DNA from: Pyropia yezoensis | Taxonomy: Eukaryota; Rhodophyta; Bangiophyceae; Bangiales; Bangiaceae | Direction of reading: 5' to 3' | Assembly (NCBI GenBank): GCA_009829735.1 | Contig: CM020618.1 | Span: 20,941,346-21,005,345 of the forward strand | DNA: 64,000 bases | Shown here: positions 1-64,000 of the stretch, in pieces | Numbering within the stretch: the stretch's first letter is position 1 | Layout: each line of letters begins with the position of its first letter | Notes under the pieces: generated by a model | Databases searched by the model: none | What the model was told of the DNA's origin: nothing | Seen by the model: only the letters and a program-made list of their open reading frames with translations | Position numbers and translations under genes: made by a program

Positions 1-2
1 CG

Positions 3-570
3 GCGACCGCCAACAGCGGCGGCCCCGCGACTCTACATAACAGCACCACCAGCACGGGCGGCGGCGGCAGCACCAGCGGTGGCGGCAGCCGATCCTGGTT
101 CACCGCCCACCCTTCTGTGTCGGCGCCTCTCACACGAGTGCCGCGCCCCGGTGGCGGTGGCGGTGCTGGTGATGGCGGTGCTGGCGGTGGCGGTGGCCGA
201 GCGTCAGCGTCCTTTTCAGGTCCGTTTTCGCCGTGGGGGGGACGGGGCATTGGCCTCCGCCGCTCCCTGTCTGCCCACCCCCCTCCTGCGGGGACGGGGG
301 AGGCGGCGGGGGCGTTCCCGTTAAGCGGACCGACGGACCGGCGGCCTTCACGCCACGGCCTGCCCCTGCGTGGCCGACGGACAACGTCGGAGGTGGCCCC
401 CCGCGCGAGCAGCTGGGGCGGCGGTGGTGCGGCCGCCGCCGGCACCGCCGCCCCCGCAGCGACGGCGGCGACCCCGTTTGCCAGCGTGACTTCTGCATCT
501 GAACTGCGCGTGCTGTCGCTGGGGCTGGTCGAAGTGGACTCCCGCGGCGTGCGCACCGACGGCCGCGGTG
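3..570 (+). CDS. Possible 3' part of a low-complexity protein entering from the left edge
   Basis: One plus-strand frame is open from the first bases through about position 962. Its composition is Ser/Gly/Pro-rich and less arginine-biased than the other frames, with a non-repetitive stretch near 485-565 (ELRVLSLGLVEVDSRG). A possible splice donor GT lies at 569, after which the frame dissolves into poly-G. No domain is recognised, and the open frame could be chance at this GC content. Confidence 0.25.
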
Positions 571-1458
571 TACGGGGCGGGTGGGGAGGGGGGATTGGGG
601 GGGGGGAGGGCGTTGGGGGGGGCGCCGGCCCCCGCGGGCGTTTCGGCACATCCTGGAGAATGTCCGTGTTGAGTCACCCAGGGGGGGGGGGGGGTGGTAG
701 GCGGGTGTCCCAGAAGGGAGGGGGGTGGGGGTGGGGCGATGATCCCTACTTTGCCGTGACCTTGACTGCCGCGCATCATTGCTTTTTGGCCCACGCCCTG
801 CGGGTCGCCCGTTTGCCCTGTAAAACGGCGGCCGCTCGCTCCCTCCTACACCATGGTCACGTCCGTGAGCGGCTGCGTGGCACCCGTCGCGGCCACCACC
901 GGGTGCACAACACCGCCTCGGGGCAACAGAGTTCGCCTGCAGTGAACAGGCGGCACTCCTGACCAATCCATGTGTCGTGTCCCGGTGATACGGCATATTT
1001 TTCCTCTCAACGTGCTTTTTGTCACCGTATCGCATCAGTCCCAACCGCAGCGACGTTATGCACACTCAGCGACTGCAGATGAGCGTCATCGGAGGCTGCA
1101 GCGCGGCGCGCACGCCCGTCCGGTATGAACCTGCCCCTCTCCCCCCCCTCTCTCGAACGGACGACACAACTGAGAATGCTACGACTTGCCGCAACCCACT
1201 ACAGCCTCGCCCTCGTCCTCATAACACACACTACGCCGCACGGTGACGCAGCCTGAAAGCCCAAGGCTGCCAGCGCCAGGCGGCCGCGTTCACGTCCTAC
1301 ATCCTTAGTCCGCACCCCATGTACTGCCGACACTTCCAAGTCCGACGCAACGACCGATCGCGGGCGCGAGCGAAAGCGGGCGTGGATGGCATGTAGTTGG
1401 AACAATGTGAGCACACCCGCTTCCAGCAGCTGAAGACACCCCGGAAGCGGGTGCCGCC

Positions 1459-3347
1459 TCATGGGTTGATCGGCGGGAAGGCGTCCTGCACAACGCCGAG
1501 CAGGCTGGGACCCGTGTAACGACGCTCAGTCGCAAACTCACAAGGGGGCACAAAGATGAAGCGGCGGAGCTCATCAAGTGCCAGCCCCGCACGTGACCGC
1601 TTCAGCAGGTACTCAATGAAGTCATAAAAGCCGGGCGCATCTGCGTCGCTCTCGGGCTCAAAATACAGCAGCGATGCCTCGGGTACCACAAACTTGTCCA
1701 GGTGCAACAAGTTGAACCGGCGCTCCACGATGAGGGTGAAGGGCAAGCCACCCTCGGCCAGCTGATGGCCGCCAATGTGATGAGCCACCAGGTTACAGAT
1801 GAACCGCCCCGTCTTCTGAAGGCGGCACCGCCACTGGGCGCCCCGGGCGACGTGGGGGTAAACCTTGCGCCACTTGTGTGGGTCTGAGAACGAGACGTCG
1901 CTCACCAGCGGCCACGCCGCCTCATCCGTCGCCAGGGAGCGCCACCGGGTCAGCGTCAGGGCCTTCCACAACTGCTCATCGTCTGCCATTTCCTTCCAAT
2001 GACGGTTCACAAGACGTACATTGGCCAGCTCTGGACCCGGCAGGAAGGAGAAGACGTGCTTGGTAATCTCCTCCGGCAGCCACGAGAAGTGATTTTCCCT
2101 CAACACCCGCCGGCCCGGGGCGCGTGGCTTGGCAGTGGTCTCCTCTGCCTCGGCGTTCGAAGCTTCGGTGCTGCAAGGTGTCACGTCCATCATCTCAGCT
2201 GCTTCGATCTGAGCCCGCTCCGACTCGACAGCAGCAGTTTGACTGGCCAACATCGTCCGGATGTAGTCCCGCATGAAAGAGGCAGAGCAGTGGGCGAGCT
2301 TCGGCTTGCTCGCTACGTAGTCCAACATCAGGTGGATGTCGCGAATGAATACAGGCATGGAGTCAGCACTCTCGCGAGACAACGCCACCGTCGTATCCAT
2401 CCCCCCACACGGCAGCGCGGCCGGTGAGCTGGAGCTGGGGCCATCACACATGGCGGCACTGCGCGGCAGAACAAACAAAAAGGAGTCAGGCAGCAAGAAG
2501 AGATGAGCGAGGCAAGCAGGACAGAGCAGCAACAACAGAAAAACGGTCAGTAAGTCTGATAACAGACGTCGCCAATCCGAATAGAGGAACACAGCAACAG
2601 TGGTCATACCGAGTACACCGCTGGTGAGGCTACATAGGCGCTAGCCATCCAGCGCGCCACAAGCCACTGTCACATCCCAGCAAGACCCGAGTTCCCACCA
2701 CGCGAAACGCGTTGGAACAAGACTTACACGTCATGGGTGCACGACGGCCGCGCTCGCTTGGAGCTGCCCATGGGAGGCAGGGCGGGGGCATCCGCTCCTA
2801 CACCTGGATGATCTGTCGTCATTTGCAGGTCGAGCAGCCGCCTTGTTGTCTCGTGCTCGTCAACCGTACGCCGTGCCCCGGCGACCGTGTTGGGGGGACG
2901 TTCGGCCGCCGCCCCACCATCCGCGGCACCGGGACCAGCCGTACATGGCAGTGACGCTGAATCAACATGCTCCTCTTCTTCCGCTTCGGCCGACGGCGGG
3001 TACCCAGCGTACTGAGCAGCCGGCGACAGGCCACCCGCTGCCATGTCATCGTCCGCGTCAACATCCACCACATCAGCCAGTGCCGCAGCGGCGGCCGCGT
3101 CACCACCGTCCACGGATCCCGCCAGACGAGCGGCCGGCGGCACACGCCGGGCTGGTGACACACTAAATACCTCCTGCAAGTTGTCGTGCGAGCCATCAGC
3201 GTCGCGTACCCCCCCCCTAGAGTTGCTGTCTGTGCCGGGCGACTGAGGCCGACGAGACGGCTCCAGGCGCCCGCCCGCGCGGCGCTTGCGGCCAACGTAG
3301 CCTGAGCCACCGCTGCTGCTGCCGCTACTACTGTTGCCGCTGCTGTC

Positions 3348-3389
<42 letters not shown>

Positions 3390-3737
3390 ACCAACGCCGT
3401 GGGAGCCCTCTGCAGCCACGAGCAGAGCCGGGCCAAGGTCGAGGCCGTCTTCGGCCTCAACCGCTTGGGCGGCCGACTGTTCCATTGATATCCCCGCTGC
3501 TGCCGCCATCGCGTCAGCCCCGTACAGGGACACATGCGCCGTCGGAACGCCCGCCGCCGCTGCGGACGCGTCACAGTCGCCAACCATGGGGCGTGGAGAG
3601 GAGCCTGGGGAAGCGAGTGCCGACTTCCTCGGGGGTGAACGAGGGGCGCCGACACCGGGCGCCACAAGCATGGCCCGCGACACGGGAGCAGTCGCGCTGT
3701 TCTTCCCTGAATGGGTAGCGCGAGGGCGGGGCGCCAT
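1459..3737 (-). CDS. F-box protein with long low-complexity N-terminus (two exons)
   Basis: Predicted 669-residue F-box protein, presumably a substrate adaptor of an SCF ubiquitin ligase; the substrate is unknown. Exon 1 (3737-2728) starts at an ATG and encodes a Ser/Ala/Asp-rich region with a 14-residue poly-Ser tract, a basic nuclear-type patch (GRKRRAGGR) and acidic runs. It ends at a consensus GTAAGT donor (2727). Exon 2 (2458-1459) follows an AG acceptor at 2460-2459 and joins in phase through a split Val codon; the 269-nt intron is inferred from this fit. Exon 2 carries a helical segment, then the F-box (SWLPEEITKHVFSFLP, ending EQLWKAL), then a globular C-terminus with no recognised substrate-binding repeat. 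An alternative is two separate genes, with the second starting at the ATG at 2451, but the perfect junction argues for one. F-box confidence is high; the exact start is less sure. Confidence 0.82.
3350..3389. repeat. (CTG)n trinucleotide tract
   Basis: About 13 uninterrupted CTG/CAG units. On the minus strand they encode the poly-Ser run of the F-box protein (AGC codons). The tract length is likely polymorphic. Confidence 0.95.
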
Positions 3738-6700
3738 AGCGAGCGGCTCCTACCCGAACAGTCAACGAAGTGCAACAGCAGATGGAAGCCGGGAGATGAC
3801 TCGTTGACCCCAAGTCCACACACCGCTTCAAGACCCGAGCCGAGCGAGGAAGTCCGAGGCTTCTCGCAGCACTGCAAGTTCGAGGGAGCGTACGACCATC
3901 AACCCTCCCCCTCCCCCTTCCGGCAGAAGATAGTCGTCGTATACCACCCGACAAGGTCGCTGTCACAGCCCGGGGAGCCGAGGCAGGTGGCACGATGGTG
4001 GTCCAAAACCGAGCAACGGGTGTGCGAGGGCTGATGCAGACACCACCCTTGGTCCGACAACCCGATTGACGTGACCACCCTCGCACCCCACCGTCCAGGT
4101 GCGCCCAAAATGGCTCCAACGGAACGACGTCCAGGTGGAGCCTCAAGCTGCACAGACCAAAACAACAAGAAGGAAAGAGAGAGGAAAAAGAACCAGAAAA
4201 CCCAGCAAGAAACAAAAACAGACGACCGGTGCCAGGAATTGAGAGGGCGCGCCTGGAGATACCCGGTAGGGGAAAGAACAGCCGCTACTAGAGGTCACCT
4301 CCCAACCGCAGCGCGCGCAACCCGCGGGACGACGGGAAGGCGGTCGCGGCGTCCCCAGCGATGCGGAGTACGTGGCCCCGTGCCCCCTTCACCAGGTTGA
4401 GAGACGGAGCAAAAGGCAGTCAGTCCCGTGCACGCAACACTTGACACGCTTGTCAATCAGGCAACTGCGCCCACGCCGGGGAGGGTGGGGGGAAGGCGGC
4501 ACGATGGCCTCACCGCAGAGTGGGGTGGGGGAGGCTGGGGCAGAGGCGGCAGCTGCAGTGTCACGCCACCGACGGGCCCGAACAGCGCCACGCAGCGTGT
4601 ATGCCTGCCAGCATGTGCGCCGGGCCGCGCTGGCGTGACGTGCCGTCCAGCCGTCCGAGCCGCCTCCGCGGGGGCTGTGCACAGGGGGTGTGCAGACGAG
4701 GGGTGTTGGCTGGGGGGTGGCGGAGCGCTCGGCCGGCGCGCACGCGCGAAGGCACAGCGAGTGTGATTTTGCAGCTTTCGGTGTGGGGGTGTGCTCGCTT
4801 GGGCACGCCGGCCAGACGCCACCCACCCGTGTTGGGGGGTGGGGGCCCCCCCACCTCCCTCTGTGACCCCGCCCCCCCCGTCCCTCCTCTCCCGAGACGT
4901 GTGGGCGGCGGCCGTCCGGTGGCGCTCTCGCCCAATCGGGCGACAGAGTAGGCCGCCACACAGCGGGCCCAGCCACAAGCTGTACGAGGAGAAGAAAAAC
5001 AAGATGATTTGGTTTTTTGGAAAACCAGCAAGATGCCACAATGGAAGCGGGGCCAGCTGGGACGAACCCCTCTCGCGCAAACGCGTGACCCACGAAGGCT
5101 ATATAACGGGCCGGTCGAGGACGGGGGGCCTCGCACTGGCAAACACGTGGAGGAGCCACTCACCTTCCCACACGCCAACAGCGCCCCCACCCAGAAGCGG
5201 GAGAACGCGGGGGATATTTTCAGCTGTAAGCCTGTCGAAGGAGCCACTTCCAGGCCAATGGGGGCCTTTCAAAAAGGCCGCCGCCTGGCACGACGGAGTG
5301 CCCCCACACCACCGTCAGCACGGCAGTGGAAGTCACCACCCGTTTGAAGATGCATTCAAGCCTCTGCTTGAATCAGCACATACCAAGCCAGGTCAGACCC
5401 GTATATAGCGGCCGACGAAGACAAAAAACCGCCACGGAGCCCGCCGTGGCGAATTGGCCGCGAACGCTCAACCGTTGGGTTACGTACTGTACTTTGGGCC
5501 CAGCGCCGCCGCCGGCTGCATGAGGCCGGCTGACACCACCGGGACCGCGGGGCCACCGAACACGTCTCGGCGTCCTGGGACTGTGCTGAGCATTGGTGAT
5601 GGTTGGAAGGTGACATGAAATTGAACTCTTGAGGGAAAGTCACAACATGGTACTTATTAAAACACGCTTCCGCATGTGAAAAGCTGTGCACACCTCCAGC
5701 TCAGCTTTCGTTTTTTTCAGAGAATGACTGTGCGAAAGTAAATTCAATGCCCTTGGCGGGGAACTGAAGTCAGAGCCGCCGCTCTTCGACCACGCACCCC
5801 CCCCCCGCCCCACCAACGCACCCCGCCCAACCCACCCACCCCACCCACCCCACCCCCCCTACAGCTAGCGCTGGTCCCTTCCAAGCGCCCTGCCACCGAA
5901 TGGTCGATCTGTCCAAGTAGACTCATTGATCCCATGGCTAGCCACGCCCGGGAGACAACAGAGGTGTGATAGGGACGCGTCCTGTCTCCATTAGGATGGA
6001 CCTCCATTCCGTCATCGTTTCATTGCGAGCAGCAATCACTAGAACTTTGTCACTCTCCTGTCGCGGCTCCCAGCTGTTTGGCGCTACGGTCGAGCCAGAG
6101 GGCAGTTACGGCGGTTCGATACGGCGAGGCCACACACCAATGGTGAGAGTGATCGCATGGTACGATCGCGGACGGAGCGTGTCGCCAGCTTTAGTCAGTC
6201 GTTGACCCATCTCTCTGAGACGGAAATGCATATTCAAGAGCTCACCAGCCCTGCTATCGGACGCTGGTGGCGTCTGTGATCACAGCCAATGCGCAGGTGC
6301 TACGGCGATTGCGGCACGTCAATCGTTGCCGCGTCGTGACGGTCAAGAGCTCACCAGCCCTGCTATCGGACGCTGGTGGCGTCTGTGATCACAGCCAATG
6401 CGCAGGTGCTACGGCGATTGCGGCACGTCAATCGTTGCCGCGTCGCGACGGGACGTCATTTTCGTGCTAACCCTTTTCCTAAGCGGGGCGGGCAAGGGGG
6501 AATGGGGAGCCTCCTGAACTGTAGCGCGGCGCTGTGTGCGGCGGCGACAACGGCGACTTCGCGGGGCCAGCGGCGTGAGGTACGAGCCACGTCCGGGTTG
6601 ATGTCCCGGTGGGTCACCCAGTTGCCGGACGGGCAGCACGGCGCCAACCCTCCCCTCTGGCCACTTCCCGCGGCGGTCGACCGGCAGGCCCCCCCCCGCC

Positions 6701-7290
6701 AGACGCATCTGGTGACGGCCCAGTGGAGGTGTGGTTCCATCGAGGTTCGAAAGTCAAAGTAGCGTCGATTTTGGTGGCCACGGTCGTGAGAAACTTGTTG
6801 AAAAACACCCACCGCGGCTCCTTCCAGCGCCCATTCATGCCGCCCCTTTTCCTTTTTCTCTCTTTGCATCAGGGGCGCCCACAGGCATCGCCAGGAGGGG
6901 GGGCTGGTGGTGGCGGTCGTGCGAGATGTGGGGTGTCCCGATGGGCAGCGAAGCGAGGGCGCCGGCATCTCCCGGTCGCCACCGCCCCACACCACCCCAC
7001 ATTTGCGCAACGCGCGTGCCGTGGCGATCCTACGCGCGCCATCTCCCCGCGGCGGCTGTCTCATTGCCGCCGGCCATCCATCCCCCGCGGCCGCGTGTTG
7101 TCCATCCGCGGACTGCCGTCATCCTTGTCCCTTGTCCTCGTGCACCTGCACCCACCCGACCCCTGTTCCTCCGCACCCTGCCCGCCCCGCTTGCCGCCCT
7201 CCCTGGCTGTGCGACGCGCCTCCTCGACCCGCGACCTTTCCCCCCCGGCCTCCTTCCAAACCGTTCCCCCCACACCCCCCTCCCGCCGCC
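3738..7290. other. Intergenic stretch, no supported gene
   Basis: This separates the divergent F-box (-) and PsbQ-like (+) genes. Open frames of up to about 250 codons exist on both strands, but they have no recognisable motif, many sit on homopolymer tracts, and their composition is that of random GC-rich sequence. It holds poly-C/poly-G runs near 4840-4880 and 5800-5860, a TATATAA at 5100-5106 with no clear gene behind it, and a two-copy 109-bp repeat near 6.3 kb. Confidence 0.6.
6233..6450. repeat. 109-bp tandem duplication, two near-identical copies
   Basis: The sequence starting AAGAGCTCACCAGCCC recurs after exactly 109 bp (about 6233-6341 and 6342-6450). Only about one substitution is visible before the copies diverge at the right edge, indicating a very recent duplication. 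It lies about 0.9 kb upstream of the PsbQ-like start codon. Confidence 0.93.
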
Positions 7291-7970
7291 ATGGCGTTTG
7301 TGTCGAGCTTTGCCGGCGTGTCGGTGACGTCCGCGGCCGCTGCCCAGACGGGCGGCGTGGCGCGGATGACCGCCACTCCCCCCCCCCCCACCCGGCTGCC
7401 TCTACCCCCGCACTGTCGCGGCGGTCGCTCCTGTCGGGCGCCGCGGCCGCGGCGGCGGTGGCGGCCCTGTCGTTCTCTGCCCCCGCTCCCGCGCGGGCTG
7501 AGTCGGGCGGCATTGCCGGCGTGCTGTCGCGGACGTTCTTCCCCAAGTCGGGCTTTAACGCGCCCGAGGCGATCAAGCCGGCGGATATTGCCAAGGACGT
7601 TGAGGCGCTGAACTCCGCGTCGGTCAAGGGGGCCATCCAAAAGCTCGCCTCGTACCGCGACGCGGCCACCGCCCTCCGCAAGGACTTTAAGGCCGACCCG
7701 CAGCTCGCGGTGGGCGCCAAGGCGCGCGCACTGTTTACGATTTCCGACCTGCGCAACGTCCTCAACGAGGTGGACAGCATCTTTGACGAGGACAGCCAGA
7801 AGGAGACGGACCGCGTGGTCCGCCGCATCATCCAGGACGTGGAGGAGCTGGAGACGTCGGCCGCCGTGCGGCCGGGGACGCCGCGGTCACCTAAGAAGGT
7901 GGACCGCGTGGAGAGGTGGTTTGAGAAGCTCGACTCGGACTTTGAGCGGCTGCTGTCGTTTGTGCAGTAA
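7291..7970 (+). CDS. PSBQ: PsbQ-like photosystem II extrinsic lumen protein (frame break in a C12 run)
   Basis: Predicted extrinsic subunit on the lumen side of photosystem II, of the cyanobacterial/red-algal PsbQ type, which stabilises the oxygen-evolving complex. The ATG at 7291 opens a plastid transit peptide (MAFVSSFAG, with the early Phe typical of red-algal transit peptides). Next comes a twin-arginine thylakoid signal: SRRSLLSG, an Ala-rich hydrophobic core and an APARA-type cleavage site. The mature part of about 155 residues is helical (NVLNEVDSIFDED, VERWFEKLDSDFERLL), as expected of the PsbQ four-helix bundle. The start and the mature domain lie in different frames; the switch falls in the 12-C run at 7378-7389, which behaves as one base short. 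The reading is a plausible sequencing or assembly indel rather than a broken gene, since both signals and the domain are intact. An unannotated short intron is less likely. Confidence 0.88.
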
Positions 7971-8453
7971 GGGGGGGGTCGACGACGACGGATACTGGCG
8001 GCGCACGTTAGGATTAGTCGGTGGAGGCGGCGGCGGGGTGGGGGGCGCCTCGCGCCTGGGACGAGCGTCTGATGGGGCGCGGACATTTTACGACTTGTAC
8101 GGTGGGGTGGTTGGGGCCGGGGGGGCTGCGGATGCGGCGGACCGTGTGGCCGCGGGAACAGGCGAGCGCGTGCGTGTACTCGCACGACTGCTTTTCAAAC
8201 GGTGCCATGCTTCTCTTTCACCCACTATGCCGTCATGTCCCACGACGCGCTGCCGACATGTCCCATGAGGGCCGTTTGCAACTTGTGGCGGACGCCTCCC
8301 AACAGCACACGGACTAATAGCGAGAAGTGTCTGCTCCATCGCCCAACAGACCTCCAGACTATGCCGGGACCGACACCATTTGCGCTGAAGGCATCATGCG
8401 GCGCCCGGCCCACCGCCCCGCGCCGCGCATCGCCGCGCCGCACTCGGCAGCCA
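7971..8453. other. Convergent 3' intergenic region
   Basis: This holds the presumed 3' untranslated regions of the PsbQ-like gene (+) and the MED7-like gene (-), which converge here. No coding signal or structured RNA was recognised. Confidence 0.6.
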
Positions 8454-10015
8454 TCACCCCCCCCCGCGCGTGATCCGTGCCACTTCCGCGGCCATCAGCA
8501 GCCGCACCTCTCGCTCCTCCGTCGTCTCCCCCGCCAGCAACCCCCCAGACGCCGGCGAGCCACCCGCGGCCGACGGGCTCACGGTCAGCGCCTTGCGCTT
8601 GCGCCCCACAGGGGGCGCCACCGCGCCGCCCGCCGCCGCCTTGGCCACCGCCGCAGTCTTGGCCGCCGCCGCCGCCTTGGCCGCTGCCGCCTCGGCAAGC
8701 AGGCCACGCAGCTCGGGGAGCACCTCGTGGCGCGCCGCCGCGGCCGCCGCCACCCCACGCCCGCCCTGGACTACTGCCGACCCGGCAGCGACGGTGGCGG
8801 CCTCGAGCTCCGCCGCCGCCGCGTTGCGCGCGGCGGCCTGTCGCCGAAGCAGGGAGGCCACGGCCAGCCGCGATGCCGCCGCTCGTACCGCGTTGAGGGC
8901 GCCGTGAAGATCGGCAAGGGTGGACTCGATGGCCGCCGTGGAGGGGATGCCCGCCGCGGGGTCCCCGCCGGGCGGCGGCGCGGGGGGGGGGTGGAGGGTG
9001 GACGAGAGGAAGTCTGTATAGGCAGTGAGGAGGGCAGCGTTGAGCTCGCGAGCAGTAGCGGTTGGGGGGGGGGGGGCGCCGCTGGCGGGGCTACCGCCGG
9101 CCGGAGGAGGCGCCCCTGGTAGGACAGCAGCAGGGACGGTGGGCTCTCCCGGAGCAGTGGCGGGGGGAACGGGGGGGGCAGGGGGGGGATATGGCGGCGC
9201 GTTTGCCTGTGCGGGGATACAATACCACAGGGAAGGTAGAGACGCAATACGGGCAGTGAAGAGGAGCCACAAAAAAGGAAGAGCGCACAAGCGAGTATGA
9301 GCGGGGGAAAGCTGTGGGTGAGGACCGAGCGGCGGCGCGTAGCCCAGGGCCACACAAACGATAACAAAAGAGCGTCTCGCGTCGCAGACGCAGCGGGCAG
9401 AACAGGGAAGGCTCGCACGGCGCAGCGTAGACACCCCTTGGTGAGGGCGACTCAAGGCCAAGACCCGAAACGCCGACGGTGGCGGCGGGCAACACGTACC
9501 ACCTGCGGCACCCCAAAGAGGGTGTAGGTCACGCCCGGAGCAGGCGGCGCTGGCGGCGTTGGTAGCGGCACCGCGTCTGACGTAAGGTGGGCGTAGTACC
9601 TGCCGAGGGGGACGGTGGGGCAAAGAAGACAGAGGGGGATGGGGGGGGGGGAGGGAGGAGAGAAGACGTTACGGCAAACCCAACAGGACAGAGCAGTGAA
9701 GGTACCAGCGGTCAGCAGGCCGCATGTTGCTCCCTTCCCCGCTCTGCCTGGACCGTCAATGCCGCGGGCACGCGCGCCACGGCGCATCCCGCGACGCCAG
9801 TGGGAGGCACGTCGGACGCCAGTGCAGGGCATGTCGCAAAGGGCAGAGCGCAGAGTGCCCAACGTCCCCACCCTCCCCCCAAAGAACAAAAGTCTACTTG
9901 AAACGCGCGGGGCAACGCCCCCCCCCCCCCCCCCCCCCCTCCGCGCCGCAACCTACTTGGACGGCGGCGGCGGGAAGGCGCCCACCACGTTGGCGGTGCC
10001 AGGCACCTCTGCCAT
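8454..10015 (-). CDS. MED7: Mediator subunit 7-like protein (MED7), three exons
   Basis: Predicted 302-residue subunit of the middle module of Mediator, the coactivator that links transcription factors to RNA polymerase II. Exons: 10015-9957, 9599-9503 and 9206-8454. Each junction has GT donor/AG acceptor and keeps phase (AA+G makes Lys; then a phase-0 join at CAG/GCA). The N-terminus shows the MED7 signature, a Pro-rich FPPPPSKYYAHL, and TYTLFGVPQ. After a Pro/Ala-rich linker comes the conserved helical pair (ELNAALLTAYTDFL, then a TLADLHGALNAVRAAASRL helix in place of the usual HHLLNEYRPHQAR) and a long Ala-rich coiled coil. The protein is longer than the usual 220-250 residues because of Ala/Pro expansions. 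The RPHQAR core is degenerate, so the assignment rests on order and spacing plus the N-terminal motifs. Confidence 0.72.
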
Positions 10016-10390
10016 GGTGAGCGCGTCCGCCAGCAGCCAGTGCGCGGCGCTGACCCCTGATGATGAACAAGGTAGCAACCGTCAGGCGCCTGTGGCCACG
10101 GCGGACGCGCCGACGGGTGGGGTCGGAGGCCAACGCAAAGAGGGGGCGGATGCGACGGGCGTGAGACGGCCAAGTCGAAAACCAGAGCATGCCGTCCAAG
10201 CGCGCGCGGTCAAGTGACGCTAAGGTCTGACCTGTCAGTCCAAACTACATCCGTGAGATGAATATAAAGTAGATTTACAATTAATTTTTCTCGTGCGAGT
10301 TTACGCCTTCACTACTTTCATTAACGGGTGCCACTTTGAAACTTCTCTCGTCAATGGACGATTGTTCAGGTATGTACAGTGTATGTAGTT

Positions 10391-10440
10391 TGGCCAGAGC
10401 TATGGTGCGTTGCACAAAAAAGATACATGGAGGTTCTTCT
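10391..10440 (+). repeat. Inverted repeat, left arm
   Basis: The reverse complement of this 50-bp stretch matches 12598-12650 at most positions (shared TGTATCTTTTTT and ACCATAGCTC blocks). Together the arms frame 2.2 kb containing the Ala/Pro-rich locus at 11.5-12.5 kb. Confidence 0.72.
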
Positions 10441-10485
10441 CGGCTCGGGCCCGGGTAGGAGACCGGCCATGACGGGGTTGGCGGC

Positions 10486-10664
10486 GGCCATGCTGACAGA
10501 AGGATCACAGTGCCCCACGAGAACTCATGAGGTCCGTGTGTCTCCCGGCCGGTGTACCTCTCCCAGGGGCACCCCGCGTGGACCGGGTGCCGTCGACCCT
10601 GAAATGGGGCCATCCTTTTCGCACTTCTTTGCCCGGCTCGGGGGTCGGTCCGGGCCCATGTGCA
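10486..10664 (+). repeat. Dispersed repeat, copy A
   Basis: Clearly related, in the same orientation, to 47145-47331. Shared blocks include GCCATGCTGACAG, GGATCACAGTG, AATTCATGAGGT-like, and a C-rich ATGGGGCCATCCTTTTCGCA-like segment ending in GGGCCCATG. Divergence is roughly a quarter of positions, with small indels. No coding capacity is conserved between the copies, so it is an old non-coding element, possibly a solo LTR or MITE fragment. Confidence 0.8.
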
Positions 10665-11483
10665 AACTGAGGCTTGGAAGAGGGGTGCTCGATTTACGGG
10701 AGGAGCCCGGGGAAGGTTGGAGGCCATTGTTTTGAGGACTTTTTTCCGTGTGGGGGTCCCTATTTTTGAGAACGCTGTCCTTGAGGGAAAAGGTCCATGT
10801 CGTGGGCTCGTTTGATTGGTCCACGAAGAAGCCTGGTCTTCATGTGCCCCTTGCCTGTTCAGGTTCAGGCATCTCTGGCACGCCCCCCCCCGACTCATGA
10901 TGAAGGAGCCTCTCCCCCCCCTTCCCCTCCTGGACCCCTCTTCTGGACTGGACGCCTTGGGGAGACAAAAACTGACCCGCCCCACGCCTGCCGCGGCGGT
11001 CCCCGATGCCGGGACTTCGGCGGGGCACCTCCCGTGCGTAGAGGGCGGCCGAGAGGGGACCAGGGCCCAGAGGGATACTTGACCGCACGCGCCAACGTGC
11101 GCGACCAGCGGGGGCGATGGGGACCGCTCCCCGCGCATCTGTGGCATGGGGGTGTTGATGCCTCGTATTAGAGGAGAGGCGGGCAGCACGAAGGTCCTTG
11201 CTGATGTTTTGTCCGTAAAGAAAACTGTGTCTCTCCCGAGACCCCCCGAAAACAGCTCCAGCAACGCCCTGCTCCTGCTTTACCTCACATCCTCTCTTCC
11301 CACCCGCACCAAGCCAAGTGCTCAGCCAAGCCAAACAGCTCCCGCTTGCCCGGGAGAACCTCCGCGTCGGCCGCGCAGCCACCCTGAGCTCGGCCGGGCA
11401 AGCCTGCCCCTCCTACGACAAAAAATCAGCGCCTGCGGCGCCAGTAACACCGCCACCGTCGATGCCGTCGCCCACCCCGTTCC

Positions 11484-12470
11484 ATGTACAACGGTTACTT
11501 TACCTCAGCTGCCGTACCCCCAGGCCGCCTAGAGCTCTCCCCATACCCCCGCTCCCTCCCTCCCTCTATCAACCCAACCGCCATTGAACAGCGCGTGTCG
11601 CTATCGCGGGCACCCTCCCTCGATCAAAAACCATCCCCGCCGCCGCCACCAGGCGCACTCCCCTACCCCACAACAAAAAAGGCCGTCAACCACTGCCCCT
11701 CTCTGCCCCGAAAAATCGTAGCCATCACCGTCGCTGCAGCTGCGGTCACCATGGCCGCCTCGTCGACCACGGCGGCCGCCACCATGGGCACCCAGGCCCG
11801 CGGGGCCGCCGCCGCCCCGGGCACCGGCACACGCAGGGTGGCCACGACCTCCGCCTCGGCCGCCGGGCAGGCCGCCGCAGCAGCCGACGCCACCAGCGTC
11901 GTCGCCGTCCCCGCCGCCGCCGTCATCGCCGCCGCCCCCCCCCCCCCCCCCCCAACACGCCGTCGTCGCTGCTGCCGTCGATGCCGCCGCCGCCACTGAC
12001 GTCGCCGAGCCCTCCCCCGCCCCCCCCCCCGACACGCCGTCGTCGCTGCCGCCGTCCATTCCGCCGAAGCCGCTGACGTCGCCGCCGCCATCCCCGCCCT
12101 CCCCCCCCCAAAACTCTTCGTCGGCGACGCCACTGCCGCCGCCGCCATCGCCGTTGCCACCGCCGCCACCGCCGTCCCCCCCCTCCCCCCCCCGAACTCG
12201 CCGTCGTCGCCGCTGCCGCCGACGTTGCCACCGCCGCCGACGCCACCGCCGACGCCACCGCCGCCGCCGCCGCCGCCACCGCCGCCGCCGCCGCAGCCGC
12301 CGTCGCCGCCGTCGCTGCTGCTGCCGCCGCCGTCGTCGCCATCGTCGTCGTCGTCGTCACCGTCGTCGTCGCTGAGCCCGCCGTCGTCGATGCTGCCCGC
12401 GGCACCGGTCCGACCCCCCGTGTCGTGGCCTACCCCGCCGCGTGTAGCCCCCTCCCGCCGTCTCACTTAA
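11484..12470 (+). other. Ala/Val/Pro-rich low-complexity locus with about 75-bp degenerate repeats; coding status uncertain
   Basis: The best-looking start is the ATG at 11751 in a strong context (CACCATGG). It is followed by an Ala/Thr-rich, transit-like sequence and then repeated Ala/Val blocks (HAVVAAAV, ELAVVAAAD) separated by Pro runs. The blocks stay coherent only if the frame changes at C runs near 11935-11952, 12018-12030 and 12100-12110. The opposite strand is also open, reading as poly-Gly/Asp. It could be an expressed low-complexity protein or merely a GCC/GTC microsatellite field. Confidence 0.3.
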
Positions 12471-12597
12471 TGAGCACGCTGGCAGGGTTTCCCGAAAGGG
12501 ACCCACCACCGCTCATGTGGGGCCCATTACACCGGGCCATACCGTCAAGGCACCTGATTGGCTCCGGCCTGTGGCCCGAAGGTTCTCGGAGGAATGA

Positions 12598-12650
12598 GAA
12601 AAGAACGCTCCGTGTATCTTTTTTCTGCAACGTACCATAGCTCGTGGCCC
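12598..12650 (-). repeat. Inverted repeat, right arm
   Basis: Partner of 10391-10440 in opposite orientation. It carries the shared TGTATCTTTTTT block and an ACCATAGCTC-type block. Confidence 0.72.
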
Positions 12651-12892
12651 CAATGCCAGTCGTCGGTCGACGTGCGCCCGCGCGGACGGTGGTTGAGGGG
12701 TACTGTACGTATCCCGCCACGAGGTGTAGTCGCCACGTCGGCGTCCGTTGTCGCAGCGTCGGGCTCCCGCCCGCCCTCCCCCACCGCCAAACCTCATCGC
12801 ACAGTGACAGCTGCCCCCTCTGGTCCTCACCGTCGGGTGACGGCAGACCGCTGCCCACCCGCCGCCGCCGCCCACCAATGCAAACCCGTTCT

Positions 12893-14190
12893 CCCCTTAT
12901 CCGTCTGACACCAGTTTTTCACAAGTGGCACCAGTATTTCACAACTTCCGCTTACATAGAAAACCCACAGTGTCTACATATGAGAATCCCTTCCGAACGG
13001 CCGCAGAAGTCGGCGGCAGCCGCAAGGCAACTCGTACTAAAATATGATCCAGTGCAAGGGGGTGTACGTGAGTCGCACCGTTGGGTGCGCCAGCTCACAG
13101 GCTCTTCAACGATATAAAGAAAAAAAAAATAGGAGCACAGGTGCGCGACTGAAGCCTCACGGGCGTAAAAGAGAGCTCTCTCGCAGAGGTCAAATTGTTT
13201 CTAATTACCGCCCCAGAACGCTCATCTGGCTGACTGTTGGCCCGAACCCGACTGCTTCGCAACGCATCCGCGCGTCCCGCTCGCCCCACCTAGGTACCTG
13301 TGCCCAGCTGCCCTCTTTCTCCTCCTATCCCTGGTTTGAGCTCCTTGGCAGAGTCACCAGAAGAGCAGAACACGTCTATGGGCCTGTCCCGGCCTACCAG
13401 GACCTCTCTATTTGCTGCAGTGGGCTGACGGTGGCGCAAGCGCCTATTCCCGCTTGCCCTCACCTTCCCCACCTTCCCCCCTCAACCCCCCCGGCTGTTC
13501 TCGATAGGGTGTTGGCGGGAGCCAGCGGGCGCGCCCCACACCGCTGCACAACAACAGTCTGCCCCACGCTTTCCCCAGCACGGCCACCCTCCCTCACGGA
13601 CGCGTCGCTGTCAGCGAGGGGCGAGGGAGGTGCAATCATCAGGCTCATTGAAGTGGGAAAAGAGCATCCGTTCCCATGTTCTTTCAGTTCAAAGCGCTAC
13701 CCGTGGAGCAGGCGAGCATCTCTACCAGCCGCAAGTCCCAGCGAGCTCGGTCGCTGTTGGGGGGCGGGGGGGGCGACGCGTAACCACCCCGGAGCAAGGG
13801 GGGATGCTTTTTGAAGCTCAGGTGCTGTGATGCCGGACGTCACGATCGCGAAGGGGACGTGCCGCTTCAGCTCTTTTCGCTCTCATTGGTCGACGGACGT
13901 GAAAAGATGCTCCACGACTACAAATACAATCAAGTTTTTTCTGCTGTATCTCTGTAAGAAGTGCCCCAGATGGCTGCCCTGATATGTAAACGAGAGTTGT
14001 GAAAAACTGGTGTACCCCCCCAAACGAGGGTACATTTTTTCCTGAGCAACCAGGCATCGCCCGCAGAAACGGATAAGACGGCCGGACTCCTGACGTGCCG
14101 CCGAGTCCGCTAACATGTTTTTCGAGAAAAAAGCAGTCTGGCAACCTTCCCTCATATGCGAGTTGTGAAAGTCTGGTGTCAGACGGATAC
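12893..14190. repeat. Segment framed by copies of an ACACCAG-TTTTCACAA motif in opposite orientations
   Basis: One forward copy lies at 12900-12958 (itself containing two CACCAG-n-TTTCACAA sub-repeats followed by CTTACATA). Two reverse copies lie at 13983-14016 and 14153-14188. The outer left copy and the far right copy also share the adjacent ATCCGTCTGACACCAG block. This resembles a decayed inverted-repeat element. The open frames inside (13044-13814 + and 13818-14540 -) show no domain. Confidence 0.55.
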
Positions 14191-14409
14191 GCCGGCCTCA
14201 CCTGCGCGGATTTCCTTTCCCATCTGGGAGAGGGGACCACCCTCCCCCGCCACCACCAAACCATGCATAGAGCGCGGGATATTACTTGAAAAAAAAAAAC
14301 AGAGAGACACAAGAAGCAGAACAAAAAGAATGGCCCGAGGGAACCGCCGCAGCGTTCCCGCGCACACCCCCAACACACACGTGCCCAAATCACGACTCCC
14401 AGACGGGGA

Positions 14410-15690
14410 TCAACGTGTGGGCACGGAGGGGGGGGCGTGACCCCTGCCGCCGCTGCTCTGGGAGAGCGCGTCACCCGCCGCCGCGCCGGCGGTGGCGGCG
14501 GAAGGGGCGGCGTTCGTGGCGGAGCGGGGCACGACCACACGCACCCGCCCCGGCGCGTCGTACGTTCCGCTGGTGAGGTGCCGCGTCCGGCGGGCCCCCT
14601 CGGCTGGGTGGGGGCGGGGGGGGACCAGCGTCAACAAGAGCACGGTGCGGCGACGCCTTTCCTCCACACCCCCCCTCCTCCGTCCCCTCTCCCGGCCAGC
14701 AACGCCCACACTGTCCACAGGAGGAAACGGGTGACCCCCCCCCCTCCCCCCCCCCCTCCTGGGCCCTTCCCCCAACAGTATCAATTCCACGGCGGCACCG
14801 GTTACCGCCGGGGATCCCACTGGGTGGAAAACGCCGTTTCGGGGGGGTGCGGCGGCGGCAGGCACGGAAGTGGCTGGCCGGGGGGGGAGAGGGGGTGGGG
14901 CCCACAGGCGGCTCGCGGCGGCTCCCGCCCCCCAGCGCTCGAGACGTCGGACGCGCCCCCCCCCCCTCCTCGGACAAGCGAGCGCGCGGGCTGCCAGAGC
15001 GGGCAAGGGTGTGCGGGTGCCAGGCAGTGGTGGCCACGGACGCGCGCGGCCGTGCGGCGGCCGACCGCGACCGCGTGCTGCCTGAGTGTGGGCCAGAGGT
15101 GGAACCAGGGGGGGGGACACCGACAGGAGTGCAGGGAAGGTGGAAGAGTGGAAAGAGGTGCCACGGGGAAGGGGGGGGGGGGAGAGGAGGGGGGGGGGGG
15201 CGACCAGCCGCGGACGCGCGCCCCACGGCGGCGACGGCACGCCCCCCACGAGCCCGCTCCCACCACTCCTACCCCCACCACCACCCCGCTCACCCGGTGG
15301 CGACCGCGGCACGGCGCGGCCGCGGTGCGCGGCGCCGCCGCCGGCGGGAGGCCCGACGCACCCACCCACGCGGGTAGGTACAGCGGCCGCGGCCTACGGC
15401 GCGGCTTGTCCTGCGGAGACTCGTCCCCCCCCCCCCCCCCCCCCCCTCCCTGACCCCGCCCGCGCGCTCACGCCCGCGCCCCCCCTTCCGCTGCTCCCGC
15501 GCTCGCCCCGCCACCACCGCGGCGGTGGGGCGCCACGTCGCCGCGCGGCGTGGACGGCGGCGGACCCGGCGGTCCGGCCGGTACGTACGTCGGGGGAGCC
15601 GACCGCGTGGCGGCGTCGGGCCCACGGTAGCCCCTGGGGAGCGCCCGCCCCCGCCGCGTCAACGTCGTCAGCGTGACGGTTCACCCACCC
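14410..15690 (-). other. Low-complexity region, possible minus-strand coding sequence
   Basis: All frames are largely open. The minus-strand frame ending at 14410 is the most protein-like. It contains GVFHPVGSPAVTGAAVELI near 14830-14770 and, after a good polypyrimidine-CAG acceptor near 14600, RTRHLTSGTYDAPGRVRVV followed by an Ala/Ser-rich tail and a stop. No family was recognised, and the G/C homopolymers make any model unreliable. Confidence 0.25.
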
Positions 15691-15893
15691 CCCCCCGCCC
15701 CTCCTCCCGCACCCCACATACCCCCCCGACCACCGCACCGCCCCTTTATCCACCACCAACACACTCATCCGCCCGTCCGGCGCCTCTCTCTTCCCCCCCC
15801 CCCCCCCCCGTTCCCCCCGTGCCCCCTTCCTCTACCCCTCCCCTCCCCTCCCCTCCCCCCACCCATCATCCACCGCCACCGGCTGCCGGCAGC

Positions 15894-15977
15894 ATGCAGC
15901 TGCTGCGGCGGGTGGCGAGCCGCCCCCCCACTGTCACGGGCGGCAGCGGCGGCGGCGGTGGCGGCGGCGGCGGCGGG

Positions 15978-16022
<45 letters not shown>

Positions 16023-16364
16023 ACCACCCCCGGCGGCGGCGGCGGCCGGGCGGGCCGCTTTGGCGCCCGCATTGGTGGGGTGGCGGGGTCGACCAAGTCC
16101 ACCCCCGTCACCCTCAGCGGCCTGCGGCGGCAGCAGGCGGCGGCGGCGGCGGCCGCCGCCGCCGCAGCAGCAGCAGCGGCGGCGGCGCCGGTGGCACCAC
16201 CATCGGCCGCAGCAGCTGCAGCAGCCGCAGGGGCGGCCGACACGGTGGGCGGCGGCGGCCCCAGGGGGGGCCCCCCTCCGCTGGCCTCGGACGACGGCAG
16301 CGGCGGCAAGGCCGCCCCGCCCACCGCCAATGGCCACGGCAGCGACGGTGGTGGCGGCGGTGGG

Positions 16365-16396
<32 letters not shown>

Positions 16397-16791
16397 CGGG
16401 TCCACCGCCACCAGCACCACGCCCACCGGCCGGCGGCGCGGCGACAGTGGGGGCGGCGGCGGCGGCGGCGGACGGCGGCGGCTACCGGCGGCGGGGGACG
16501 GCGGCAGCAACGGGTGGCCCCCCCCCCCCCAGGGCGGCTCGGCCGACGCTGCCGCCGACGCGGCAGCGTCCGCGGCGGCGGCGGCGGCCGACGGCCGCGG
16601 GTGGGGGCAGCCGCCGCCGCCGCCGCCGCCGCGGCGGGGCCGCGCGAGCCTCTCGGCCGCGCCGCCGGCGGCGCGCGCCGCCGTCGCCGGCCGCGGCGGC
16701 GGGTCGGCGACGGCGGCGGCGGCGCCGCTCCCGCGGCGGAGCGCGTCCACGCCCGCGCGTGGGAGCCGCGGGGCGGCCGCTGCTGGCGGTG

Positions 16792-16845
<54 letters not shown>

Positions 16846-18552
16846 GGGGCGGTGCCGGTGGGGGTGGCGGTGGGAGGGGGGGTGTCGCCCGGGGCGGCGC
16901 CGTCGTGGCCGCCGCCGCCGCCGCGGCGGCCGCCTCCCTCGCCGGCCGCCGGGAGGAGGAGGCGGCCGCCGCCGCCGCCGCCGCGGCGGCGGCGGCGGCG
17001 GCGGCGGGCGGGGGCGCCCCCCCCGGGGCGGCGGCGGCCGCCGCGGCGGCGGCCGCGCGGGCGGCGGCGGCGGCGCACCGGGCGCACGCGGCGGCGCTGT
17101 CGCGGGATGGCAAGATGCGGCGGGCGGAGCGGCACCTCCGCGAGGCGCTGCGGCTGCTGGGCGCGGCGCCGGGCGGCGGCGGGCTGGGGGTGGGGGTGGT
17201 GGTGGGGGGGGGGGGGGGGCGGGGGGGGATGCCGGCGGCGGCGGTGGGGGTGGCGGCGGTGGCGGCCCGGGGGGGCGCGGCAAGGGCGGCGGCGGGTGGG
17301 GGGCGCACGACGCGACCGCCGCGGACGCCGCGGCGGCCGGCGGCGGTGGTGGGGGCGGCGACGGCGGCGGCGGTGGGGGTGGGGGGGGTGGTGCGGCCGC
17401 GGGGGTGGTGGCGGCCAAGGGGGGGGGGCCGCCCCCGCCGGGCGGCGGCGGCGTGCCGGGCCGGTCGGCGGCCATGGCGGTGGCGACGGGGGAGACGCTG
17501 CTGGACCTGGGGGTGGTGCTCGACTGCCAGCGGCGGCTGGCCGAGGCGGCCGCCGCGTACGGCGACGCGATCCGCGCGTTTGAGGGCACGGGTGGTGGGG
17601 GGGGGGAGGGGGGGGGGGGGGGGAGGGGGTGTGGGGGGTGGGGGGGGGGGGACGCCCGTGTCGCGGCTGCGAGGCGCAACCTAGAGGTACGGACGCGGAC
17701 GAGGCGGGACCGTGGGGGGGGGGATGCGGTGGGAGGGTGGCGGCGGGATGCGGTGTGGGGGGAGGGAGGGAGAGGAGCACTGTGGGGAGGGAGAGAGGGG
17801 GGGGGGGGGGGGGAGCAGCGGTGCCACGCCGCCGTCGCCGCCATCGCCGTTATCGTCGGCGCCCGCGGGCGGGGATAGCGGCTGGTGGGGAGGGGGGAGG
17901 GGTGGGGGAAGAGCCGCCGCCGCCGCCGCCGCCGCCGCCACCGCCGCCGCCGTCGGCGGGCGGCGCCGGGTGACCCGCCAGACCAGCGAGCACCCCCCAA
18001 CGCTGCCGCGACAGCCCACTGACCACCGAGCTCCCTGACGTTGCGTGTCTCTCTCCTTTGTTGGGTGCGCCCGCCCGCCGTCCCGTCGCGCTGTGGACTG
18101 CCCTCCCCCCTTCCCCCCCCCCCCTCCCCGTGGGCGGCACCCCCACAGCTCAACCGCCAAAAGCAGACCATCACGGCGCACATCCACGGCGCCGACGCGC
18201 CCGGCCGGTGGCGCCACGTCCGGGACGCGGCGTCGGCGCGCGTCGCGTCGGGCCTCGCGTCGTGCACATCCCTGCCCGTTGCCCGCCGCGGGGCGGCGGC
18301 GGCTGGCGGCGGCGGCGGCGGCGGCGGGGGGGCGGGGGGGGGGGGCACGGCCGCCGCGGCCGCGCCGGCCTCGGCGGCGGCGGCGGTGGCGGTGGTGGCC
18401 GGGGGGGGTCCTCGTCGTCGGCGGCGGCCAAGGCGGCCTCCGCCGCGGCCGGTGGTGGTGGCCGTGGCCGTGGGGGGGGGGGGGGGGGACGTCCGCGGCG
18501 GCCGCGGCGGTGGCGGCGGCGGCGGCGGCAGCGGCAGCGGCGGCCGAGGCAG

Positions 18553-18584
<32 letters not shown>

Positions 18585-18908
18585 GCGGTGGCCGCGGCGA
18601 CGGGCCGGGGGGGTGGTGATGGCGGCGGCGGCGGCGGTGGTGACGGGGGTGGTGGCGGTGGGGGGGGGGGGAGCACCGCTCGGCGGGCCCCGACGGCCTG
18701 TCAGTGCCGGCCGTGGCGGCCGCCGCCGCCGACGCCGCCCCGCGGCCGTGGCGGCGGCTCACCGACGGCCGCCCCGACGCGGGGGGGGGGGGCGACGTGG
18801 CGGTGGCGGCGGCTGACCACGACGGCCGCGACGGCCGCAACGGCCGCGACGGCCGCGACGGCGCCGGCGGGCCGGCCGACGGGCGTGGCCACCGCCGCAG
18901 CAGCAGCA

Positions 18909-18944
<36 letters not shown>

Positions 18945-20673
18945 GAGGGGGGGGGGGGCGCCGCAGCGACAGTGGCGGACGGCGGAGCGACAGTGGCGGG
19001 CGGCGGAGCGACAGTGGCGGGCGGCGGAGCGACAGTGGCGGGCGGCGGAGGGATAGTGGCGGACGGCGGAGCGATAGTGGCGGACGGCGGAGCGATAGTG
19101 GCGGACGGCGGAGCGATAGTGGCGGACGGCGGAGCGATAGTGGCGGGCGGCGGAGCGATAGTGGCGGGTGGCGGCAGGGTGGTGGCGGCGGCGGCCGCCC
19201 CGGCGCGGACGGGAACAACTGCCGCGCGGGTGGGGGCGGCGCGCCCGCCGCTGCCGCCGCTGCCGCTGCCGCTGTCGAGTGGGGCGCTGCCGCGCCGTCG
19301 GCGGCGCCCGCCGACGGCACGGCCGCGGGGGCAGGGCCGGCGGGGGCAGACGGCGGCGCCGTCACCCCCCCCGCCGCGGCCTCCCCGCCACGGCGGTCGG
19401 CGGCGTCCCCCCCGGCCGGGGGGCGGCGGCGGCCGCGGCCGCCGCTGCCGCCGCGAGCGCCGGCAGCGGCAGCAGCCCGGCCGGGGGGGCCCCGCCGGGC
19501 CGCGGGGGCGGCCGCTTTGCGCCCCCGCGGGCGGCCGCGCGGGCAGTGGCCGCCGCCGCCCCCGCCGCCGCGGGGCGGCCGCGCACGCCGCCGCCGCCGC
19601 TGACGGCGGCGCCGTCGGGGGGGGTGGGGTGGCGGCGGGACAGGCGCCCCCGCCGGCGGCGGCGGCGGCACGGACACCCCCCCCCACCCCCCACCCCCCC
19701 CCCCCCCCACCGCCGCCGCCGCCGCCGCCGCCGCCCCCCCCCTCGTCGACGGAGACGGCGGGGGCGCCCCCCCCCTCGCCGCCGCCCCCATCGGGCGCCG
19801 CCCGCTGGTGGCTGCACCCCCACCCGCCGCGGGCGCCGCGGACCACCTCTGCGGGCGGCGGGCCCCGCGGCGGTGGGGGTGGGGGTGGGGGTGGCGGAGG
19901 CGGAGGCGGTGGGGGCGCGGGGGGGGCGCCGGCCGTGGCGGGGGCGGGGGGGGGGGTGGGGGGGGGGGCGGTCCGTGTTCAACCGCCTCTTGACGCGCCG
20001 GTCCACGGGCAGCCGCCACGGCCGGGCGGCGGCGGCGGCGGCGGCGGCGGCGGCAGAGGGGGGTGCGGCGGCTGGCGCAGACGCGGCAGCCGCGGCGGCG
20101 GCGGCCGCCGCCGCGGCGGCGACAGCGGCCGCCGCGGCGGCGGCGGCCGACGGCGGGCCGGCGCCGCCCAGAAAGGGCACGCCCGCCGGCGCGGGCGCCG
20201 CGGCGGTAGCGGCCGCGATTGTGGCGGCGGTCACCAAGGGGGCCGCCGCCACCGCCGCCGGTGGGGCGGCCGCCGCCGCCGAGCACGCCACCGACGCGTC
20301 GTCTGCCGCCGCCGCTGCGGGGCAGACCAAGGACGGGGCGGTCGGCGGCGGTGGCGGCGGCGGTGGCAGCGCCCCGGGCGGCACCACGTCAGTCGCAGCG
20401 GCGGCGGGGACGGCGGCAGTGACGGCGGCGGGGGCGACCGGGGCGGGACCACCGGCACGCGCCGCCCCCGCCCCGGGCCCCCTCCCGCGGCCAACGGCGG
20501 CGGCAACGACCAACATCCCGCCCACGGGGCGGCCCCACCGCGCATCGTCGCGTGGCCGCCGGCCGACGCTGTTTGCACGCCTGTTTGGCTCCCGGGGGGT
20601 CACCGCCACGGCCGCCGCCGCCGCCGCCGCTGCGGCGGCGGCGGCGCCTCCGCGCCCGGTACCCGTGCCGTCA

Positions 20674-20713
<40 letters not shown>

Positions 20714-20808
20714 GGGAGGGGTCGACAGCGCCCCCGCCGCGGCCGTCGCCGCCGCCGCCCGGGTCGACGCCCGGGTCGGCGTCGGCTGGTGCGGCGGTGG
20801 GCAGCGGC

Positions 20809-20852
<44 letters not shown>

Positions 20853-23324
20853 GGTGGCGGTGTGGCGGCGTGTCGGCAGCGTGGGCGGCGGCGCCATGCG
20901 CCGCCGGCTGCTCACATCGTCAGCGTCGGCCTGCTCGGCGGTGCTCCGCCGGTCGAGTGGCGGGGGCGCCGGCGAGGCCACCGGCGCCGCCGGCGACCCC
21001 GCCACGCCGGCCTCCCCCCACAAGGGCGGTGGCGACGGCAGCGACGTCGCAGGGGGGGGGGGGCGGGGAAGCGCCGCCCAACGGCCAAGGCGCGGCCGTC
21101 GGCGGCGGGGCGGGGCGTGCCGCGGCGGCACTACTCGGAGCTGCTCGCGCCGCCCCCTCTGGCGGTGGACGAGGAAGGGGTGCCGCCGCCGCCGGGGGGG
21201 GGGGCGGCCGGGGGGGCGGCGGCGGCGCTCCCGCCGCTGCCGCCGCCGCCAGACACGATGCCGCCGCTGCTGCCGCCAGTGGAAGAGGTCAGCCGCGGCG
21301 GTGGGGGCGGCGGCGGCCAGGAAAGCGGCAACGTCAGCGGCCCAGGTGTCGTCGACGACCAGGAAGGCGGCGGCGGCGGGTCCGTCGTGCCGCCCAAGGA
21401 CGCGACGGCGACAGCCGCTGACGTGCGGCACGACGGTGCGCCTCCCCCGCTGCGGCGGCGGCTGTCACGGCGGTCGTCGGGGGCGGCCGCCCCCGACGGC
21501 CGGCGTCGGCGGTCCACCCGCGCAGAGGGCGACGATGGCGGCGGCGGCGGGCGGCCCGCCGGCGGACGAGCGGGCGCTGCCGACGGGGGCGGCGGCGGCC
21601 GCCACCGGCGGTCGACAGAGGGCGCCGCGTCCGCATCCGACGGCGGCGGCGGCGGTCGGCACCGGCGGTCCACCGAGGGTTCTGCCACCGCGGACGGAGC
21701 TGATGGAAGTGGTGGCGGCCGTCACCGGCGGCCAACCGACGCGTCGGTCGACGGCGTCGGCGGCGGTGCCGGCGGCAGCGGCGGTGCCGGCGGTGGTGGA
21801 GGTGGGCGCCACCGGCGGACCACCGACGTATCGTTTGAGGCGCCCGACGGGAGTGGCCGCCACCGCCGGTCCACCGACGTGTCCTCTGACGCGCTCGACG
21901 GGGGCGGCCGCCACCGTCGGTCCACAGACGTGTCGTTTGAGGCGCCCGATGGCCGCCATCGCCGGTCCACCGACGTGTCGTCGGACGCGGCCGATGGGGG
22001 TGGTGGCGGCGGCGGTCGCCACCGGCGGTCCACCGACGTGTCGTCGGACGCCACCGACGCGGGGGGCAGCCGCCACCGGCGGACGACGACCGACGGCGCC
22101 ACCGACGGCGCCGCCGTCGCTGCCACCGCCCCCGACCGCCACCGGCGGCACCCGCAACGGGTGGCCGACGCGCTCGCCACGGCGGGCAGGCGCCGTGGGC
22201 GCACCCCCGACGGGCGGGCGGCCGACGCGGTGGGGCGTGGCGCCCACGGCCGGCGGTCGACGGCCGGGAGTGACGGCGACGGCGGCGGCGGGGGCCGCCA
22301 CCGGCGGTCCACCGACGTGGGCGCCGGCGCGCCCAGTGGCCATCGGCGCGGCGGCCGCGACGTCCCTGCGGCGGGCCGCGGCGGCGACGGCGGCCACCGC
22401 GGTCACGCCGACGGCCGGCGGGGGGGGGCGGGGGACGGCGGCGGCCGCCACAGCCGCCGCTCGCGGTCCGTGTCGGCCGTGCGGATGGCGTCCGACGGTG
22501 ACGCCGGGGAGGACGACCGCCGCCGCCGCCGCCGCTCCGCCGCCTCTGCTGCCGCCGCCGCCTCTGCCGCCGCCGTCGCTGCTGCCGTCACCGCCAACAA
22601 CGGCGACGACGACGACAACAAGGACGACGACGACAAGGGCGGCGACGACCGTGACGCAACGGTCGGCACGTATGGTGGCAGCGTCATTGGGGGCGGCGGC
22701 GGGGGCGGCAGCAGCGACAGCGGCAGCGGCAACGGCAGCGGCGGTGACTGTGGCGACGTCAGCGCCACGGCCGCCGTCACCGCCCTGGCCATGGCTATTC
22801 GTGCCACGGCCGACGCTGCCGCCAGCGACGATGACCAGCAGGGCCGGGCGTCCCCAGCGCCATCACCCCCCCCCCCACGGCGGCACGGGCGACCCGACGG
22901 CCACCGGCGTCGGCGGCCGCCGCCGGCCGACACGGCCGACGGGCCGCGAGCCCCCCCCCCCCCCCAGCCCCCCCTGCCCCCCCCCGCCCCCCCACCGCTG
23001 TTGCTCCTGTCCCCGCCGGCGGGGGACGGTGACCGGTCGGCGGCGGCGACGGCCGCCACGGCCAACGACGACGGCGACGACGGTCACCGGCAGCAGCAGC
23101 AGCCGCACCACCGCCGCCGGGTGCGGCAGCGGCGGCGGCAGCGCAGCGGCGCGTCGGCCATCTCGCCTGTGGCCTCGTCGGTCGACGGGGGCAGGGCGGG
23201 GGCGGCTGCCGACGGCGGCGGCGGTGGGGGTGGGGGCGGCGGCGGTGGTGGCGGAGGGGGCGGCGGTGGGGGTGGTAGCCGTCGCCACCGCCGGTCCGAC
23301 GCGTCAAGTCACCGGCGGTCGTAG
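15894..23324 (+). CDS. Giant low-complexity protein: two TPR motifs plus RRSDSGG and RHRRSTDVS repeat domains
   Basis: Function unknown. The ATG at 15894 opens a Gly/Ala-homopolymer N-terminus. Two good tetratricopeptide motifs follow: one near 17070-17160 (AAALSRDGKMRRAERHLREA) and one near 17490-17580 (LLDLGVVLDCQRRLAEAAAA), matching TPR positions 8, 11, 20, 24 and 27. The frame offset between them falls in a 16-G run at 17204-17219. Exon 1 ends at 17686 (GAG/GTACGG) and exon 2 starts at 18149 after CCCACAG, in phase, continuing the helix. Exon 2 is Gly/Ala-rich with ten RRSDSGG heptads (about 18958-19167), segments such as SVFNRLLTRRSTGS and TLFARLFGSRG, and about 13 RHRRSTDVS-type units (21590-22320). 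An acidic patch and a final HRRS stop end it at 23324. The coherent frame changes several times, always at C/G runs. If it is one gene, it encodes about 2,300 residues. It could instead be several genes. The Arg-Arg-x-Ser/Thr repeats suggest serial phosphorylation or SR-like binding (inference). Confidence 0.55.
18958..19167 (+). repeat. 21-bp minisatellite encoding RRSDSGG, ten units
   Basis: Unit CGGCGGAGCGACAGTGGCGG plus one base, repeated ten times with few substitutions (GACAGT alternates with GATAGT; one unit has GGGATAGT). It is in frame in the second exon of the giant TPR gene, so each unit adds one seven-residue block with an RRSD motif. Confidence 0.95.
21590..22320 (+). repeat. Degenerate coding repeat RHRRSTDVS
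   Basis: About 13 units around the core CGCCACCGGCGGTCCACCGA (RHRRSTD), spaced about 45-75 bp apart, usually followed by ValSerSer/Phe-Asp/Glu-Ala and AspGly. Spacing varies and third positions differ, so this is an older, selected protein repeat rather than a fresh minisatellite. Confidence 0.88.
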
Positions 23325-24179
23325 AAAAGGCAGGAGGGGGGGGGGGGGGGGGGGGGGCACGCGGGCGCGCACGGCGCGGCGGCGTCATGATGGGTCGCCG
23401 CGCGGCGCTGGTGGTTGTCGGGGAGTGCGAGGCAAGCCGACGTGTGCGTCCACGCTCAGGGGGTGAGGGGAAGGACACTGCCCAAGAGCAGGGGAAGGAC
23501 ACTGCCCAAGAGCAGCGTTTTGGGCGCGCTGCGTGCGGCCGCCGGCGGGTGGAGATGAGCGGAGAGGCGGGTGACGGGGAGGGGGAGGAGGGAGATGGCA
23601 CTGTGGTGGAAGACGGGTGACGAGGAGGGGGACGGCAGGCTGTCCAATCGGGGGCCGAGCGCGTGACGCGAATGGAAAGAGCGTGGGTGGTCCACCGTCC
23701 CCCACCCCACCGAACACTGAAATGAAAAATGAGTCACATGCAGGTTACAGAGCGGCGATCCGGTTTTTTTCTCCCGAGATTGGTGGGCACCGCCGCCGCG
23801 GCACGGCGCGCCGTCGGCTGCAACCGCGGCGCCGATCGGCCGCGCGCTCACCCCCGCCGCCCCCCTCCGCGTCGGCGAGCTCGGCCGCGCCCTCTCGGCC
23901 CCACCTCATCGTCCGCCCGCTCCCCCTTGGCCGCCCACCCCCCGGCGTGGTCGAGACGTCCTCCCCTCCCGTCGCCCGCCCTTCTTTCACTGCGGTCCTT
24001 CCCCGGCTCCCATCCCCCCCCCCTTTTCTTCTCTGTTTTGCCGCTCTGTACCCATCCCCCCCTCCCTCCTCCCGCCCCACCAACCTCTGGCTAGCAGCTG
24101 CTTTGCCACTTCTGGCGTTGGCTTCTTTCCGCCTCCACCTCCATTGTTTCCCCCCCCACCCCCCTCCGTCCCCCGTACC
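23325..24179. other. Intergenic region before hisG
   Basis: No gene is supported. It contains a long G run (about 23337-23357), a perfect 24-bp direct duplication at 23467-23514 (GGGGAAGGACACTGCCCAAG plus four bases, twice), and then a C/T-rich stretch up to the hisG start that is probably its 5' leader. Confidence 0.6.
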
Positions 24180-25664
24180 ATGGCGTTTGTGGCCGCCCCC
24201 GCCGCGGCAGCGGCCGCCCGCTCCACCCGCCGAGGGGGCACGGCGCCGCCGGCGGTCGTCTGCCGGGGTGCGTTTGCAGCGCCGTCCACCCCCCGGCGGG
24301 GGGTGGTGGCCCCCGCCGGCCGGCGGGCGTCCCGCGAGGGCCCCGGCCAGTCGACGCCGCCGCCGCCGCCGCCGCCGCTGCCGCTGCCGCCGGTCGCAGA
24401 CGCTGGCGCCGCCGCCTCGCCTGCCGCTTCCGCCGCTGCCGCTGCGGGCGATGCCCCCGACGCTGCTGCCGCCGCCGCGGCGGCGGCGGCGGTGCCGACG
24501 CCCGCGGCAGCGGCGGCCGCCACGGCGGCAGCGACACCCCAGGCGGCGGGGTCTACCCCCCCCCACTCCTCCTCCCCCCCCCCCAGTGGCGGCGCCGCCG
24601 ATGGGGCGCCGCCCCTGTCTGCCCGCGCCCCCCGGTCGACCATCCGGGTGGCCATCCCGTCCAAGGGGGGCATGTCCACCGCGACGACGCGGCTGCTCGA
24701 GGATGTGGGCATGGCGGTGCAGCTGCTCAACCCGCGGCAGTATGTGGCGTCGCTGCGCAACGCGCCCGGGGTGGAGGTGTGGCTGCAGCGCCCGCCCGAC
24801 ATTGTGCGCAAGGTGCGGGACGGGGATGTGGACCTAGGCTTTGTCGGCTACGACCTGGTTGCCGAGCACGGCGGCACCGACGGGCGGGTAGTGGCGGCGC
24901 ACGAGGACCTCGGCTATGGCGGCTGCCGGCTGTCCATTGGGGTGCCCATGGCGTGGGCGCACGTGTCGTCGGTGGCCGACCTGGCGGCGGTGGTCAACGC
25001 GCCGGGCGCGGCGGCGCTGCGGGTGGCCACCAAGTTCCCCGTCCGCACGCGCTCCTTCTTTACCGCCGCCGGCATGGACAACTACGAGGTGGTCAACATG
25101 GACGGCGCGCTCGAGGCTTCGACACAGATGGGCACCGCCGACGTGATTGTGGACCTGGTCTCCTCGGGCGTGACGCTGCGGGAGAACCTCCTCAAGGAGA
25201 TTGACGGCGGCACGCTCGTGACGAGCGCCTTCCAGCTGGTTGGGAACCGTGCGTCGCTGGCCGCGCCGGGCCCCGCCGGCGACGCCCTCCGTGCGCTCTG
25301 CCGGGAGCTGGTCGAGCGCATTGACGCGCACCTGAGTGGCCAACAGCAGTGCAACGTCATTGCCAACATCCGTGGCTCGTCCATGAACGACGTGGCCCGC
25401 CGGCTGGGCGCCCAGACCGACCTGTGCGGCATGGACGGGCCGACGATCAACTCGGTGGTACCCCCGCGGGGCACCGAGACGGGCATGTACGCGATTGGGC
25501 TGGTGGTGCCCAAGGACAGCGTCTACCGCACGATCCGGCAGCTGCGGTCGGTGGGGGGGAGCGGCGTCTGCGTCCTCCCCGTCACGTACGTGTTTGAACA
25601 AGAGTCCAAGCGGTGGCGCGCGCTGCTGCGGGAGCTGGGCGTGGAGGGGGCGGGGGAGGCGTAG
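24180..25664 (+). CDS. HISG: ATP phosphoribosyltransferase, long form (HisG), plastid-targeted
   Basis: Catalyses the first step of histidine synthesis, ATP plus PRPP to N1-phosphoribosyl-ATP. The single 494-residue frame starts at the ATG at 24180. Residues 1 to about 150 are a transit peptide (MAFVAAP, Arg/Ser/Ala-rich) plus a Pro/Ala low-complexity linker. The catalytic part begins at about residue 153 (RVAIPSKGGM) and carries DLGFVGYDLVAEHG (about 216). The PRPP-binding loop DVIVDLVSSGVTLRENLLKE is at about 320. The C-terminal HisG_C regulatory domain (YAIGLVVPKDSVY, about 437) marks the long, histidine-inhibited form. Length without the extension matches plant HisG. The gene has no intron or frame break, which makes it a useful internal standard for coding quality. 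Identification is secure. Confidence 0.97.
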   Translation: MAFVAAPAAAAAARSTRRGGTAPPAVVCRGAFAAPSTPRRGVVAPAGRRASREGPGQSTPPPPPPPLPLPPVADAGAAASPAASAAAAAGDAPDAAAAAAAAAAVPTPAAAAAATAAATPQAAGSTPPHSSSPPPSGGAADGAPPLSARAPRSTIRVAIPSKGGMSTATTRLLEDVGMAVQLLNPRQYVASLRNAPGVEVWLQRPPDIVRKVRDGDVDLGFVGYDLVAEHGGTDGRVVAAHEDLGYGGCRLSIGVPMAWAHVSSVADLAAVVNAPGAAALRVATKFPVRTRSFFTAAGMDNYEVVNMDGALEASTQMGTADVIVDLVSSGVTLRENLLKEIDGGTLVTSAFQLVGNRASLAAPGPAGDALRALCRELVERIDAHLSGQQQCNVIANIRGSSMNDVARRLGAQTDLCGMDGPTINSVVPPRGTETGMYAIGLVVPKDSVYRTIRQLRSVGGSGVCVLPVTYVFEQESKRWRALLRELGVEGAGEA

Positions 25665-26099
25665 GTAGAGTTGCCTCGAGTCGATTCGATAAGGCTAGAC
25701 GGATGAGAGAACCCCGCTGAAGCGACCAGTGAGTACCTTTTGGCTCACACGGGAAGACCGGAGAGTGACCTCCAATGGACCTCCAGTCAGTACATATGTA
25801 CAGTACATGTTAACATGCTCTGTCGTGTTGCGCAGTCGGTTCGTATGTAAATATGTCCATCTTTCTAAGGTGCACAGTAAATACATGTGGCGGCTTTCTA
25901 TGGAACTTTCATTCTACTTGAAGTCTGTCGAACGGAGATAGATGATGTAGAGTAGTCCGAAGAATGCGTCCTCTGCCACGCCCAGGCTTTGGTGACGCGG
26001 AGGTCCTGTCGCACCGTCCCCACTTTTCGCCGGGATGCTGGCGGCGGCATACGCTCCCCCCCCCCCCGGCCGTCGGTGGAACCCTCCCCCCGTGTCGCC
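25665..26099. other. Short intergenic region, AT-richer
   Basis: Noticeably lower GC than its surroundings, with overlapping palindromes near 25789-25812 (GTACATATGTAC, GTACATGTTAAC). It holds the hisG 3' end and the likely promoter of the next gene. No coding signal. Confidence 0.6.
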
Positions 26100-27241
26100 A
26101 TGTCCACCAGCCGCGGCGCGGCAGCGTCGGCCCCCCCCCCCCCCCCGCGTCCCGCCCCGCCGTGGTCGACGCCGCTGCCTTTTACGCCACCTACAAGGGC
26201 CACACCGTGGAGCACCTGGCAGCGGTCCACGCCGCCCTCACCACTGGTGCGGGCGCCCCCGACCGGCCGGTCGTGTGGCTCGTTGGGGACAGCACGCTCG
26301 ACAACAAGTACTGGCTACGGGAGGAGGCCGACCGCAAGGCGGCCGCGCTCAATGGCTTCGAGCGCGTCCTGCAGCCGCCAGAGTGTGTGCGGGATGTGGC
26401 CTACCACCTCAACGCCATCCTGGTTGACGCGGCCGCGGCGGCCGCCGGTGGCGATGGCGGTGGCGACGGCGGTGGCGACGGCGGCGGCGGGGGCAGCGGT
26501 GGCGCCACCCGCCCTCTCCCCCCCGTGGTCATCAACGCGGCGGTAGAAGAGTCGACGCTGACGGAACGGTTGACGAAGGGGCTGCTGCCGCAAGACGCGT
26601 ACGTGCGGGACCACCTGCGGCCGGCCGACACGGTCATTGTTAGTGTTGGCGGCAATGACGTGGCGCTGGCACCGTCGATGGCCACCGCCGCCGCCGCCGC
26701 GGCGGGCGTCTACCTCAACCGTCCCGCCACGCTCGACGCGAACCCGACCGCCGCCTGGGGGCTTGGCCCCCTCCTCCGCCTCTTTCGCAACGACACCGCC
26801 GCGTATCTGTCGCAGCTGGTCGTGCCGGGCGCGCGCCCCCCCCCGGGCCGCGTCCTTGTGTGCGGCCTCTACTACCCCGCCACGGCCGCGGCGGTTGCCG
26901 CGGCCGCGGCGGCGTCGGCGGCGGCCGCCGCGGCGGCGGGGGACGCGCCCCCCGCGCCGAGCGGCGCCGGCTGGGCAGACCTTCCCCTGCGGCTGCTGCG
27001 GTACGACGCCAAGCCCAGCGCGATGCAGGCGGTCCTGCGGGCGGTCTTTCGCCTCGGCACGTCTGCCGTAACCGTGGCCGGGGTAGCCGACGTGGTGCAT
27101 GTGCCGCTCTACGAGCGCCTCGATGGCACCCGGGGGAGCGAGTACGTGGACCGCGTCGAGCCAAGCGCCACGGGCGGGCGAGTGCTCGCCGAGATGCTTG
27201 CTGCGGCGCTGCCGGGGGGGGCGCGGGACCCCGCCGCGTGA
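26100..27241 (+). CDS. SGNH/GDSL-type hydrolase-like protein (frame break in a C16 run)
   Basis: Predicted SGNH-superfamily protein (esterase/lipase-like fold); the substrate is unknown. It has the block I motif VGDSTLDNKYW with the nucleophile Ser, and block III with the oxyanion-hole residues (VIVSVGGNDVAL). In between it has a conserved INAAVEESTLTERL segment and LLPQDAYVRDHL. Near the end, YVDRVEPSATGGRVLAEM probably replaces the usual DxxH block. The order matches SGNH proteins known from algae and other protists. The best start is the ATG at 26100 (MSTSRGAAASAP), which lies in another frame from the domain; the shift falls in a 16-C run at 26131-26146 that acts as one base short. The alternative is an in-frame upstream start near 25964, with weaker context. 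Ala- and Gly-rich insertions interrupt the domain. No intron is evident. Confidence 0.75.
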
Positions 27242-28405
27242 GGCCCTCGGGGGTCGGGGGGGGAAGAGCGGCCGCGGCTGCCGTCTGCACTTGCAGCCCC
27301 CCCAGCGTACGTCGGCGGCGTCATCCCCCCCTGCTCTCGGCACCGTCTCTGGCAGGCGGTGGCACGTTCGCCGTCCTCTGGGAGCGGGACCACCTGGTCT
27401 CCACCTTCCCTCCCACTCGCCCTTCATGCGTTCTCTCTTCCCCCCCCGTTTTGCACTCGTACGGTAGGGCTATAGCTCCTGTGTGTTTTGAACGCGCGCC
27501 CCTCAGACATGGAAAACCGGCGGCGGTTGCTGCCGCTGCCACCGCTCGTCCGAGGGGGTACGCCGCGTGTGGCCCTCCGGCAGTGGCGGGGGTGTGTGTC
27601 GGTGGCAGTTGTGGCGGTGGGCGGGCAGCCGCCGCCGCCGCGGCGGCGGCAGCGGCGGCGGCAGCGGCGGTAGCGGTGGCGGCAGCGGCGGCTGCTGACG
27701 TCGGGGCCACGGTTGGGCGTGGGGGGCAAAGCAACGAGCCGCCATTCCCCCCCTTCCACTCATCGTCGTCTTTGGGCGCGGGTGCCACGCCGCCGCGTCG
27801 TGCAGCGCGGCCACAGGGCGCACGTGTCTACTGCGCGGCGGCGGCGGCGGCAGCCGCAGCGGACGCTGGCGGGGCGGGGTGTGCGCTGCTCGTGCGGCGG
27901 CCGCCGGCCTTTGCCCGTTGCCCCTGGCCCCCCGCAGGCACGGGGGGCGAGTCGGCCGGCGGGGGCACGCGCGGTCGGTGGCGACGGCGGCGGTCAGGGC
28001 GGGGGGTGGAAACAGAAACGGGCGCGGAGTAATTCAGCGCGCCATGAGAACCAGGTAGGGCTGGGTGGACGCAGTGTGGGGAGAGGAGGGTGGACGGAAG
28101 AAGGGGGGTGGAGGGAGGGGGGCGCGCAGCCAGCCCCAGCGGCGGGAAGAAAAAATTGGTAGCCCCGGAACGCAGGCGGCCGCCCCCATCCACACGGCGC
28201 GGTGCGCACGCACGGGGCAAAAAGAAACTCTGCTAGCACACCCACCTCCTCCCCCCACGGAATCTCCCCCCACCCCAGGCAGCGCCCTCCACCGATCCCC
28301 ACCGCCCCCAACCATTCGTTCACTGGACCCTTCCTGCCTCACCCTCACCCTCCCCCCCCCCCTAGCCCCCCGAGCATCCATCCACCCCGCCTCCCCACCC
28401 CCCCC
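27242..28405. other. Convergent intergenic region with GCC/GGC tracts
   Basis: Lies between the 3' ends of the SGNH-like gene (+) and the RING-H2 gene (-). A (CGG)n-rich field at 27620-27700 and 27830-27865 gives long Ala/Arg-rich frames on both strands. None has a recognisable motif or a better claim than the others. Confidence 0.55.
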
Positions 28406-31106
28406 TCACAGCTCTGCCCGACACACGGGGCAACTGCGGCGGGTAAAGAGCCACCGCTTGACGCAGTCCTCGTGGTAGGCGTGGCCACAGCCGAGCTCCA
28501 CCAGGCTGACCAGCACGTCTGCGCTGGCACCCGCGTCGTCAGAGCGGCCCTCGGCCACCAGGCTGCTGCCGCCCGTATCCCACTCGTCACAGCCGCCACC
28601 GCCGACGCCGCCGCCGGCGCTGCTGCCCCCACAGCCTGTGCCACCGCCTCCACCGCCGACGCTACCGCCAACGCCGCTGCCGCCGCTGCCACTGCCGCCG
28701 CTGCCGCCGCCACCGTCCGACTCGAGCGGGTCCAGACAGATGAGGCACAGGTCGTCGCAGCGACGGGGATCTCCCGGCGCGAGGGAGGACGGTTTTGCAT
28801 AGCCACCAGGGGGGGCGCTCCCGTCCTTGGTGTTGCCACCACAGCCGCCGCCGCCACCACCACCACCCCTGCCAGCGGGGTAGGACGCCGCCCCCCCCAC
28901 CCCCGAGGAGGGCCCAAATGTGGCGCTCTTGTTGCGCTCGCACACAACCACACGGACGGGGAGGCGGCGGAGCTCCGCCTCGGACAGCCCGCGGGTGACG
29001 TTGCGCTCCTCCAGCTCCAGCAGCTGCTCGTAGCTGAGGGCGAGGGGAAAGTCCGCGTCCCCCATCCCCCAGCCCCCGCCGCTGGCATCGTCTGCCCAGT
29101 CGCGCAGGCGGCGACGTCGTCGCCTCCGGCCGCGGCCGCGGCCGCCGCCATCCCCATCCGCACCTCCCATGACGCCGCCGTCGCCGCCGCCGGTACTCCC
29201 GCCGCCGCCCCGTCGCGCTCGCCGCAGCGGCAACAGACGGGCCAGCCACGTGCGGCAGCGGCGGCCGCGGCTCGCCGCATCCTCTTCCCCACTGTCGTCG
29301 CCCGTGCCAAGGACGCCCAAGCCTGCGTCCCAGCTAATGTCACCAAAGCCGCCCACCCAGCCCCCCACAAAGACCCCACCGCCAGCGCCAGCAGCGCCTA
29401 CAGAGTCGCCCGCATCCGCGGCGGCGGCCGCGGCGGCCGCGGCAGCGGCACCTGCGCTGCCGCCCCCACTATAAGCACCGCCCACGCCCCCATGGACAAC
29501 ACCGCCATAGCCGTCACTGCCAGCTGCCGCCGCCGCTGCCGCGGCGGCCTCCACGTCACCCCGCCGAAGCGGTCGCAATAGCGGCCGGTGATGACGTGAC
29601 CGCCCCACTGGCTCATCCGGAGTAGCCACAAAGCTGTTGCCGCCACCATAGACCTCCTCATCCATGGACGGGTAACTCCCACCTGGATCACCCCCATAGA
29701 CGTCGCCAGCCGAGCTAAGGCCATAAACGCCCACCCCAGACGCAGACGAGCTGCTTAAGAACGACGATGGCGGCGAAGCGTGCTCCAGCCGCTCCAAAAA
29801 GCGGCGCGCAACAGAGCGACCACGAGCCACACTCGCACCCCCGCCGCCACCCCCAGTCCCAACGGCGGCACCATAAGGGTGGTGGTGATTGTGTTGGGGG
29901 TGGTGGTGGTGACGAACGTGTTGAGGGTGCCGGTGCCCGTGACTCGCGGACGTCTCGTCCAAATGAACGGCGTACGCATGAAGGGATTGAGGCCGCCGGC
30001 GTAACCGCATCTGGCCAGACACGGCCGACGACAGCCGGCCAGCAGGGCGTCCAGCAATGTCCGCGTCGTGCACGTCTGGGCCCCGCGACATGAGATACGA
30101 GGGGAAGCCCCCGGGGGTGCTGTTGCTGTGAAAGGGGATGTCCCCGTCACCGCCGCCGCCAACGCCACCGTCGCTCCCACTGCCGACGCCGCCGCCAACG
30201 CCGCCAAGGCCGCCCCCCAGTCGCCGCCCATCGTCTGGCCGACCCACCTGCGCCTGGTGCAGGTGTTGATAGTGGTCCGCGTGACCCCCCCATGTCAAGC
30301 CGGACGACCCTCCATGGCCGGCATAGGGCACCGCCGTTGACGGAAAGGCGGGAAGGCCGCCACCGCCCCCGCCCCCCGAGCCACGGCTCATCACGCCGCG
30401 GGCACGGCCCATGAGGCTCGTCCGCCCGTACACCGCAAAGCTGTGGCCGCTGCCACGGCCACCGCCGCCGCCACCCCCCCCCCCCCCCCACCACCGCCAG
30501 TGCTAAAATGGCGAGCAAGACCCTCAGAGAGCGGGGACCCCCGACCACCGTCCCCACCTCCCGCCCGCACGTCGGCGTCCAGCCGCGGCGCCGACGCGGC
30601 GCGGTGACCAAGCGCCACAGGGGCCAGGCCCAGCGCCGCCCGCCGGCGGCCACCCCCCCACCCGCCGCCGCCACCGCGACCACCGCCACCGCCGCCGTTG
30701 CCCCCGCCCGTGTCTGTCGACAGCGGCATGGCCGCCGAGAGCACGTCTGGCGGCGGCAGCGTAGCGGACCGCAGCCGCGCGTGTGGGTACATTGTCGTGG
30801 GGTTGAACGGCTCGTCGGCCGGGGAAGTAGACGCGGCGGCGGGCGCTCGGGTGGTCGCCGTCGGTTCGCCGCCGCCGCCGCCGCCTCCACCACGATGGCT
30901 GCCGCCGCCGCCACCGCCGCCACCACCACCCCCGCCGCTGCTGCTACCCCGAGTGGCGGGCGCCTCGCCCGCCGAGTCCGCACCTGTGCGCCAGAGCAGT
31001 GGAACCGGCGGCAACCCCTCGGACAGGTGGGGAGCCGCCGGCGCGCCCCAGGCAGACCGAGGGCGGGGCAGGCTCCGCCGGCGGCCGCCGCCGCCGCCTC
31101 CACCTC

Positions 31107-31141
<35 letters not shown>

Positions 31142-31386
31142 CCCGCCGCCGCGGCCCCAGCCGCGGCCCCCGCCGCCGCCGAGGAGTGGGTGGATCGGGT
31201 GCCGCTGCGCCACGACGTGAGGCGGCCAAGGCCGCTGGCGCCCCGGTGGCCGCCGCCGACACGCCCACGGGGCAGCGGCGGCGGCGGCGGCGGCGGCGGC
31301 AGGGGCAGGGGCGTCAGCAGCGACGGGGGCGGCGGGCCCGCGCCACCCACCGCCGCCCGTGCCGACATGGTCGGGTGCCGCAGCAT
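28406..31386 (-). CDS. RING-H2 finger protein with very long first loop (frame break in a C16 run)
   Basis: Predicted E3 ubiquitin ligase of about 993 residues; the target is unknown. The ATG at 31386 (MLRHPTMSARAAVGG) opens a Gly/Ala/Ser/Pro-rich region. The RING-H2 is at the extreme C-terminus: CLIC, then an 82-residue Gly/Ser/Asp insertion, then CGHAYHEDC and CPVCRAEL before the stop. The metal ligands read C-x2-C, C-x-H-x2-H-x2-C and C-x2-C, as in RING-H2, but the first loop far exceeds the usual 9-39 residues. The N-terminal frame and the RING frame are offset at the 16-base run at 30474-30489, again as if one base were missing. The middle is His/Gly/Tyr-rich, with no transmembrane segment. 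The RING call is firm; linkage to the upstream half depends on the frame correction. Confidence 0.8.
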
Positions 31387-33830
31387 GGCGCCCCCGCCCG
31401 GGTCCGCGCCGACCGCGGCGTAGGCAGGGGCGGGGTGCCGACGCGACCGCAGCGGGGAGGTACGAGGAGGGGTGGGGGGGGGGAGGGAGGGGCGGAAGGG
31501 GGTACTGCCGTCGCCCGTGCCGGGAGCTCGCGTCTCATACGCGGCCTCGCTACCAAAGGAGAGAAAAAAAGGGGGGGGGGGAGGGGGGGAACGGGGGAGG
31601 GGGGAAAGGGGAGGGCAGAGGGGGAGCAAAAAGAGAATATAATCAAAAGCGCCGGGTGGGGCGCGGGAGGGAAAGGAGAACGGGGTTGGGTGGGGGAGGG
31701 GGGTTGACACCAGAACCCGAGCGGGAACGGCGGACGGGGAACAAAAAAAAAAAAGAGGAGAGAAAGACTGTGGCAACGGAGGGAAGCTGGCGGAGGAGGC
31801 GCTCGCTACTAGCTAGCGCACCCCAACCGCCGCCCGCCAACCGCGGATCCCCACCGGCCGCCGCCGCAGCAACGACCGTTGCGGTGGGGGGGAGTGGAAG
31901 CGGGGGGTGGACGTCGGCGTCGGTCCGACACGCGCGGCGGCCGCCGCCGGCACCGGGCGCGGGGGGGGGGGCGCAGCGGGAGGCGGCCCGACGCGGGCGG
32001 CGCGCGGGGCGGTGCGTCGCCCCCCCCTCAGCGGGGAGGCTCCCCCCCCCGTCCCCCCCACCCCCCCCTCCCCCAACCAGCGGGCAAAAAAACCGGGCCG
32101 GCGGCACGGGCAGGCGCAGGAGCAGCAGCGGCACAACCACACGCCACCTGTCGGCGGCAGCGGCGGCAGCGTCGGCCGGCAGCGCAGCGTCGCGTCGCAG
32201 GGGCGGTGGCGGCGGCTGCCACAGCAGGCAGCAGCGGCCGCGGCAGCGACGGCAACGGCGGCAACGGCGGCAGCGGCGGCAGCGGCAGCGGCGGCCGTAG
32301 CGCGGGCAGCAGCGGGGACGCGGCGGCAGGCGGCAGGCGCCGCACCAGCAGCGGCGGAGGCGGCGGCGGCGGCCGCAGCGGCGGCCGCGGTGGTGGCACC
32401 ACGCGCCACCAACCCCCACCGCCCCGCGCCCCCCAACGCACCCCCCAACACGCACCCCCCCCCCCTCGGCGTGTCCTCGGCGGCGGCGGCACGCAGACCC
32501 CCCCCCCCCCCCCGCCGCTCCTCACCACGGTCCGCCGGGCGGGTTGCCGGCGGCACCTTCACCGCCAGAGCGCCCCACCGCCGCCCGCCCCACCACACCC
32601 CCGACCGCTGCAGTAGCAGCAGCTGGTGCGCCGCGGCCGCCGAAACCACCGCGTCCCACCCCCCCACCCCCCCCCCTCCCACACCCACAAACGCCCCCTG
32701 CGTACACGCGCGCACGTGCGCCCGGCCGGGCGGCGTCCCACCCAAGCGACTCCACTCCACAGTCCACCCCACCCCCACCCCACCCCCACCCCACCCCACC
32801 CCCCCACGCCCCCGCGGCACCACCGGGCCCAGCAGCACGCGGCAAGCACGCACGCACGCCCCCCCACCGGCCGGCCAGCCAGCAGCAGCCGCGGCAGCCG
32901 TCCCTCCCCCCAGCACGGCGGCAGCGCCGCGGGGCGCCAGCCACGACGACGCGTGTGGGCGCGCGACCGCCCCAGCGGGGGGGACTGCAGTGCCGGCGGC
33001 GGCGGCGCGGCGCGCGCGCGCGTCCAACACCCGCAGGGTCGGCTCCCTAGACAGCCCCTCGTGCACCGGTGAGCGCCGGCGTGGTGGGGTGGTTGGTGGT
33101 GGTGGTGGTGGTGGTGGTGGTGGTGGTGGAGGCGGCGGCGGCGGCGGCGGTGGTGGAGAGAGGGGGAGGGAGGGAGGGGGGGGGGGGGGCGGCGGGCGAG
33201 AGCGCAGGGACGGCGGCGAGCGGCGTGGAGACCAGCGGCGCGGCGGGGGGCCGGGGGGGGGGGGGGCCGACAACAACAAGGGGAGCGCCGCGCCTGTGCG
33301 CGCTCGTGCGTCTGCACGGCTCGTGGGTGGCCAACGCCTGCCAGGCCAGTCGCGCACACGCAGGAGGCGGCGGGGGGGGGAGGGGAGGGGGGAGGGGGGG
33401 CGGGCGGAGGTGAGGCGTGGCGAGGAGTGTTGGGAGGGAGGGAGGGAGGGGACACCCCTGTTTTTTTGGACGCCCACTGGGGGGGGGGTGGTGAGGTGGT
33501 GGGGTGTGCGCGGCCACACCGCTCCCCCGGTCGCTGTCAAGCGTGGTTGGCCGTCGCTGATTGGCGGCACGCCGTGAGACACGGGCGAGAGTGTGGCCGG
33601 GGGAGGGGCGGGCGGGCCGCCGCCGCCGACGACGGCGCCGCTCGCCCGCCCGCAGTGCTTTTGGCCACGGCGCGGCCGCGCGCGCGCGTGCCGCCGTTGG
33701 CCCCCCCACCCCCCCACCCCCCTGCCCCCGCCGGCGGTGGACTGGGTGGCAGCCACGCCACTGGGAGGGTCTGGGTTGGGCTGGCCCTGGCCCGACAACC
33801 GACGGCGGGCCGCCTCGCTGGTTCCCAGAG
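31387..33830. other. Low-complexity region between divergent genes; coding status unresolved
   Basis: Both strands are open over more than 1.6 kb. A plus-strand frame from about 31907 ends in a protein-like stretch (RRVGSLDSPSCT) at a strong donor (CACCG/GTGAGC, 33068-33069), which suggests an exon. The minus strand reads equally well. It also contains (CGG)n and (GGT)n tracts (33090-33130) and long G runs. I cannot choose between an Ala/Pro-rich gene and no gene. Confidence 0.35.
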
Positions 33831-33834
33831 GGCA

Positions 33835-33845
33835 TATATATAAAA
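33835..33845 (+). promoter_or_regulatory. TATA box candidate for POLE2
   Basis: TATATATAAAA followed by G-rich sequence, 534 bp upstream of the POLE2 start codon. It is the cleanest TATA element in the window. It would imply a 5' leader of about 500 nt containing the pyrimidine-rich tract at 34280-34350, or an upstream exon; a short ATG-initiated frame near 33923 lies between. Confidence 0.5.
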
Positions 33846-34378
33846 GGGGGGTGTTGGGCGTGGGGGGGGGGACTTCATCGTGGCGGTCTTGGCAGCGGCA
33901 TTCCGTCCAGTTGGCATAACACCATGGAGTTGTTGACGGGAGGACGGGCGCAGGCACTGTACACCAGCACAACCCCACTCCCTCCCATTTTTTCCCGCCC
34001 TTTTTTCGTTCCCGCCATTCACGGGCGTGGGCCGCCTGCTCACGACCGCCCGTCTGATTCCCCATCCCCACTGTCCCCCCTCCCCGCCGGCGGTGTTGCT
34101 CGGGTCGCCGTCCCTTTCCTGCCTCTCACATCCCTGCCCGCCGCGCCCCGTTCCCCTGCACCTGTCTTCCACCTCCCTCGCTGACCCACCCCGCCTCTCC
34201 TTTCCATTTCCGCACACTCCTCTCGCCTTCCTCCTCACCCCCGTATCCATCCCCCGCCCCGCATCGCCAACGCCCCCCGAGCAGGCCCCCCCCGCTCTCC
34301 CCCCCCCCCCCCCCCCCTCCCCCTCCCCCCCCCCCCCCCCCCTCTCTCTCTCTGTCCCCTGCCCGCCTGCCACCCACC

Positions 34379-37195
34379 ATGTCGGCAGCGTCTGTGCAGG
34401 CCACCCTCCTCTCCCGCCTCAAAGTCCGCGGCAGGCCCGTCCACGCGGCGGCCATGCGCACGCTCGTTGGCGCCTACACGGCCGCCACCGCCGCGGTGTC
34501 TGCGGGGGGCGGCGGGGGAGGGCGCCCGCGTGCTGCCGCTGCCGCCACCGCCGCCGACGCTGCCGCGTACGTGGAGGCGGTCATCCGCGCCCTCCCCCCC
34601 GACCCGTGGGTGGTCGACGCGGCGGTGGCGGCGGAGGTGGTGGCCGCCCTCTCCGCCGCTGCCGCCGCCTCTGCCGCCGCCGCCGCTGCCGGCTCGGCTG
34701 CCGACGCGGGGGGTGGCCGCCACCACGGCCGCGGTTCTGCCGTCGACTCGGAGGGGGGGGAGGAGGAGGAGGAGGAAGAGGGGGAGGAAGATGAAGACGC
34801 AGACGAGGTGGGCGGCGGCAGTGCTGCGGTGCTGCCCCCCCCCCCCCTCCGGGTCATCTCGGCTTTTGACGTGCCGTGCGTGGACGCCGACGGCGGGGGG
34901 GGGGGCTGGTGCGGTGGCCGCCGGCGAGGGGGGAGCCCCCTGCGGCTGGACGCGCCGCCGACGGCCAAGGCCGCCGCCCTCACCGCCCGGTACGAGCGGC
35001 TAAAGGCGCGGACGCTGCGGAACCCCCGGTGGGCGCCGCCTGTCAGTGACGCGGCACGGGCGGCGGCGGCGATGAGCACCGCGGGCGGCACCGCCTACCT
35101 CCAGCTGACGCCCATCGAGTCGCTCACGTCGGCGGCGGTGGAGCCCGACGCAGACGTGGAGGCGGCCACCGCGGATGCGGGGCGGCGGCGGCGGCGGCGG
35201 CCACGGCGGCGGCGGCACCTGGTGCTGGGCATGCTCACGCAGCTCGAGGCGGACGCGTGGTTCCTAGAGGACCCCCACGGGGTGATCCGGCTGGACCTGT
35301 CGGCCGCCGTCACGACGGCGGGCTTTTTTACCGAGCACGCGTTTGTCATTGTGGAGGGCACCCTGCACGCGTCCGACGGTGGTGGCGGGGGTGGTGGCGC
35401 CGGCGGCGGCCGCGGCGGCCGTACGGGCGGCGCCGACGCCATGATGATGGCCGACGGCGGGGAGCCCCCACCCGCCGATACGGTGGCTGACCCCATTGCG
35501 GGCACCCGCGTCCTCCGCGTCCGCTGCATGGGCGCGCCGCCGCCCGAGGAGCGGGCGGCGGCGCAGGCGGCCCTCGGTCCGGGCGTCGACGGCCACGGCG
35601 GCGGGGACGGCGTGGTGGGCATTGGCGGCGGCGGCGGCGGCGCGTCGGCCGCGGCGGTGGCGGCGGCCGCCGCCTCACAGGCCGCCGCCGTGGATACCCT
35701 CTTCCTCTTCCTCGCCGACGTGCCGCTGGATGAGCCGTCCACCATCCCCGCGCTGCGGTCCATGTTCTCCCGCCTCGCCGGCTCCCCGCCGCCGCCGCTG
35801 CTGCTGCTCATGGGCAACTTCCTCTCCCACCGGTACGGCCGCCACCCGGGCGACGCGGCGGCGCTGACGGCGGGCCTCACCGCCCTGGGCACGCTCCTCG
35901 CCACAGAGTTCCCGGCCATGGCCGCCGCCACGCGGGTGGTGCTGGTGCCGGGCGCGGGGGACCCGGGGGTGGCCGCCACCCTCCCCCGCCCGCCGCTGCC
36001 GTCGGCGGTCGCGGCGGGGCTGGTGGCGGCGCTCGCCGGGGGGGCGGGGGTGGAGCTGGCGTCCAACCCGTGTCGCCTCCGGTGGGGCACCCGCACGTTT
36101 ACCATCTTTCGGGAGGACCTCCAGCGGGCGCTCCTGCGGGGCACCGCCACGCCCGTTGCACGGCGGCGGCGACGTCGCGGCGGTGGGGGCGACGACGATG
36201 GTGGCGGCGCCGACGGCGGGGACGAGGAGGACCCCGACGACGAGGGCGATGAGGAGGAAGGGGAGGAGGGGGGGGGGGCGGGCGGCGGGCACCTCGGCGA
36301 GCACGTCATCAAGACGGCGGTAGACCAGGCGCACCTGTGGCCCGGCGCCGCGGCGGCGGGGCGGGGGGTGCTGTGGACGGCCGACACGGGCCTCGGCCTG
36401 CATCCTGCCCCCGACGTGCTGGTGCTGGGCGACGCCGCCGCCCCTGCCTACCGGGGGCACTACATGGGCACCTGGGGCGTCAACGCGGGCTCCTTTGGCG
36501 CCGACCGTTCCTTTGCGGTCGTCCTCCCGGCGGAGGGGGTGGTGCAGGTGAGCCGCCTCACTGAGCCAGGGGCAGACGACGACGACGACGATGGTGGGGA
36601 GGAGGAGGAGGCGGAGGGCGACGATGACACCGACGACTCGGGCGCCGAGCCCCCACCGCCACCGCCGGCCACCACGCTGCGGGCGCGCAAGGTGGTGGCG
36701 ACCGACGACGGGCCTGCCGACGGCAGTGCCGTCGCGGATGCAACAACGTCGGACGACGACGGGTCGATGGCCGCCGCGTCTGACGGCGGGTCGGCTATGG
36801 ACAGCAGTGACGCCGAGTCGGGGGAGTCGGCCTACGCCATGGCCATGCGGCGGGCGGCCAAGCGGCGGCGAGCGGCCGGGGGGGGGGCGTCGTCCGACAC
36901 TGGGGGGGGGCGTCCGACACTGGGGGGGGGGCGTCCGACACTGGGGGGGAGTCGTCCGACACTGGGGGGGAGGCGTACGACACTGGGGGGGAGGCGTACG
37001 ACACTGGGGGGGAGGCGTTCGACACTGGGGGGGAGGCGTTCGACACTGGGGGGGAGGCGTTCGACACTGGGGGGGAGGCGTTCGACACTGGGGGGGAGGC
37101 GTTCGACACTGGGGGGGAGGCGTTCGACACTGGGGGGGAGGCGTCCGACACTACTAGTGTCTAAATTTAGTCTACCGCAAAAAAGGCTCAAATGA
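34379..37195 (+). CDS. POLE2: DNA polymerase epsilon subunit 2 (B subunit)
   Basis: Non-catalytic B subunit of the leading-strand replicase Pol epsilon, needed for its assembly and for CMG helicase loading. The single 938-codon frame starts at the ATG at 34379. Domains: N-terminal helical domain (residues 1 to about 110); acidic linker; RYERLKARTLRNPRW (about 205); OB fold with LVLGMLTQLEADAWFLEDP (about 280); and an inactive calcineurin-like phosphoesterase domain (DTLFLFLADVPLDEP about 438, LPRPPLPSA, NPCRLRWGTRTFTIFREDL about 562, HVIKTAVDQAHLWP about 642, NAGSF about 702). These match POLE2 rather than the Pol alpha or delta B subunits. The family is usually about 530 residues; the extra length is Gly/Ala insertions plus an acidic Asp/Glu/Ser tail ending in a minisatellite. 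In the tail a one-base-short repeat unit switches the reading from SDTGG to RPTLGG, so the annotated C-terminus is doubtful after about residue 840. Confidence 0.93.
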   Translation: MSAASVQATLLSRLKVRGRPVHAAAMRTLVGAYTAATAAVSAGGGGGGRPRAAAAATAADAAAYVEAVIRALPPDPWVVDAAVAAEVVAALSAAAAASAAAAAAGSAADAGGGRHHGRGSAVDSEGGEEEEEEEGEEDEDADEVGGGSAAVLPPPPLRVISAFDVPCVDADGGGGGWCGGRRRGGSPLRLDAPPTAKAAALTARYERLKARTLRNPRWAPPVSDAARAAAAMSTAGGTAYLQLTPIESLTSAAVEPDADVEAATADAGRRRRRRPRRRRHLVLGMLTQLEADAWFLEDPHGVIRLDLSAAVTTAGFFTEHAFVIVEGTLHASDGGGGGGGAGGGRGGRTGGADAMMMADGGEPPPADTVADPIAGTRVLRVRCMGAPPPEERAAAQAALGPGVDGHGGGDGVVGIGGGGGGASAAAVAAAAASQAAAVDTLFLFLADVPLDEPSTIPALRSMFSRLAGSPPPPLLLLMGNFLSHRYGRHPGDAAALTAGLTALGTLLATEFPAMAAATRVVLVPGAGDPGVAATLPRPPLPSAVAAGLVAALAGGAGVELASNPCRLRWGTRTFTIFREDLQRALLRGTATPVARRRRRRGGGGDDDGGGADGGDEEDPDDEGDEEEGEEGGGAGGGHLGEHVIKTAVDQAHLWPGAAAAGRGVLWTADTGLGLHPAPDVLVLGDAAAPAYRGHYMGTWGVNAGSFGADRSFAVVLPAEGVVQVSRLTEPGADDDDDDGGEEEEAEGDDDTDDSGAEPPPPPPATTLRARKVVATDDGPADGSAVADATTSDDDGSMAAASDGGSAMDSSDAESGESAYAMAMRRAAKRRRAAGGGASSDTGGGRPTLGGGRPTLGGSRPTLGGRRTTLGGRRTTLGGRRSTLGGRRSTLGGRRSTLGGRRSTLGGRRSTLGGRRSTLGGRRPTLLVSKFSLPQKRLK
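36891..37152 (+). repeat. 21-bp minisatellite at the 3' end of POLE2, 12 units plus a partial
   Basis: Unit CGTTCGACACTGGGGGGGAG plus one base. All units are 21 bp except the first (36891-36910), which is 20 bp with nine G, whereas the second has ten. Upstream of this unit the protein frame reads SDTGG; downstream it reads TLGGRRS. With a 21-bp first unit the frame would stay SDTGGEA and stop at EASDTTSV. Confidence 0.95.
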
Positions 37196-37218
37196 GCCGG
37201 TCCTGAGGCTCACATGAG
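37183..37218. terminator. Pair of GGCTCA-TGAGCC palindromes after POLE2
   Basis: GGCTCAAATGAGCC and GGCTCACATGAGCC lie 9 bp apart, straddling the POLE2 stop. Each can form a small hairpin, and together they form a larger cruciform. A role in 3'-end formation is only inferred. Confidence 0.4.
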
Positions 37219-37636
37219 CCTCAAAATAATCATCTGACCCCTGGAGGCAGTGTTCGACCCAATTCCTTCGCGTGGCCGCTGGCACACTTCAGCTGCGCCG
37301 GTGAGCCGCCCGTCACCTTCAGCACAGCCTCGTCCCCCTCGTAGCCTGCCCACCCTACCCCACCCCATACTGCTCCTCTCCCGTTCCATACGCGCACTTC
37401 CCTTAGCTGGGATGCTTCAGACATGTCTCAAGAGTAAAAAGCCTGCGCTGAGTCCATTTCTGTGGTCGAAAGGAGCAGGAGACCACGGGAAGTGTGAAAA
37501 AAAAAGACGCCGAGGGGGGCGTGTGATCCACTCCACAATGCAAATACAGTTTAGAGTTCGAAACGTGTAACGTTTCTTTTCCCCCATCCTTTGTCACCCT
37601 AAGTAACGGTCAGCCGTCCACTCGTTTAGGCATAGT

Positions 37637-38122
37637 CTACGCGTCATCATACGACGCATGAAGGGACAGCGCGCATCCAGGCGCATCCCGGTCAGTCTCA
37701 CCACAGCAGTGCCAGAAGTACTCAAGCCCGCTCGTCTCTGTGGGCTCGATGCGGTTCAGCCGCCCGCGGTAATGTGCCGAGTGAGTACTGTAGCGTGGTG
37801 TGGCATGCACGAGAGCACAAGCAACAGATTGATGGACACACAAGCTTGAACAAGCAACAAGGAAAGTCAGGCTCGTGAGCAGCGCAAGATGTCGTCGCCA
37901 AGCACCCAGTATACAGTCTGTACCTTACATCGCGCCTCCCAGAACGTAAACGTACCGGCATGAAGCAGGCGTGTTTGTTTCCGTGTCGTACTGCTGCTTG
38001 CACTTGCGGCAAACCCGCAACGTCATTACAGCAGGGCGAGCAGGAGCAACTCGCGCCCGCCGCAAGGACAGCATGGGGTGGACGCGAGGTGCCAGGGCAG
38101 GGACGGGAAGAAAGGCTGCCAT
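37637..38122 (-). CDS. Small Cys-rich, probably plastid protein (two exons)
   Basis: Predicted 105-residue protein. Exon 1 (38122-37956) has a transit-like N-terminus (MAAFLPVPALAPRV) and then CRKCKQQYDTETNTPASCR. Exon 2 (37787-37637) continues YRGRLNRIEPTETSGLEYFW, then HCCGETDRDAPGC, ending SYDDA. The 168-nt intron (GTACGT to CTACAG) joins through a split Arg codon, giving CxxC...CRxH-type metal ligands followed by a CC...C pair. The arrangement resembles small zinc-binding proteins conserved in algae and plants (C-x2-C...CR-x-H...WxCCG), but I cannot name the family. The gene is intact and free of low complexity, unlike its neighbours. The start could instead be one of the upstream or downstream Met codons. 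Confidence 0.72.
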
Positions 38123-38433
38123 AGTGCAGAGTGTCGTGGGCAGTCGAGTGGTACGCACTGGCCCGAGGTCGAAGACGCCTCAAGGGCAGTGCAGGAGATT
38201 GGAGAATCGGCCACAGTCCGCGCGTCCCTTTGGACAAGCTCTCTGTTGCACTGATCCCACATCTGTCAAAAGGCCTCAGACTGAATGTAATTCTCCAAAA
38301 GTTTCCAGTGGAAATGCATGCAACAGTTAACCGGTCACCGTCAGAGGAGTAGCAGCCAAGGCCTGCCCCGGCAGTGCTTGGTCCCCCCCCCCCCCCACAG
38401 CCAACCTGCTCCTCAGACCAAAACATGCTCGGC

Positions 38434-38630
38434 CTACGCGCCGTAGCACACCACCTTGCGGCCGTTGAGCGGCTGCGTCGGCCGCTCCGTTAGCACCACC
38501 GCCCCCGAGGCGAGGAGCGCGCGCCCGAGGCGGGCCAGCTGCGCCTCGCTCGCGGTGATCACCTTGCGCGACATAATCCAGGTGACGCCCTCAGAGCAGG
38601 GCGGCGTTGTCAGGGAGCCCATATAGTTGC
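38434..38630 (-). pseudogene. Alpha-carbonic anhydrase, C-terminal exon only
   Basis: The minus-strand exon reads MGSLTTPPCSEGVTWIM, then an Ile-Thr-Ala-Ser helix and RPTQPLNGRKVV before a stop. These are the conserved C-terminal blocks of alpha-type carbonic anhydrase (CO2/bicarbonate interconversion; secreted or lumenal). It follows a good polypyrimidine-CCCAG acceptor (38632-38631). The upstream exons, with the zinc His residues and the SEHTxDG-type block, are not found in the next 1.6 kb, which instead holds low-complexity and opposite-strand coding sequence. It is therefore a gene remnant, or the upstream exons lie behind an assembly error. Family certain; status as pseudogene inferred. 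Confidence 0.7.
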
Positions 38631-38736
38631 CTGGGCGGCCGGCGCAGGGGGGGGGGGATCCGGGTGATCCCGGCCACCGCCGTCGGCATTCCTGGCCTGC
38701 TCCGGTGCCGGCGGCCGCGGCGGCGGCGCTGCACCA

Positions 38737-38774
<38 letters not shown>

Positions 38775-39760
38775 GGCGGTGGCGGTGCCTGTGTGGCCAG
38801 GGGCCCCTGCTTGTGCGTGCCTCCTGGCCAGGGGGGTGGTGGTCCCGTCACCCTCCGCTGCGGTGCTGCGGGACAGCGGTTGGACTCCAGCCAGGCGTGC
38901 CGGATGGCCCCCCGTTGCGCCAGCCATGGCGGCTGGCCCTCGTCCCGGCAGCCACCGTGCCGGCCACGATGGCCGGCCACCATCACCCCTGGGGAGAAGG
39001 GGGGGGGCGACGCCGAGGCGAGAGGTCCGACGGGGCGGAGGAGGGGCGGCCTGGCCCGCCGCGCCACGCCTCGACCCCCGGCCGAGGCGGGGGGGCGGGG
39101 GGAGACGCGGGGGGAGGAGCGTGGGGGAGCAAGAGGATCCGCGGCAAGCCCCAGTACGGCTGGATCCAGGCGCGCCGCTGGGAGCACCAACCGGTGGGTG
39201 GGGGAGAGCCCCGGCGGACCAGCTAGGGGGGTCTACGACCGGGTGGCCACTGTGCCGGTGACCTCGGCGGCGACAGCGCTGACTTGCAACTGCGGCAGTG
39301 TTCCTAGTCGCTGGCAACAACGCTGGCGACGGCGGCGACCGGTGACGGCGGTGGTTCTCTTTTGCTGTCGTTAGCGGCGGCGGACGGCGACGGTGGTTGG
39401 GGTTGTCGCGGAGGCGGCGGCGGCGCAGGCGGCATTGCCAGCGGCGGCGAGCAGAGGCTCGCTGCCGGTGAGGCGGCTGGCAGACGGGCATCACCCGCTT
39501 GGAAGAGTCTGCGCCGCCGCCATCGAGGCCAGCACGGGTGACCCGTCGCAAGATGGGCGTCCGCAGCGTGCATCCGCGGGGCCGGCCGGAGGGGCACCGG
39601 TCCCGCCCCCGCCGGGTGTGCTGGCCGTGGGCCGTGGCGGCTGCGGCTGCCGCCTCCACCGTGGCGGCTGCGGCTGCCGCCTCCACCGTGGCGGTGGTGG
39701 TGGCGGCGGCGGCGGCGGTGGCGGAGGGGGCGGCGACCGCCAGCCCCCCCCCCGCCGGAT

Positions 39761-40458
39761 GTGATCGTCCCCGATGAACTGCTGCCGCCGCTGCCGGGGG
39801 GGCTTCGTCCCGAACGCACTCCCTCCGCCCGTGGGTGCATGCCCGCGGGGGGGCCTTGTGGGAGCGGCACCATGGGCGCCGCCGCCTGCTGCGATGGGCC
39901 CGAGGCGTGTGTGGCGGACCCACTGGTGGCCGGCGCCGCCCCGCGCTGCCAGTGGGCTTTTGGGACGTACCGGGGGATGACGCTGACGCCGCTCAGTCGG
40001 TGCGCTTGGGGGAACTGTGTGGAAGAAGAGGAGGAAGGAAAGGAGGGGGGGGGGTGGGGGGGCGGTGAAAGCGGGAGGGGGGGTGCGCTGAATGCGGGAA
40101 GGGGGGTGTTGAATCCGGGAACCGCTGCTGACGGTCGATGAGCTGACCCGCAGCGATGGACGCCCCCGCTGTACCTTGGACCTCCCCGGTCGCTGGTGCC
40201 GACCCGTGATTCCCTTCCCTTGCCATCCACTCTAACCCCCTTCAGCTATGACCTGTTGTCGCCCGGCCTGGACGCCTCTATCAAGCGCATGAAGTCCCTG
40301 TCCGTTGACACCGTGGCGCTCGTCTTTTACCACTTCCAAGACAATGACACCTCCACTGAGATCTTTCTTGACTACAACCGCTACTCCGCCGACCCGACCG
40401 CCCTCGCCGCGGCGGTGCGGCTCATCCACGCCAACGGGCTCAAGGTGCTGCTCAAACC
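39761..40458 (+). pseudogene. Cystine-knot-like domain joined to a GH113-like TIM-barrel start, truncated
   Basis: Exon A (to 39999) encodes a Cys pattern CMPAGGPCGSG...CC...CV...RCQW, a knottin-type module, followed by FGTYRGMTLTPLSR. A donor (AGTCG/GTGCGC) and the acceptor CCTTCAG at 40246 join in phase through a split Arg codon. Exon B (40247-40458) reads YDLLSPGLDASIKRMKSL, a TSTEIFLDYNRYS block, and GLKVLLKPR. That matches the first third of the GH113-type glycosidase barrel, in which LKP is normally followed by HVD. The sequence then stops making sense and runs into the opposing GH18 remnant 17 bp later. It is presumably a secreted carbohydrate-active enzyme; signal peptide and earlier exons were not identified. 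The residues of the catalytic acid/base region are absent. Confidence 0.55.
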
Positions 40459-40474
40459 TCGCATTCCCACACGT

Positions 40475-40972
40475 CTAGAGCACCTGGTCCACAGACCACA
40501 CCATCGTCCCCCGCAGCCGGGCCTCCCGCGCAAAGGTGCGCTTGACCCCCAGCGTCCCGGCCGTGTCATGCGACACGTACTGGTCGCCCGGAAGAATGGT
40601 CCACGCCGACCCATCCACCACACCCGACGACGCCGCCGCGCCCGCCGCCGCCGCCGCCGCCGCAATCTCCCGGTCCGACAGGTAGCCTGCCTCGACAGAG
40701 CAGCCGCCCGGCCGCCCCGCCCCCGGCACCGCACACGCGCGGCCGCTGGCGGCGGCGCAAGCGCGCCCGTCCGCCAGCGTCCACGTCCGCGCGGGGAGGT
40801 CAAAGCCCCCGTCATAAAACGCCGACGCGGGGATGGCGATGGTCAGGCCGAGGCGCGCACCCCCCCTCCCAGAGGCGGCGTCAAAAGCCGCCCGAAGGCC
40901 CGCCACCAACGCGACCAGGTTGGCTTTGTCCGCCGGCCGGCCCCCCCGGTCCGCCGCCGCCGGAAACACCCA
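40475..40972 (-). pseudogene. GH18 chitinase-like C-terminal half, with internal deletion and degenerate active site
   Basis: Minus-strand reading, in order: WVFPAAADRGGRPADKANLV, LTIAIPASAFYDGGFDLPA, RTWTLADG, CSVEAGYLSDREI, AWTILPGDQYVSHDT, and GTMVWSVDQVL before the stop. These are consecutive landmarks of fungal-type (class V) GH18 chitinases. Two defects are visible. The DxDWE-type catalytic signature reads EGHWVFP, so the catalytic Glu and its Asp partner are lost. The stretch that should lie between FDLPA and the YGRTWTLADG block (some 70-90 residues, with the MTYD segment) is missing. No N-terminal half was recognised upstream. A decayed gene, a lectin-like descendant or a collapsed assembly are all possible. 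Confidence 0.68.
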
Positions 40973-40999
40973 GTGTCCCTCTGCTAGCGCGCGGGTGGC

Positions 41000-42153
41000 C
41001 ACCTCCTGCACTCCCGGCTGAACATTTGCACGGCCCTGATCCAGACGGGGGCGCCACATTGCAGCGGGGGCACGATTCAGTGGCGCAGGGGCGAGAATCC
41101 CCGACCCGCGTAGCAACCGCCACCGAGGCGGCATCTACGACCGCAGGCGTGGTCCACTTAACACCGCGAGGACGCCTGCCAACCTCCCGGCCCGAAGGAG
41201 CTCCCTCTGGCTCACCACCGCGAGGACGCCTGCCAACCTCCCGGCCCGGCGGAGCTCCCTCTGCCGGCCACTCGTACGTCAGCAGGGGCCGATGGGAAGG
41301 ATAAAATCGCATCAGGAGAGGCCATTTGTGCGGTTGAAACCGGGAGCGGCGTCGATGTGCCTCCTCACAGTCCCCGTCAGGAAAGTCATCACAACAGGTT
41401 TCAAAGCACCTGACAAACCGCCGCGTTGTCCTTACGGTTACATTGTCGACGGCTAGTGAGGGCGTCGGCTCGTCAATATCGACCCAGACGGCCCCGGGCC
41501 ATCTTGGATCAGCGTCAGCATCGACGAGAGACAGGAGGGTCTCGTCGACTTGCTGTGGTAGCCCCGTGTCCGCTCGTACGGCTCCGCGCAGCCGGTCATG
41601 TGACATCCGTCCGCCGGCCGGCTGCACGTGCGAATCCAACAGGGCCCGGCGGTGCCGTCGCGGCCTCTTCCCGTGAGGTGGTTGGCACGGGCAACGGAAG
41701 TCCTCTCCCGGGAACGGGCGAGCACACAGCCGGAGGGGATCCGTCTACCGCCCAGCCGTTGTCCGGCAAAGAGGTGTCGGAGCGCTGGGGCGGCAGCAGC
41801 CGCCGAGTCGGGTGGAGAGAAGCCCTCCGATCATGACCGCTCCCGTGCCGCGTCCAGGTACAGGGAGAGCGTCGTCCACTTGTACAGAGGCCCGAAGCGG
41901 CAGGATGGCGACACATCCTGCGCAGCCACGGCGACGGGGCGCAAGGGGGAGGGCGGCCACAGGGTGGCCACCTGTCCGTGTGGTACTCGTAACACGGAGG
42001 TCTTGTTTGGTGATCATGAAGACGGTCTCCCGCCAGAACCCCATTGAACGCAAATAGCACGCCGGACACCGGCGCGGCGTCCCAGTGGGAGGGGGGGGGG
42101 GGGGGGGGGGGGGGGAGGCTTGGTGGGGCATCCACCTGTAGAAGCACCACCAA
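41000..42153 (-). other. Protein-like minus-strand fragments upstream of the GH18 remnant
   Basis: Pieces in different minus frames look coding: one near 42070-42010 (SMGFWRETVFMITKQ), one near 41995-41835 (LRVPHGQVATLW, RFGPLYKWTTLSLYLDAA, stop), and one near 41600-41280 (GAVWVDIDEPTP, ETCCDDFPDGDCEE, HKWPLLMRFYPSHRPLL). No family was recognised. They may be exons of one unknown gene or more debris of the mosaic region. The G run at 42091-42115 blocks confident modelling. Confidence 0.35.
41163..41270. repeat. 54-bp tandem duplication, two copies
   Basis: Two copies (41163-41216 and 41217-41270) share GACGCCTGCCAACCTCCCGG and the GGAGCTCCCTCTG end. In the minus frame they encode an 18-residue block (GREVGRRPRG core) within an otherwise protein-like frame. 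Confidence 0.9.
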
Positions 42154-42897
42154 GGAGAGGCGGCGCCTGCATGTGGCTACCTGTCTGTGTCTCTCTTGCG
42201 CGGTCTTTCCCTTTTTCTATGTGTGTTGCCGCCTGTTTTCAACCAATGAGATGTGTACATTTTCAACCGTTGCGACCGCTCCGAGCTGGGCGTGCCCCAC
42301 GGCCCCACGGCCACTCCAGTGTAAATACCGGGCCGGGTCGAGCAGGGGCCGCTGCTCAGGGAGCCGGACCACCTCGATGTGTGCATGGATTGGCCTGTGA
42401 GCCACTCTCAGCTCGAGCACGAAGCCCCACCGCGCGTGAGGAGAGGGTAAGGACACGCCTACTGTACCTCTGCGTGGGCAGGTGCACGCCCACCCAATGG
42501 CTAGCCAGCTCCGCCGCGTGGCGGGTGGTGGTTTACCAATATGCGTGTCACAGTATTGTGTGGTGGTGCCCTACACCAGTGTGAGAGCCGCGAGACACTG
42601 TCGGTCGGTTGCCACTGTCGGTTGGCGGTGGCGTATCGCAGTCGCACTGAGTCCCTTTAGGGGTGGCCGGCTGGTCGTTGGCTCGGACCACCCCTACCGC
42701 ACCTCCCCGGAACTTCACCCCGTTCCCAGTACCGTCGTCACTGTGTCTCTGGCACCGGCACCGTGGCACCCCCTCTTCTCTTCCCTCTTGCCCGCCCGAC
42801 TCACATTGCCACCACCTTTGTCCTCGCTGACGGCGTCACTCTCGCGGTCTCATCCACACACCCTCCCTCTCCCACCCACCACAGTCCCCTCGGCAGG

Positions 42898-44221
42898 ATG
42901 GGGGCAGAGCACAGAGGCGGTCGTGCGGCTACTCGTTCCACCCGTGACCGATCGCCCGATACGGGTGGAGAAAATGGGGCACGAGCTACACAAGGGGCGG
43001 GCGAACGAGAGGCGGCCGGCAAGAGAAAGAGGCCGGAGAGGCAGGCTGCCGCCCGGGGGGGGCGCTTTGCTGGCAGGGAGGCGTCGTCGTCGGGCCCGTC
43101 GTCGGGCGCGGCCTCGGATGGTGGGCGCAAGGGCAAGGCACCGCGCGGCTCGGCCGGGCAGCGGGCAGCGGGCAGTAGCAGTGGGCAGCGGCAACAGCAA
43201 CCGGGCCAATGGCAAGGATCCAGCCAAGGGTCCCGGCACAGCCGCTGGTCCGTCGGTGGTGCGCCGTGTGGCGGTATCCGGTGGTAGGCGTGTGCCCTCA
43301 AGATCCGCCAACGCGCCTGTTTACGACAGGGGGGCGACGACAGTAACTGTGGCAGCGACAGTGGCAGTGGCAGTGGCAGTGGCGACAGTGGCGACAGTGG
43401 CGACAGTGACGACAGTGACAGCGGCAGTGACAATGCGCACGCTGGATCTGGTCGCGGCGGACGAGTCGGTACGAATGACGCGACGCCCGAAGGCTGTGTG
43501 AGGGGGCCAGGGGCCGCCCCTGACGGTGCCCCCAATGACACGGGCCGACCCCGTGCACGCGAATCGCTCGGGACAACCCCCAGTTCCCATCGACAAGAGC
43601 CGGGCGTCGTCCGTTTGTCTTGGAGCCGTGGAGACGAGGCATTGAACACCACTGCTGTGCGGGCTGTAGCGACTATTGGTGACTGTGAGGTCGTCGAGAC
43701 CCCACTCAATTCTGTTGGCCAGGGAGGGGCGGGGGGCGGGTCTGGGTCTTGTGCTGTACGAGGACTTGGACGTTTTTGTTGTCGGCCGTCGACCACGCCG
43801 GTCTGCCCGGCTACTGGTCTCCCTCGCTCACGGAGCTTGGATTGTCCGTCAGCGATGGCTAACGGACTCTATCGCCGCCCGTATGTGGCTCCCATGCCGG
43901 GACTATGTACCCGCCGCTTTTCCAGGGGTCGTCCGCGCTCGTGCGGCACGCAAAGCCGATCTCAAGCTGCTGGGGGGGCTGCGTGTGAGGATCGCGGACA
44001 ACATTGTCATGAACCGTGCCGACATGCGCGCTCTCGTCCATGTCGCCGGGGGTGTTGAGGACAACACGGACAGCGCCGACGTGTCTGTCGTGTGTGGCAG
44101 GCAGACGGGGAGAGACGGAGTTAGTGGGGGGGCCGGTGGGGCGACGGTACGTGGGGAGGTGTGCCGAGTCAATGAGAGTTGGCTCCCAGACTGTATCGCC
44201 CAGTGGCAGCGCCTGTCGTAA
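42898..44221 (+). CDS. Tandem-BRCT domain protein, probably DNA-damage response
   Basis: Predicted nuclear phosphopeptide-binding protein. The N-terminal frame from the ATG at 42898 is low complexity with a basic KRKRPERQ patch. After a probable intron ending at CGACAG (43329), an acidic Ser/Asp/Gly stretch (43330-43440) follows. The C-terminus carries two BRCT repeats. The first is YEDLDVFVVGRRPRRSARLL followed by HGAWIVRQRWLTDSI, with the BRCT Trp. The second is LLGGLRVRIADN, ALVHVAGG, then ESWLPDCIAQWQRL before the stop, the typical W-x-x-D/C-C-I end of the second repeat. The acidic and BRCT parts are in different frames, with the switch near the G-rich stretch 43727-43740; an intron or a one-base excess would explain it. 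Gene limits are uncertain. A role like MDC1, PTIP or BRCA1 C-termini is inference. Confidence 0.6.
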
Positions 44222-44344
44222 GCAGGCTACAGGGTCTAAAGGTCCATTCCATACAGCTAGTCACTTGGAAAATGATCTGTCTCTTGGCTCGGCGGAGAAG
44301 AACAGTAAGCCGTGTGTTATTCTGCCGGCGCGGCTCCGCCGCCC

Positions 44345-44510
44345 CCGCGGCAAGACCGGTGGTGGCGGCGGTGGTGGCGGCGGTAGAGGCGGCGGTAGAG
44401 GCGGTGACGGCGGCGGTGGTGGCGGCGGTGGTGGCGGTGGTGGCGGCGGTAGAGGCGGTGACGGCGGTGGTGGCGGCGGTAGAGGCGTCAGTGGTGGTGG
44501 TGACACCACG
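44345..44510. repeat. GGT/GGC trinucleotide field
   Basis: Interrupted GGCGGT/GGCGGTAGA repeats give Gly/Arg, Val/Ala and Pro frames on both strands. None is supported as a gene. The flanking 44222-45013 holds only this, a (CA)6 tract near 44822 and no coding signal. Confidence 0.85.
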
Positions 44511-45013
44511 GCCATTACCTACAGCGCTGCCGCTGGGGCGGGTGCCGTTTACGGGACCGTGCCTGTCACAGTGGTGCACTGGGTGGCGGTGGCGGTTGGG
44601 CACAGTGCCAGAGGGTGGCTGTGACAAGTGGTGAGAGCGGACCATGCCAGCAGTAGGGGGGAGCTGTCTGAGTGTGGCCATCCGCACGTGGTGGGGGTGC
44701 CGTTGTAGTACCGTTCCACACAGTCCGTTGCTGTTTTTTTCCTGGGGCTGGATACAGCGCACCTTTACTATATAGATGCTTCAGACAGTGGGGGGTACCC
44801 CCTGGCACACGAGCATAATGTCACACACACACACCCCCTGTTTGGAGAACGCGTATGTGCTAGCCACAACACCACAGGGCGATTCATGACAAAGACGCAG
44901 AAAGAGAGATGACCAAGAAACAAACGCGACAGGTGGAACCGTCACGTGGCGAGGCTGGCACCAAATACACACACCGTCTGTGGTGCGGGGCACGGGGGAC
45001 CGTCCGTAGGCCG

Positions 45014-45187
45014 TCAGGGCGCGGGAGAAGCAGGCGCCTGAGGCGACGACGAAGATGACGACGACGGCGGCGGCGGCGGCCGCGGCGGTGGCGGCGGAAT
45101 CATATCAGGCTCCAGCTTGGGAGGTTCCACCTTGGCAACCGGTACCACGTGTACCGGATGGACAGGCGGCTGCGGCCGAGGAAGCTG

Positions 45188-45219
<32 letters not shown>

Positions 45220-46531
45220 ACGGCGGCGGCGGCGGCGGCGGGGGCGGCGGTGGGGGCGCCGACACCGCTCCTGACGATCGACGGAGTGCCAGTCGCGCCG
45301 ATCGACGGAGAGGGGGCGGCGGCGGCGGCGGTGGCGGTGGTGGTGGCGGCGGCGGCGGTGAGGATGACGAAACTGGCGACGGTGACGACGGTGGCGGTGA
45401 CGGTGACAACGGCGGCGTGACGGGAGGCCAGGATGACGACGGGAACTGCGTCCGAGACACGCGGGACGTCGGGGGCCCAACACCCGGCCCAGAAAAGTAA
45501 AGGGAACGTGCCTCCCATGCCCCAGTGTCACGCGGGTGGCCGTCTGGCCGCTCCGCCGCCCCCATCTCCCCGCCCGGACGGCGGTCGCCGTTGGGAGGCC
45601 GCCCCGCCGGGCCCGCCCCAGAGTCACGCGGGTGGCCGCCAGGCCGCCCCGCCGCCGCCCCCGTCTCGCGCGCGCGTACCAGCCGCGTCCACGCAGCCTC
45701 GGCGGCACGCAGCAGCTCTGCGCACGCCGCCTCGACAGACCCAGAGCCGTACTCGTCCCCGTCGTTGGTAGGCCGCCCCGCCGGGCCCGCCCCAGAGTCA
45801 CGCGGGTGGCCGCAAGGCCGCCCCGCCGCCGCCCCCGTCTCGCGCGTGCGTACCAGCCGCGTCCACGCAGCCTCGGCGGCACGCAGCAGCTCTACGCACG
45901 CCGCCTCGACAGACCCAGAGCCGTAATCGTCCCCGCCGTTGGTAGGCCGCCCCGCCGGGCCCGCCCCAGAGTCACGCGGGTGGCCGCCAGGCCGCCCCGC
46001 CGCCGCCCCCGTCTCGCGCGCGCGTACCGGCCGCGTCCACGCAGCCTCGGCGGCACGCAGCAGCTCTGCGCACGCCGCCTCGACAGACCCAGAGCCGTAA
46101 TCGTCCCCGCCGTTGGTAGGCCGCCCCGCCGGGCCCGCCCCAGAGTCACGCGGGTGGCCGCCAGGCCGCCCCGCCGCCGCCCCCGTCTCGCGCGCGCGTA
46201 CCGGCCGCGTCCACGCAGCCTCGGCGGCACGCAGCAGCTCTGCGCACGCCGCCTCGACAGACCCAGAGCCGTACTCGTCCCCGCCGTTGGTAGGCCGCCC
46301 CGCCGGGGCCGCCCCAGTGTCGTACAGCGGTCCTCCTCCTGACGCGACTACTGGTGGGCATGCAGACAGCACGCAGGGACACGGGTGTGGGGTGTGGCAA
46401 TGGCAAGAGCAGCGAGGGGGGGGGGGGAACCGCCGGGACAGGCCCGACCCATCCGGATACGGGCCGCGGGGGTCACGCATCGGCCGCTTGCCGCTGCGCA
46501 TATATCGCTGCTGGTTGTCACGCGGGTCCAT
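45014..46531 (-). CDS. Repeat protein: four 58-residue units plus Pro-rich basic tail
   Basis: Function unknown. The ATG at 46531 (MDPRDNQQRYMRSGKRP) opens one frame of about 505 residues. After a Cys/Pro-rich N-terminus come four near-identical 58-residue units (174 bp). Each has a predicted amphipathic helix (GSVEAACAELLRAAEAAW) followed by an Arg/Gly/Pro linker (GRPGGHPRDSGAGPAGRP). The C-terminus has long Pro runs around a basic LRRSARLALRRSS patch and ends in Pro/Ser. Unit-to-unit differences are few (Pro/Leu, Asp/Glu, Gly/Cys), so the array grew recently while the frame stayed open. No signal peptide or known domain. The antisense strand is also open across the repeats but lacks a start and variation pattern to favour it. 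Confidence 0.55.
45594..46314 (-). repeat. 174-bp tandem repeat array, four units plus a partial
   Basis: Identical landmarks (GGTAGGCCGCCCCGCCGGG) fall at 45768, 45942, 46116 and 46290, exactly 174 bp apart, with a variant at 45594. Only a handful of substitutions separate the units. The period is a multiple of three, so the array is in frame. Confidence 0.97.
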
Positions 46532-46559
46532 TGTGGCTACCACATGTGGAGCACCCTGA

Positions 46560-47144
46560 GGAGTTGGAATAATGGTGTGCGGGGGGTGGGGGCAACGGTC
46601 TTCGCGTCTGGCGACGTCGGGCCGCGCCGTGCTCGTGAGGGGGAGGTCCGGAGGTAGGTACGCCCACAGCGGTGACGTCGATGGGAACCAGGATAGCAGG
46701 ATGCCGTCGTGCTTGTGCTAGGTGCCACATGTTGGCCGATCCGAACAAGAACACAAGCGCATGAACACGAGGCCCAGCCAACGCCAGTGTCCTGGAAATA
46801 ACGAATAGCGTGCTGTGACGCTCCTTTGTTGGCTGTGGCGACCGTGAGTCTCGATCTGAACGCTGATTGGTCAGAACTCCTCTGTTTTCTCGTCCAAAAT
46901 CAGTCGGGGCAGACGCGCCCCACCGGGGCTGGCCCACTCACTGCCCCGCCGGACACTGTCGGGGCTGACCCACTTACAGCTCCGTCGGACACTGTCGCAA
47001 CTGGGAAGATACGCAACGTGGCCAATGGCCACGTTATGTGATTGTCTGCCAGATCGAGCTGCTCAGACACTGCTGACCCCAGCGAGCTTGTGCCCGCGCC
47101 AGCACCCGTGTACCAGTGTGCTCGTGATCACCTGCCCACGGCCG
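46560..47144. other. Intergenic, no supported gene
   Basis: Moderate GC. The only structure seen is an imperfect roughly 39-bp duplication around 46925-47005 (shared GGACACTGTCG). No coding signal. Confidence 0.6.
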
Positions 47145-47331
47145 CCATGCTGACAGTCGGATCACAGTGGTCGTTTCGAATTCATGAGGTTCTTGGGTCT
47201 CCTGGTAGTGTACCGCTCTGAGCCGCTCTGAGGGGCACACCCAGAGAGGACCGGTTGCTGACCCTCCCGAAACGGGGCCAACCTTTTCGCATTGATTTGC
47301 ACTGCTCGGGGGCTGGATCTGGCCCATGAGC
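47145..47331 (+). repeat. Dispersed repeat, copy B
   Basis: Same orientation as copy A at 10486-10664. It shares the GCCATGCTGACAG, GGATCACAGTG and CATGAGGT blocks, a GGGGCCAACCTTTTCGCA-type block and a terminal GGCCCATGA. The flanks are unrelated, which marks the element edges. Confidence 0.8.
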
Positions 47332-47644
47332 GAATCCCATAACCTGTTGCAAAAATCGGTGAGGAAGGTGGTCCCTCACCACCCGCGGACGTCCACTTCC
47401 GCGCCCGCCTTTGCCTTGGCACTAGTGCAGACGGACCGGTTGCCAAAGGAAAGTTCCTTGTCCTCCCCCGGACCCCCGTGGCTAGCCCACGGAGCCCGCG
47501 CTCATTAACTCTCCAGGGAGCGCCCACCCATCACACAATGGGCCTCACGCCCCCCTCCGCTCACCCCCTCGGGATCCTTCGGCGGCCCTGCCGCTCGGGC
47601 ATGCCGGTCACGTTGTCGCTCGGCCAAGCTGCTCGCGCCGGCGG

Positions 47645-47718
47645 GCGACCGGGCAGGCGGCTAGCCCGCGCGGGGCTCGCGCGGCCACCCCGCGCGGGCA
47701 AGCCGCCTGCCCGGTCGC
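47645..47718. repeat. Strong hairpin: 31-bp inverted repeat, 12-nt loop
   Basis: The left arm at 47645-47675 begins GCGACCGGGCAGGCGGCT. The right arm at 47688-47718 is its reverse complement with a single mismatch. The stem is very GC-rich and would be extremely stable as DNA cruciform or RNA. No gene is evident around it. Confidence 0.95.
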
Positions 47719-49060
47719 TCTCTTGCCGTCGCTCGTTGGGGCCTCCCCCACGGGCTAACCCGTATCCGGGCGCCCTCTCCCGGCGGGCACACCTGCCCGC
47801 TGGGTGCCCTCCCGCGCACTCCCCCGCACCCTCACCCCCGATCGGTGACGTTTGCGGCGTGCGCTGGCCGACGGTCGTCCGGCTCCAATTCATTCCCGCG
47901 CCATGCCCACCCACGGTGGGTACAGGCCCCCCCGTACAGAAGGGTTCCATGTCAGCCGGCGGCACACAGCCTGCCGGTGGCCCACGTCCGCCCGACGCCC
48001 TGCGCTGTGGGGCTTAAACCCCGTCCCTTGTGCGAGCCGATTCTTCATGTTTGGGCGTGTAATCACGTGCTGGCACAGCCGCGCAAGGCTGTGTATGGGG
48101 CCCAAACTCGTGCAAGGATGCACGTTTTCCCACGGTTACCGAAGGCTGCACACTGGATGCAGGCGTGAGCGGCGCAGCCGCGCAAGGGCATAATGGCTGA
48201 TGGGGTTCACTCCCCTCTGGCGATTTTTCGGGTACAATAACAGCACACCTTGTCATCGATCGCGGTGCGTGGCAACTTGCTCATCGACTGCCGCCACTGC
48301 ACTGGAGGTGCCACTGCCTCTGACGCCGCCACGGTCACCGGGCCTGAGCCCACGTCACCGACAGACACAACACAGTGCTCATTCGTCATGGCCGACAGAG
48401 ACCATGCATTGGCTGTTCTTTACGGAACCAGGCGGTCTCTCCCCACGGTGCGCTACCCTCCCAGCAAAGAGGGCTACCGTGCGCAGGCCCTCCTTGGCTA
48501 TGAGATAGTCCCCGTCGCGTGGCGCCGCCGCATATCCCACGCAGCTGAATGGGCCTGGGCAAAGGACGGTGGCCTGTTGCATGTGTCATGGAGAGGGTAA
48601 AACGCGCGCACGGGTCCTGCCGCGTAAAGCGGGAGGATGCTTGAGGCGCAAACAGCACCGCTACTTTTTTCACAGACTACCTCTGTGGACATCAACTAAG
48701 TAGCTTTGTCGGAGAGCCCTATGAACAGTGGGCCTTTGCATCTTGTTTATACACACGCATCCACTTCACACACTCAGAAGCGAACACACACTCGGGCACC
48801 AAGTGTCAACGCAGAAAAGAGAAGAAACACAAACACACAGACCAACAGCGAACTGCACTCACCAGCTCACCAGTCTCCATCACAATCACCCTCTCACTCG
48901 GCGCACCTGCGGAGCTACCTTCGGTCGGGCTAGGAGAACAGCCGTGATGTAGTGTCTCTTTGCAAACTCAGATGCAGAGGGTCCGCCGTGTCAAGGTCCA
49001 TATCCGTGAAGAATAAACACTTGAAAAAACAGGAAGAAGGTGGTGACTGAAGAATAGTCT
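47719..49060. other. No supported gene
   Basis: A plus-strand frame ending at 48600 contains a fairly protein-like stretch (YGTRRSLPTVRYPPSKEGY), but it has no ATG context or recognisable family and may be a retroelement crumb. 48730-48930 is CA-rich simple sequence. Confidence 0.4.
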
Positions 49061-50423
49061 TCACAGTGGCGACACGTCCAAGTTGGAAGCTTGGGCGGCC
49101 GCGAACAGCAAGTTGTGGAGGCCCAAAGGCGTGGGACCCTCGGATACAGGAGACACGGCACGCCCCCCGCCCGCAGCACCCCCACCCAGTACCACGACGG
49201 CCACCGCCGGCACCTCGGTCACCGGCGGCACTACCACCGCCGGCAGCACCCCTACGACCGGCAGCACCCCTACGACCGGCAGCACCCCTACCACCGGCAG
49301 CACCCCTACCACCGGGTGCGTCACCGCCACCGGCAGCATCACCACCGCTGGTAGCGTCACCACCACCATCAACATCGGCACCGCCGCCGACGGAGCCACC
49401 ATCACCCGCTACAACACGACAACCGCCAGCTCTGTCTCCGCCTTCTCCATCGGCCGGAGCACCGCCGCCGGCCTCCATACTGCCGTCTCCTACGCCGGTT
49501 GCAGCAACGACAGAGGTGTCAGTACCCCCAACCTTCTCCATCGACGGCGCACCACCGCGGACCGTCGCGGGCCCACCAGGATCACCGGATGGCGAAGTGC
49601 CGACACCATCACCGGCCTGTGCGACCCGCCCAGCCCCTCCAGCCCGTGCGCCCTCGCCAGCATCGCCCGCGCGCTCGAGACCGCCGCCATCCCGGCCAAC
49701 TGCTGCGGAACCGCGACCTCGGCCACCCACGACGGAGCTGTCGCCGACGACGTGAAGCGCACCAACTCCGAGCCACACGTCTGAATCCTCATACTCTTAC
49801 AAGAGGGGGTCGCCAGTCTCGCGCCCCGCACCCCCTCCCTCGCCCACGACACGTTCGCCGTCCATGTAGCCAGCCTCGCAGTCGGAGCCACAGTCGGAGC
49901 CACTGCCATCGGCACTGCCCGGCCCAGAGGCGCCCTCGGCACCGTCCTGGAGGGTCATACCGACCCCGTACGTGCCTCCCTGGGAGATGCCGTCAGGTGC
50001 ACACGCCAGGTTGCGGCAAGAGCAAATCCACGGGCCACTCTGCTGCCACGAGAGGTCGAGCAAAAAAAGGGAAATGGCCGTAAACCACGACACCACCGTC
50101 CGGCCACCGCAGGTTGGGCACCAACTTCTGCACGAGGTAGAATGGCTTCGCGATGGCTGACGTCTCCTCCTCTTCCACCACAATTGCCGAGACGACCAAG
50201 TCGTGCGCCCTCTGCATCCGCTCCTGAACCAGCCGAGACCGGAGTGGCCGCGCTTGGTGACCCCCACAGAGGACGCAATTGCCCCTCCGGCAGCTCGTGA
50301 CCGGCGCTTGCCCGCGTTGGTGGCTCCAGCCCCTGGCCCGGCCCGCCCGGCCCGTTGGCGGCCGTCCACCGCCGGCACCCGGTAGAGTCTAAGGACATCT
50401 CGGCCGTATGTCTTTGTGTACAT
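49061..50423 (-). pseudogene. Unrecognised gene, copy 1, broken by a 16-bp deletion
   Basis: The minus-strand ATG at 50423 begins MYTKTYGRDVLRLYRVPAVD, followed by an Arg/Ala/Gly linker. In the other copy (54329) the frame continues through RAHDLVVSAIVVEEEETSAI, FYLVQELVPNLRWPDGG and YGHFPFFARPLV. Here 16 bp present in the other copy are absent near 50252, shifting the frame. Further 5'-to-3' pieces look like the rest of the gene: an acidic segment (DGISQGGTYGVGM to DPLL, ending 49797) and a possible last exon ending LGLHNLLFAAAQASNLDV at 49061. Between them, 49198-49330 is an 18-bp minisatellite (Pro/Val/Thr-rich in every frame). No family was recognised. The deletion may be allelic or a sequencing fault. 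Confidence 0.4.
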
Positions 50424-50719
50424 TCAGGGTGCGAAGACCGGCAGCAGCGGCTGCTCCCTGACACGTCGCCTAAGTGGCAAGGCGCCAGGAGTGCATTGGA
50501 ATGAAGTGCAAGAAAGAGGCGCGGATGCCTTTCATATTCTCGAAGCAATACAGAAAAGCATTGGTGAGAGGCTGCCCAGTGCAGTCAGACAAATTGAGCG
50601 AAAATGAGGGGAACGACCCTTCCTCACACACACCGCCCCCCTCGTGGCCAGAATACCCGCACAACCACTCACTGCTGCGACTATGGGGCCGGCCCAATTG
50701 TCAGCGGGGCTTGGGACTG

Positions 50720-51097
50720 CTAGAACCGCTCCCCTCGAATGCGGCAGGCAAGACGGATGTCCTTCACCGTAATGGTGACACGCTTAGCGTGAGCGGCGCA
50801 TACATTCGCCTCCTCCCAAACTTCCGCCAGGTACGCCTCACTCGCCTGCTGCAACACCGCCACCGCCGACGACCGCAGGAGAAAGCCGGGCACCAGGTCC
50901 TCTGCCATTTCGTTCACTTGGCGTCGAAAAGGAGACTTGCTGATGGCCACGTCGGTGGACTTCTGAAACTTCTGAATCTCCCGCGGCGCCCGCGTCCCCG
51001 GGCGGTACCATGGCCTGGACTTGGTCGCTTCTTCGGTTGCCAACTTGCGAGGTGCAGCGGGAAGGAGTTGAGCTGGGGCTCCCTTGCGCCGCCCCAT
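50720..51097 (-). CDS. CENH3: Divergent histone H3 variant, candidate centromeric H3 (copy 1)
   Basis: Chromatin protein of 125 residues replacing canonical H3 in special nucleosomes; a centromeric role is inferred. The histone fold is clear: [18 protein letters not shown] (alpha-N), [11 protein letters not shown] (alpha-1), [20 protein letters not shown] (alpha-2), [20 protein letters not shown] (loop 2/alpha-3) and CRIRGERF. Unlike canonical H3, the N-tail is shorter by about 11 residues and lacks the ARTKQTARKS start. Alpha-1 and loop 1 are strongly altered (LVPGFLLR for FKTDLRFQ), and alpha-2 has a Trp. Loop 1 has no insertion relative to H3, unlike many CENP-A proteins, so another H3 variant class remains possible. 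No intron; start ATG at 51097. Confidence 0.78.
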
Positions 51098-51760
51098 CTT
51101 GAAAGGTGAAGGCGTGCCCGGGCGCCCTGCGGAGAGGCGGGCGAGTGCGGCGGTTCAGCGCCCGCCGACGTGGTGGCAGTGGGGGCCGATGGTGACGATA
51201 GAGGTGGGGGGCGGTGGCAGTCGCGGCGACGGTGGCGTTCGTGGTGGAGGCCACCGCGGTGGCGGTGGTGACAACGACGGCGGCGGTGGCGGTGATAGTC
51301 GGGGTGGCAGTGGGGGCGCTGGTGGAGCAGCATCTCGGCAGCCAATTTGCCGCGGGGCCTCAGCCTCAGCAACCTGCCCTGGAAAGCACGTTCCAAGGGG
51401 AGGGTAGTCCGCGCCCGCAGTGGGGCTTGTCAGCAGGGATGGCAAAGGCTGCGTACGATCGCGGGTGAGGGGCTTTCCGCAGCCCCGCCGCCCCGACAGG
51501 TGCAGCACGTAAAAAGTTCAAGCGCCGGGTGGGATCGGGCTGGCCCTGCGTCGGCGGAGGCTGACCAGGATAAAAAAAGGTCATTGGGTATGGCTCTCGA
51601 CGTGGGGGGACGTCTTCAGAAAAAGGTTCTTGGATCCGACGCCGTTGCGCAAAAACGATACGTAGGGGCCGAAAGATGTCGAGCGAGCGAGCACTCCAGG
51701 AGTCGCAGCTGTCGATGTTAGCGCTTTATTGATGCCCCCCAGCCTGTAGGGCTGAGCCAG

Positions 51761-52870
51761 TTGGCTTCCTTCGTCCAAAATCAGAATCAAATGCACACCC
51801 AAGCCTCTAATTCAGAGTTCTGGCCTGCGATCCCTCTCGCGAGCTCCCGTATCCGCTGGCGGACTCTGCCCGCCTCTCCCGGGCGCCGCCTGCGCTCCCC
51901 ACCTTTTCGAGAGGGCTGCCTGCCTCCACCGACTACGAACCACCTGTGTGCATTTGCCGGGCGCTGCTCGACCCTCCCCGCAATCACCTGCCCGCTGTGG
52001 CGGTGGCCACCTCCACCGACCAGGCGGCGACAGCCCGCCTATCCCGGACGCTGCCCTCCCTCTCTACCATCACCTTGCCGCTGGCCCACACACCCGCACC
52101 GTGGTGACTGCCGGCCTCTCCCGACCACTACCCCCTCACCTGACTGCCGCCTGAATACAGGCCGCCCCTCCCGTCTCCGCCGCAGCTGCCCGGCTATCCA
52201 GGGCGCCACCCACACCGCGACACGACGTGGACCCAGCCCTCAAACTCCGTCTCTGCGGACACTGCCCGCCTCTCCCAGGCGCTGCCAACCCTCCCCACCA
52301 GGAAAAGAGGCTGACCGCCCCGACCGACGACGAGGCAACTGCCTGCTGCCGCTTCCGCCGGGCGTGGGCCCCCCTCCTCGCAGTCACCCTGCCGTTGGCC
52401 ACCCACCATTCGGCGACGACCGCCGCGTCTCTCCCGGGCGTTGCCCGCCCACGCCGCCATCACCGTGCCGCTGGCCCACACCATCAAGGCGGCGACTGCC
52501 CGCCTCTCCCGGGCGTGGGCCCCCCTCCCCGCCGTCATCGTGCCGTTGGCCGCCCCTACCGACGCGGTGGCGACCGCCCCGTCTCTCCCGGGCGCTGCCC
52601 GTCCATGGTTTGATGCCTCCACCACCTCGGACCGTTGACTCTACTGATGCCGTACAGAGCCTAGAGGTTGCAGGCCTTCATATTGAAGGCAGGGAGGGCG
52701 GCCCTTCAGGTGTGGAGGCTGCCCACGACGATGATAATGGCGACTTGGGCGGTGCTGCAGCCGGCGCGCTTCCTGTCGACCGCCATGCTACAGGCACCTA
52801 CATAACCGGCCAGCGCAACTGCCCCCACCGCGTCGCCCTGCCGACGGGGGGCGTCGGCATGGCGGTGTGA
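51761..52870 (+). other. Degenerate Pro/Arg-rich minisatellite field, possibly transcribed
   Basis: A plus-strand frame of 369 codons is open, but it consists mostly of a diverged repeat (about 51845-52615). The core is CGCCTCTCCCGGGCGCTGCC plus CACCGTGCCGCTGGCC-type sequence, about 57-75 bp per unit, giving PASPGR...PPSPPSPCRWP. The opposite strand is equally repetitive and open. The last 80 residues (EVAGLHIEGREGG, HDDDNGDLGG) are not repetitive. I cannot call a protein with confidence. Confidence 0.35.
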
Positions 52871-53282
52871 GCAGCGTCCACGCGCGACGGCGGGCCGACT
52901 GCGGGGAAAGAAGCGACTGGCGGAAATAAAAATTAGATACCAACATAGGTACAGTATCCATGGGATATGGGCTGTAGCCCCACTGCGCCGGTCGGTGCAC
53001 CCCGACGCGAGAATTTTCGCAATCAGAACTGATAAGCAAAATGCACCAACCCATTGCTCTCCGATTCCAGCTCCCTAGTATTATTCAGAATACATCGGTA
53101 TGCACAAACCACACCATCACGGTACAATTTCCCCGAGGTGATCGCGCAAAGCATGCACGCACGCACCGCGACCACCTTCCCATGTGCATTCTTTATGCAC
53201 TGTACTTTACGTACGCGCGCGCGTGCGCTTCTGCTGAACCTGCTTACCATGCTTGCCGCGCTCCCTCATCGGATGCTCACCC

Positions 53283-53782
53283 NNNNNNNNNNNNNNNNNN
53301 NNNNNNNNNNNNNNNNNNNNNNNNNNNNNNNNNNNNNNNNNNNNNNNNNNNNNNNNNNNNNNNNNNNNNNNNNNNNNNNNNNNNNNNNNNNNNNNNNNNN
53401 NNNNNNNNNNNNNNNNNNNNNNNNNNNNNNNNNNNNNNNNNNNNNNNNNNNNNNNNNNNNNNNNNNNNNNNNNNNNNNNNNNNNNNNNNNNNNNNNNNNN
53501 NNNNNNNNNNNNNNNNNNNNNNNNNNNNNNNNNNNNNNNNNNNNNNNNNNNNNNNNNNNNNNNNNNNNNNNNNNNNNNNNNNNNNNNNNNNNNNNNNNNN
53601 NNNNNNNNNNNNNNNNNNNNNNNNNNNNNNNNNNNNNNNNNNNNNNNNNNNNNNNNNNNNNNNNNNNNNNNNNNNNNNNNNNNNNNNNNNNNNNNNNNNN
53701 NNNNNNNNNNNNNNNNNNNNNNNNNNNNNNNNNNNNNNNNNNNNNNNNNNNNNNNNNNNNNNNNNNNNNNNNNNNNNNNNNN
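53283..53782. other. Assembly gap, exactly 500 N
   Basis: A round-number N run, the usual default for a scaffold join of unknown size. Open frames drawn through it are meaningless. Confidence 0.99.
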
Positions 53783-53882
53783 CAGTCGGAGCCACTGCAT
53801 CGGCACTGCCCGCCCAGAGGCGCCCTCGGCACCGTCCTGGAGGGTCATACCGACCCCGTACGTGCCTCCCTGGGAGATGCCG

Positions 53883-54329
53883 TCAGGTGCACACGCCAGG
53901 TTGCGGCAAGAGCAAATCCACGGGCCGCTCTGCTGCCACGAGAGGTCGAGCAAAAAAAGGGAAATGGCCGTAAACCACGACACCACCGTCCGGCCACCGC
54001 AGGTTGGGCACCAACTCCTGCACGAGGTAGAAGGGCTTCGCGATGGCTGAAGTCTCCTCCTCTTCCACCACAATCGCCGAGACGACCAAGTCGTGCGCCC
54101 TCTTCATCCGCTCCTGAACCAACGGAGACCGGAGTGGCCGCGCTGTTGTCGCCCTTGGCTTGGTGACCCCCACAGAGGACGCAATTGCCCCTCCGGCAGC
54201 TCGTGACCGGCGCTTGCCCGCGTTGGTGGCTCCAGCCCCTGGCCCGGCCCGCCCGGCCCGTTGGCGGCCGTCCACCGCCGGCACCCGGTAGAGTCTAAGG
54301 ACATCTCGGCCGTATGTCTTTGTGTACAT
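53883..54329 (-). CDS. Unrecognised protein, copy 2, frame intact
   Basis: A 148-codon frame from the ATG at 54329 (MYTKTYGRDVLRLYRV) through a basic Ala/Gly linker to RAHDLVVSAIVVEEEETSAI, KPFYLVQELVPNLRWPDGG and YGHFPFFARPLV. It keeps the 16 bp missing from copy 1. The C-terminal part alternates hydrophobic and acidic residues and looks globular; no family was recognised. Later exons, if the copy-1 pattern holds, would lie in or beyond the gap. It sits 297 bp downstream of the H3-variant stop, on the same strand. Confidence 0.45.
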   Translation of the reverse strand: MYTKTYGRDVLRLYRVPAVDGRQRAGRAGPGAGATNAGKRRSRAAGGAIASSVGVTKPRATTARPLRSPLVQERMKRAHDLVVSAIVVEEEETSAIAKPFYLVQELVPNLRWPDGGVVVYGHFPFFARPLVAAERPVDLLLPQPGVCT

Positions 54330-54625
54330 TCAGGGTGCGAAGACCGGCAGCAGCGGCTGCTCCCTGACACGTCGCCTAAGTGGCAAGGCGCCAGGAGTGC
54401 ATTGGAATGAAGTGCAAGAAAGAGGCGCGGATGCCTTTCATATTCTCGAAGCAATACAGAAAAGCATTGGTGAGAGGCTGCCCAGTGCAGTCAGACAAAT
54501 TGAGCGAAAATGAGGGGAACGACCCTTCCTCACACACACCGCCCCCCTCGTGGCCAGAATACCCGCACAACCACTCACTGCTGCGACTATGGGGCCGGCC
54601 CAATTGTCAGCGGGGCTTGGGACTG

Positions 54626-55003
54626 CTAGAACCGCTCCCCTCGAATGCGGCAGGCAAGACGGATGTCCTTCACCGTAATGGTGACACGCTTAGCGTGAGC
54701 GGCGCATACATTCGCCTCCTCCCAGACTTCCGCCAGGTACGCCTCACTCGCCTGCTGCAACACCGCCACCGCCGACGACCGCAGGAGAAAGCCGGGCACC
54801 AGGTCCTCTGCCATTTCGTTCACTTGGCGTCGAAAAGGAGACTTGCTGATGGCCACGTCGGTGGACTTCTGGAACTTCTGAATCTCCCGCGGCGCCCGCG
54901 TCCCCGGGCGGTACCATGGCCTGGACTTGGTCGCTTCTTCGGTTGCCAACTTGCGAGGTGCAGCGGGAAGGAGTTGAGCTGGGGCTCCCTTGCGCCGCCC
55001 CAT
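54626..55003 (-). CDS. CENH3: Divergent histone H3 variant, candidate centromeric H3 (copy 2)
   Basis: Encodes the same 125-residue protein as 51097-50720. The DNA differs only at a few positions (for example a synonymous change in the QKFQKS region), so the two behave as alleles or as two reads of one locus. Given the flanking gap, this is probably not an independent gene. See the first copy for the domain description. Confidence 0.75.
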
Positions 55004-55750
55004 CTTGAAAGGTGAAGGCGTGCCCGGCGCCCCTGCGGAGAGGCGGGCGAGTGCGGCCGTTCAGCGCCCGCCGACGTGGTGGCAGTGGGGGCCGATGGTG
55101 ACGATAGAGGTGGGGGGCGGTGGCAGTCGCGGCGACGGTGGCGTTCGTGGTGGAGGCCACCGCGGTGGCGGTGGTGACAACGACGGCGGCGGTGGCGGTG
55201 ATAGTCGGGGTGGCAGTGGGGGCGCTGGTGGAGCAGCATCTCGGCAGCCAATTTGCCGCGGGGCCTCAGCCTCAGCAACCTGCCCTGGAAAGCACGTTCC
55301 AAGGGGAGGGTAGTCCGCGCCCGCAGTGGGGCTTGTCAGCAGGGATGGCAAAGGCTGCGTACGATCGCGGGTGAGGGGCTTTCCGCAGCCCCGCCCGCCC
55401 CGACAGGTGCAGCACGTAAAAAGTTCAAGCGCCGGGTGGGATCGGGCTGGCCCTGCGTCGGCGGAGGCTGACCAGGATAAAAAAAGGTCATTGGGTATGG
55501 CTCTCGACGTGGGGGACGTCTTCAGAAAAAGGTTCTTGGATCCGACGCCGTTGCGCAAAAACGATACGTAGGGGCCGAAAGATGTCGAGCGAGCGAGCAC
55601 TCCAGGAGTCGCAGCTGTCGATGTTAGCGCTTTATTGATGCCCCCCAGCCTGTAGGGCTGAGCCAGTTGGCTTCCTTCGTCCAAAATCAGAATCAAATGC
55701 ACACCCAAGCCTCTAATTCAGAGTTCTGGCCTGCGATCCCTCTCGCGAGC

Positions 55751-56521
55751 TCCCGTATCCGCTGGCGGACTCTGCCCGCCTCTCCCGGGCGCCGCCTGCG
55801 CTCCCCACCTTTTCGAGAGGGCTGCCTGCCTCCACCGACTACGAACCACCTGTGTGCATTTGCCGGGCGCTGCTCGACCCTCCCCGCAATCACCTGCCCG
55901 CTGTGGCGGTGGCCACCTCCACCGACCAGGCGGCGACAGCCCGCCTATCCCGGACGCTGCCCTCCCTCTCTACCATCACCTTGCCGCTGGCCCACACACC
56001 CGCACCGTGGTGACTGCCGGCCTCTCCCGACCACTACCCCCTCACCTGACTGCCGCCTGAATACAGGCCGCCCCTCCCGTCTCCGCCGCAGCTGCCCGGC
56101 TATCCAGGGCGCCACCCACACCGCGACACGACGTGGACCCAGCCCTCAAACTCCGTCTCTGCGGACACTGCCCGCCTCTCCCAGGCGCTGCCAACCCTCC
56201 CCACCAGGAAAAGAGGCTGACCGCCCCGACCGACGACGAGGCAACTGCCTGCTGCCGCTTCCGCCGGGCGTGGGCCCCCCTCCTCGCAGTCACCCTGCCG
56301 TTGGCCACCCACCATTCGGCGACGACCGCCGCGTCTCTCCCGGGCGTTGCCCGCCCACGCCGCCATCACCGTGCCGCTGGCCCACACCATCAAGGCGGCG
56401 ACTGCCCGCCTCTCCCGGGCGTGGGCCCCCCTCCCCGCCGTCATCGTGCCGTTGGCCGCCCCTACCGACGCGGTGGCGACCGCCCCGTCTCTCCCGGGCG
56501 CTGCCCGTCCATGGTTTGATG
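55751..56521. repeat. Degenerate minisatellite, right copy
   Basis: Counterpart of 51845-52615 inside the duplicated block, essentially identical to it. The same Pro/Arg-rich open frame (55667-56776) runs through it. Confidence 0.85.
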
Positions 56522-57189
56522 CCTCCACCACCTCGGACCGTTGACTCTACTGATGCCGTACAGAGCCTAGAGGTTGCAGGCCTTCATATTGAAGGCAGGG
56601 AGGGCGGCCCTTCAGGTGTGGAGGCTGCCCACGACGATGATAATGGCGACTTGGGCGGTGCTGCAGCCGGCGCGCTTCCTGTCGACCGCCATGCTACAGG
56701 CACCTACATAACCGGCCAGCGCAACTGCCCCCACCGCGTCGCCCTGCCGACGGGGGGCGTCGGCATGGCGGTGTGAGCAGCGTCCACGCGCGACGGCGGG
56801 CCGACTGCGGGGAAAAGAAGCGACTGGCGGAAATAAAAATTAGATACCAACATAGGTACAGTATCCATGGGATATGGGCTGTAGCCCCACTGCGCCGGTC
56901 GGTGCACCCCGACGCGAGAATTCTCGCAATCAGAACTGATAAGCAAAATGCACCAACCCATTGCTCTCCGATTCCAGCTCCCTAGTATTATTCAGAATAC
57001 ATCGGTATGCACAAACCACACCATCACGGTACAATTTCCCCGAGGTGATCGCGCAAAGCATGCACGCACGCACCGCGACCACCTTCCCATGTGCATTCTT
57101 TATGCACTGTACTTTACGTACGCGCGCGCGTGCGCTTCTGCTGAACCTGCTTACCATGCTTGCCGCGCTCCCTCATCGGATGCTCACCC

Positions 57190-57430
57190 CTCCTCTCATA
57201 GTGCGCGCGCTTGCCCGCTCTGCTCCCCCCGCTCCCCCCGCCCCCCCCCCCGCCCCTCTTCTCCCATTGCGCGCGCTCTTCTGCATTCCCCCCCCGCCCC
57301 GCCCCCCCCGACCCCCGCTCTTGCACACTCCCCCCCCGCCCCGCCCCCCCCGCCTCCCGCTCTTGCACACTTCCCGCTCCCCCCCTCTCCCCCCCCCCCC
57401 CCCCCTCCCCCTCTTCCATCCTGGCCAAGA
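57190..57430. repeat. C/T-rich homopyrimidine tract with internal repeats
   Basis: Nearly pure pyrimidine on the plus strand, with repeated GCTCTTGCACACT and CCCCGCCCCGCCCCCCC units. It lies upstream of the zinc-finger repeat gene. Such tracts can adopt triplex or i-motif structures and are hard to assemble. Confidence 0.8.
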
Positions 57431-57665
57431 CAAGGGGAGAGGCAGGCTAGAGGTGGCCTTCAACCGGTGACGCCCTGTGCGTAGCCCGGTTGCCCCTCGC
57501 CTGCCTCTTTCCGCCCGCCCACCGCTCTTGCCCACTCCTTGCCCCCCTCTTTCACCCGGCTCCTGCGCCTCTCCTCCCTCCACGCCGTCCCCCCCCCCTC
57601 CCCCCCCCCAATCCCGGCCAAGTCGCACGGCGCCTGCTGTTCTCTCCTACCGCAGGCGTCTCACC

Positions 57666-59687
57666 ATGGCCGATGGTGGGTATGATGGGCAGCGCGGTGG
57701 TGGGTATGATGGGCAGCGCGGTGGTGGCGGTGATACGGGTGAGGGTGCGAACCCACCTGCCCGTCTTTCTCTGGCGGAGCGCCGACGACGCGCGCGTCGT
57801 AGCGCCGCTGCGGCCAGCTTGGCCGCACCTGCTGTCGCCGACCAATTGCACATGGGGGCTGGTACATCATCCACCCGCTTTCCCGTAGAGGATGGCATCG
57901 GTGGTGGTGGTGGTGACGGTGGATCATGTTCATCGGCGTCGTCAACGCCTCACAACCCCGACCGTCAGGTGTTCCCTACTGGGGAAAGCGCTGCCGATGG
58001 TGGGGCGGATTAGCCTGGTGTTGGCGAAGGCGACGATGTAGAAGTGAAGCGGGAGGACGTCCTGGCGGCTCAAGTGCGCGGCGTCGACGGCCTTACAGCC
58101 GGGATTGGTGAGGCTGCGGTCGGGACCAGCATGTTGTCCTCGGGGTGTCGCCAAGAGGACGTGGAAGCGCGTTCGCCTCCGCCGCCACCGCAACGTGCGC
58201 TGGCGGTCATCATAGCTGCCGGGATGGGTGTCCTGGCGTCGGGGACTCGCCTAGATGGTGCAGGACAGGGCATGCCGCCGACGCCACCTCCGCAACAGGT
58301 GCCGCCGCGGGTGCCACTTCCCCCGCTGGCGTCGTTTGGCATGGCGTCAAGGCCAGCAGTGCCGTCTCGTGGTGGGTCGGCCGAACAGCACCGCCAAGAG
58401 GGTGGGAGTGCGCGTGGCCAGGAGCCCCCTGTTCCCCGCCCGACCGCTACAACGGTGAAAGTAGGCGGCGTGCCTGCTCCTGGTGGCCCGCCATCCACGG
58501 CGTGTGCGCGGTGTCTCGAGACCCCCAGGTGGGTGGGAAGCCCGCCACCATATGAGTACAAGAAGGGGCAGACAGCTGACTCAAGCCTCAGCAAGACCCT
58601 CGCGAAAAGGGTCGATTCGTGGAAGCGCGGACACCCCCCCGTCAAGAACGCGTGTGGCTGTTGTGGCATGCGGTTTTGGAAGCGCCTGGACTGCGTGTTG
58701 CACAAGGTCGCGTGCAGGGAGTTTAAGGAGTCGTCTGCGTTGTCAACACCGGGCAGGCTGCTATCGCGGGACAGGGTGTCGGGTGTTCGGCATATGGCTG
58801 GCCCATCGGAGGGACGTATCGTCCGCCCAGTTCACCGTCGGGTGAGCGCTGTGCGCGGCAATGCTTCCCGCCACGGCCACGGCGATTCTCCTCTTCACGA
58901 CGACGGCACTTCTCCCCGCTACGACGACGGCACTTCTCCCCGCCACGTCCACGGCGCCGGCCCCCGCTTCGACGACGGTGGTGCTCCCCGCCACGACGAC
59001 GGTGGTGCTCCCGGCCACGACTACGGCGCGGCTCCCCGCTACGATGACGGCACTTCTCCCCGCCACGGCCACGGCGCCGGCCCCCGCTTCGACGACGGTG
59101 GTGCTCCCCGCCACGACGACGGTGGTGCTCCCCGCCACGACTACGGCGCGGCTCCCCGCCACGACGACGGTGGTGCTCCCCGCCACGACTACGGCGCGGC
59201 TCCCTGCCACGACGACGGTGGTGCTCCCCGCCACGACTACGGCGCGGCTCCCCGCTACGGCAACGGCGGTGCTCCCCGCCACGGCCACGGCGATTCTCCC
59301 CGCCACGGCCACGGCGATTCTCCCCGCTACGGCAACGGCGTGCTCCCCGCCACGGCCACGGCGATTCTCCCCGCCACGGCCACGGCGATTCTCCCCGCTA
59401 CGGCAACGGCGGTGCTCCCCGCCACGGCCACGGCGATTCTACCCGCAACTTTCACGGCGATGCTCCCCGCCACGGCAACGGCGGTGCTCCCCGCCACGGC
59501 CACGGCGATGCTCCCCGCTACGGCTACGGTGGTGCTCCCCGCTACGGCAACGGCGGTGCTCCCCGCCACGTCAACGGCGATTCTCCCCGACACGGCAACG
59601 ACCACGGGCCTGTGCGTGAACCATCTAGTCCGGGGAGTCCTTAGGGGTCGCGTAGCTGGGGGGCCGGGGGTCGGGGTATTTGAGTGA
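57666..59687 (+). pseudogene. C2HC zinc-finger protein with 8-residue repeats; in-frame TAG and one-base repeat slip
   Basis: The ATG at 57666 starts MADGGYDGQRGGGYDGQ (a 24-bp coding duplication). The frame stays coherent to 59330 except for a TAG at 58011-58013, after which it continues (GVGEGDDVEVKREDVLAA). Near 58655-58720 lies a C2H2-like finger with C-x2-C-x12-H-x3-C ligands (CGCCGMRFWKRLDCVLHKVA, then C), the last His replaced by Cys, preceded by a Lys/Arg-rich helix (SLSKTLAKRVDSWKRG). From 58855 an array of 24-bp units encodes RHDDGGAP/RHGHGDSP/RYDDGTSP blocks. At about 59330-59345 one unit is 23 bp, changing the C-terminus to LPATATA repeats. With a 24-bp unit the frame would end near 59643 in REPSSPGSP. 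It is probably a damaged or mis-sequenced gene; readthrough cannot be excluded. Confidence 0.55.
58855..59595 (+). repeat. 24-bp coding minisatellite, about 30 units
   Basis: Units such as CGCCACGACGACGGTGGTGC plus TCCC alternate with CACGGCCACGGCGATTCTCC variants. The array is mosaic, with higher-order repeats (the block at 58930-58995 recurs at 59050-59115). Every unit is 24 bp except the one near 59330-59345. Confidence 0.95.
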
Positions 59688-59834
59688 CGTTGCAGTCTTT
59701 TTCCATTCCTATCACATCCACTCTTGGGCACGGGGTCTTGGCCACGGGGTCTAAGATTGAAGGTAGGACGGCTATCCGGAAAAGGTAACAGTGCTTGCTA
59801 TCGTGCTTATCAGGGGAAGTTTTGGCGCCGCGGT

Positions 59835-60105
59835 CACCTCCACCGCAACCTCCACCGCAACCGCCACCGCCACCGCCACCGCCACCGCCACCGCCACCGC
59901 CACCGCCACCGCCGCCGCGGCCGCCACCGCTGCGGCCGCCACCGCCGCGGCCGCCACCGCCGCGGCCGCCACCGCCGCGGCCGCCACCGCCGCGGCCGCC
60001 ACCGCCGCGGCCGCCACCGCCGCGGCCGCCACGGCCGCGGCCGCCACGGCCGCGGCCGCCACCGCCGCGGCCGCCACCGCTCGGCCGCCGCCGCCGCGGC
60101 CGCCA
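59835..60105. repeat. CCACCG / CCGCGGCCGCCA microsatellite
   Basis: (CCACCG)n grades into a 12-bp CCGCCGCGGCCG-type repeat. On the minus strand it encodes Ala-Val-rich or Trp-Arg-rich runs at the end of the gene described next. Its length is probably unstable. Confidence 0.95.
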
Positions 60106-60620
60106 CCGCCGCCGCCGCAGCCGGCGCGGCCTTGAGCCCCTCCGCCGCCTCGACCACCTTCTCCATCTGGGGCACCACCCGCCGCCGGTCCGTTGTCGTC
60201 TCGGCCACCGCGAGCCTCTTGAGCACCGGAGTTAGCACGAGGCTGCCCGTTTTGTCGCCGACGAGCGCTGGATGAAAGATGGGCGGCAGGGGTCGACGGA
60301 ACGCGCGGCGAGCGGCGCGGGCATAGGCGAGCTTGGACTAGCTGCCCCTCCTCCCTTGAGATGGCAAAAGTATGGTAGGCGAGCACCGACGACTCAAAGA
60401 AAGAGGTTGCGGTGCGGTAGATGGAGTCGCGGTCATCGTGCGCCAGTAAGAGGTCCTGCGTGTTGGCTGCCAGCGTCGGGTAGGTCTGCTGCTGCGTCAA
60501 TGCGGTGTAGCGAGTGACCAAGATGAGGAAGAGCTGGTGCAATGCCGTGCGTGTGTAGAGATCAACGCGTTGTGAAGCTCGTGCACAGTGACCTCGGCGT
60601 GCAGGCGGTCCACCTCGGCG
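59835..60620 (-). CDS. Unrecognised helical protein, at least two exons
   Basis: A minus-strand exon near 60580-60330 reads TRTALHQLFLILVTRYTALT, YPTLAANTQDLLLAHDDRDS, IYRTATSFFESSVLAYHTFA. It ends near ISREEGQLVQA. After a good acceptor (CTTTCATCCAG, about 60266) the next exon reads LVGDKTGSLVLTPVLKRLAV, then TTTDRRRVVPQMEKVVEAAE, and runs into the Ala-rich microsatellite. A further 5' piece in another frame (FAEVDRLHAEVTVHELHNAL, about 60620-60560) may be an upstream exon. The pieces are clearly protein-like and predicted all-helical. The first exon has a faint resemblance to N-terminal FPL-type armadillo segments, too weak to name. The 3' end within the microsatellite is not resolved. Confidence 0.5.
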
Positions 60621-60758
60621 AATCGATCGGAGGCACCCGACGAAGAAGGCAAGAAACGAAGCAGAAAAAACGAGCTCGTGGACCAGCAGAAAAAACAAGC
60701 TCGTGGACCCCCCCCGGCCTCCCCTTCCCCCAATGCAGCGACCACAGTGGCCTCCATG

Positions 60759-63700
60759 TCACAAGCACCCTGGCGCCGGGCGCCCCTGCTGGTGCCCCCC
60801 CCGCCCAGTGGGTACATAGTTCACACGCACGAGATTCGCTCCGCCCCACCGACCACTCAAGACTCCCGCCCACCACGCATCCCACGGAGTGTTTGACTGT
60901 GCCACATAGTCCATGTCCCCAACAACGTGGAGATGTGCCTCTGCGCGCGACAGCATAACGTTCATGCGGCGCCTATCTCCGGTAAAGCGCATCATGCGAC
61001 TCCGTGTCTGTTGGTCGTCTCTGGGGATTGAGCGGGCAAGTGACAAGAACACACAATCCACGGAAGCTCCCTGGGAGCCGTCCACGGTTGACACGTCCAC
61101 AGTGTACTTGTAGTGCGTCTGCTGTGGGCGACGGATGGTCGCACGCGCTCGCCGCACAGCCGCGTCGAGCAACCGCCGCTGTGCCGTGTACGGGCTCAGC
61201 ACGAGTACGCGTAGGTCACCCATAGGACGGGACGCCCAGCCATGCAGAATGTTCCGTAGCTCGTCTTCCACTACGCGCACCTCCACCAGGTTCGAAACAC
61301 CCTTGGTATCTGGATTGAAGTCCTCTTGCCGATCTTGGGGTGGTAGCTGGGAGGTGCTGGTAATCTCAAGCGGCCTCCGAGACGCGCGTACCAGCCAGTC
61401 GGGCCGTAGGGGTACAGCATTGTCCCATGACGCCTTGTGCCGCATCATACCAGCGCCAACAGGGATTGAGGAGTAAAACAGGCCCCTCACTATCGTCCAA
61501 AAAATCGGTCGCAGTCGATGCTGGTGAGTGAGGATGAGCTGCGGGTGGTCCCGCTGGAGCCGCTCAAACACGCTGTCGCCCATTGCGATGAGGTCACCGG
61601 TGTACCGCATCCCACTGCTCGGCGGCAACTGTGCGGGGTCGCCCATAAACACCACACAGCGCGTCATCCTCGCGGCCTCATCGCCACTTTCCCCGGCAGC
61701 CCGGACGACAGCAGACACGGCCGCAGGGATGCTTGTCGAAGCCGCCTCGTCCACGATTATGACATGGTAGCCAAGGTCACCGATGGCGTTCCTCATCGAG
61801 GTGGCGGTAGTAGTCACCACAATAGGAGCACCCTGAGCGACTTGCGAATGCAGTCGCCGCACCGACTTCTTGACGGCCGCATTCGCCTCCACGAGTTCAT
61901 CCCCTGCCGCTTGTGCGTCACGGACGCTGGTTGGGTCATTCGAGCCGGAAGCTCCCAATCTCTGGAGCAAGGCCTCAGGGGCTGCCGCTGCCGCCTCCTG
62001 TCGCCTGACCACGTCGGGGTAGACGCGAGGTAGTAGTTCCTTGACAACAGCGTCAATGTGCGTGGCGGCGATCGGATCGCCCTTTGGTGGTGCCAGCCCG
62101 ACTCGCAACAGTACTGGCATCCGGGCCCCCGCCACAGAACCAAACGCCTGTGACAGGCTTTTCAGGTAACGCCGACCCCAGTCATGACGCTCCAGTAGCG
62201 CGTGTAGGGACAGCAGCGCCGACACAATCTGGTCACATGCGGCATTGGTCCTCGACACCAGCAGCAGCCTTGTCATGATCGGCCCCCCGTCTCCACACCC
62301 ACAGCCGCGCCGAATCAGCTCCATGGCAACCCCCAGAATGGTCCGCGTCTTGCCCGTGCCTGGTGGACCCGTCACGAGTACACAGGAGACACGGGGCCCG
62401 CCAAATGCATCTGCGACAGTTCGAACGACTCCCAGCTGGGACTCGTCCAGCTCGACCGATACGTCCAGAGGGGGGGGGGGCGGTGGAGGTCGCGGCGTAG
62501 GTGGCGGCGGAGGTTGGGCGTTCGGCCACGGCTCTAGTATGACCGGCGACGACGTGCCTGGGACAACAACAGACGACGCTCCCGTCGGAACCGGTGGCTC
62601 AAGGCTTTCCCGTATGGTGCGTGGCAATCGCATCCATTCACCGAGGCCACTGTACTCGCGCCAGTCAGAGACGATGCTCATCGACAGGGTCACCACCACA
62701 AGCCCTGCCATTTTGGTGGCACAGGGTAGTAGGTGGGCGTCCGTTCGCCGTACAGAAAACCAGAGCGGCGTCGCCTTTGTGCTGCCAGAGCCACGGCCCT
62801 GCAGGGCGGTGCCCTTCGTCACTGCCTCGCGGCTCACACACACCGCATCAATGGAGGTGCTGTAGGTACCGCGGGTCTCCTTCCCGCCCTTGTTCCCGTC
62901 GGCCCTGGCGCCTGGGACCGGGACCCAGATATTGCAAAGATCCCCCGGGGAGGCATTCGCCGCGTACGTCGGTTGCCGTACGCGACGGTCATTGTCATCG
63001 CCGTCATCGTCGGTTGACTCGTCCGCGCGTATCTGGAGGGGGTGCTCTTGTACGAGGATGAGCACGTCCACCGTCCCTGCTTGTTCGGCCTCGGTGTGGG
63101 TAGCCGCCAACGCGAGCGAGCGGCCATAGAGAGCGTACAGATGCGCCGTGGGTGCCTGGACCGAGACAGGGCGGCCGTGGGGACCGCGATCACCACCGTC
63201 CTTCCAGAGCATCTCATCGGCGACTGTGGAGACGGTCAAACTGGCCTTGGTGGTCACCAGCCGCAGCACGCGGCGCCGGCACTCGGCCGCCGATCCGGTC
63301 GCGTCCTCCGCGTCCTCCCCATCATCCAGGAGGCTGGAAGAGGCCGAATTCTATGACGACGTTGAGGACAACAGGGCGCAGACGCCCATTGCTTTTCGTT
63401 GTGCCAGGCGTCCTGACAGCTCCGGGAGGTCGCCGACGTCTGTCAGTTCGCGTGGTGTGCTCCACCGTCCTCCGTCTGCTGCCCCGGGCTGCACACCAGC
63501 CACTGGCACGGTACCACCGCGCACTGGGTGCGCCGTCGAACTATGTGTAAGGTCCACACCCCGTACGTTGAAGGCCTGCGCCGACGCTGACTCTGGAGGT
63601 AGAGCCACAAGCCCCGCTTCCTCGTCGTCATCAATAATCTCAATGGGGTCTTCCATTGTACCTGACCCGCTCGTCCGCACACGTCCAGGCTCGCGCGTGT

Positions 63701-63941
63701 GCGCATGCACATGCCGCACGGCATCGGTGCCGCTACCGCCGCGATGACGAGCTCCTTGACCCCCCCCGAGGTTGCCGATAATCCCATGGACGGTGGAGCG
63801 CAGTTCTCGCAAGTCCCGGCCGACCTTGCCGTGAAACAGGGTGCGCTGCACGTCGGTCAGCACATTCAACAGCGTCGCGCCACCGACCAGCAGCTGCCCA
63901 CGGTCGTGCGCCTGTAGCAGGCGGCTGGTAGTGCTGGCCAT
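60759..63941 (-). CDS. SF1B helicase of UPF1/senataxin type
   Basis: Predicted ATP-dependent RNA/DNA helicase. Motifs on the minus strand: Walker A GPPGTGKT (about 62349-62372), DEAAS box (about 61740), GDPAQLPP (61621-61644), LTHQHRLRP (motif IV region), DVSTVDGSQG (about 61070-61099) and RRRMNVMLSRAEA (about 60943-60975). The set and order match the UPF1-like group. The likely start is the ATG at 63941 (MASTTSRLLQAHDRG). The N-terminus carries DPIEIIDDDEE, a SUMO-interaction-type motif, and no Cys/His domain like that of UPF1. The frame has a TAG at 63353-63351 but continues in the same frame. An 84-nt intron (GTCAGG to TTCCAG, in phase) would remove it, although the donor is weak. The C-terminus is short after motif VI. 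The helicase call is firm; exact UPF1 orthology is not claimed. Confidence 0.85.
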
Positions 63942-64000
63942 CGTAGTTCTTGACACTGACAATGTGGCTGGTACGCCACGCTGGCCGCGTCGCCCGACCG

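Follow-up and report, generated by a model that had tools for sequence, protein, structure and literature searches.

Frame changes at long C/G runs in Pyropia yezoensis probably reflect homopolymer under-calling in the assembly

Changes of reading frame in the coding DNA analysed here, a 64,000-nt stretch of the Pyropia yezoensis genome assembly (the window) together with sampled loci, are concentrated at C/G runs, become more frequent with increasing run length, and mostly have the sign of one missing base. Our preferred explanation, which we consider highly likely, is that the assembly gives such runs with one base too few (i.e. homopolymer under-calling), which would make the changes a sequencing artefact and not biology. 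Neither slippage nor recoding is required to explain the frame changes, and no positive evidence for a shared biological cause was found.

The five runs in the window

An initial annotation had proposed that five genes in the window change frame at a C/G run. All five runs (C12 at 7378, G16 at 17204, C16 at 26131, C16 at 30474, and G9 at 36902) are present with the base, start, and length given there. The window holds 129 C/G runs of at least 8 bases, and runs of at least 10 bases occur in it at 11.4 per 10 kb versus 3.9 in 17 sampled 10-kb loci. The features discussed below are the following.

7291..7377, + strand: start codon (ATG 7291) and presumed transit-peptide part of the PsbQ-like gene, first frame; the coding signal begins at 7288-7317
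7378..7389, + strand: C12 run, frame change as if one base were missing (frame counts, codon model)
7390..7970, + strand: Tat-type signal and mature part of the PsbQ-like gene, second frame (Pfam PsbQ, genome search)
12185..12193, - strand: run of 9, one-base-missing change (decoding blind to runs)
17204..17228, + strand: G16 and G8, one-base-missing frame change, with the missing base in either run (frame counts, codon model)
18326..18345, + strand: G7 and G12 in the GC-rich block, further one-base-missing shift (frame count)
18472..18488, + strand: G17 in the GC-rich block, one-base-missing change (decoding blind to runs)
18660..18671, + strand: G12 in the GC-rich block, further one-base-missing shift (frame count and decoding blind to runs)
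19365..19372, + strand: C8 in the GC-rich block, further one-base-missing shift (frame count)
21052..21063, + strand: G12 in the GC-rich block, further one-base-missing shift (frame count and decoding blind to runs)
26131..26146, + strand: C16 where the SGNH-like gene begins, suggestive shift (codon model; ATG 26100; GTATGT 288 nt upstream)
26147..27238, + strand: SGNH/GDSL-like coding region, one frame (Pfam Lipase_GDSL_2, 17.1 bits, under the cut-off)
28409..30473, - strand: RING-H2 gene body, one frame, with the RING at the C-terminal end, downstream of the run (Pfam zf-RING_2, 37.3 bits)
30474..30489, - strand: 16-base run, read as G on the coding strand, one-base-missing frame change (frame counts, codon model, decoding blind to runs)
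34361..36898, + strand: POLE2 coding region, one frame, used as a control (Pfam DNA_pol_E_B, 82.7 bits)
36881..37152, + strand: 21-bp minisatellite of 13 copies, containing the POLE2-tail G9 (36902-36910)

Judged with a codon model whose training left the window out, the proposed frame change was clear at the PsbQ-like C12 and the RING-H2 C16, likely at 17204, and suggestive at the SGNH-like gene; at POLE2 it was weak. All five runs do read as one base missing, but the chance of five equal signs is 0.06 and the runs had been chosen by the initial annotation.

In the PsbQ-like gene, the coding signal extends from the ATG at 7291 and the frame switches at C12. The Pfam PsbQ match to the part in the second frame reaches 21.4 bits against a cut-off of 26.9. 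The gene has a single match in the genome; for lack of a second one, it was not taken to be the damaged duplicate of a gene that is intact at another locus. No relatives of the protein were found in viral_contigs; in a search of solved structures the mature part gave no meaningful match, and a longer piece matched only the signal stretch of another lumenal protein.

The frame change of the so-called TPR gene was placed between 17203 and ~17300, an interval that also holds the G8 run and lies within a very GC-rich block (83-86% GC at 16-22 kb); the only Pfam match, TPR_12 at 13.5 bits, is downstream of the run. In the SGNH-like gene the codon model suggests ~30 nt of coding signal ahead of C16, and in the RING-H2 gene the last 30 nt ahead of the run are ambiguous in the model. 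POLE2 keeps its frame unbroken across C13 at 34835, G11 at 34895, and G11 at 36268. The shift at its terminal G9 is weak because the conserved match ends at ~36560, ahead of the minisatellite in which G9 lies, and the original frame is open through G9 to 37193.

The description of the protein halves on either side of the runs as well supported was overstated. Pfam searches with E up to 0.5 (both sides for four genes, the original frame only for POLE2) found a domain on both sides of none of the five runs and on at most one side of each, the PsbQ, GDSL, and TPR matches being under their cut-offs, and conservation of both halves in five proteins is not supported.

Run length, sign, and position of the shifts

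Each cluster of runs with coding flanks entered the count a single time, on whichever strand was better, and was classed by its longest run at thresholds (8,6). The codon model was trained on open reading frames of the same loci (model B omits the window), the 15.5-23.5 kb block was kept out of frame-count training, and loci L001-L008, which overlap each other, were left out. Clusters with the frame kept, one base extra, and one base missing numbered 22/0/0 for runs of 6-7, 14/0/1 for runs of 8-9, 9/0/5 for runs of 10-12, and 8/0/2 for runs of at least 13. Shifts were thus seen in 0 of 22 clusters with runs of 6-7 and in 7 of 24 with runs of at least 10, all one base short. The shift rate differed between runs below 10 and runs of at least 10 (p = 0.005), and the sign was 8 to 0 (p = 0.008). 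Without the 15.5-23.5 kb block, the counts were 20/0/0, 12/0/0, 7/0/2, and 8/0/1 in the same classes, with 3 of 18 clusters shifted at runs of at least 10 (p = 0.04).

Seven of the eight shifts called at (8,6) lie inside the window (7 of 27 clusters versus 1 of 34 outside, p = 0.017); five of these seven sit in the GC-rich block, and the sole outside shift belongs to the kinase locus L037. With the block and L037 removed, only the PsbQ and RING shifts picked by the initial annotation are left (2 of 14 at runs of at least 10 versus 0 of 30 at shorter ones, p = 0.10). The frame was kept in 8 of the 10 clusters with runs of at least 13 (p = 0.003 versus random length), three of the eight coming from L037.

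At lax thresholds (5,5), the sign was 9 missing to 2 extra (p = 0.07), and 1 to 1 outside the window. An earlier, less trained model, which took runs singly and scored both strands, placed shifts at runs of 6-7 too: of 55 such runs at (5,5), 7 had a base missing and 5 a base extra. Decoding blind to runs returned 15 changes, 13 of them missing and 2 extra. Seven of the 15 lay no more than 10 nt from a C/G run of at least 8, positions that cover 4.1% of coding bases (p = 9e-7), with a sign of 6 missing to 1 extra; four of the 15 were more than 60 nt from any run of at least 6.

Frame changes could in part be chance or decay, long open frames in GC-rich DNA being read as genes and some stretches being non-genes or pseudogenes. 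The Pfam matches, weak in three of the five genes and one-sided at best, are in line with this, as is the GC content of the 16-22 kb region, home of most of the extra shift calls. Against it stand the concentration of the changes at runs above chance and the conserved kinase at L030 described below, and we regard it as very unlikely.

Kinase loci and introns

The kinase sample comprised 18 of 30 unpaired partial matches and both frame-differing pairs among 24, the 22 same-frame pairs being left out. Among 28 gaps between kinase pieces, the splice test covered all but three same-frame ones. An in-frame GT-AG pair was found in 24 of the 25 frame-change gaps (20 loci), in 21 with GTA(A/C/T)G or GTGAGT as the best donor, and the shortest best candidate intron was 188 nt. 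Introns therefore account for most of the kinase frame changes examined, and in L030 the runs C18 and C15 sit just ahead of an acceptor. On this reading the stretches in the two frames would be exons, with the run inside an intron or next to one. At the five runs of the window, however, the coding signal reaches the run in PsbQ and comes within ~30 nt of it in RING-H2, and the 188-nt minimum among the kinase candidates also counts against introns. Moreover, no GTAHG-type or GTGAGT donor was found in the 400 nt that precede the PsbQ, 17204, RING, and POLE2 runs (weaker donors would escape this search), nor within 400 nt of C12 on either side. An intron was rejected for PsbQ and RING on coding signal and donor search, and is unlikely for 17204; one may be present at the SGNH run, given the GTATGT 288 nt upstream. 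As a general account of the frame changes, introns seem very improbable.

One kinase gap points directly to a missing base. In L030, the piece before a C8 run matches PAK3 (6fd3_A) to residue 217 and the piece after it matches residues 220-275 from its second residue, leaving 2 nucleotides where one residue is due. This homology fixes one missing base to C8, where no in-frame GT-AG pair fits; the shift was found via homology and not by the codon model. L037, considered as a second homology-anchored case, was demoted to probable because a weak GT-AG candidate exists. The whole-genome tables of MFS_1 and Aminotran_1_2 (9 matches each) contained no split pair, and that of Helicase_C was inspected by eye only.

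Probable origin of the missing bases

The sequence analysed here matches the 2020 P. yezoensis assembly, which was produced from PacBio RS II reads with HGAP3 and Quiver polishing, and the available part of its description names no short-read polishing (PMC7423979); a limited search found no newer P. yezoensis assemblies. In an RS II assembly of Clostridium autoethanogenum, 207 of 243 differences were located in homopolymers longer than five bases, each one monomer short, and a sample was Sanger-checked, according to the available text (PMC4687164). That case shares with ours the instrument, the homopolymer errors, the loss of one monomer, and the resulting apparent gene frameshifts. As far as that text goes, its runs were mostly of 4-8 bases in a bacterium with 31% GC, whereas the alga studied here is GC-rich and its runs are long tracts of C or G, known from the assembly alone.

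Under this explanation, RS II and Quiver consensus would sometimes drop one monomer in long C or G tracts. Whichever strand is coding, the reading frame beyond the tract would then be displaced by an identical step. We infer that the base is absent from the assembly only and present in the DNA of the cell. The initial annotation had named under-calling as the simplest cause, which is now backed by the RS II/HGAP/Quiver origin, the published error sign, the run-length dependence, the mostly one-short sign, and the L030 anchor. Since an older long-read assembly would have written the runs one letter short, the frame jumps are probably an artefact and not a real feature of the organism. If so, some reference gene models of this cultivated seaweed would be shifted or truncated at coding C/G runs of more than about ten bases, and annotation and proteomics would be misled.

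Rescue of broken frames by polymerase slippage at homopolymers is known from endosymbionts; in Buchnera and Blochmannia it occurs at A/T tracts of reduced bacterial genomes. In P. yezoensis the DNA might likewise be truly one base short, with RNA polymerase slippage at C/G tracts giving a mixed mRNA population, part of it back in frame. The two cases are alike in that genes lose their frame at a homopolymer; here, in contrast, the tracts are C/G, the genome is nuclear, the sign is mostly one, and the case is known from DNA. The single genome match of PsbQ, which would otherwise be broken, speaks for slippage. Slippage would be expected to leave indels of either sign; every strict call is one-missing, and the lax and decoded calls combine that bias with a few extra-base cases. 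Against slippage, the coding strand carries C at some of the shifted tracts and G at others, the C8 that shifts belongs to a kinase core although most runs of at least 13 keep their frame, and the way the assembly was made is enough to predict such a pattern. We therefore hold slippage to be highly unlikely, and equally doubt the analogy in which red-algal nuclear genes, thrown out of frame by one base at C/G tracts, would depend on slippage as a C/G, eukaryotic counterpart of the rescue in insect endosymbionts. Were the cause biological, protein variation in GC-rich eukaryotes would have a new source.

Programmed -1 ribosomal frameshifting, whose direction fits the sign at all five runs, is extremely unlikely, as unrelated genes would all need it at runs that vary in base, length, and surroundings, and the unshifted reading of the PsbQ-like gene stops after 106 codons, of which ~73 follow the run and do not belong to the conserved frame.

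Codon frames at the five runs

All five C/G runs that the initial annotation had placed in conserved genes are present in the sequence with the base, start and length it gave (C12 at 7378-7389 in the PsbQ-like gene, G16 at 17204 in the TPR gene, C16 at 26131 in the SGNH-like gene, a 16-base run at 30474 in the RING-H2 gene and G9 at 36902 in POLE2), and the offset has the same sign, as if one base were missing, in 5 of 5. A three-periodic codon model assigned the frames; it had been trained on the open frames in the fetched loci, once including the window and once excluding it, and runs of at least 8 bases were masked. The proposed change of frame at the run held for two genes. The PsbQ-like coding signal begins at the ATG at 7291 and follows one frame as far as C12 and a different frame beyond, for which the closest upstream ATG is at 6837; the RING-H2 frame differs before and after its run, the 30 nt just before it being ambiguous. 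In the TPR gene a change is likely and was located between 17203 and ~17300, so either G16 or the adjoining G8 could hold it; in the SGNH-like gene it is suggested by ~30 nt ahead of C16 that favor the other frame. The case is weak for POLE2: its conserved match stops near 36560, G9 is part of a minisatellite (21-bp unit, 13 copies), and the original frame stays open past the run up to 37193.

The further claim that well-supported halves lie on both sides of each run was not borne out. With both sides submitted to Pfam for four genes, and POLE2 without its other-frame tail, a domain was found on one side of the run at most in every case. Matches were strong for RING-H2 (37.3 bits) and DNA_pol_E_B (82.7 bits) and under the cut-off for PsbQ (21.4 bits), Lipase_GDSL_2 (17.1 bits) and TPR_12 (13.5 bits). 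The upstream halves of the PsbQ-like, TPR, SGNH-like and RING-H2 genes rest on codon statistics.

Run length and the sign of the shifts

The window holds 129 C/G runs of at least 8 bases in 64 kb, and its runs of at least 10 reach 11.4 per 10 kb versus 3.9 in 17 sampled 10-kb loci. Frame changes are concentrated at C/G runs, rise with run length, are mostly of the one-missing sign and are present outside the window too. The count covered 654 run clusters in the window and 47 loci, with both 120-nt flanks confidently coding at strict (8,6) or lax (5,5) thresholds. Shifts depended on run length (p = 0.005), and the bias toward one-missing gave p = 0.008 (strict) and 0.07 (lax). At (5,5), the model trained without the window called one additional shift there, at a 6-7 run.

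Table. Run clusters as frame kept/one extra/one missing, by longest run
Set: 6-7; 8-9; 10-12; at least 13
Strict (8,6): 22/0/0; 14/0/1; 9/0/5; 8/0/2
Lax (5,5): 52/0/0; 19/1/2; 11/0/5; 11/1/2
Window, model trained without it, (8,6): 9/0/0; 4/0/1; 5/0/3; 0/0/1
Strict, minus 15.5-23.5 kb of the window: 20/0/0; 12/0/0; 7/0/2; 8/0/1

Decoding blind to the runs switched frame 15 times over 101,433 coding bases, 13 times as one-missing and twice as one-extra. Seven of the changes (6 missing, 1 extra) lay no more than 10 nt from a C/G run of at least 8, a zone making up 4.1% of the coding bases (p = 9e-7), and 4 of the 15 lay more than 60 nt from every run of at least 6. This decoding placed a one-missing change adjoining C9 and C11 in L041, a sampled locus.

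Several counts weigh against the pattern. Seven of the eight strict shifts fall in the window (7/27 clusters inside vs 1/34 outside, p = 0.017), five of these seven at 17.2-21.1 kb, the block with the least certain codon frames, and most extra shift calls of the window fall in the GC-rich block at 16-22 kb. The strict count minus 15.5-23.5 kb gives p = 0.04; with the kinase locus L037 also removed, the PsbQ and RING shifts are left (2 of 14 runs of at least 10, none of 30 shorter; p = 0.10). Runs of at least 13 are mostly in frame, L037 supplying 3 of the 8 kept ones. An earlier model, counting runs singly, had shifts at 6-7 runs too, with 7 missing and 5 extra among 55 such runs at (5,5). The + strand at 16-22 kb has 83-86% GC and many G runs, and its long open frames encode much Gly, Ala and Arg.

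Introns and frame changes in kinase loci

Of 144 tabulated Pkinase matches, 30 were partial and unpaired; we fetched 18 of these together with both pairs whose members differ in frame, and placed the pieces with a profile built from ten kinases of the same genome. Introns are the usual reason for a frame change in this set, since 24 of the 25 gaps tested (of 28) contain an in-frame GT-AG pair; the sole gap with no such pair is the second gap of L030. The best donor was GTA(A/C/T)G or GTGAGT in 21 gaps, GTACGT in 14 of those, and weaker in L036, L037 and L040. GTACGT seems to be the preferred donor of this genome's introns in L026-L045 (14 of 24 best candidates). No donor of the GTA(A/C/T)G or GTGAGT type was found in the 400 nt preceding the PsbQ, TPR, RING and POLE2 runs; the SGNH run has one at -288.

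One kinase anchors a shift by homology:
Contig C1, ~26.17 Mb: L030 kinase, frame change at C8, 42-nt gap between profile matches

The piece ahead of C8 matches PAK3 (6fd3_A) through residue 217, and the piece past it, in the other frame, matches residues 220-275 starting at its second residue. One residue is due at the junction and two nucleotides remain, so that the protein requires one base more than C8 supplies. This change went uncalled by the codon model. A like change stands at C12/C11 between two Pkinase pieces in L037, for which there is a weak candidate splice pair. By the codon model, L037 keeps a single frame throughout G19, G34, G25 and G28 (180-261, 977-1001, 1040-1067). On the reverse strand of L030 (598-631), C18 and C15 immediately precede a candidate intron acceptor, as if a near-pure C tract served as polypyrimidine tract.

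Origin of the missing base

Very probably, runs written one base short in the assembly best explain these shifts, which are then probably not a real biological feature. The base would be absent from the assembly and not from the cell, given the sequencing platform and the published error record of RS II. The published account, where it describes this assembly, names RS II reads, HGAP3 and Quiver polishing, with Illumina mate pairs for scaffolding, not polishing (PMC7423979). In another RS II assembly, homopolymers >5 bases accounted for 207 of 243 differences; each of these lacked a single monomer, and a sample was Sanger-checked (PMC4687164). Long-read errors are mostly homopolymer indels according to the background of a further paper, in whose test assembly false deletions predominate, in A/T runs more than G/C (PMC12007338).

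Slippage rescue and recoding at the runs are very improbable, and no observation here requires either. The recount minus the GC-rich block slightly lowered our confidence in under-calling and slightly raised the standing of chance or decayed genes, which is still a very improbable source of the shifts.

Other features of the window are:
24180-25661, + strand: ATP phosphoribosyltransferase gene, its HisG (126.6 bits) and its HisG_C (38.1 bits) sharing a frame
53283-53782: assembly gap of 500 N

By eye, a ~110-base stretch stands in two tandem copies at 6230-6450.
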